From positions 1 to 21,895 of the IMG/VR virus record IMGVR_UViG_3300017727_000194: 21,895 bases of DNA. One strand, written 5' to 3'. The translations under genes and the position numbers were made by a program. How positions within the stretch are numbered: the first letter of the stretch is position 1; each line of letters begins with the position of its first letter. Below are positions 1 through 21,895 of the stretch, piece by piece. This DNA is from a virus. The notes under the pieces were generated by a model, which was not told the origin of the DNA, ran no database searches, and was given only the letters and a program-made list of their open reading frames with translations.

Positions 1-2
1 AT

Positions 3-233
3 ATCGATAAAGATGTAAATTTATCATTAGAGTACCATTCTGATACAAATGAGCCAGATACTGACGTAGATGAGCTAAAGTACTTTATTGATTACAGCAT
101 GATGCTTGATAAATTTAGGGATACAGATTTTTTTAAAACTTTTCCTGAGTATGAGCCGTATAGAAAATTAACAAACACACCCCCTAAATTTCATGATAAT
201 GTAATGCAAAGCTTGAAGGAATTGAATTTATGA
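3..233 (+). CDS. 3' end of an unrecognised phage protein (partial)
   Basis: An open frame enters from the left edge and runs 76 codons to a TGA at 231-233, so only the C-terminus is present. The visible part is acidic and aromatic (DTDVDELKYF, TDFFKTFPEYEPY) with no cysteine pair, transmembrane segment or catalytic motif that I recognise. It is followed, after 36 bases carrying an AAAGGAG Shine-Dalgarno, by a virion-like gene, so it may belong to the same structural region, but that is inference from position only. A stop-free frame in AT-rich DNA over this length and its smooth fit with the next ribosome binding site support it as real. Confidence 0.65.
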   Translation: MDKDVNLSLEYHSDTNEPDTDVDELKYFIDYSMMLDKFRDTDFFKTFPEYEPYRKLTNTPPKFHDNVMQSLKELNL

Positions 234-269
234 TGTATATTGTAAAAAATAAAACTGAAAGGAGTTCCG

Positions 270-842
270 ATGGCTAATTTATTTGTAGGTAGTGATTACT
301 ACATAAGCGATGTATACGTAGATAGTGGGGCTTACTATATTAATACTCATATTATTAACTCTGACGGGGAGTACACTGGAACTAAAGAATATGCTTTTGG
401 TATAGATCAGCCTATTGACAACTTATCTTCTGTAGGTGCTATCACAGAGTTCAAAATTTCCTCTAACTCAGCCGTAGTTTGGGCAAACACATCTCAAGAC
501 GTAAAAAGCGTATTTACTAGTGTTACCCCTGAATCTACAACTGGATCTGGTAGTGGATTTGTAGTTGATATTAATACTGATAGGCTTTGGACTAGAGTTT
601 CAGAGGATCCAATCTTTACTTTTACAGTTACGAATCCTGGAAGTGGGTACTCAATCGGTGACGGCGTTACTTATGATTATGCATCCGCAAATCTAGATAC
701 TGATTATGAAAAACTTACTATTACAGTTTCTAATACTGATATTTACGGAGTAAACTATTTTCCCGATGGATTGGACGAAGATTCATTAGTGGCTAACGCA
801 CTACCACTAATCAATGTTATTTTATCAACCGGCTCAGAATGA
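270..842 (+). CDS. Putative virion / tail-associated structural protein
   Basis: 190 aa, start ATG preceded by AAAGGAG. The composition is rich in S, T, N, D, G, Y and V with almost no basic residues or cysteine, as in beta-rich phage fibre and baseplate-associated proteins. Around residues 115-135 it carries a TVTNPGSGYSIGDGVTY block; the 'NPGSGYxxGDxxT' pattern is common in large marine phage structural proteins, and an earlier GSGSGF..D segment (about 92-100) resembles the other half of such a repeat. No signal peptide or membrane segment. The TGA overlaps the ATG of the SGNH-like gene (ATGA), so the two are probably cotranslated. The specific role (fibre, neck or decoration) cannot be told from sequence. 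Confidence 0.55.
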   Translation: MANLFVGSDYYISDVYVDSGAYYINTHIINSDGEYTGTKEYAFGIDQPIDNLSSVGAITEFKISSNSAVVWANTSQDVKSVFTSVTPESTTGSGSGFVVDINTDRLWTRVSEDPIFTFTVTNPGSGYSIGDGVTYDYASANLDTDYEKLTITVSNTDIYGVNYFPDGLDEDSLVANALPLINVILSTGSE

Positions 843-1588
843 AACTAGTAGCAAATGGCTGTTCTCATACATCTGGGGCAGAAATAGAATATGCTTCGCA
901 AGATAAGTGTCCTGATAAGGCTTGGCCTAAGCATTTAGCAAACTTACTTGGCTATGATCATGTAAATCTTTCAATGTCAGGTGCTTCTAGTCATCGAATT
1001 ATTAGAACTACTTTTGAATTCTTACATAAACACTATAGAGAGAATAATAATTCATTTCAAGGTATATTCATGATAATCATGTGGCCTGGCTGGTATAGAA
1101 CTGAGATTCACACAGAAGATAAAAAAGTAAGTGATCATTCTCAATTTTATGATCACAAATGGGCTCCCTTAATTGTCGGTAATGATGAGCATTATAAGAA
1201 AAGTTTAGATGTTAATAGTTATATGTACTATAAAAGTTGGGTAAATTCTGTGGATAGGCATCAACATATTATAGATTATTACTTGAACATTATATTACTC
1301 CAAAATACGTTTCAAAAATATAATATCCCGTATCTTTTTTGGAACGCCTCAATGAATACTTTGATGGCTCATGAAAGAGATTATGACGCCTACTCCTTTC
1401 ATCTCTCTGGTAAACGATTTCCTAAAATGCTTGATTCAGGTGCTTGTTTTACTGAACTTTGTAGAAAATCTAACCAACAGATATCTTTAGGGAGCAAAGA
1501 GAGCGGCTTCGGGTCTCATTATGATGAAAATGCTCATAAATGGTTTGCTAAAATGTTACACCGATACATAAAGAATTATCTGCTTTAA
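839..1588 (+). CDS. SGNH/GDSL-like hydrolase family protein
   Basis: 249 aa. The N-terminus has N-G-C-S-H-T (residues 6-11), matching block I of SGNH/GDSL hydrolases with S9 as candidate nucleophile; NLSMSGASSHRI (43-54) resembles the next conserved block, and the C-terminal SHYDENAHKWFA (226-237) matches the Asp/His block V, with D229 and H233 as candidate catalytic pair. Known SGNH enzymes are esterases, lipases or acetyl-hydrolases; in phages such domains can sit in or near tail proteins and may trim acyl groups from surface glycans. Spacing D-x3-H differs from the canonical D-x2-H, so catalysis is not assured. It overlaps the preceding virion-like gene by ATGA, which suggests a structural or host-surface role. 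No signal peptide. Confidence 0.6.
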   Translation: MKLVANGCSHTSGAEIEYASQDKCPDKAWPKHLANLLGYDHVNLSMSGASSHRIIRTTFEFLHKHYRENNNSFQGIFMIIMWPGWYRTEIHTEDKKVSDHSQFYDHKWAPLIVGNDEHYKKSLDVNSYMYYKSWVNSVDRHQHIIDYYLNIILLQNTFQKYNIPYLFWNASMNTLMAHERDYDAYSFHLSGKRFPKMLDSGACFTELCRKSNQQISLGSKESGFGSHYDENAHKWFAKMLHRYIKNYLL

Positions 1589-1590
1589 TC

Positions 1591-1619
1591 TTGCTTTTAA
1601 CCCTTATTTTTGTTACTAT
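1591..1619 (+). promoter_or_regulatory. Sigma70-like promoter for the 1641 gene
   Basis: TTGCTT (1591-1596), a 17-nt spacer, TACTAT (1614-1619). Predicted start of transcription near 1626, just ahead of the AAGGAG at 1629-1634. It shares the 17-nt spacing and TTGC -35 with sites at 2877, 3880, 12859, 13271, 21006, 21249 and 21788. Confidence 0.6.
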
Positions 1620-1636
1620 TCATTAAATAAGGAGTT
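1599..1636 (+). repeat. Inverted repeat pairing promoter spacer with Shine-Dalgarno
   Basis: CCTTATTT at 1602-1609 is fully complementary to AAATAAGG at 1625-1632, which includes the start of the Shine-Dalgarno; three more pairs (AAC 1599-1601 with GTT 1634-1636) follow across one bulged A. The left arm lies inside the 17-nt promoter spacer, so RNA started at this promoter lacks it, while read-through RNA from upstream contains both arms and could mask the ribosome binding site. Confidence 0.5.
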
Positions 1637-1640
1637 TTAT

Positions 1641-1874
1641 ATGGCAAATTACATTGTTCGCAAAGGAAAGTTTAGTGATGAAATTGCAAAATTTGAAGAA
1701 TCAAATTATCCAATTGATGTATATACCATCAGTAGTAGAGGCTGCTCTTGTCCTTCTCGTTTTAGGGCTTGTAAGCATACCAAGATTGTAAAAGCTTGGC
1801 ATAAGTTAGACGCACCTATAGGTGCTGTATTTGATGATAATGCAAATATTGTAGGTAACATATGGATGAAATAG
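1641..1874 (+). CDS. Small SWIM-type zinc finger protein
   Basis: 77 aa, ATG preceded by AAGGAG. Residues 35-46 read C-S-C-x6-C-K-H, the CxC...CxH pattern of SWIM domains, which bind one zinc ion and take part in DNA or protein contacts in MuDR transposases, SWI2/SNF2 proteins and others. Nothing else is recognisable; the protein is about the size of a lone SWIM module with a short N-terminal beta-like segment (NYIVRKGKF) and a C-terminal tail. It has its own promoter and possible translational hairpin. It overlaps the cupin gene by 13 bases. The partner is unknown. Confidence 0.65.
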   Translation: MANYIVRKGKFSDEIAKFEESNYPIDVYTISSRGCSCPSRFRACKHTKIVKAWHKLDAPIGAVFDDNANIVGNIWMK

Positions 1875-2233
1875 TAAAAAGAGATTGGGGATACTGGGAT
1901 GTGCTTCAAGAGTATGATGGTACTTGTAAAGTCAAAGAACTTGTAGTTAATCCTGGATGCCAACTTTCGTGGCAAAAGCACGAACATAGGTCTGAGCATT
2001 GGTTTTGCTCTCGTGGACTTGCTACTGTTTACTACTCTGCCGATAATCATGGTAAAGAAGTATTTAAGACATATATAACTCAGTTTAAGACATTTGATAT
2101 AGCACAGGGAAAGTGGCACCAACTTGCAAATGAATCAGAAACACCCGTACACATCATTGAGATCCAGTTTGGTAGCGATTGCCGTGAGTCTGACATTATT
2201 CGCTCAGAACGCCCACCCCTCAACTATCAATAA
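1862..2233 (+). CDS. Cupin, type II mannose-6-phosphate isomerase-like
   Basis: 123 aa single-domain cupin. The opening RDWGYWDVL, the KVKELVVNPGCQLSWQKHEHRSEHW block (residues 23-47, metal ligands H40, H42 and probably H46 or E45), the GKWHQLAN block (83-90, H86) and the closing EIQFGSDCRESDIIR (100-114) together match the C-terminal isomerase domain of bifunctional GDP-mannose pyrophosphorylase/phosphomannose isomerase (ManC/AlgA type). In that family this domain interconverts fructose-6-P and mannose-6-P. As a stand-alone phage protein the substrate is uncertain; it could act in sugar or surface-glycan metabolism. Its 3' end is overprinted by the start of the SleB-like gene. Domain assignment is firm, enzymatic role is inferred. 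Confidence 0.8.
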   Translation: MDEIVKRDWGYWDVLQEYDGTCKVKELVVNPGCQLSWQKHEHRSEHWFCSRGLATVYYSADNHGKEVFKTYITQFKTFDIAQGKWHQLANESETPVHIIEIQFGSDCRESDIIRSERPPLNYQ

Positions 2234-2672
2234 CCAATACGCAGATTCTGTACTTTGTTTAGCAAAGAATATATACTGGGAAGCGCGTAATCAATCTTAT
2301 TTTGGTCAATGGGCAGTAGCAATGGTAACTATGAATCGTGTAAAAGATGATAGATTTCCAAATACTATTTGTGAAGTAGTGTACGAGGGTCTTCATCGTA
2401 GATCATGGAGAGACTCTTCTGTTTTGATTCCTCTTAGAGATAAGTGTCAATTTTCTTGGTACTGCGACGGTAAGTCAGATAAGTTCCCTAAGCATGATGA
2501 AGAAGCTGTCATGATTGCACATGAAATTGCTAACGGTGTGTTAACTACTAAATATATGGATTATACAGGTGGAGCTGTATTTTATCATGCTGATTATGTT
2601 TATCCAAGCTGGGCAAAACAAAAGGAGAAAACTATTGAAATCGATGATCATATATTTTACAAGTTTAAATAG
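2130..2672 (+). CDS. SleB-type cell wall hydrolase with signal peptide
   Basis: About 180 aa from the ATG at 2130 (a TTG lies two codons earlier). The N-terminus LRSSLVAIAVSLTLFAQNA (residues 10-28) is a signal-peptide-like basic plus hydrophobic segment. The rest fits the SleB/CwlJ 'Hydrolase_2' family: CLAKNIYWEAR with the catalytic Glu (E51), AMVTMNRV, FPNTICEVVYE, KCQFSWYCDG, then GAVFYHADYVYPSWA. The family cleaves peptidoglycan, so this is the likely endolysin, exported through the membrane. The signal peptide is encoded in a different frame inside the 3' end of the cupin gene (104-base overlap), and no in-frame start exists after the overlap, so the overlap must be used if the gene is expressed. 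It overlaps the next membrane protein gene. Confidence 0.8.
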   Translation: MNQKHPYTSLRSSLVAIAVSLTLFAQNAHPSTINNQYADSVLCLAKNIYWEARNQSYFGQWAVAMVTMNRVKDDRFPNTICEVVYEGLHRRSWRDSSVLIPLRDKCQFSWYCDGKSDKFPKHDEEAVMIAHEIANGVLTTKYMDYTGGAVFYHADYVYPSWAKQKEKTIEIDDHIFYKFK

Positions 2673-2865
2673 TATAATAATTCCGCCTGATGAACTAAAA
2701 GCCTACTGCTTCAACTTTTTTAAGTGGTTTAACATAACTCTTTTTGTTTCAGTACTTTTTGCAATTCCTGTAACTTCATTGACCATATTGTTGGTGGTTT
2801 TTATGTCCGACATGACCTTTTTTACTCAAAGATTTTCGCATGTCATAGAAAAGTACAACTTATAG
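2635..2865 (+). CDS. Small membrane protein, holin candidate
   Basis: 76 aa if the TTG at 2635 is used; it sits 7 bases after AGGAG (2623-2627), whereas the ATG at 2644 is 16 bases away. The frame also continues upstream inside the hydrolase gene without a ribosome site. Residues about 24-57 (FNFFKWFNITLFVSVL then IPVTSLTILLVVFM) form one long or two short hydrophobic segments broken by a proline, with a charged tail (RFSHVIEKY). Position directly after, and overlapping, a cell-wall hydrolase, together with small size and membrane segments, suggests a holin or other lysis-timing protein. Holins lack sequence motifs, so this is context-based. It is followed by the hsp20 promoter. Confidence 0.5.
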   Translation: MKSMIIYFTSLNSIIIPPDELKAYCFNFFKWFNITLFVSVLFAIPVTSLTILLVVFMSDMTFFTQRFSHVIEKYNL

Positions 2866-2876
2866 TAATTTCATAC

Positions 2877-2905
2877 TTGCCCTTTCCTATAACTTTTAAT
2901 ATACT
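2877..2905 (+). promoter_or_regulatory. Sigma70-like promoter of hsp20
   Basis: TTGCCC (2877-2882), 17-nt spacer, TATACT (2900-2905), predicted transcript start near 2910-2912. Leaves a leader of about 55 bases ahead of the hsp20 ATG. Confidence 0.65.
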
Positions 2906-2909
2906 ACTG

Positions 2910-2958
2910 ATGTAAATTGCCGTTAAGGGATTTACATAATTCTTGCTGTTATAAAGGA
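2910..2958 (+). promoter_or_regulatory. hsp20 leader: stable hairpin plus weak SD hairpin (candidate RNA thermometer)
   Basis: ATGTAAAT (2910-2917) and ATTTACAT (2930-2937) form a perfect 8-bp hairpin with a 12-nt loop. Immediately after it UUCUU (2940-2944) can pair with AAGGA (2954-2958), covering the Shine-Dalgarno with four Watson-Crick pairs and one U-G pair over a 9-nt loop. A firm 5' hairpin followed by a weak one over the ribosome site is the arrangement of known thermometers of small heat-shock genes (ROSE, fourU). Thermal control here is inference. Confidence 0.4.
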
Positions 2959-2965
2959 GAAAAAA

Positions 2966-3370
2966 ATGACAGGACAATTCGCTATTCGTAATGCTGGTTT
3001 TATCGGCTTCGATCATATTCTAAAAGAACTAGAGCAAATTTCAACACATGCAATGGATCATTATCCACCTCATAACATTGTAAAATACAATGAACATGAG
3101 CTTGCCATTGAAATCGCTGTAGCTGGTTTTTCAAAAGATGAAGTATCTGCTAATCTTAAAGAGGGAGTGTTAACCATTGTAGGCGAACATGAATCTCGTG
3201 GTAGAGAGTTTATTCATCGTGGAATTAGTACAAAGAAGTTTAAGCGCCAGTTTCGTCTGTCTGAGCACACTCAAGTGCATGGAGCTGAAATTAAGGATGG
3301 ACTACTTGTGATAGATCTCAAAGTAGTGATTCCAGAAGAACAGCGTCCTCGTTTAATTGAGATTAAATAA
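2966..3370 (+). CDS. hsp20: Small heat-shock protein, Hsp20/alpha-crystallin family
   Basis: 134 aa, full length for the family. An alpha-crystallin domain spans about residues 36-122: NIVKYNEHELAIEIAVAGF, the GVLTIVGEHE strand, RGISTKKFKRQFRL, and the diagnostic GLLVIDL (112-118); the C-terminus carries the I-x-I anchor (IEI, 131-133). These ATP-independent chaperones hold unfolding proteins and form oligomers in the cytoplasm. Hsp20 genes are common in T4-like cyanophages, where they are thought to support capsid or host protein folding during infection. The gene has its own promoter and structured leader, AGGAG 7 bases before ATG, and is followed closely by small unknown genes. The short N-terminal arm resembles IbpA more than plant sHSPs. 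Confidence 0.9.
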   Translation: MTGQFAIRNAGFIGFDHILKELEQISTHAMDHYPPHNIVKYNEHELAIEIAVAGFSKDEVSANLKEGVLTIVGEHESRGREFIHRGISTKKFKRQFRLSEHTQVHGAEIKDGLLVIDLKVVIPEEQRPRLIEIK

Positions 3371-3393
3371 AACAATTTTTCGAGGAGAAAACA

Positions 3394-3624
3394 ATGACAA
3401 CAATCACCCAAACTTGGGGATACACTTGTCGTATTTGCGACAAGGTAACTTCCTTCATCTATGGTTTTTTCAATAGTCTTGGTAATGCAATTATCATATC
3501 TCGTCAAATCGAAGCAAACACTAAAATTGCTAGATTAATGAGGCATGAGTATCCAGGTCTGTCAGAAGCACAGATTCTGAGCGAGTTGAATTATAAAACT
3601 ATAAAGAGCTATTGCGATGAGTAA
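3394..3624 (+). CDS. Small protein with CxxC motif, unknown
   Basis: 76 aa, ATG preceded by GAGGAG. The N-terminus has C-R-I-C (residues 12-15), a possible half metal site, then a hydrophobic aromatic stretch (FIYGFFNSLGNAIII, about 21-35) and an amphipathic C-terminal half (QIEANTKIARLM, LSEAQILSEL). I do not recognise a family. A third cysteine occurs at the end (SYCDE), so a single metal site with CxxC..C is conceivable. It lies 23 bases after hsp20 and its stop overlaps the next small gene, so it is probably expressed from the hsp20 promoter. Confidence 0.6.
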   Translation: MTTITQTWGYTCRICDKVTSFIYGFFNSLGNAIIISRQIEANTKIARLMRHEYPGLSEAQILSELNYKTIKSYCDE

Positions 3625-3790
3625 TTTTTTCAAAACAATCTTTAGTATGCGTTTTAGCGATGCAAAAAAAGGTGCTTGGCCTGGTACTTCTATGGGACAG
3701 CCACTGAAGTATCGTGAATCAAGTTACACTTTATCAGAGCTAGAGCGTAGACTAAATGCCGAAATAAACGGATATGGGACGAGATACTAA
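3617..3790 (+). CDS. 57-aa basic small protein, unknown
   Basis: ATG at 3617 lies inside the last codons of the previous gene; stop TAA at 3788-3790. The product has a basic N-terminal half (FFKTIFSMRFSDAKKGAW) and a C-terminal amphipathic stretch TLSELERRLNAEI. The overlap with the previous stop and a direct TAATG junction with the following micro-ORF argue for translational coupling and therefore for a real gene, although it is short and I recognise no family. Confidence 0.55.
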   Translation: MSNFFKTIFSMRFSDAKKGAWPGTSMGQPLKYRESSYTLSELERRLNAEINGYGTRY

Positions 3791-3831
3791 TGTGGCCTTA
3801 TACTTCTGAGGAAAATGAGTATTTGTCGTAA
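3790..3831 (+). CDS. 13-codon micro-ORF MWPYTSEENEYLS
   Basis: The ATG shares its A with the preceding stop (TAATG), and the ORF ends at TAA 3829-3831, just ahead of the terminator at 3853. The peptide begins MWPYT followed by acidic residues and ends with an aromatic/Leu, a layout I recall for very small phage proteins starting MWP(Y/F)T..E. Coupled start and position at the end of a transcription unit are the only sequence support. Confidence 0.35.
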   Translation: MWPYTSEENEYLS

Positions 3832-3852
3832 AAAACTACATAATAATCTTGC

Positions 3853-3881
3853 AAGGGAGCTACTAAGGTAGCTCCTTTCTT
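3853..3881 (+). terminator. Rho-independent terminator
   Basis: GGAGCTAC (3856-3863), loop TAAG, GTAGCTCC (3868-3875): 8 perfect pairs, extended by AAG/TTT outside and followed by TTTCTT. It closes the hsp20 transcription unit directly before the next promoter, whose -35 begins at 3880. Confidence 0.85.
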
Positions 3882-3908
3882 GCTTACTGCTCATTAAACT
3901 GTTATCAT
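3880..3908 (+). promoter_or_regulatory. Sigma70-like promoter for 3928 unit
   Basis: TTGCTT (3880-3885), 17-nt spacer, TATCAT (3903-3908), placed between a strong terminator and the 3928 gene. The spacer holds CTCATT (3890-3895), which can pair with AATGGAG (3915-3921) across one bulged G, a weaker version of the spacer/Shine-Dalgarno pairing seen at 1599 and 21010. Confidence 0.6.
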
Positions 3909-3927
3909 AATCAAAATGGAGATTTAA

Positions 3928-4104
3928 ATGACAGACGACAACTACCCATACGATAAAATATTTGATCAACCACATCCAGGTCTTATAAGGCAAGAACTTG
4001 TTACTTATACTGAACTTGATGGTCGAATTCATCGCACTACAGTCACCAGATCATTTTTTGGTGATGACTATAATGACTCTACAACCTCTTGCCCTATAGG
4101 ATAA
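3928..4104 (+). CDS. 58-aa conserved small phage protein, unknown function
   Basis: ATG preceded by TGGAG 7 bases upstream; stop at 4102-4104. The product has a Y/D/P-rich start (DDNYPYDKIFDQPHPGLI), a central beta-like segment ELVTYTELDGRIHRTTVTRSFF, and DDYNDSTTSCPIG at the end. This 'ELVTY...G.I...T.TR.F....Y.DS....PI' layout matches a small protein family I remember from T4-like cyanophages, but the function is unknown. First gene of a four-gene cluster of small ORFs under the promoter at 3880. Confidence 0.65.
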   Translation: MTDDNYPYDKIFDQPHPGLIRQELVTYTELDGRIHRTTVTRSFFGDDYNDSTTSCPIG

Positions 4105-4107
4105 ACT

Positions 4108-4296
4108 ATGTCACACCTAGATAAACTTTCTAAAGTAAACCCACAAATCAATATCGAACGCGCTGAAAATGGCTGGATTTTTGAAGCTTCTGGTCGCACA
4201 CACGACGATGATTGGAAAAACATCAAAATTCTTGTAAATACCTCTGACACCTTATATAAATTGATTGAAGAGCATAACGAGATGGACCTCGACTAG
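4108..4296 (+). CDS. 62-aa small acidic protein, unknown
   Basis: Starts three bases after the previous stop and ends one base before the next ATG. The sequence (LDKLSKVNPQINIERAENGWIFEASGRTHDDDWKNIKILV) looks like a small alpha/beta fold with an acidic C-terminus; no cysteine, no membrane segment, no recognisable catalytic motif. Tight packing between coding neighbours supports it as real. Confidence 0.6.
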   Translation: MSHLDKLSKVNPQINIERAENGWIFEASGRTHDDDWKNIKILVNTSDTLYKLIEEHNEMDLD

Positions 4297-4297
4297 T

Positions 4298-4471
4298 ATG
4301 ATTAGAAACGATAGAGATAAATACGAACGAATTATTCACCTTTTGCGTGAAATTGAATATGCTAGATCACAATTAGCACCACAAGATACAGGCCATATCA
4401 GCACTGCTATTGGATGGATGGAAAAGCGTGTGTCTGCTTTATCTGAAGAACTTAAAAAATCTGATGTGTAA
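4298..4471 (+). CDS. 57-aa helical small protein, unknown
   Basis: The ATG at 4298 is one base after the previous stop (TAGTATG); longer versions of this frame run back into the preceding gene and have no ribosome site. The product MIRNDRDKYERIIHLLREIEYARSQLAPQ...WMEKRVSALSEEL is charged and almost entirely helical, with two heptad-like helices split by APQDTGH, so a small helical hairpin or coiled-coil protein is likely. Its TAA overlaps the next ATG (TAATG). Confidence 0.6.
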   Translation: MIRNDRDKYERIIHLLREIEYARSQLAPQDTGHISTAIGWMEKRVSALSEELKKSDV

Positions 4472-4704
4472 TGACACCTATTGAAATATTTGAGTACAAA
4501 CAAAAATGGAAGCCTGGCTATGTAGTTAGGCTTCACTCAGATCTAAGAAGCAAAGCTAAAGACTATTGTAAAATTCAGATGTTCAAACATCAATGGGATG
4601 TTAACGAGTATACTAACTCCTACGAAGATACATGGATGTTTGAAAATAAGTTAGACGCCACTAGCTTTACAGCACAATGGGATGAAAGGTTTGTAAATCA
4701 ATAA
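4471..4704 (+). CDS. 77-aa conserved small phage protein, unknown
   Basis: Starts in a TAATG junction. The sequence MTPIEIFEYKQKWKPGYVVRLHSDLRSKAKDYCK...QWDV..YTNSYEDTWMFE resembles a small protein conserved in T4-like cyanophages (opening MTP.EI.EYK..WKPGY, then HSD and a Y.N.YE.T..F block). No function is known to me. Rich in aromatic residues; single Cys. It is followed after one base by the large two-domain oxygenase gene, so the small-gene cluster and enzyme block A may form one transcription unit. Confidence 0.65.
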   Translation: MTPIEIFEYKQKWKPGYVVRLHSDLRSKAKDYCKIQMFKHQWDVNEYTNSYEDTWMFENKLDATSFTAQWDERFVNQ

Positions 4705-4705
4705 G

Positions 4706-5827
4706 ATGAATAATTATTTACTTGATAATTTTAATAACAACTCTTTAGAATATGATAATGAAAAATACACGTTTGATAAGTATGTATTAGATATCATTCA
4801 AGAGGATTATCCCTATGTAGATGATTTATCAAAAATTCATACTCACGGACTCAGCGGTAATCAAATACTTAAAATTAGTGAAAAGGTTCAAAAATCTTTT
4901 AGTAGTTACGAATTTAGTACTATGATTGATTTGTTTGCTGCCGAATATCTCCAACCATTAATTGGAGACACAGAGTTTCTTGTCAAGAGGTATCCAACTT
5001 TAAATTTCGTTGTTCCTAATCAAGAAGAGATAGGTAGGCGTTTACCTTTTCATCAAGGTATTACCTATGATAATGGTCGGGGGCAAGGAACTATCTGGAT
5101 GCCTTTAACAAAAACATTTGATAGTAATTCTATGTACGTTGTTGACCATGAGAATAGTAAAAAAATTACATCCTTTGCTCTTAAAAATAAAATAACATTT
5201 GAAGAGTGGGAAAGACTGTGTTTACAGAATGCTTATCCTATAAAATATGATGTTGGGTCTGCCCATCTTTTTCATCAAGAAATAATACACGGAAATGTTA
5301 ATAATGTCACTGATAGCACTAGAATGGCTATTGATTGGCATATTCTATTAAAAGATGAAGAGTGTGGACGTAGGATTCCTGGAGGATTTTTTAGAAAAAA
5401 AGACGACTTTTTTACAACTATTTTAAAGAACGATTCTCGTCAAAGTATTATTTACCTATCATGTAATTCCGACTATGATAAAAACATTGTTAAAATACAC
5501 CAAAATGATATAATTAAAAAATACTGTGACCAAAACCAAATTAAGTATAGTTTCAAATTAGAAGAAAACGATCATTTTGCATGGCTGCCTTACTTAGAGA
5601 GCCTAATGGAACATGATTACATAGGCACAATACTTATGCTTAGTATATTCAGCCTACCTGATGACAAAGAACGAAGAAGTACAATACTTCAAAAAGCAGT
5701 AAAAAATAATAAAAAAATTATCTTTGCAAATGAATTACAGGTTCTTCGAGACTCAGAAGATATAAACAAGGTTGAGTATTATAGAACTTTTGCTGTCAAG
5801 AAAAAAGGAAAGTATTATTGGGAATGA
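4706..5827 (+). CDS. Fusion: 2OG-Fe(II) oxygenase-like domain + 'sporadic carbohydrate cluster' domain
   Basis: 373 aa, two parts. Residues about 75-215 resemble the 2OG-Fe(II) oxygenase of the 'sporadic carbohydrate cluster': RLPFHQG (H116), TIWMPLTKTFDSNSMYVV, then SAHLFHQEIIHGN (distal H195) and STRMAIDWH (R206). The family HxD is H116-Q-G118 here, so the iron-binding acid is missing. Residues about 245-370 resemble the partner protein of that cluster (LIC12192-like): IIKKYCDQNQIKY, SLMEHDYIGTILMLSIFSLPDDKERR, IIFANELQVLRDSEDINKVEYYR. In bacteria the two are separate neighbours in loci for surface carbohydrates; here they are joined. Family names are from memory. It starts two bases after the previous stop without a clear Shine-Dalgarno and overlaps the next gene by ATGA. 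Role in glycan synthesis is inferred. Confidence 0.6.
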   Translation: MNNYLLDNFNNNSLEYDNEKYTFDKYVLDIIQEDYPYVDDLSKIHTHGLSGNQILKISEKVQKSFSSYEFSTMIDLFAAEYLQPLIGDTEFLVKRYPTLNFVVPNQEEIGRRLPFHQGITYDNGRGQGTIWMPLTKTFDSNSMYVVDHENSKKITSFALKNKITFEEWERLCLQNAYPIKYDVGSAHLFHQEIIHGNVNNVTDSTRMAIDWHILLKDEECGRRIPGGFFRKKDDFFTTILKNDSRQSIIYLSCNSDYDKNIVKIHQNDIIKKYCDQNQIKYSFKLEENDHFAWLPYLESLMEHDYIGTILMLSIFSLPDDKERRSTILQKAVKNNKKIIFANELQVLRDSEDINKVEYYRTFAVKKKGKYYWE

Positions 5828-6390
5828 TTTATGGTAGTGAAGGTTTAATTGATACAGATTTTACTATTAATACTAATCTTGATACAGATAATCTTTGTTG
5901 GGAAGAAGCTTACTTATTAGCCGCTAACGAAACAGGGGTTTTATTTGATTACAAAGGATCAAATGAAAACATAAAACAAGAGCAGCTATATCTTTCAAAA
6001 GGTATGAATCCTGAATCAAGTAAGCATTATGCTGTTTTTAACGTGTCTTTAGATTTAGATAATTTCTTCCCCAATCATTACTACTATGTATCTTACTTAA
6101 AACTACCTGCAGGGTATAACCTTTGGTGGCATAGGGATTTTTACTATTCTTTCCTTAACAAATTTGATATAAAAAATAGAAATAAAAATTCAATTAGAAG
6201 AACTATAATAAACTTAAATAATTGGAGTCCAGGCCAGTTATTTCAAGTAGAAGACGCTATCGCAGTAAATTGGGAAAAAGGTGATTGTTACACTTTCAGA
6301 GAAAATATCTGGCACGGAGTAGGTAATTTCTCACTTGAAGATTACTTGATCATGCAAATTACTTGGATAGACAAAAATGATGTTTTATGA
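5824..6390 (+). CDS. 2OG-Fe(II) oxygenase-like protein (family member 1)
   Basis: 188 aa from the ATG in the ATGA overlap at 5824. The C-terminal half has a jelly-roll iron/2-oxoglutarate scheme: LWWHRDFY (H103, D105), NNWSPGQLFQ (132-141), NWEKGDCYTF (149-158), IWHGVGN (distal H164). Eight proteins in this window share this layout, close to aspartyl/asparaginyl beta-hydroxylases. Such enzymes hydroxylate a substrate with O2 and 2-oxoglutarate. The residue ten after the distal His, Arg in four paralogues, is a Tyr here (HGVGNFSLEDYLIM), so co-substrate binding may differ. Closest in the central block to the 16662 protein, which also has NWSPGQLF. Overlaps the radical SAM gene by ATGA. Confidence 0.7.
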   Translation: MIYGSEGLIDTDFTINTNLDTDNLCWEEAYLLAANETGVLFDYKGSNENIKQEQLYLSKGMNPESSKHYAVFNVSLDLDNFFPNHYYYVSYLKLPAGYNLWWHRDFYYSFLNKFDIKNRNKNSIRRTIINLNNWSPGQLFQVEDAIAVNWEKGDCYTFRENIWHGVGNFSLEDYLIMQITWIDKNDVL

Positions 6391-8075
6391 AAAATGTGTA
6401 TTTAGCACAGTTTTCTACTGTCTCGCTTGATACCTATTACTTTTTTCCTTACTCTGTAGGACTTATTCGGTCTTATGCTCAATCTATACCTCTAATTTCA
6501 AAAAACTACGATTTAAAACCGCTGTTGTGGAAAAAGCTCCCAATTGATGATTTAGTAAACTCACTTGATAATCCTGCTGTATTTGGTTTTTCTAGTTATG
6601 TATGGAATGCTAACTATAACTTGCAACTTGCAAAAGCTGTCAAAACTAGATACCCAGACTGTATAATCGTGTTTGGGGGTCCTGGGGTTCCTGATGCAGA
6701 TGCAGACTTCTTTACTAATCATCCTTGGGTTGATTATTTAATCCATACTGAAGGCGAGCAGAGTTTTGCAAATCTTTTAGAGACTCTACTAAAAGGTACT
6801 TGTAAATCTCACGTCTCAATTCCAAGTAACCGTACTAAATCACTTGACACAATCCCCTCACCCTATTTATCTGGTGTATTTGATTCAGTGCTTGCAGAAG
6901 CAAAAGATCAGAAAGTGATTATCAATGCTTTGCTTGAAACTAATCGTGGTTGTCCTTTTAAATGTACCTTTTGTGATTGGGGAGGACTCACCTTTTCTAA
7001 GATTCACTGTTTTGATTTAGATCGCATTAAGCAAGAGATAACATGGCTAGGTAAAAATAAAATAGAGATGCTTAGTTTAGCTGATGCAAATTTTGGTATC
7101 TTTCCAGACCGTGATCTTGAGATAGCACAATGGGCAATCAAAACCAAACAAGAGTATGGGTTCCCAAAATACTTTGACACCTCTTGGACTAAAAATACCA
7201 AACCTGAAACTATTGAAACTGCAAAGTTACTGATGCAGGCTGGTATGCTACGTAAATTTGTTATGAGCCTTCAAACTTTAGATGTTCAAACTTTAAGTAA
7301 TATTAAACGTAGAAACATTGATGGTAGTAAGTTTTCACAACTCATTGAAGATCGTAGTGTAAGTGTTTCAACTGAGTTAATAGTTGGATTACCAGGTGAA
7401 ACTCTTACATCTTATAAACAAGGAGTGTGTCAGTTAATTGATGACAATATTAAAATTATTACTAACCCACTTACTTTATTACCAAACTCTGAAATGAGTA
7501 CTCCAGACTATTGTTCTCGATGGTCGATTGAATATGTTACATTTAAAAGTTCGTGGTCTTCTCATAGTGTGGATGAGTGGGAGAATCTTGTAGTTGCTAC
7601 TTCTTCTTATACTACTCAAGATTGGGGTGAAATGATACTTTGGGGTTGGCTCACTGTATTTTTAGAAACTTACTACTGGACTGACTTAATAGCAAAACAA
7701 TTTGATACACAACTGTGGTACGATTGGTGTTATGATTGGTTTAGAACACACGACAACCCCCTTACTCCTTGGCTTTCTAGGTGGGAAAATCATTTGTCTG
7801 ATGGACTAAGCTATGAATTATGGGGAGGAGGAGTTGGTACAACAGATTTAGACGCAAACCAAGCAATTATCGACAGTTCTTCTTGGAATGAAACTTTAGC
7901 ACTATGTATTAAAGAGTTTTGTGAGACTCATTCATTGCCTTATCCTTCTACTTATATACTAGAAACACAAGCTAATAGACATAAAGTTATAGACGGGTAT
8001 TCATCGCTTTCACAACAGCTTGTCGCAAACCGTTGGAACTTTTTATCGCAAAATTTAGAGCACCAAGCTAACTAG
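6387..8075 (+). CDS. Radical SAM protein with B12-binding-like N-terminal domain
   Basis: 562 aa. Residues about 1-140 look like a cobalamin-binding-type Rossmann domain (FGFSSYVWN, CIIVFGGPGVPDADADFF, DYLIHTEGEQSFANLLETLL) but lack the DxHxxG cobalt ligand. Residues 189-196 give C-P-F-K-C-T-F-C, the CxxxCxxC cluster motif, inside ETNRGCPFKCTFCDWGG. Further on come LSLADANFGIFPDRD and STELIVGLPGETLTSY, typical of radical SAM barrels; the last ~180 residues are Trp-rich and unfamiliar. Members of this class methylate unreactive carbons or rearrange substrates in natural-product and cofactor pathways. Last gene of block A, overlapping the oxygenase by ATGA. The substrate is unknown. Confidence 0.8.
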   Translation: MKNVYLAQFSTVSLDTYYFFPYSVGLIRSYAQSIPLISKNYDLKPLLWKKLPIDDLVNSLDNPAVFGFSSYVWNANYNLQLAKAVKTRYPDCIIVFGGPGVPDADADFFTNHPWVDYLIHTEGEQSFANLLETLLKGTCKSHVSIPSNRTKSLDTIPSPYLSGVFDSVLAEAKDQKVIINALLETNRGCPFKCTFCDWGGLTFSKIHCFDLDRIKQEITWLGKNKIEMLSLADANFGIFPDRDLEIAQWAIKTKQEYGFPKYFDTSWTKNTKPETIETAKLLMQAGMLRKFVMSLQTLDVQTLSNIKRRNIDGSKFSQLIEDRSVSVSTELIVGLPGETLTSYKQGVCQLIDDNIKIITNPLTLLPNSEMSTPDYCSRWSIEYVTFKSSWSSHSVDEWENLVVATSSYTTQDWGEMILWGWLTVFLETYYWTDLIAKQFDTQLWYDWCYDWFRTHDNPLTPWLSRWENHLSDGLSYELWGGGVGTTDLDANQAIIDSSSWNETLALCIKEFCETHSLPYPSTYILETQANRHKVIDGYSSLSQQLVANRWNFLSQNLEHQAN

Positions 8076-8092
8076 ATACAGCAAGTCCATAC

Positions 8093-8121
8093 TTGTCAAA
8101 TTGTCCTTTTATGTTTATACT
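8093..8121 (+). promoter_or_regulatory. Sigma70-like promoter for 8157-8943 unit
   Basis: TTGTCA (8093-8098), 17-nt spacer, TATACT (8116-8121) in the gap between the radical SAM gene and the 8157 gene. It would drive the small genes and both tRNAs, possibly also block B. Confidence 0.6.
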
Positions 8122-8156
8122 ACTTCAATAATGATGTTTTTAAGGATTATAATTAA

Positions 8157-8447
8157 ATGATAGGAAATACCTTTTGGGAAGATTTAGAGATAGACGCTCT
8201 TGAAATAGGTGAAGATGTAAAAGCTATGGCTCACGCGCTAGTTGATCATTGGGGTAGTAGTTTAACTGAAAAAGACTTACTTAATTTATCTGCATATTCA
8301 AAGTGTGCCGATACTCCTATTCAATGTGCTATGGCAAAAGCAGCCTTATCCTACTACCAAACTAAAAACTTTATTCCAGAACATATTCATGCTGATATGG
8401 ATACGACTCCTAAGAAAAAGTGGTGGAAGTTTTGGACAGCCGAATGA
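8157..8447 (+). CDS. 96-aa small protein with basic-aromatic tail, unknown
   Basis: ATG 9 bases after AAGGAT. The product is acidic and helical in its first 70 residues (FWEDLEIDALEIGEDVKAMAHALVDHW, LTEKDLLNLSAYSKCA) and ends with a Lys/Trp-rich tail, KKKWWKFWTAE, which could bind membrane or nucleic acid. Two cysteines occur in the middle. I recognise no family. Its TGA overlaps the next ATG. Confidence 0.6.
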   Translation: MIGNTFWEDLEIDALEIGEDVKAMAHALVDHWGSSLTEKDLLNLSAYSKCADTPIQCAMAKAALSYYQTKNFIPEHIHADMDTTPKKKWWKFWTAE

Positions 8448-8668
8448 TTCAACTATATGAGGTGCGCTTAGATAACTGTCTTATGGCTCGCGACCGGTGT
8501 GAAGTAGACAGTTGGGGCTGGACGTTTTGGCAGTCTCGGTTTACAATATTACTAAGAAAATTAAATATCGAACTTACAGGGGCGAAGTGTTACGGTAGCA
8601 CAGCTGGCTCCAACCCAGCGGGACAGGGTTCAATTCCTTGCGCCCCTGCCAATAAGGATTTACAATGA
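8444..8668 (+). CDS. Small Trp-rich protein whose frame reads through tRNA-Trp
   Basis: The ATG at 8444 is in an ATGA overlap. The first ~45 residues (MIQLYEVRLDNCLMARDRCEVDSWGWTFWQS) resemble a small protein I remember from T4-like cyanophages. The remaining ~28 codons are the tRNA-Trp gene (8578-8651) and its flank, ending in a TGA that overlaps the 8665 start. So the C-terminus is either a fortuitous read-through of a tRNA or the protein lost its own stop when the tRNA was inserted. The N-terminal part is credible as coding; the C-terminal part is not evidence of protein function. Confidence 0.5.
   Translation: MIQLYEVRLDNCLMARDRCEVDSWGWTFWQSRFTILLRKLNIELTGAKCYGSTAGSNPAGQGSIPCAPANKDLQ
8578..8651 (+). 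tRNA. tRNA-Trp (CCA)
   Basis: Acceptor AGGGGCG pairs perfectly with CGCCCCT (8641-8647), followed by discriminator G and encoded CCA. D arm GTG...CAC with GG in the loop; anticodon arm GCTGG-CTCCAAC-CCAGC with anticodon CCA; T arm CAGGG-TTCAATT-CCTTG (one G-U pair). The acceptor stem and the GCCA end match bacterial tRNA-Trp closely. The gene lies entirely inside the open frame 8444-8668. Confidence 0.93.
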
Positions 8669-8868
8669 CTGAAATTAAACAAGTAATGATGAGTGAAGAT
8701 AGAACTAGACGAGCTGAGATATTTTCAAAGAATGATGTCTGGCACGTAAATATGATAATTGGAGGACAACTAATTGAATGTCGTCCTATGATTTCTGATG
8801 GGACAGTACACTCACTTCGTTACGCAGAAGATGCAGCAGAGAATTGGTGTATGGGAATTATAGAGTAA
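8665..8868 (+). CDS. 67-aa small phage protein, unknown
   Basis: ATG at 8665 with AAGGA about 8 bases upstream, directly after the tRNA-Trp CCA end; the TAA (8866-8868) abuts the first base of tRNA-Gly. The product (RRAEIFSKNDVWHVNMIIGGQLIECRPMISDGTVHSLRYAEDAAENWCMGIIE) looks like a small beta-sheet plus a C-terminal helix; the 'YAEDAAENW..GI' ending matches small proteins I recall from cyanophages. Function unknown. Wedged between two tRNAs, which implies RNase processing of a mixed mRNA/tRNA transcript. Confidence 0.65.
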   Translation: MTEIKQVMMSEDRTRRAEIFSKNDVWHVNMIIGGQLIECRPMISDGTVHSLRYAEDAAENWCMGIIE

Positions 8869-8943
8869 GCGGGTATAGTATAATGGCTATTATTACAGCC
8901 TTCCAAGCTGAGGATCGGAGTTCGAGTCTCCGTACCCGCTCCA
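8869..8943 (+). tRNA. tRNA-Gly (TCC)
   Basis: Acceptor GCGGGTA (8869-8875) pairs with TACCCGC (8933-8939), then T and encoded CCA. Anticodon loop CTTCCAA between CAGC and GCTG gives anticodon TCC; the outermost anticodon-stem pair is A-A. T arm CGGAG-TTCGAGT-CTCCG is perfect. Its codons, GGA and GGG, suit an AT-rich phage. Confidence 0.93.
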
Positions 8944-8958
8944 AATAAAGGAAAAATA

Positions 8959-9486
8959 ATGTTTCTTAAAGAAGTATCTATAGACTATAACTTTGACTTT
9001 ATTTACGACATTGAATGGGAGCAGTTTGAGCATGACTGTTTAGGACATCAACAAGTAGAACTCAAAGATATTCACGATAAGGTTGGTGGGTTTCCTAAAT
9101 CATTGACCCATCATAATACTATGTTTTATCAGAAATTCTTTGATAACAGCGAGATTGACTTTACAAATTTAGGCAATCAATTAGGTATAGAAGCGATCAC
9201 TGTATCAATAATCAAGCAACCACCTGGTATGACTAATCCTATGCACCGCGATACTTTTTATCAAATCAATAAGAAATTTCCAAATGAAGAAAGAGTAAAA
9301 GTTAGAGCCAACTTACAGCTATTAGATTGGAAAGCAGGACACTTTCTGCAGTTTAATGACACAGTAGTAACGCATTGGAAAGCAAACACTGGGCATATGT
9401 GGGACTCTACTGTTCTTCATTTAGCAGCAAATGCAGGTCTAGAAGATCGTTACTCTCTGCAAGTTTCTGGATTTTTAAACTCTTAA
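8959..9486 (+). CDS. 2OG-Fe(II) oxygenase-like protein (family member 2)
   Basis: 175 aa, the shortest family member, ATG preceded by AAAGGAAA. Conserved scheme: QPPGMTNPMHRDTFY (H96, D98), LLDWKAGHFLQF (121-132), THWKANTGHMW (138-148), VLHLAANAG (distal H154) and DRYSLQVSG (R164, ten after the distal His). All iron and 2-oxoglutarate ligands expected for the fold are present, so it is probably active. Only about 80 residues precede the core, leaving little room for a separate substrate domain. First gene of block B; its TAA overlaps the ATG of the aminotransferase-like gene (TAATG), so it likely acts in the same process as the following three enzymes. Confidence 0.75.
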   Translation: MFLKEVSIDYNFDFIYDIEWEQFEHDCLGHQQVELKDIHDKVGGFPKSLTHHNTMFYQKFFDNSEIDFTNLGNQLGIEAITVSIIKQPPGMTNPMHRDTFYQINKKFPNEERVKVRANLQLLDWKAGHFLQFNDTVVTHWKANTGHMWDSTVLHLAANAGLEDRYSLQVSGFLNS

Positions 9487-10412
9487 TGGTTCGTTATACA
9501 AATCTTCCCGACAATAAGAACAAACCTTTTGGAGGTGCTTACAGTGTTTATGATGAAAATACTGTGTCTCATCGCGACTACTTAATTCAAAAGTATGCAA
9601 AAGATACTTTAAGTCACGACTTTGAACAACTTAAACTTGACTATTTTGATGAATTTAAACACTTTCTCGGAAATTCTCACAATTTAATTGGTCTTGATTC
9701 TTATACTCATTCTTGCTTTACTCAAGGCACTACGGAATCTTTTACTCATTTTTACATCAGATATAGAAATAAAAACAGATTGAGGCTTGCTCGTGGAGAG
9801 TATTTTTATCATCAAATGATAAAATCCATGTACTATCCTATGCGCTTTGATTGGTTGGAGGATGATGAGCTAAGACAAGGAGACGTGTTAGTAATTAGTG
9901 CTCCTTTTTCTGATACTTGTGAACTGTATCCAAATCTTGAGCAAATACTATGTGAGTGTGATGAAAAAGAAATACCTGTTCTTTTGGATCTTGCCTATCT
10001 CAATATTGCAATAGATATGGAGATAGACTTATCGCATCCTTGTTTAGAGTATGTTGTGTCTTCTCTTTCTAAAGTTTTTCCTGTAGAAAATTATAGAATA
10101 GGTATTAGACTACAAAAAGAGATGTTTGAAGACCCGTTATATGTGATTAACGAGCCTAATTATAACTATATTAATATATTAAGCGTGTACTTAGGTTTAA
10201 AAATGATGCAAGAGTTTGGTCCTACCTATATTTACAACAAGTATGTAAACAAACAACAAGAGTACTGTATGAAATTAGGTCTTAAACCCACTTCTTGTGT
10301 ATATTTTGGCTTAGATCTTGATAACAAATTTCCAGAATATAATAGAGGTAGAGAACATAATCGTTTGTGTTTCTCTAGAGTGTGGGATGGGAGAATGACT
10401 CTTGGCATGTAA
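9486..10412 (+). CDS. PLP-dependent aminotransferase-like protein (fold type I)
   Basis: 308 aa from the ATG in a TAATG junction at 9486. A fold-type-I pattern is visible: QGTTES (80-85, phosphate-binding turn), GDVLVISAPFSDTCELYPNLEQIL (132-155), EIPVLLDLAY (D168, cofactor ring aspartate), and SSLSKVFPVENYRIGIRL, where K196 in S-L-S-K would hold PLP. These match class I/II aminotransferases, whose usual length is about 380-420 aa, so this protein is short, mainly in the C-terminal small domain. It may move an amino group onto a keto intermediate or be a divergent decarboxylase-like relative. Directly precedes the amidinotransferase; an amine made here could be its acceptor. That link is inference. 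Confidence 0.6.
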   Translation: MVRYTNLPDNKNKPFGGAYSVYDENTVSHRDYLIQKYAKDTLSHDFEQLKLDYFDEFKHFLGNSHNLIGLDSYTHSCFTQGTTESFTHFYIRYRNKNRLRLARGEYFYHQMIKSMYYPMRFDWLEDDELRQGDVLVISAPFSDTCELYPNLEQILCECDEKEIPVLLDLAYLNIAIDMEIDLSHPCLEYVVSSLSKVFPVENYRIGIRLQKEMFEDPLYVINEPNYNYINILSVYLGLKMMQEFGPTYIYNKYVNKQQEYCMKLGLKPTSCVYFGLDLDNKFPEYNRGREHNRLCFSRVWDGRMTLGM

Positions 10413-11421
10413 TAATGACTGGGATCCGCTAGAGGAAATTATTGTAGGTACTGCTGACTTTGCAAATATCCCTGTTCCTAATATCAGCGTAATGAAATCT
10501 CAATTTCCTGAGTATGAAGAAAGCTTTATCAAAGAATTTACTGGTTTTTACCCAGATCAAATTTTAGAAGAACAAAACGAAGACTTAGACAAACTTGCAG
10601 ACGTGTTAAAAAGATTAGGAGTTACAGTTCATCGTCCTGATACATCGTATGCTACAGCTGATACTAAATCTCCTACTTGGCACGGTAAAAATTGGCATTA
10701 CTATAGCCCAAGAGATTTGACTCTTATCATAGGCGATACACTTATAGAAACTCCGTCACCGATTTGGAATCGTCAATTTGAGACTTGGGGTTATAGAGAT
10801 ATTTTTACTAAGCTTTGGAATGAAGGATATAATTGGATTAAAGCGCCTGTTCCAATGCTTTATGATGAAAATTATAAAGAAGATACTAAAGGCGTACCTT
10901 CTCTGTACAACGAAGAAATACTATTTGAAGCAGCTAATTGCGTTCGTATGAATGAGGACATACTCTATCAAGTATCAAATACAGGCAATGAAAACGGAGC
11001 TAAATGGTTACAACGAGTTCTCGGAGATTCTTACAAAGTGCATGTTGCAAAAGATCTTTATTCTTATGCTCATCTTGATAGTACTATTGTTCCTTTAAGA
11101 GAAGGTCTTGTTCTGTATAATGCAACAAGAGTAACACCTCAAAATGAGCCTGAAGTATTCAAAAATTGGGATAAGATATGGATATATGAGTGTATAGGAT
11201 CAGATAATACATACGGTCTTCCTTGGGGAGCAAGTGAATGGATTGGTATGAACTTACTTAGCGTAAATGAAGATCTTGCTATTGTAGATAAAAAACAAAC
11301 TGAAATTCATGACAAACTAAACCGATTCGGTATTGAAACTATTCCTCTAGAATTAAGACATGATAGAATTTTAGCTGGCGGATTCCATTGTGTAACCTTG
11401 GATCTAAAAAGAAAAAGCTAA
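10402..11421 (+). CDS. Amidinotransferase (glycine/inosamine amidinotransferase family)
   Basis: 339 aa, full family length. Start TTG at 10402, 8 bases after GGGAG; no in-frame ATG lies nearby and NNDWDPLEEIIVG is the normal opening of the family. Landmarks: YSPRDLTLIIGD (PRD 103-105), LFEAANCVRMNEDILYQVSN (174-193), YSYAHLDST (H224, D226), VPLREGLVLYN, LPWGASEWIGMNLL, and AGGFHCVTLDLKR with catalytic C330. The family moves the amidino group of arginine to an amine, giving a guanidino compound, as in creatine, streptomycin and some cyanobacterial toxin pathways. The preceding gene may supply the amine. The acceptor cannot be inferred from sequence. Among the firmest assignments in the window. 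Confidence 0.9.
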   Translation: MACNNDWDPLEEIIVGTADFANIPVPNISVMKSQFPEYEESFIKEFTGFYPDQILEEQNEDLDKLADVLKRLGVTVHRPDTSYATADTKSPTWHGKNWHYYSPRDLTLIIGDTLIETPSPIWNRQFETWGYRDIFTKLWNEGYNWIKAPVPMLYDENYKEDTKGVPSLYNEEILFEAANCVRMNEDILYQVSNTGNENGAKWLQRVLGDSYKVHVAKDLYSYAHLDSTIVPLREGLVLYNATRVTPQNEPEVFKNWDKIWIYECIGSDNTYGLPWGASEWIGMNLLSVNEDLAIVDKKQTEIHDKLNRFGIETIPLELRHDRILAGGFHCVTLDLKRKS

Positions 11422-11423
11422 AC

Positions 11424-12533
11424 ATGATTAACATAGTTCATGATAACTTACCTCACGCAAACGTTTGGTCGCCTGTAAAAGAAGTCAAACGACAAAATTT
11501 TGGACCTATATATAAAAAATCTCTCCCTACTTTTCTTCACTACGGATACGAGTTAGCTTTTTTTGATTCTGCAGATAACCTTGATTCGTTTATATACCCT
11601 GTTTTACTGCATGAACCTTATATTCAGGTTAGATCATTAATAGCAAATCATAATCCTTTTGGTTTTTGGTCACATGTTTCTGACGATGTAATTGAAGGAT
11701 TGAGAGAAAAAAGAGGTTGGATTATTATTGATATATATTCAGAACCTATCACTCAGCATGATTTTGACGCTGTTATAAATTCACTTAATGATTCTTCTGA
11801 GTTTCCAAACGATAGAGTTTTAATAAATACAACTTCTCCTCATTTTACCAAGCACGAAAGAGTGTTTAATTATCCTAGTTTTTTAGAGATGGGGTGTGTG
11901 GTTTATCAAAAAACACATAATAATTTTTCACCCTGCCCCTGTGGTCCCCGTCCTGGTCGTCCTTCAGAGGTAGAATATCCGCACAAAAGATTTTTACTAT
12001 TAAATGCCCACATGGATTATCCTGTAGCTCAGGTTTTTGCTAAATATGCGAGTGAATATACAGATATGTTTTTAGACAGCTCAAACGACGTTTATAATTC
12101 ACCAACATGGAGACCTTCCAAATTTTTAGAGCTGCCTGAAGCACTTCATGCAACTGATATCAATGTTGTGTTAGAAGCTTATGTTGATCATGAGGTAATT
12201 GAATATCCTTTTATTACTGAAAAGACTTATAGAAACATAAAATACAAAAAACCTTTTATCATAATGGGTAATAAGTATTCTCTTTTATCTTTACGCAAAC
12301 TAGGATATAAAACTTTTGATCCACTAATTAACGAGTCTTATGACACCTTAGGAACGTCTAAACACAGATCAAAAGAAGTATTAAAAGAATTAAATAGATT
12401 GAGCCAGATGAATAATTATGAGTGGGATGACCTTATGATACAGTGCAAACCTGTTTTAGAACATAATTACAACAATCTATTAAAGCGTATAAAGCAAACT
12501 AAAGATTGGCTAGAGGGGTTAAAAAATCTATAA
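11424..12533 (+). CDS. Glycosyltransferase-like protein (GT-B C-terminal motif)
   Basis: 369 aa from the ATG at 11424, two bases after the amidinotransferase stop. The C-terminal third has NVVLEAY (248-254), YPFITEKTYRNIKYKKPFIIMGNK (261-284), and LSLRKLGYKTFDPLINESYD, the 'ITEKT.....KPF...G....L..LG..TF' pattern of GT-B nucleotide-sugar binding domains such as fucosyltransferase-like and exostosin-like enzymes, which is widespread in marine phage proteins. The N-terminal part is unfamiliar and holds an odd CPCGPRPGRP segment (171-180). If it is a glycosyltransferase, block B could build a sugar carrying an amino or guanidino group. Its TAA overlaps the next ATG (TAATG). Confidence 0.55.
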   Translation: MINIVHDNLPHANVWSPVKEVKRQNFGPIYKKSLPTFLHYGYELAFFDSADNLDSFIYPVLLHEPYIQVRSLIANHNPFGFWSHVSDDVIEGLREKRGWIIIDIYSEPITQHDFDAVINSLNDSSEFPNDRVLINTTSPHFTKHERVFNYPSFLEMGCVVYQKTHNNFSPCPCGPRPGRPSEVEYPHKRFLLLNAHMDYPVAQVFAKYASEYTDMFLDSSNDVYNSPTWRPSKFLELPEALHATDINVVLEAYVDHEVIEYPFITEKTYRNIKYKKPFIIMGNKYSLLSLRKLGYKTFDPLINESYDTLGTSKHRSKEVLKELNRLSQMNNYEWDDLMIQCKPVLEHNYNNLLKRIKQTKDWLEGLKNL

Positions 12534-12646
12534 TGAACAAAGAATATATAGAAACACAACTGAAACTTTACGCAAACTACCCTCAATATTGTGAGTACTT
12601 ACTTACCATGTGGGAATATATTATAAGGAGAAACAATGTTAGATAG
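12533..12646 (+). CDS. 37-aa small protein, unknown
   Basis: ATG shares its A with the previous TAA (TAATG); stop TAG at 12644-12646. The product MNKEYIETQLKLYANYPQYCEYLLTMWEYIIRRNNVR is helical with many tyrosines and a basic end. Its tail overlaps the start of the next gene by 11 bases, and its codons carry that gene's AAGGAG. Coupled start plus overlap supports expression, but it could also serve only to bring ribosomes to the next gene. Confidence 0.45.
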   Translation: MNKEYIETQLKLYANYPQYCEYLLTMWEYIIRRNNVR

Positions 12647-12842
12647 AGAACAAATGCTTAAGGCACTTGTAGCCCATGCCGAAGGACACTTAGCTAAACA
12701 TCAAATGAATGTTGAAGTGTATCTTACTAATCCAGCAGGAATTGGAGAGCATCAAGACATTTTTGAAGCTATGGAAATGGAAGTTCTTGAAATGGCTAAG
12801 TATCATGATGTAATTGAGATGGTTGAAACATACCTAGAATAG
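12636..12842 (+). CDS. 68-aa conserved small phage protein, unknown
   Basis: ATG 5 bases after AAGGAG. MLDREQMLKALVAHAEGHLAKHQMNVEVYLTNPAGIGEH is a sequence type I recall as conserved in T4-like cyanophages, followed by a helical acidic end (DIFEAMEMEVLEMAKYHDVIEMVETYLE). Three histidines in the first helix (HAEGHLAKH) could bind a metal but there is no known function. Probably cotranscribed with block B. Confidence 0.7.
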   Translation: MLDREQMLKALVAHAEGHLAKHQMNVEVYLTNPAGIGEHQDIFEAMEMEVLEMAKYHDVIEMVETYLE

Positions 12843-12858
12843 TCTTAATTTTTTATAA

Positions 12859-12887
12859 TTGCTAAAGCACTTATTATATGCTATTAT
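12859..12887 (+). promoter_or_regulatory. Sigma70-like promoter of the 12893 RNA
   Basis: TTGCTA (12859-12864), 17-nt spacer, TATTAT (12882-12887), predicted transcript start near 12893, at the edge of the structured GC-rich segment. Confidence 0.65.
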
Positions 12888-12892
12888 TGCGG

Positions 12893-12992
12893 CATAGCTG
12901 GTTTCGATTATAACGCTGGCACACAGCGGGGCACAAGCTATTCGAACACTGTGCGACCGTAGGGAGCTGGCTGGGGAAACGGAGTTTCTTTT
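12893..12992 (+). ncRNA. Structured small RNA or riboswitch-like leader
   Basis: A GC-rich segment of about 100 bases between a promoter and a terminator, with no plausible ORF. Complementary segments: ATAGCT (12894-12899) with AGCTAT (12936-12941), enclosing CGCTG-GCACA-CAGCG; alternatively GCACA with TGTGC around the TTCGAAC loop; then CCGT with ACGG near the 3' end. Two mutually exclusive folds are therefore possible. The terminator at 12976 ends it and the 13041 gene follows 45 bases later, so it is either a free small RNA or a leader that controls read-through into that gene. The start CTGGTTTCGA recalls the tRNA-like 5' part of tmRNA, but no CCA end or tag frame is visible. Confidence 0.5.
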
Positions 12993-12998
12993 CGTTTT
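12976..12998 (+). terminator. Rho-independent terminator after the structured RNA
   Basis: GAAAC (12976-12980), loop GGA, GTTTC (12984-12988), followed by TTTTCGTTTT. The stem is short and AT-leaning but preceded by GGG and followed by a good T tract. Confidence 0.6.
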
Positions 12999-13040
12999 AC
13001 GCCACACTTGCGTCTAATTTAATTACAAGGGATACAACTA

Positions 13041-13268
13041 ATGACCAAATCTGATCCGTATGCTGTTTACGCAGAATTAGTAAAACATTCTAATGAGTTG
13101 ATGGATGATATGGATATTGGTCCTTTAGAATTAGCTGCATCCTATATTACTCATGCTATGAGAATCTATCGCACTGTACTACCAGAAGAAGACTATCATA
13201 AGATGATGACTTCTATCTATAAAAGTAGACATAAGATCGGTCCTATAGAGCGTCCAGTCCTTCATTAA
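13041..13268 (+). CDS. 75-aa small helical protein, unknown
   Basis: ATG 8 bases after AAGGGA. The product (DPYAVYAELVKHSNELMDDMDIGPLELAASYITHAMRIYRTVLPEEDYHKMMTSIYKS) is predicted helical and Met-rich, without cysteine or membrane segments. No family recognised. It lies downstream of the structured RNA and terminator, so its expression may depend on terminator read-through, and it is followed directly by the promoter of the YubB-like gene. Confidence 0.6.
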   Translation: MTKSDPYAVYAELVKHSNELMDDMDIGPLELAASYITHAMRIYRTVLPEEDYHKMMTSIYKSRHKIGPIERPVLH

Positions 13269-13270
13269 TC

Positions 13271-13299
13271 TTGCTAAATGCCTTTTAGTCTGTTATATT
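13271..13299 (+). promoter_or_regulatory. Sigma70-like promoter for 13331 unit
   Basis: TTGCTA (13271-13276), 17-nt spacer, TATATT (13294-13299). The first bases after the -35, AATGC, are identical to those at the 21006 promoter. Confidence 0.7.
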
Positions 13300-13330
13300 T
13301 ATTCATAATTTAATTATAGGAGATTTTCTA

Positions 13331-13942
13331 ATGCCTAATTGGTGTGCTAACTCACTTACTCTTACTGCCGCAACCAAAGAAGAAGCTCAAGAACTTGAGG
13401 CTCATTTACTTAATCAAGAAGCAGATGATTGGACTTTCTTCGGATTCTTTGTTCCAGAGACTTGGAATGAAGAAGATTGGTATTGGTCACGAGTAAATGC
13501 TTGGGGAACAAAATGGGATGCTAATATGGCAGGCATTGATTGGGTAGATGACTACACCGTAGTGATGTCATTTGATACAGCCTGGTCTCCTCCTATTGCA
13601 GTTTATGAGGCAGCAGCTGAACAAGGTTGGGGAGTTGTTGCTACTTATTATGAGCCTGGTATGTGTTTTGTTGGTTCTTGGGTTGATGGCGTAGACGAGC
13701 ATTATGAATTTCAAGAATGTACTTCTAAAGATGTTCGTGATGTTGTAGGAGACGACCTTGATGACGAGTGGGGGATCTCAGAAATGATGGAAGAGTGGGA
13801 AAGGGAAAGTGAAGAATATGATCTTCAAGAGACCGAAACTAACAGTGAAGGAAAGAGCGAAACTCAGACGCAAGAGACCGAAAACAACTACAGTTCTGAC
13901 GAACATCAAGGCGGTGTCGAACATTGGGGAGCAAAACGCTAA
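13331..13942 (+). CDS. YubB/DUF1281-like ferredoxin-fold protein with acidic tail
   Basis: 203 aa, AGGAG before the ATG. The opening MPNWCANSLTLTAATKEEAQ and the WVDDYTVVMSFDTAWSPPIAVYEAAAEQGW block (about 71-100) match the YubB/Api92-type ferredoxin-like proteins of plasmids and phages: NWC..N.L...., then a '.F.T.W.PP......A...' segment, then YYEPGMCFVGSW. Function of the family is unknown. After residue ~150 comes a highly acidic, low-complexity tail rich in E, D, T, Q and S (EEWERESEEYD, ETETNSEGKSETQTQETE), probably disordered. Unusually rich in Trp. Its stop overlaps the next ATG (TAATG). Confidence 0.75.
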   Translation: MPNWCANSLTLTAATKEEAQELEAHLLNQEADDWTFFGFFVPETWNEEDWYWSRVNAWGTKWDANMAGIDWVDDYTVVMSFDTAWSPPIAVYEAAAEQGWGVVATYYEPGMCFVGSWVDGVDEHYEFQECTSKDVRDVVGDDLDDEWGISEMMEEWERESEEYDLQETETNSEGKSETQTQETENNYSSDEHQGGVEHWGAKR

Positions 13943-14145
13943 TGGCAAAACATAACTTTGGAGAAGTTGTAGGTAAATGTGGTGTTTGTACAATCAATCT
14001 TTGGTCATCTGCAGGGGGAGATCCCGTAATCTGGCCTTGTAATGTCAACGGCTGTCCTCATGAAGCAAAAGATGAGCAACATGCACACTTAAATATTAGA
14101 CACGGTGGGGAGATGAGCAGTGGACTCGGACAAATTGACTTTTAA
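13942..14145 (+). CDS. Small zinc-ribbon-like protein
   Basis: 67 aa from the ATG in a TAATG junction. Cysteines occur as C-G-V-C (residues 13-16) and C-N-V-N-G-C-P-H (33-40), a CxxC...Cx4C(H) arrangement expected to hold one zinc, followed by a His-rich segment (EQHAHLNIRH). This is the size of a single zinc ribbon; such proteins in phages bind nucleic acid or polymerase but no specific role is visible. The last codons overlap the GTG-initiated coiled-coil gene. Confidence 0.6.
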   Translation: MAKHNFGEVVGKCGVCTINLWSSAGGDPVIWPCNVNGCPHEAKDEQHAHLNIRHGGEMSSGLGQIDF

Positions 14146-14278
14146 TGATCATCAAGAAGCAGAGACATTGTTTCTGAGAAGGCAAGTAGCAGAACTCAGA
14201 GAAACTATCGAGTTCCTCAAAGAAGATAACAAGGAACTTACAAAAGCTTATTACAAAATTATTTCAAAAAAAGGTTGA
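14120..14278 (+). CDS. 52-aa coiled-coil protein (GTG start)
   Basis: Frame with GTG at 14120, 7 bases after GGGGAG, ending at TGA 14276-14278. The middle, EAETLFLRRQVAELRETIEFLKEDNKEL, is a clear heptad coiled coil, followed by TKAYYKIISKKG. Small LRRQV..L...N..L proteins of this kind are common in T4-like cyanophages. It overlaps the preceding zinc-ribbon gene by 26 bases, and its stop codon overlaps the next promoter's -35. Function unknown. Confidence 0.55.
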   Translation: MDSDKLTFNDHQEAETLFLRRQVAELRETIEFLKEDNKELTKAYYKIISKKG

Positions 14279-14303
14279 CTCTTGCTATTTTTTACTACAT
14301 AAT
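14275..14303 (+). promoter_or_regulatory. Sigma70-like promoter of enzyme block C
   Basis: TTGACT (14275-14280), 17-nt spacer, CATAAT (14298-14303). Only obvious promoter ahead of the ten-gene run 14385-20947. Confidence 0.6.
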
Positions 14304-14306
14304 AAG

Positions 14307-14315
14307 CTATAAATA
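14307..14315 (+). promoter_or_regulatory. T4-type late promoter motif CTATAAATA
   Basis: CTATAAATA matches the late promoter element of T4-like phages and starts three bases after the -10 of the promoter above, with the block C genes downstream. In AT-rich DNA the octamer arises by chance, so position is the main support. Confidence 0.4.
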
Positions 14316-14323
14316 TTTGAAGT

Positions 14324-14374
14324 ATGCAGGTACTTGATATTAGTAAAAACTATATACCTTCGTACTCCTTTTAG
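14324..14374 (+). CDS. 16-codon leader peptide candidate
   Basis: ATG at 14324 to TAG at 14372-14374, product MQVLDISKNYIPSYSF. It lies on the leader of block C and its last codons fall in the left arm and loop of the hairpin at 14364-14378, while its stop touches the AGGAG of the next gene. Translating it would open that hairpin. No strong Shine-Dalgarno precedes it (TTGAAG), so translation is uncertain. Confidence 0.3.
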   Translation: MQVLDISKNYIPSYSF

Positions 14375-14382
14375 GAGTTTTT
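14364..14382 (+). terminator. Hairpin with T tract that also holds the SD of 14385
   Basis: ACTCC (14364-14368), loop TTTTA, GGAGT (14374-14378), then TTTT. The right arm contains the AGGAG of the following gene. It could act as a weak terminator, as a translational mask, or as both (attenuator). The stem is only 5 bp. Confidence 0.4.
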
Positions 14383-14384
14383 AA

Positions 14385-14975
14385 TTGCAACCTTTTCCCT
14401 ATCTTGGTTTTTTCAAACAACTTCTGCCTTATGAAGATATCATAAGGTATCACTATTCTATACCTAAAGATGTGTGGACTGATAGATGTAGTCCTCTTGA
14501 TGGTACGGTACACTCACATAGACCTACAGAAGAGGTTGTTCAAAGCACTCTTTATTCCAAACAAAATGCTTCTTATAAAGAATTAGTAGTTAAACACTTA
14601 AATTTCTTTTCAGATGAGTGGTTTTCTGCAGTAGGAGCTTTGAATACAGACTACCAAGCTAAAATTTTCTGTACTCAACCTGGCAACACAGAACCCCCAC
14701 ATAAAGATTTTTTCCCTGGTTTTTTAGGACACACCAACGATAAGGGAGATATCTACAATCAAAAAGAGATAGATCAACTCGGTAAAAAAATAATCAGATG
14801 TTGGATACCCCTCATGGATAGTAAGATAGGTCATTTACTTTATTCTGATAATTATGCTCTTAGTTCTTGGAAATTAGGTGATGTATATGAATTACCTTCT
14901 GGCACTTCCCACGGATTTGTAAATGCTGGTAGAGAAGATAGATATGTTTTAGTCTTCACTGGTTGGAGATCTTAA
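14385..14975 (+). CDS. 2OG-Fe(II) oxygenase-like protein (family member 3)
   Basis: 196 aa, TTG start at 14385, 7 bases after AGGAG; a TAA directly precedes it in frame and no early ATG exists. Core: TEPPHKDFF (H106, D108), CWIPLMDSKIGHLLY (139-153), SWKLGDVYELPSG (161-173), TSHGFVNAG (distal H176), DRYVLVFTG (R186). The central 'DW' of the family is DS here. All metal ligands and the co-substrate Arg are present. The 30-residue insert between HxD and the core (GHTNDKGDIYNQKEIDQLGKK) is longer than in member 2 and may shape the substrate site. First gene of block C; TAATG junction to the next paralogue. Confidence 0.7.
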   Translation: MQPFPYLGFFKQLLPYEDIIRYHYSIPKDVWTDRCSPLDGTVHSHRPTEEVVQSTLYSKQNASYKELVVKHLNFFSDEWFSAVGALNTDYQAKIFCTQPGNTEPPHKDFFPGFLGHTNDKGDIYNQKEIDQLGKKIIRCWIPLMDSKIGHLLYSDNYALSSWKLGDVYELPSGTSHGFVNAGREDRYVLVFTGWRS

Positions 14976-15667
14976 TGCACGATTATTTATCTTTGTTTGA
15001 GAAAGTTGAGACTTGTCAGGATTGGTATGACTTTCTTGATAACCCAAATTATGATAGCATTGATTTTGGTTATGCTCTAATGCACAAATTTTGGGATTCA
15101 GACATTCCTCCGTATACTTATTTAGGCAATATCGGCGGTAATTGGGTTTGGAATAAACCGGATAGCGATCCCAAACCTAATGGTTGTGGTCTTGGTAGTG
15201 AACAAGCAAAGATTGACGAATTTAAATACTATAAAAGTTATGATAAATACCCGATTGATTCACTACTACAAAAAATGGTTGAGGTACTTCAAGTTGATAA
15301 ACCAACAGCAGTTGTAAATTATCAAACTCCTAACAATATTACTAGACTTCACTTTGATATTATGACTACGTTTTTAGAAGATCGTAATGACTTAAATGAT
15401 ATACCGTTTGATAGAGATACACTACAACCAGTCGGCATGAAACCTTTACGTAGGTTTTTTATTGCTTTAACTGATTGGCGAGATGGTCATGTTTTTCAAA
15501 TGGGCACCCAACAGTGGGCAGGGTGGAGGAAAGGTGACGTAATAGATTTTCATTGGCGTGGAGTCCCGCATAGTACCGCAAATACTGGTTTTAGTGATCG
15601 TGCCTTACTAAAAGTTAATGGTTTTAGTGATATTACTTACTTTGGTGATATCATTTTGAATAGTTAA
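14975..15667 (+). CDS. 2OG-Fe(II) oxygenase-like protein (family member 4)
   Basis: 230 aa from the ATG in TAATG at 14975. Core: NNITRLHFDIM (H126, D128), FIALTDWRDGHVFQMG (162-177), GWRKGDVIDF (183-192), VPHSTANTG (distal H199), SDRALLKVNG (R209). All expected ligands are present. The N-terminal ~110 residues include a Trp- and Gly-rich stretch (GNIGGNWVWNKPDSDPKPNGCGLG, in part) not seen in the other members, a possible substrate-recognition region. Followed after two bases by the PP-loop gene, suggesting a shared step such as activation then hydroxylation of a substrate. Confidence 0.75.
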   Translation: MHDYLSLFEKVETCQDWYDFLDNPNYDSIDFGYALMHKFWDSDIPPYTYLGNIGGNWVWNKPDSDPKPNGCGLGSEQAKIDEFKYYKSYDKYPIDSLLQKMVEVLQVDKPTAVVNYQTPNNITRLHFDIMTTFLEDRNDLNDIPFDRDTLQPVGMKPLRRFFIALTDWRDGHVFQMGTQQWAGWRKGDVIDFHWRGVPHSTANTGFSDRALLKVNGFSDITYFGDIILNS

Positions 15668-15669
15668 AG

Positions 15670-16653
15670 ATGTTTGATATATATTGGGAGTATGCAGGTA
15701 CTCGATACAAGCATAAACTTCAAGTAGTAAACTCCGCCCGTGGAGATATACGTAATATTACATTTAATGTATTTTCTGATAAGTATTTTTCTTTTGATTT
15801 TACAAAAGAACCAAGTGAGAAATTTGATGAGCTTCTTAAACAAAGAGCTTTACAGTTAAGAGATAAGTACAAATACATTAAACTTTATTTTAGTGGAGGG
15901 CAAGATAGTATTACAATGCTTCATGCCTTTATTAAGAATAATATACCACTAGATGAAGTTATCATATATAGATTTGGTAATGAAAATAGCGAATCTAATA
16001 TAGAAGCTGATAAACACGCTATTCCATATGCAAAAAAAGTTCTTAATGGAACAAAAACTAAATTATCAATCCATGAGAACAAAATAGATTATTTTAATAA
16101 ATATTTAGGTGAAAAATGGCTTTTTACTCGTTCTTCTATGTCCTTGAGACATTTTAATTTACCTAGAATAAAAGGGAACAACTTTTGCCATTTATTTGGT
16201 TTGCTTGACCCAAAAGTTTACTTTGAAGATGGATTTTATTATACAAGACTATTTGATACTGAAATAAATGAGTTAGCTCAATATAAAAATGTTGAATTTT
16301 TTTATACCAGTGAAGATTTTATTGATCTTCACATCAAACAGCTTCATTTAGTTAAGAACTTTATAAAAAATAGTCCTGATAGGGATAAAATTTTAGCTCT
16401 ATACTACGATGATCCTCAGAATTATGATGACATAGTAAAGAGAGTGTGTAGAGATGATCCTTTATTTGGTAAACTTTTTATAAAGCATATATACAACACG
16501 GTTTTAGGTGATAAAGACAAGATTTTATATTCTGAGCTTGATCAAGTATTAAAAGACAAGTTTCGTTATCAATTATCAACTAAGGTCAATGGGCAATACG
16601 CTTTTAAACAGCTCATAGCTTATGAAACTGGCCGTATCTGCTTAGGCCAATAG
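15670..16653 (+). CDS. PP-loop ATPase / asparagine synthase-like protein
   Basis: 327 aa. IKLYFSGGQDSITMLHAF has the PP-loop SGGxDS at residues 75-80, which binds the pyrophosphate of ATP; the following LDEVIIYRFG and NIEADKHAIPYAKKVL fit the alpha-hydrolase fold. PP-loop enzymes adenylate a carboxylate or carbonyl to make amide, thiolated or amidated products (asparagine synthase, tRNA thiolation, beta-lactam synthetase). The first ~60 residues form an unfamiliar beta-rich domain, not a glutaminase, since there is no N-terminal Cys. The C-terminal half is also unfamiliar. It sits between two 2OG oxygenases, so it may activate the molecule they oxidise. Substrate unknown. Confidence 0.65.
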   Translation: MFDIYWEYAGTRYKHKLQVVNSARGDIRNITFNVFSDKYFSFDFTKEPSEKFDELLKQRALQLRDKYKYIKLYFSGGQDSITMLHAFIKNNIPLDEVIIYRFGNENSESNIEADKHAIPYAKKVLNGTKTKLSIHENKIDYFNKYLGEKWLFTRSSMSLRHFNLPRIKGNNFCHLFGLLDPKVYFEDGFYYTRLFDTEINELAQYKNVEFFYTSEDFIDLHIKQLHLVKNFIKNSPDRDKILALYYDDPQNYDDIVKRVCRDDPLFGKLFIKHIYNTVLGDKDKILYSELDQVLKDKFRYQLSTKVNGQYAFKQLIAYETGRICLGQ

Positions 16654-16661
16654 GAGAAGAA

Positions 16662-17573
16662 ATGTCATATGTTAAAAGAAAATTAGATGAACTTGATGAA
16701 TCGCAGAACAAAGTTGGTGGTTCAGAGTTTTTACATAAACATCCATATGATCCTCAAATTCTGGAAGAAATACGAGATGATATGATGAAGCCTCGCACTT
16801 GTGCGGAGTTTATGCACTGGGTTGAGATGAATCCGCACTATGATATGGTTGCTGAGGCTAGTAGTCAGTTCATACGCGGTAATCCACAAGATGTTTGTTT
16901 TTGGAATTGTGCTAAAGTTGAAACTGATTGGGCTCCGATAGTCAAGAAGATTGATGATTTTGCTAAGGAGAATCAGGTTGTTGAGAATTTTGATACAACA
17001 CACACCGATGAGTGGCGTTTGAATAAACAAGAAAAACAAAAAGAATTTGTTCCCTTTAGGCACAACTCAGAACTTGTTAACATGCGTATGCATGGGTTTA
17101 AAAAACAATATCAACTTCTGGAAGTAACTTTGTCTGATAGTTTTCCAGAACTACAGGAAATAGCTAATCTCTTTGAGTTTACTTGGGAAAAGACTGATAT
17201 TAATTTTCAACCACCTAGTGGTCAGTTTCCTCGTCATGTTGACTTTTTAGCTACACCACTCAAAAGAGCAATTGAATATGATTCTTCCATCGCTAATCTA
17301 CCTTATAACCCAATAACTAAATCTCCTGAAGGCTGGCGGTTGTGTAGAATTTTATTAGCACTTGAAAACTGGTCTCCTGGACAGTTATTTTCTTATGAAA
17401 ACTACAACTGGACAAATTGGGCTCAAGGCGATGCTGTTAACTTTAATTTTGCTTCTGTTAGACATGCTACTTCTAATTGTAGTTATGTTAATAGACCTTT
17501 ATTAAAGATTTCAGGATTTATCAAAGAAGACCACTGGTTAGCTAAAAAAGAATTTAGGAGGTTAGTATATTGA
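16662..17573 (+). CDS. 2OG-Fe(II) oxygenase-like protein (family member 5)
   Basis: 303 aa, longest member; ATG 5 bases after AGGAGAAG. Core: SGQFPRHVDFL (H192, D194), LLALENWSPGQLFSYEN (231-247), NWAQGDAVNF (252-261), VRHATSNCS (distal H268), NRPLLKISG (R278). The co-substrate Arg is present. The core is preceded by some 175 residues with an acidic helical start (ILEEIRDDMMKPRTCAEFMHW) and a basic KQEKQKEFVPFRH segment, a larger N-terminal domain than in any paralogue. The central motif NWSPGQLF is shared with member 1 in block A, suggesting a common origin of the two blocks. Its TGA overlaps the TTG start of the next gene. Confidence 0.75.
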   Translation: MSYVKRKLDELDESQNKVGGSEFLHKHPYDPQILEEIRDDMMKPRTCAEFMHWVEMNPHYDMVAEASSQFIRGNPQDVCFWNCAKVETDWAPIVKKIDDFAKENQVVENFDTTHTDEWRLNKQEKQKEFVPFRHNSELVNMRMHGFKKQYQLLEVTLSDSFPELQEIANLFEFTWEKTDINFQPPSGQFPRHVDFLATPLKRAIEYDSSIANLPYNPITKSPEGWRLCRILLALENWSPGQLFSYENYNWTNWAQGDAVNFNFASVRHATSNCSYVNRPLLKISGFIKEDHWLAKKEFRRLVY

Positions 17574-17821
17574 TTACTTATCAACAAGTTAAAAACTATA
17601 TTACAAATAACATAGAATCTATCGAAAGAGATGACTTTTATCTACTTGAAGGTAAATTAGTATTCAAAGACCTTTCAAAGGCTAAAATAGTTTGCACTTA
17701 TTTTGAAGATAGAAACTTAACTGTTATATTCAATACTACAAAAATTTGGGATCATTGGAACACTGAGTACGCAGCTGAGATGTACTTTTCTGATGGATTT
17801 GAGGATTTTAAATGGAAGTAA
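17570..17821 (+). CDS. 83-aa small protein between oxygenases, unknown
   Basis: TTG start at 17570, 8 bases after a strong AGGAGG (17556-17561), inside a TTGA overlap with the previous stop. The product (MITYQQVKNYITNNIESIERDDFYLLEGKLVFKDLSKAKIVCTYFEDRNLTVIFNT in outline) alternates hydrophobic and polar residues as in a small beta-sheet protein with an N-terminal helix, and ends with aromatic, acidic residues. It shows no HxD or cysteine pair. Overlap with both neighbours ties it to the oxygenase operon; it could be an adaptor or carrier for the pathway, but there is no Ser-attachment motif of a carrier protein. Confidence 0.6.
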   Translation: MITYQQVKNYITNNIESIERDDFYLLEGKLVFKDLSKAKIVCTYFEDRNLTVIFNTTKIWDHWNTEYAAEMYFSDGFEDFKWK

Positions 17822-18486
17822 TTGATATTGAGTCTAAATTTTCAAAACATTTTGATTGGCATTTTGACCCTCTAAAGAAAGATCATAATGATTGTCCTGA
17901 TCTTGGTGTCATGCCTTTTGATTATAAGTCTTTATCTTCTCATTTTATAGAAAAATGTTCTTCTCAAGATAGGAAAGCAAACGGCAAAGGTTGGGATTAC
18001 TACTTTGAAAATGGTAATTTAAGACAAGATATTATTGAAAGTAAGTCTGAGGGATTTCAAGAGCTATTCCAAGTTTGGTTAGACACTGGATGGACTCATG
18101 AAAACAGTTGCTACTTTGAATTTTGGGATGAAGATCTTGAAGACTTTTATCAACCACTATTAGATGCTTACTTTGAGTTTGTAGGAGAATTAAAACATAC
18201 TCAAATTAGACTGTTTATCAAACCTCCCATGACTACGCTTGGACTTCATGCTGATACTTATAATTCTTATTGTAGAAAACACAGCATCAATACAGATCAG
18301 GTTTTTAGAGTTCAAACTTTCGTAGAAGATTGGGAGTGGGGTCATTATAATTTGATAGGCAACCACGTGTGTCATCAATATAATGCTGGTCAGTCACAAC
18401 AAATAAAACAAAACGTTTTTCATTTATCTGGTAACTTTGGGTTTAACCCCATGTGTACTATGAATATTACAGGAGTCAAAACATGA
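17812..18486 (+). CDS. 2OG-Fe(II) oxygenase-like protein (family member 6)
   Basis: 224 aa, overlapping the previous gene by 10 bases. Core: TTLGLHADTYNSY (H146, D148), VEDWEWGHYNLIGNH (171-185), VFHLSGNFG (distal H204); the co-substrate position holds M214 instead of Arg (NPMCTMNITG), so 2-oxoglutarate binding may be altered or lost. The N-terminus FDWHFDPLKKDHNDCPDLG is shared with member 7 (PWHWDPMKKDHDDDWYL), marking a gene duplication. The W..GD step of the core is degraded here (YNAGQSQQ), a second sign of divergence. May be a partner or inactive paralogue of member 7. Confidence 0.7.
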   Translation: MEVIDIESKFSKHFDWHFDPLKKDHNDCPDLGVMPFDYKSLSSHFIEKCSSQDRKANGKGWDYYFENGNLRQDIIESKSEGFQELFQVWLDTGWTHENSCYFEFWDEDLEDFYQPLLDAYFEFVGELKHTQIRLFIKPPMTTLGLHADTYNSYCRKHSINTDQVFRVQTFVEDWEWGHYNLIGNHVCHQYNAGQSQQIKQNVFHLSGNFGFNPMCTMNITGVKT

Positions 18487-18644
18487 GCAGGGAGTTTTTA
18501 GTTATTATGGCACCAACGCAAAAAGAAATAGAATGGTTAGAGAATCATCCTCGATGGTATCGGTATACACCTGGTTATAAATTTGCTAGGAGAGTAAGAA
18601 TTTTTTTCAAAAGGAGCATTAAAAAATGGATGACCCGACGGTAA
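18483..18644 (+). CDS. 53-aa basic small protein, unknown
   Basis: ATG in an ATGA overlap at 18483, with AGGAG (18470-18474) 8 bases upstream. The product has REFLVIMAPTQKEIEWLENHPRW at the start and a strongly basic C-terminus (KFARRVRIFFKRSIKKWMTRR, in outline), which could bind nucleic acid or membrane lipid. It overlaps the next oxygenase gene by 19 bases. No family recognised; placement between two duplicated paralogues suggests it arose or was kept with the duplication. Confidence 0.55.
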   Translation: MSREFLVIMAPTQKEIEWLENHPRWYRYTPGYKFARRVRIFFKRSIKKWMTRR

Positions 18645-19399
18645 TTAAGTTTCCACTTACTTCTGGTAGGCATGATCCTAAACATACTGTTGTACCAGAA
18701 ATATTAGAACAACACCCTTGGCATTGGGATCCAATGAAGAAAGATCATGATGATGATTGGTATTTAACTAATTATGCTGATGAGTTTGACTGGGAAGGTT
18801 TAACTCAATGGTGTTTTCAAAAATGTAATCAACACGGACGCTTTCAAAAATACTGGGTATATGATTACGAAACTGAGAAAATTTGGCACGGTACTGACGA
18901 TGCTACTAATTCTCCTATTCGTGACCAAGCATTATTGATGATGCGTAATAACACTATCACTACAGGAAATACTCCATACTTCAAACTTGCAAATGAAGAG
19001 TTCGAACATTGGGAAAAACCACTTCGTGACTTATTTCCTATGTTAAAACAAGATAAGTTAGGTATTTCACTATTTATTCAACCCCCTGGTTCTATGCATT
19101 GGAGTCATTGTGATACTTATTCATCTTTTATTAGACGCACTGGAGATGCAAAACCAAATTATGAACGTCTACGTAGGTACATGATTTTTCCTCGCGATTG
19201 GGACTTCGGACATTTTTTTCATTATGGTAATCATGTAATGAATCAATGGGAATGTGGGGATGTCTGGGACTTGAGACCAGGCGTTTATCACGGAAGTGCA
19301 AATTGCGGTCCTACACCAAAAGTAACAATCCATTGGAGCGGAGAGCTTGAAGATGGATATGACGATAACCTCGCACATAAGGAGATGATAATTGGATAA
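18626..19399 (+). CDS. 2OG-Fe(II) oxygenase-like protein (family member 7)
   Basis: 257 aa, ATG 9 bases after AAGGAG. Core: SMHWSHCDTYSSF (H161, D163), FPRDWDFGHFFHYGNH (188-203), QWECGDVWDLRPG (207-219), VYHGSANCG (distal H222), with K232 in place of the usual Arg; Lys can bind 2-oxoglutarate in some family branches. The N-terminal half parallels member 6 (PWHWDPMKKDHDD). Very rich in Trp, His and Asp. It overlaps the next gene by 8 bases. Likely active by ligand set; substrate unknown. Confidence 0.75.
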   Translation: MDDPTVIKFPLTSGRHDPKHTVVPEILEQHPWHWDPMKKDHDDDWYLTNYADEFDWEGLTQWCFQKCNQHGRFQKYWVYDYETEKIWHGTDDATNSPIRDQALLMMRNNTITTGNTPYFKLANEEFEHWEKPLRDLFPMLKQDKLGISLFIQPPGSMHWSHCDTYSSFIRRTGDAKPNYERLRRYMIFPRDWDFGHFFHYGNHVMNQWECGDVWDLRPGVYHGSANCGPTPKVTIHWSGELEDGYDDNLAHKEMIIG

Positions 19400-20186
19400 A
19401 GATTACTCACTTAAAGATATTGTATCCGCTGATGGATATGTACCTGAAAATCCAGAATACTATATGGAAACTAGTCGTATGGCTCGTTATCCTGAAGTAG
19501 AACTATGGGATTTTATCGAAAATAGACCTGATACTGAATGGATTAAGTTTTCTGAAGAAACAGGAGCTAATTTAACAGATACACATAACGCTGAAGATTG
19601 GTTTGTTGGTAATTTTGCTATCAACCAAGAAGATTTTATTCAGTTTATGAAAGAAAATAAAGAAACTTGTCAAAAGAAGTTTTACGAAGCTAGACCATAC
19701 CATACAGGTCGCAACGAGTTTACATTAGATCTTCCTATGAAGGTAGGTTACAACTCTATGAATTGTTGTGAATATAACTGGGGTCTCTACGGTGATTCTG
19801 CTAATAAACTAAAAGAGATTTTAGGTCGTGACTTTTTTGAACAAATTGGTATGGACTATGATACCTGTTTACCTAGGTTAATGGCTTATCTTCCAGGACA
19901 AACTTTGCCTTGGCACTTTGACTATTTAGGGGGTTGGGGTCGTGTTAATAATCATCTCAATTTTGATCCTGATACACGTCAATGTGATTTAGGAGAAGTA
20001 AAAAGACTACTACTAATGGTGTCAGACTGGCATTGGGGGCATATGCTTCAAATGGCAAACAGTTTTTACCCACGCTGGAAATCAGGGGATTTGTATGAAA
20101 TTCCTATGATGACCTACCACTTATCCACAAATGCTGGGATGAGTTTAAAATTATCAATGAGTTTATCAGGAGCAATGATACGATGA
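19392..20186 (+). CDS. 2OG-Fe(II) oxygenase-like protein (family member 8)
   Basis: 264 aa, TTG start at 19392, 7 bases after AAGGAG (19379-19384), overlapping the previous gene. Core: PGQTLPWHFDYLGGWG (H175, D177), VSDWHWGHMLQMAN (210-223), RWKSGDLYEIP (228-238), TYHLSTNAG (distal H243), with K253 in the co-substrate position, as in member 7. The N-terminal ~120 residues are acidic and aromatic (ENPEYYMETSRMARYPEVELWDF) and differ from the other members. Followed through ATGA by the racemase-fold enzyme, closing the oxygenase series. Confidence 0.75.
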   Translation: MDKDYSLKDIVSADGYVPENPEYYMETSRMARYPEVELWDFIENRPDTEWIKFSEETGANLTDTHNAEDWFVGNFAINQEDFIQFMKENKETCQKKFYEARPYHTGRNEFTLDLPMKVGYNSMNCCEYNWGLYGDSANKLKEILGRDFFEQIGMDYDTCLPRLMAYLPGQTLPWHFDYLGGWGRVNNHLNFDPDTRQCDLGEVKRLLLMVSDWHWGHMLQMANSFYPRWKSGDLYEIPMMTYHLSTNAGMSLKLSMSLSGAMIR

Positions 20187-20947
20187 CAAAAGCAATAAGA
20201 ATGCGTGACCCTGTGGTCAGCAATACAGAAAAAACAAAATATAACGTTGGCTGGATGCCCTTAAGCACAGATCCTGTTAGCGAAAAGGATGTAAGAAATA
20301 ATTTTAGTACAGAGAGATTTAATGTTTTCTTTCATAGGGTAGAATTTAATCCGCCTGTAACAAATGAAAACTTAAAAATGATGGGTCCAAGATTAGAAAA
20401 AGCTGCTAGTTTAGTTGCACCAGATGAACCACTTGACGTGCTTGTATATGCGTGTACAGCGTGTGCAACTAATTTGGGTAACGAAACTGTATGTGCAAAT
20501 ATTAATTTAGGACGCCCAGGGGTACCCGTAATTAACCCAGCACTTGCAGGAGTTACTGGTATGGAAGCTATTGGTGCAAAACGTATGGGACTTGTTGCTC
20601 CATACAATGCTGAAGTAAGTGATAGTGTTGGAGACCACTTTCAAGCAAGCGGTATTGACGTTGTAAAAACTGTGTGCATGGATTGTCCACGTGACTATGA
20701 AATTGCACGTATATCAGACGAAACAATGATAAATGCTTGTTTAGAAGTTGCGGAAGAGGATGTTGATGCAATCTTTATGACATGTGCAGCTTTTCCTGCA
20801 ATCAATGTTATTACTGAAGTAGAACGTTTGACAGGTAAATATGTACTAAGCAGTAACCAGGCAATGATCTGGATGGCGTATAGAACATTAGGACTTGATG
20901 ATAATCTTACTAACTTGGGTAAGTTGTTTGAACACCCAATGGTTTGA
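20183..20947 (+). CDS. Maleate isomerase / Asp-Glu racemase superfamily enzyme
   Basis: 254 aa, full length for the maleate isomerase / arylmalonate decarboxylase / EutA group. Paired cysteines are present: VYACTACATNLG (C91 or C94) in the N-terminal half and DAIFMTCAAFPAINVI (C201) in the C-terminal half, with VLSSNQAMIWMAYRTLGL (221-238) as the usual closing block; GVPVINPALAG and RMGLVAPYNAEVSDSV fit the repeated fold. Such enzymes use two Cys to isomerise, racemise or decarboxylate small dicarboxylic acids without cofactor. Coupled by ATGA to the last oxygenase, it may process a product or feed a precursor. Alternative: ectoine-utilisation EutA-like role. Reaction not fixed by sequence. 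Confidence 0.75.
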   Translation: MTKAIRMRDPVVSNTEKTKYNVGWMPLSTDPVSEKDVRNNFSTERFNVFFHRVEFNPPVTNENLKMMGPRLEKAASLVAPDEPLDVLVYACTACATNLGNETVCANINLGRPGVPVINPALAGVTGMEAIGAKRMGLVAPYNAEVSDSVGDHFQASGIDVVKTVCMDCPRDYEIARISDETMINACLEVAEEDVDAIFMTCAAFPAINVITEVERLTGKYVLSSNQAMIWMAYRTLGLDDNLTNLGKLFEHPMV

Positions 20948-21005
20948 TTTTCTAAAATAATCTCAAATTTTCTGTATAGAGGTCTTTTCAGATATTAATT
21001 CATGA

Positions 21006-21034
21006 TTGCTAAATGCTCCTTTTTAAGATAAATT
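21006..21034 (+). promoter_or_regulatory. Sigma70-like promoter of the 21065 gene
   Basis: TTGCTA (21006-21011), 17-nt spacer, TAAATT (21029-21034), transcript start expected near 21041, inside the loop of the inverted repeat below. Confidence 0.55.
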
Positions 21035-21063
21035 ATATCTCTAAAACAAAAAAGGAGCATTTA
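21010..21063 (+). repeat. Perfect 15-bp inverted repeat over promoter and SD
   Basis: TAAATGCTCCTTTTT (21010-21024) is exactly complementary to AAAAAGGAGCATTTA (21049-21063), with 24 bases between. The right arm contains the AAGGAG of the 21065 gene; the left arm lies in the promoter's -35/spacer. Read-through RNA would hide the ribosome site in a 15-bp stem; RNA from the local promoter would lack the left arm. Confidence 0.85.
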
Positions 21064-21064
21064 C

Positions 21065-21232
21065 ATGATCTGGAAGTTTTTTACCCTTAAAGTAGTACAA
21101 GAAAACGGCGTAACTCATAGAGCTACATGGAATGAGCGTTTTCAGTGGTTGAAGCGTGGGTGTCCTTTGCGTGATGAGCGTGTAGTAAAACGGTACTGCG
21201 ATTTAGTACATAAAAAGGCGCACCACTCTTAA
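21065..21232 (+). CDS. 55-aa basic small protein, unknown
   Basis: ATG 7 bases after AAAGGAG, stop TAA 21230-21232. The product (MIWKFFTLKVVQENGVTHRATWNERFQWLKRGCPLRDERVVKRYCDLVHKKAHHS in outline) is basic with two cysteines and a His-rich end. No family recognised. It is isolated, with its own promoter and the inverted repeat described above, between enzyme block C and the RNA region, so its translation seems to be singled out for control. Confidence 0.55.
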   Translation: MIWKFFTLKVVQENGVTHRATWNERFQWLKRGCPLRDERVVKRYCDLVHKKAHHS

Positions 21233-21248
21233 AAATTATACTTTTTGA

Positions 21249-21277
21249 TTGCCCAGCCGTTAATTTTTTGATAATAT
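21249..21277 (+). promoter_or_regulatory. Sigma70-like promoter of the large structured RNA
   Basis: TTGCCC (21249-21254), 17-nt spacer, TAATAT (21272-21277), transcript start expected near 21284. Confidence 0.6.
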
Positions 21278-21283
21278 CTATAT

Positions 21284-21787
21284 AGAAAATGAGATGAGGG
21301 ATCATCCTCCGAGCAAAATCAGGTTGTTTTACAGGTTGAACTGCGAAAGTTAAAGTCGGTCAATGATCCAACGGAGTCACGGAATGCGTCTCGCCCTGCA
21401 TCACATTTTCGACCCTCGCTCTGGGTACGAGCCGGATCTCTCCGACAACGAGACGCAAGGCACGGTGTTAAGATTCCCAAGCCCCACCTAGAAGGCTGCT
21501 TGTAAAAACACGCGGGACTAGGCGCATTGCACAACGCGCAACAGTGCAGTCGGCTCTGTGAGGGGCAGGGGGAACGACTTAAAAAACACCCCCCACTCTT
21601 TCATCGGGAGTGCTCCTTCGTGGCTGTCGCCTACCACCACTTAGTTGAGCACCCTATTGGCAAGGACTCTGAACTAGAGTTAGCATGGATTGGTGATTAC
21701 CAGAAACATACTAACAAAGATCCGGAGAGTTCATCCAACGAGCGGGTTACTGGGGGCTGCGTTGGGCTTCATAAGTTTACATTCTGT
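21284..21787 (+). ncRNA. Large GC-rich structured RNA (about 500 nt)
   Basis: This stretch is visibly richer in G and C than the rest of the window and holds no credible gene. It carries many exact complementary segments: a 5-bp hairpin GATGA-GGGA-TCATC at the 5' end; GGATCAT (21299-21305) with ATGATCC (21363-21369); GCGTCTCG (21386-21393) with CGAGACGC (21449-21456), enclosing CGGA-TCTC-TCCG; TGCAC (21528-21532) with GTGCA (21544-21548); GGGGG (21568-21572) with CCCCC (21589-21593), stacked on CACTC (21594-21598) with GAGTG (21608-21612); GTTAG (21679-21683) with CTAAC (21711-21715), enclosing TGGT-GATT-ACCA; CCAACG (21735-21740) with CGTTGG (21760-21765). Large ornate phage RNAs such as GOLLD and ROOL are the nearest known kind, but I cannot match it to either. 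The 3' end is assumed to precede the next promoter. Confidence 0.65.
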
Positions 21788-21816
21788 TTGCATTCTGCAT
21801 AATTTTTCATTATACT
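21788..21816 (+). promoter_or_regulatory. Sigma70-like promoter of a second structured RNA
   Basis: TTGCAT (21788-21793), 17-nt spacer, TATACT (21811-21816), transcript start expected near 21823. Confidence 0.6.
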
Positions 21817-21821
21817 GTTTT

Positions 21822-21895
21822 TAGAAGTTGAGGTAAGGGATAACCTTCTTAAAAAAACCCTCCGCAAAGTCTCAGGGGAAGTCCTGTTAGTATCG
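21822..21895 (+). ncRNA. 5' part of a second structured RNA (cut by window end)
   Basis: Starting at the same distance from its promoter as the 21284 RNA, this segment opens with a very similar hairpin: TAGAA..TGAG.T.AGGGAT.A.C is shared, with loop GGGA in both and one stem pair changed from A-U to G-C. The rest (CCCTCCGCAAAGTCTCAGGGG...) has no ORF and runs off the window, so size and identity are open. Confidence 0.45.

What the first reader, a model, noticed from the sequence alone, without database searches (positions are those of the whole stretch)
5824..20186. Eight paralogous 2OG-Fe(II) oxygenase-like proteins in 14 kb of a phage genome
Proteins at 5824, 8959, 14385, 14975, 16662, 17812, 18626 and 19392 all show HxD, a central [DN]W..G[HQ] (DS in 14385), usually W..GD, and a distal H followed four residues later by N. 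Six lie in one tight operon. They differ strongly in N-terminal regions, which suggests different substrates or successive steps rather than simple copies. Single 2OG oxygenases are usual in marine T4-like phages; this many next to amidinotransferase, radical SAM, PP-loop and racemase-fold genes looks like a dedicated pathway. Alternatives: hydroxylation of tail or host proteins, or of modified nucleotides.
Basis: partly seen in the sequence, partly recalled or inferred. Interest (0 to 1): 0.85.

Follow-up and report, generated by a model that had tools for sequence, protein, structure and literature searches.

The report
Phage island of paralogous iron oxygenases
A marine phage carries a cluster of eight related iron-dependent oxygenases beside enzymes that add amino and guanidino groups, and because related phages keep the same gene sets together it is probably a dedicated chemical tailoring pathway, most likely for an unusual sugar, although the product is unknown.

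Summary
All eight proteins are paralogous 2OG-Fe(II) oxygenases of the HxD...H type; a ninth, of another subfamily, lies at 4706-5827. AlphaFold2 gives the expected beta-helix fold, with AspH and prolyl hydroxylases among the nearest solved oxygenases. They are distant PF05118 relatives that Pfam and PHROGs do not file, and they form eight old orthologous groups; four have dN/dS 0.01-0.04.

The pathway idea gains support. Part 1 (4706-12533) holds a core of 2OG oxygenase, PLP enzyme and StrB1-like amidinotransferase (44% identical to streptomycin StrB1); 19 of 24 non-redundant viral loci keep these within 3 kb, and a Bdellovibrionota contig has them too. Part 2 (14385-20186), six oxygenases plus a PP-loop gene, recurs as arrays in at least five other viral contigs, some with sugar-type DegT aminotransferases. 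Carbohydrate cues make an amino/guanidino sugar or glycan the best guess; the substrate is unproven.

Likely new: the conserved arrays and their linkage to an amidinotransferase.

The parts
4706..5827 (+). Ninth 2OG oxygenase: PhyH-like fusion of SpoChoClust_2 and SpoChoClust_1 ('sporadic carbohydrate cluster') domains
   Evidence: TIGR04324 E 2.9e-18 and TIGR04323 E 1.4e-10, both below curated cut-off; PF05721 E 0.023; family in 39 of the loci clustered; conserved in A11
5824..6390 (+). 2OG oxygenase paralog 1 (core module)
   Evidence: orthologs in L026 and third-group loci; residue ten after the distal His is Tyr
6387..8075 (+). Cobalamin-binding radical SAM enzyme, KedN5-like C-methyltransferase
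   Evidence: NF033712 E 1.2e-70, below cut-off; PF04055 E 1e-9
8959..9486 (+). 2OG oxygenase paralog 2 (core module)
   Evidence: AlphaFold2 pLDDT 94.4; Foldseek AspH TMq 0.52; orthologs precede PLP and amidinotransferase in the window's group of loci
9483..10412 (+). Short fold-type-I PLP enzyme (aminotransferase-like), Lys in SLSK
   Evidence: PF00155 E 0.0038 here, 7.9e-6 best in family; 3if2 aminotransferase E 0.0065; invariant D169, S196-K197, R205
10402..11421 (+). StrB1-like amidinotransferase
   Evidence: PDB 1BWD E 1.4e-89, 44.5% identity over 335 positions; D105, E176, H224, D226, C330
11424..12533 (+). F3 protein, possible glycosyltransferase (family unassigned)
   Evidence: Family of 67 in 49 loci; no Pfam or PDB match; glycosyltransferase guess rests on a TEK motif recalled from GT10 enzymes
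14385..14975 (+). 2OG oxygenase paralog 3 (array)
   Evidence: orthologs in L008, L113, L114
14975..15667 (+). 2OG oxygenase paralog 4 (array)
   Evidence: ortholog in L113, likely L117 and L118
15670..16653 (+). PP-loop (SGGQDS) ATP-pyrophosphatase-like protein
   Evidence: motif in sequence; PHROG PAPS reductase E 5.5e-5; no Pfam match; conserved in L008, L113, L114, L117, L118
16662..17573 (+). 2OG oxygenase paralog 5 (array)
   Evidence: 96% identical in L008, dN/dS 0.030
17812..18486 (+). 2OG oxygenase paralog 6 (array); Met ten after the distal His
   Evidence: dN/dS 0.038
18626..19399 (+). 2OG oxygenase paralog 7 (array)
   Evidence: orthologs in L008, L113, L114, L117, L118, L026; dN/dS 0.009
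19392..20186 (+). 2OG oxygenase paralog 8 (array)
   Evidence: AlphaFold2 pLDDT 77, core mostly above 85; Foldseek AspH; orthologs in L008, L009, L026, L113, L114, L117; dN/dS 0.031

Best explanation
A mobile tailoring pathway in a T4-like marine phage, in two linked modules. The core module (4706-12533) probably works as follows: the PLP enzyme puts an amino group on a carrier-bound or nucleotide-linked acceptor, most likely a sugar; the StrB1-like amidinotransferase moves the amidino group of L-arginine onto that amine; 2OG oxygenases hydroxylate the product; the B12 radical SAM enzyme may C-methylate it; F3 may transfer it. The array (14385-20186) adds six further 2OG oxygenases, each with its own position or step, plus a PP-loop ATP-using step. 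The product would be a guanidinylated, multiply hydroxylated sugar or glycan that decorates the virion or host surface, or a soluble small molecule. Shown here: enzyme families, conserved catalytic residues, old distinct orthologous groups, purifying selection where measured, and conserved linkage. Inferred: that all parts act on one product, that it is carbohydrate, the order of steps, and the benefit.
For: Linkage: of 24 amidinotransferase clusters at 90% identity, 20 have the 2OG family and 21 the PLP enzyme within 3 kb, 19 both; 2OG genes are 26 in 132 kb near and 6 in 199 kb farther off. The module moves between genome contexts as a unit and occurs on a Bdellovibrionota contig with UvrC. 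Arrays with 6-8 paralogs in five other viral records, old orthologous groups, dN/dS 0.009-0.038. Amidinotransferase closest to inosamine-phosphate StrB1. Carbohydrate cues: SpoChoClust fusion, DegT aminotransferases and epimerase-like gene inside arrays, dTDP-glucose 4,6-dehydratase-like neighbour, glycosyltransferases beside the module in S-SCSM2R, a distant amidinotransferase relative in a Prochlorococcus NeuB/cytidylyltransferase region.
Against: No substrate is known. SpoChoClust and PF05118 matches are below curated cut-offs. F3 and the PP-loop protein have no assigned family. The records of L114, L117 and L118 show arrays without an amidinotransferase (fragments), so the two modules may be separate pathways. 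PF05118-type enzymes include protein, amino-acid and lipid hydroxylases, so the fold does not point to sugars. The 80 loci examined are the best-scoring of 445.
Confidence: 0.42

Rival explanations
1. A dedicated small-molecule or peptide pathway that is not carbohydrate: non-protein amino acids, or a ribosomally made peptide, modified by the PLP enzyme, amidinotransferase, radical SAM enzyme and 2OG hydroxylases.
For: PLP enzyme is Aminotran_1_2-like; KedN5/RiPP-type B12 radical SAM matches; SPASM-like radical SAM genes in related loci; a Trp-halogenase and carbamoyltransferase beside the amidinotransferase in L108.
Against: Sugar-type families recur in the neighbourhood. No precursor peptide was looked for systematically.
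Confidence: 0.27
2. Independent post-translational hydroxylases of virion or host proteins, each paralog with its own protein target.
For: Nearest solved folds include AspH with peptide and the Pseudomonas prolyl hydroxylase with EF-Tu; paralogs differ in their N-terminal parts.
Against: Does not explain the tight linkage to amidinotransferase, PLP enzyme, DegT and PP-loop genes.
Confidence: 0.15
3. Hypermodification of phage DNA bases or tRNA by hydroxylation and amidination.
For: In the window's group the module lies between ribonucleotide reductase/PhoH-type and RNase H/ThyX-type genes.
Against: In another group it lies beside tail genes and in L105 on a bacterial contig. No nucleic-acid-modifying 2OG family was among the matches of the eight at E up to 10.
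Confidence: 0.08
4. The enzymes serve to consume 2-oxoglutarate and shift host nitrogen signalling rather than to make a product.
For: Proposed by Sullivan et al. 2010 for cyanophage 2OG oxygenases (PMC3037559).
Against: Eight divergent, separately conserved enzymes with linked amidino- and aminotransferases are not needed to burn 2OG.
Confidence: 0.04

Closest known systems
PF05118 Asp/Arg hydroxylase family (AspH, LpxO, proline hydroxylases)
   Same: Weak profile matches in 12 of 55 members, best E 3.9e-5; AspH among the best folds; distal H-x-x-x-N
   Different: The eight are all below the Pfam cut-off; full HxD...H triad, where AspH is known (from general knowledge) to lack the Asp; residue ten after the distal His is variable
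StrB1 inosamine-phosphate amidinotransferase (streptomycin pathway)
   Same: 44.5% identity, catalytic Cys, His and Asp positions kept
   Different: Phage genes lie with 2OG oxygenases and a short PLP enzyme; StrB1 Asp179 position is Glu in the window; acceptor unknown
Synechococcus phage S-SCSM2R cluster
   Same: Same 2OG family directly before the same amidinotransferase family, amid glycosyltransferases and a radical SAM gene
   Different: One family member only, no array, no PLP-family member found
Pelagibacter phage Mosig EXVC030M cluster
   Same: PLP-family relative close to two Asp_Arg_Hydrox genes that match the 2OG profile at E 9e-11 and 5e-5, near tail fibre genes; isolate available
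   Different: No amidinotransferase in the stretch examined; no array
Campylobacter phage CP220/CPt10 radical SAM plus amidinotransferase modules
   Same: Same amidinotransferase family in an exchangeable cluster with sugar-nucleotide transferase domains (PMC2853527)
   Different: No 2OG or PLP relative found
Multi-2OG cyanophage S-SCSM1 (24 genes)
   Same: Many 2OG oxygenases in one phage genome (PMC9602691)

Membership tests
2OG-Fe(II) oxygenase superfamily | HxD...H iron-binding triad | tested here: met
   Present in all eight, invariant in 55 members and in every complete array member
2OG-Fe(II) oxygenase superfamily | Double-stranded beta-helix fold | tested here: met
   Models of 8959 and 19392 match solved 2OG oxygenases; the other six not modelled
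2OG-Fe(II) oxygenase superfamily | Basic residue that anchors 2OG | tested here: inconclusive
   Arg or Lys ten after the distal His in six of eight; Tyr in 5824, Met in 17812; Arg116 invariant in the eight and may serve instead
2OG-Fe(II) oxygenase superfamily | Fe- and 2OG-dependent oxidation | not testable with these tools
   Needs enzymology
PF05118 Asp_Arg_Hydrox | Match above the Pfam gathering score | tested here: not met
   Three of the eight match weakly, 14.6-17.8 bits against cut-off 22.6; five do not match
StrB/GATM amidinotransferases | Homology over full length with catalytic Cys-His-Asp | tested here: met
   E 1.4e-89 to StrB1; C330, H224, D105 and D226 conserved, Asp179 position Glu or Asp
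StrB inosamine-phosphate amidinotransferase proper | Acts on an aminocyclitol phosphate | not testable with these tools
   Sequence similarity only
Sporadic carbohydrate cluster 2OG oxygenase (TIGR04324/TIGR04323) | Match above NCBIfam cut-off | tested here: not met
   66 of 150 bits and 41 of 55 bits; a clear relative, not a member by the model's own threshold
Radical SAM with B12-binding domain, KedN5 subfamily | Match above NCBIfam cut-off | tested here: not met
   238 of 700 bits, E 1.2e-70: relative only
TET/JBP-type nucleic acid 2OG oxygenases | TET/JBP profile match | tested here: not met
   No such family among Pfam matches of the eight at E up to 10

The most novel reading that the evidence does not exclude
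Marine phages encode a complete pathway for a guanidinylated, multiply hydroxylated aminosugar or aminocyclitol, chemically akin to streptidine-type units, assembled by a StrB1-like amidinotransferase and a series of regiospecific 2OG oxygenases, used on the virion surface or as a diffusible compound.
Probability: 0.13. Interest if true: 0.9.

Novelty: new variant of a known kind. Interest (0 to 1): 0.62.

Why it matters
Phages with many 2OG oxygenases are known but their roles are unexplained. Here the oxygenases are tied by conserved neighbourhood to an amidinotransferase whose chemistry is known, which turns a vague 'auxiliary metabolic gene' into a testable pathway. If true, common marine viruses make guanidino compounds or glycans of a kind otherwise known from antibiotic producers. 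The four-gene bacterial version and the isolates S-SCSM2R and Mosig give tractable starting points.

Tried and rejected
Recent tandem duplication or decaying copies: rejected, long branches between groups and dN/dS 0.009-0.038 for four array genes. A named Pfam, PHROG or NCBIfam family for the eight: none passes its cut-off. Profile A1 as a collection query: no conserved stretch. 14975 alone found no relatives. F3 as a named glycosyltransferase: no match. PP-loop protein as a named subfamily: no match. Nearest named phage by DNA: none. Literature on 'sporadic carbohydrate cluster', or on amidinotransferase with 2OG genes in phage genomes: nothing held. EutA-like 20183 as part of the conserved set: not found in the other arrays. 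A first regular-expression check of the motifs failed because its spacings were wrong; the alignment-based check replaces it. E-values of the iterated family profile include its own seeds and are not used as proof; the single-query search is. The tree holds some rows cut short by domain boundaries, so single placements such as L118_9485 are unreliable.
Full report
What is there. The window is a 21,895-base IMG/VR virus record at about 35% G+C with two tRNA genes, an Hsp20 gene of a kind common in marine T4-like phages and no close DNA match among named phages. All eight ORFs of the finding exist. They align in their C-terminal part, with invariant HxD, R, G and H-x-x-x-N. A single protein (19392) finds six of its seven siblings in the window by tblastn at E 1e-4 to 1e-9, and BLAST clustering with relatives joins all eight. 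A ninth 2OG oxygenase of another subfamily lies directly upstream at 4706-5827; it resembles a fusion of two 'sporadic carbohydrate cluster' proteins, below the curated cut-offs.

Family and fold. No Pfam, PHROG or NCBIfam family claims the eight; PF05118 (Asp/Arg hydroxylase) matches weakly. AlphaFold2 on 8959 with 55 sequences gives pLDDT 94. Foldseek finds 2OG oxygenases, including AspH (TMq 0.52, rmsd 3.3) and prolyl hydroxylases; in the viral library the best matches are from uncultured tailed phages. The 19392 model (pLDDT 77 overall, core mostly above 85) also hits double-stranded beta-helix proteins, AspH among them. The other six were not modelled, but share the motifs. Across 55 members the triad never varies and Arg116, on the strand before the [DN]W..G motif, is in 54. 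The usual basic residue ten after the distal His is Tyr in 5824 and Met in 17812. I infer that Arg116 may anchor 2OG in this family; this is untested.

Old and distinct. Trees place the eight in eight separate orthologous groups, with long branches between most of them. The 19392, 18626, 14385, 14975, 8959 and 5824 groups have members in other phage contigs; 16662 and 17812 were seen only in the near relative L008. Between the window and L008, dN/dS is 0.009-0.038 for four array genes; the 5824 and 8959 genes give 0.020-0.067 against L026 and L027, apart from one nearly identical pair. The array genes overlap or nearly touch, gaps -34 to +8 nt. Redundancy and decay are therefore unlikely.

Core module. 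A search with the amidinotransferase profile found 445 relatives in IMG/VR, of which 80 were kept. Collapsed at 90% identity these give 24 clusters; 20 have the 2OG family within 3 kb, 21 the PLP enzyme, 19 both. 2OG genes number 26 in 132 kb near the amidinotransferase and 6 in 199 kb farther off in the same loci. Gene order varies: 2OG-PLP-amidinotransferase in the window's group, PLP-amidinotransferase-2OG-2OG in a second, other orders in a third. In the first group the module lies among NrdA/NrdB/PhoH- and RNase H/ThyX-type genes, in the second beside tail sheath and neck-type genes (those names come from my own reading of the sequences). The module thus moves as a unit. It also occurs on a Bdellovibrionota contig as 2OG-amidinotransferase-PLP-F3 near UvrC; that is a metagenome-assembled genome, but UvrC is on the same contig.

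Array. Searches with the PP-loop and 18626 proteins found further arrays. Whole-record counts are 8 in the record of L113, 7 in that of L114, 6 in that of L117, 8 in that of L118 and 6 in that of L008. L113 has both core module and array, like the window. In L118 the array holds two DegT/DnrJ/EryC1 aminotransferases (E 4e-54, 2e-51) and a weak epimerase match; L117 has similar genes by position and sequence. These are typical sugar-pathway families. The records of L114, L117 and L118 show no amidinotransferase, but they are fragments.

Chemistry. The amidinotransferase is 44.5% identical to streptomycin StrB1 over 335 positions, with E 1.4e-89 against 4e-53 for HsvA and about 1e-48 for the human glycine enzyme. 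Its Asp105, His224 and Asp226 are invariant in 86 copies and Cys330 is present in 85; the StrB1 Asp179 position is Glu or Asp in nearly all. The 9483 protein is a short aminotransferase-like PLP enzyme. The 6387 protein is a KedN5-like B12 radical SAM enzyme. From these families I infer amine installation, then amidino transfer, then several hydroxylations. Carbohydrate as the scaffold rests on the fusion protein, DegT and dehydratase neighbours, glycosyltransferases in S-SCSM2R and a distant relative in a Prochlorococcus NeuB region. This is circumstantial.

Known context. Cyanophages carry 1-5 2OG oxygenases (PMC3037559; PMC9602691) and S-SCSM1 has 24, of other subfamilies (PMC9602691). Asp/Asn beta-hydroxylase is core to pelagimyophages (PMC7029224). 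Campylobacter phages swap whole radical SAM plus amidinotransferase clusters (PMC2853527). The pelagiphage isolate Mosig has a related PLP gene between Asp_Arg_Hydrox genes, close to tail fibre genes. I found no paper describing the amidinotransferase-2OG module or the conserved arrays, but the library is partial.

Verdict. The substrate remains open: carbohydrate first, other small molecule or peptide second, protein hydroxylation third, nucleotides fourth.

Noticed in passing
window 20183-20947: EutA-like (ectoine utilization) Asp/Glu racemase-superfamily gene, TIGR02990 E 7.8e-63, overlapping the last oxygenase by 4 nt; no relative in the other arrays searched.
   Followed up: partly
window 839-1588 and 1862-2233: DUF6071 protein (PF19547, E 2e-16) and a mannose-6-phosphate isomerase-type cupin (PF01050, E 3e-21); a mannose-6-phosphate isomerase gene is also reported in cyanophage S-SCSM1 (PMC9602691).
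   Followed up: no
L108:12510-16054: Contig binned as Chloroflexi but with a phage-type RNase H gene carries a tryptophan halogenase (E 1e-63), a carbamoyltransferase (E 3e-53) and a DegT-like gene near the amidinotransferase: possibly a viral natural-product cluster.
   Followed up: partly
L109:8872-21087: Prochlorococcus single-cell genome with a distant amidinotransferase between NeuB and a cytidylyltransferase, with DegT nearby: possible guanidino-nonulosonate.
   Followed up: partly
L105:509-4887: Compact 2OG-amidinotransferase-PLP-F3 set on a Bdellovibrionota contig, no phage genes seen nearby.
   Followed up: partly
L100:3-1931: Predicted adenylate cyclase-like protein (my reading of the sequence) of about 640 aa next to second-group phage loci, in 16 loci; unusual for a phage.
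   Followed up: no
L026:17037-17865: Second PLP-family gene in the array region is split over two frames in L026, and a whole one lies there in L008 (5021-5884) but not in the window.
   Followed up: no

Follow-up and report, generated by a model that had tools for sequence, protein, structure and literature searches.

Comparative sequence analysis points to an uncatalogued structured non-coding RNA with its own promoter in a group of tailed phages

GOLLD and ROOL are phage RNAs that lie near tRNA islands and carry variable linkers (PMC12286853). GOLLD, which is often longer than 800 nt and rises at lysis, joins a conserved 3′ part to a less conserved 5′ part (PMC12286853), and ROOL is a large pseudoknotted RNA of unknown function (659 nt in the solved example). 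OLE RNA is also large and ornate but is bacterial, whereas manA, wcaG and PhotoRC-II, which are almost confined to marine samples and phages, are structured leaders of metabolic genes (PMC2864571). Here we describe RNA A, and the second RNA that follows it, RNA B, in an IMG/VR virus record of 21,895 bases (IMGVR_UViG_3300017727_000194, hereafter the window). RNA A and RNA B share with GOLLD the large size, the conserved 3′ part, the less conserved 5′ part, the variable linker and the tRNA neighbours, and with ROOL the pseudoknots, the variable linker and a similar length. However, RNA A measures only ~490 nt, or ~690 nt with RNA B, RNA B usually stands under its own promoter, and the promoter type and neighbours of RNA A suggest early expression rather than a rise at lysis. 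Unlike manA, wcaG and PhotoRC-II, RNA A is much larger and has no fixed downstream gene, and no Rfam match connects it with these leaders or with OLE RNA.

The region studied, positions 21284-21787, lies 108 bases short of the end of the record. An earlier note, made from the letters of the window, had described it as a GC-rich island without genes, dense in helices, with its own promoter, and possibly a member of GOLLD or ROOL or a new class. The GC content is indeed raised, being 0.50 at 21251-21750 against ~0.35 in the surroundings. The window carries two tRNAs, the nearest ~12 kb from RNA A, together with genes for an Hsp20 and a cell-wall hydrolase and many 2OG-Fe(II) oxygenase-like ORFs (the latter recognized by eye), a content as expected for a marine tailed phage. 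A search of related contigs for the major capsid family PF07068 gave no match, and the controls were likewise without match. Upstream of the region lie a 55-aa ORF and a maleate-isomerase-like gene of the arylmalonate decarboxylase/Asp-Glu racemase family (20183-20947), the latter an unusual auxiliary gene for a phage.

The first homologue, found by a search with a neighbouring protein, was contig L002, which is 98% identical and runs past the end of the window. Further homologues were recruited through the 105-aa gene downstream in L002 and with DNA patterns taken from conserved parts. Besides the window, 13 full-length homologues (L002, L004, L008, L011, L012, L013, L019, L020, L021, L023, L027, L029 and L032) and partial ones in L007, L009, L025 and L026 were obtained, all of them on metagenomic viral contigs, whose gene content and related contigs, rather than sample records, suggest a marine origin. 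They represent about seven lineages with 60-98% identity, RNA A being ~450-505 nt long in this phage group, and the 14 full-length copies including the window made up the alignment. Covariance models of the two ends of RNA A recovered relatives at E values of 1e-20 to 1e-41. The RNA is missing from L014, a related phage contig of 49 kb that does have the 105-aa gene. When the window RNA and the divergent L029 copy were compared by DNA similarity with 50,697 phage records, no match appeared, and within the limits of the patterns used the 5′ domain had 0 matches in 84,980 prokaryote species genomes. An RNA B pattern matched six times in bacterial and archaeal genomes with the rest of RNA B missing, which was taken as chance, as was a match in L030; a looser 3′-domain pattern gave seven extra matches in viral contigs, all within unrelated sequence and below 10 bits with the model where scored. 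No description of RNA A was found in the literature. Many independent contigs break inside RNA A or B or close by (the window end, and the starts or ends of L005, L006, L007, L009, L010, L012, L025 and L026), which suggests a strain-variable spot unbridged by assemblers or another obstacle to assembly.

A sigma-70-type promoter precedes RNA A on the + strand (TTGCCC 21249-21254, a 17-nt spacer and TAATAT 21272-21277). The form TTGC(C/T)N - 17 nt - TATTAT-like hexamer is kept at a fixed distance in 16 of the 16 loci that include an RNA A start, in agreement with the promoter proposed earlier, and this constant distance places the start of RNA A near 21284, the A of AGAAAATGAG being the predicted 5′ end. 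Promoters of this form also stand before the 105-aa gene, before some other nearby genes and, in most lineages, before RNA B. As to the other end, the last conserved element is helix S4, which closes at 21765, so that RNA A ends near 21767-21770. A large structured RNA of ~500 nt, as supposed, is borne out by homologues and covariation, but its extent needed correction: 21788-21816 already is the promoter of RNA B. In L008 an intrinsic terminator (AAACCCTTTG..CAGAGGGTTTTT) stands directly behind RNA A, which indicates that RNA A can be a transcript of its own; on this promoter and terminator evidence RNA A is probably transcribed. Coding signal was sought on both strands, and no conserved ORF was found. 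Since reading frames are not kept and most indels between distant homologues are not multiples of three, coding on either strand was rejected, and the island is without genes for proteins, as had been claimed. Comparison of the homologous sequences establishes the + strand interval from 21284 to ~21767 as the gene of a conserved structured non-coding phage RNA with its own promoter.

The folding energy of the single sequence was of little help. Of 100 dinucleotide shuffles, 21 folded as well as the + strand of RNA A or better (z -0.79), so that a density of helices above chance was not confirmed, and the folding energies of the 3′ domain and of RNA B are for the most part just as ordinary. The antisense strand of 21284-21787 is more stable than its shuffles (z -2.9), although the promoter and terminators all indicate the + strand. 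As the energy scores are uninformative, the case for RNA A rests on comparison. The helices listed by the earlier note all exist in the window, namely TGCGTCTCG 21385-21393 with CGAGACGCA 21449-21457, 55 nt apart, GGATCAT 21299-21305 with ATGATCC 21363-21369, GGGGG 21568-21572 with CCCCC 21589-21593, CCAACG 21735-21740 with CGTTGG 21760-21765, and CACTC/GAGTG, the last in competition with a covarying helix. The 8-9 bp stem over 55 nt was ruled out as a conserved feature, being limited in the alignment to close relatives of the window.

In the alignment, RNA A appears as two conserved domains, one at the 5′ end and one with two invariant loops at the 3′ end, on either side of a replaceable middle that holds a covarying pseudoknot, and RNAalifold recovered the outer helices from the 14 sequences without input by hand. 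The 5′ domain (21294-21384, + strand) has the form GAGG-N-AUCAU-CCUC, whose AUCAU pairs with AUGAU 21363-21367 (P1), and a second helix, P2 (CCGA 21309-21312 with UCGG 21356-21359), alternates between CCGA/UCGG and CUGG/CCAG. In L019, L027 and L029 the N position sets C against C, which would suit an unpaired crossing base. The middle holds, on the + strand at 21478-21522, helices M2 (CAAGC 21478-21482 with GCUUG 21498-21502) and M1 (CCUAG 21487-21491 with CUAGG 21518-21522), the latter covarying (CCUAC/GUAGG, CUUAC/GUAAG) among lineages that retain the window-type middle. It is followed by the pseudoknot (21547-21593, + strand), in which GUCG 21549-21552 with CGAC 21575-21578 is interleaved with the GGGGG/CCCCC helix across an A-rich crossing loop (21579-21588). 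In L029 and L032 the middle (helices M1-M6 and the pseudoknot) is swapped for unrelated sequence; the 5′ and 3′ domains persist in every copy.

The 3′ domain begins with an arm (21610-21652, + strand) in which S1 (GUGCUC 21610-21615 with GAGCAC 21647-21652) surrounds S2 (GUGG 21620-21623 with CCAC 21637-21640). The S2 loop UGUCGCCUACC (21625-21635) is identical in all 14 alignment rows, and around it all four S2 pairs are doubly changed, with the variants GUGG/CCAC, CCUG/CAGG and GUCGC/GCGAC. Helix S3 (GGACUCU 21664-21670 with AGAGUUC 21726-21732, + strand) is paired in 100% of cells and doubly changed in four of six counted pairs, GGACUCU/AGAGUUC in the window being replaced by GAGUAC/GUGCUC in L029 and GAGUAU/AUACUC in L032. 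Helix S4 (CCAACG 21735-21740 with CGUUGG 21760-21765, + strand) closes over the loop GCGGG...GGGGCU and is 98% paired, with five of seven counted pairs doubly changed (CCAACG/CGUUGG, UGACCA/UGGUCA, UUAACA/UGUUAA). The two loops of the domain, UGUCGCCUACC and GCGGG(n)GGGGCU, are invariant, and the hairpins around them drift.

These hand-picked helices are an illustration and not a test, because their arms were selected for pairing. Covariation was therefore measured on separate domain alignments, with 500 shuffles and a slide of the partner by 1-3 columns as controls. In the 3′ domain (A2), 92.9% of cells were paired against 75.7% when shuffled, both sides had changed in 15 of 23 pairs, and covariation reached 0.616 compared with 0.247 in shuffles (0/500 shuffles) and 0.09-0.18 when the partner was slid. 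The 5′ domain was paired in 97.3% of cells with a covariation of 0.218 (0.106 shuffled; 0/500 shuffles), and the middle pseudoknot in 94.5%, with 6 of 13 pairs doubly changed and a covariation of 0.443 (0.259 shuffled). A blind test over all 59,685 variable column pairs, whose null re-places substitutions on the tree, gave the top rank to a pair of S3 (E 0.05), followed by one of S4 (0.15) and by P2 pairs (0.28, tied with their own cross-terms), and no other pair reached E 1; a single pair thus covaries at E 0.05 and the others lie at 0.15 or above, with only about seven independent lineages known. The covariation check on homologues that the earlier note had called for came out far above the shuffled and slid controls, and compensatory base-pair changes beyond such controls are the general mark of a structured non-coding RNA. 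The earlier observation is right in substance, for reasons beyond the single sequence, namely that conservation and covariation exceed chance.

The earlier note had missed that RNA A opens a cluster: another conserved RNA begins ~55 nt beyond its end. The promoter of RNA B (TTGCAT 21788-21793 and TATACT 21811-21816, + strand) was located by a promoter-pattern scan, and the 5′ part of RNA B occupies 21823-21895 on the + strand, where the window end cuts it. RNA B has 12 homologues and a full length of ~170 nt in L002 (~1357-1525). Its elements are a stem AGAAG/CUUCU with GGU/ACC, a pseudoknot AGGG 21836-21839 with CCCU 21858-21861, and GGGGAAG 21875-21881, which forms the terminator-like closing helix GGGGAAG/CUUCCCC ahead of a U run. 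Three of four pairs of the first helix are doubly changed, 95.8% of cells are paired, covariation is 0.231 (0.076 shuffled), and with 78% mean column identity RNA B is more conserved than RNA A. RNA A was found at every locus having RNA B and enough upstream sequence, and RNA B follows every copy of RNA A with enough sequence. In L012, L013, L029 and L032 RNA A runs into RNA B without an intervening promoter; elsewhere RNA B usually has one.

The A|B joint in L008, L011 and L023, and the joint between RNA B and the following gene (B|gene) in L010, L012 and L032, have taken up genes or tRNA-like elements. A tRNA-like gene (L012:781-842, L010 ~131-188, L008 ~4919-4980) has acceptor, D and T arms and no anticodon arm, with ~7 nt between the D and T arms and compensatory differences in the acceptor and T stems between copies. 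It travels as one cassette with an SGNH-like gene, joined in L010 and L012 by a normal tRNA, and is inserted at either joint. Behind the 105-aa gene lies a third long non-coding stretch, RNA C (L002:1943-2460; L012:2020-2500; L027:10004-10660; L029:2570-2923, - strand), ~330-650 nt long. It contains the conserved blocks GAGUCGGGGAWG and GGCGWGGYUGGUGGC, closes with an intrinsic terminator, and has the look of a further large structured RNA or of a 3′ UTR. The leader of the 105-aa gene (L002:1564-1625 and other loci) contains a covarying pseudoknot inside GAGG...CCUC, GGCAAU/AUUGCC in some phages being replaced by GGGAAC/GUUCC in others, a compensatory change. As read from the alignments, RNA A (GAGG-N-AUCAU-CCUC with AUGAU), RNA B (GGU-AGGG-ACC with CCCU) and the 105-aa mRNA appear to have a common 5′ design, a small stem whose loop pairs downstream.

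The 105-aa gene itself, seen in contigs extending beyond the window end, encodes a DNA-binding protein and has its own promoter of the same form as that of RNA A. The predicted model of the protein has four helices (pLDDT 78), a sequence search gave no solved relative, and nothing suggests RNA binding. Related contigs contain a relative of phrog_15752, a T7 gp0.7-type kinase shutting off host transcription (L013:7198-7872, with similar ORFs in L002:4130-4804, L012 and L027), and together with the DNA-binding protein it makes the neighbours of RNA A look like early or takeover genes. A TctA tricarboxylate-transporter gene (Pfam PF01970) adjoins RNA A in L013:2899-5051 (= L035:5702-7866, - strand) and in L029 (~4060-4500, - strand), with an apparent solute-binding partner just upstream, and is likely an auxiliary metabolic gene. 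Another phage contig encodes a PnrA-like ABC substrate-binding protein (Pfam Bmp; L037:3040-4101, - strand).

The earlier note had proposed a comparison with Rfam, and had named a match to rnpB, tmRNA or an intron as the finding that would speak against it. A cmscan of the window, L029, L012 (L017) and L008 (L018) with all 4227 Rfam 15 models gave nothing at gathering score within RNA A or B. Even at E<=10 these four divergent representatives had no match inside either RNA, GOLLD, ROOL, RNase P, tmRNA, group I/II intron and small-ribozyme models being covered; ARAGORN likewise gave no tmRNA match. A 15-nt tmRNA fragment (E 0.7) in L017 lies within a tRNA-like gene, outside RNA A and B. RNase P RNA, tmRNA and group I/II introns were rejected on these unmatched models, and membership of GOLLD or ROOL is likewise unsupported, ROOL also showing no sequence resemblance. 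The setting of GOLLD, a phage or prophage location near tRNA genes, does recur here: in L008, L010 and L012 the joints hold tRNA or tRNA-like genes. With homologues, covariation, a conserved promoter and no Rfam match, the suggested new class has gained ground: conserved in ocean phages, outside every catalogued family and part of a cluster of such RNAs, RNA A looks like a new class of phage RNA. Our verdict is a new RNA family within a known broad kind, the large ornate phage RNAs.

We consider it probable that RNA A is an uncatalogued structured non-coding RNA of marine tailed phages that acts in trans as a scaffold or decoy, a reading for which homology, covarying secondary structure, promoter conservation, the non-coding nature and the coupling of RNA A to RNA B provide the comparative basis. 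Judging from the promoter type and the neighbours (the phrog_15752 relative in related contigs), the sigma-70-type promoter would presumably be read by host polymerase early in infection, with RNA A starting at ~21284. The transcript would fold into the conserved 5′ domain, the replaceable middle, mostly with its A-rich pseudoknot, and the four-helix 3′ domain presenting the two invariant loops, and would open a block of structured RNAs to which RNA B, with its terminal terminator-like helix, also belongs. As a rigid scaffold or decoy it may serve host takeover by presenting these loops to a protein or an RNA of the host. Alternatively, the loops, which contain UCGCC and GGCGG (AGCGG in some copies), might bind each other as a GGCGG/UCGCC kissing pair within or between molecules, which stays a proposal because nearly invariant loops offer no covariation. 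The unexceptional folding energy and a middle third that is not conserved between the most distant lineages count against the scaffold or decoy reading.

That energy no better than shuffles would also suit a GC-rich relic or chance helices that are no gene, an explanation of negligible probability, as it is already excluded by the covariation; compensatory changes across lineages, the conserved promoter and the covariance-model matches of 1e-20 to 1e-41 all oppose it. That RNA A acts in cis on the following gene, as its long leader (a riboswitch or attenuator), is rather unlikely. In L011 and L023 the sole plausible start of the inserted gene is a TTG in the 3′ arm of S4, with the G-rich loop strand at the position of a ribosome site, so RNA A may be the leader of that gene there, and the 105-aa mRNA likewise starts with a covarying pseudoknot. 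The leader explanation is disfavoured because no constant downstream gene shares the transcript: at most loci no gene follows RNA A but RNA B with its terminator-like end, the next gene has its own promoter, the genes that do follow are inserted and unrelated, and 490 nt is long for a leader.

Ribozymes typically have pseudoknots and invariant unpaired loops, and RNA A has both, yet a catalytic role, as a very divergent RNase P RNA, an intron or a new ribozyme, seems very improbable given the unmatched models in four divergent members, the lack of exons to join and the replaceable middle third. By analogy with GOLLD and ROOL, RNA A and B could instead be two domains of one machine that builds an RNA-only multimer and has a conserved 3′ part, a 5′ part conserved less well and a linker that accepts tRNAs and genes. 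The constant co-occurrence of A and B, their contiguity in four loci, the higher conservation of RNA B and the tRNA or tRNA-like genes at the joints agree with this, GOLLD and ROOL also lying near tRNA islands with variable linkers (PMC12286853). Neither sequence nor structure matches these families in Rfam, however, RNA B has its own promoter in most lineages and a terminator follows RNA A in L008, and we regard the multimer as unlikely.

A broader, more tentative proposal, which we hold to be possible though doubtful, is that marine phages produce, at the start of infection, a new machine of RNA alone or of RNA and protein in which RNA A and B are two modules; this class of phage RNA would be unrelated to GOLLD and ROOL and comparable in architecture. 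If this were true, RNA A, B and C would amount to ~1-1.5 kb of ornate RNA per locus, with the joints as insertion hot spots for tRNAs and genes. Only a handful of large phage RNAs have been described, and their roles are unsettled; RNA A, with its covariation support, defined promoter, homologue set and two invariant loops, gives probing, pull-down and cryo-EM a definite object. Its existence would mean that ornate phage RNAs extend beyond GOLLD and ROOL, and that long structured RNAs may stand beside the genes of host takeover and not those of lysis.
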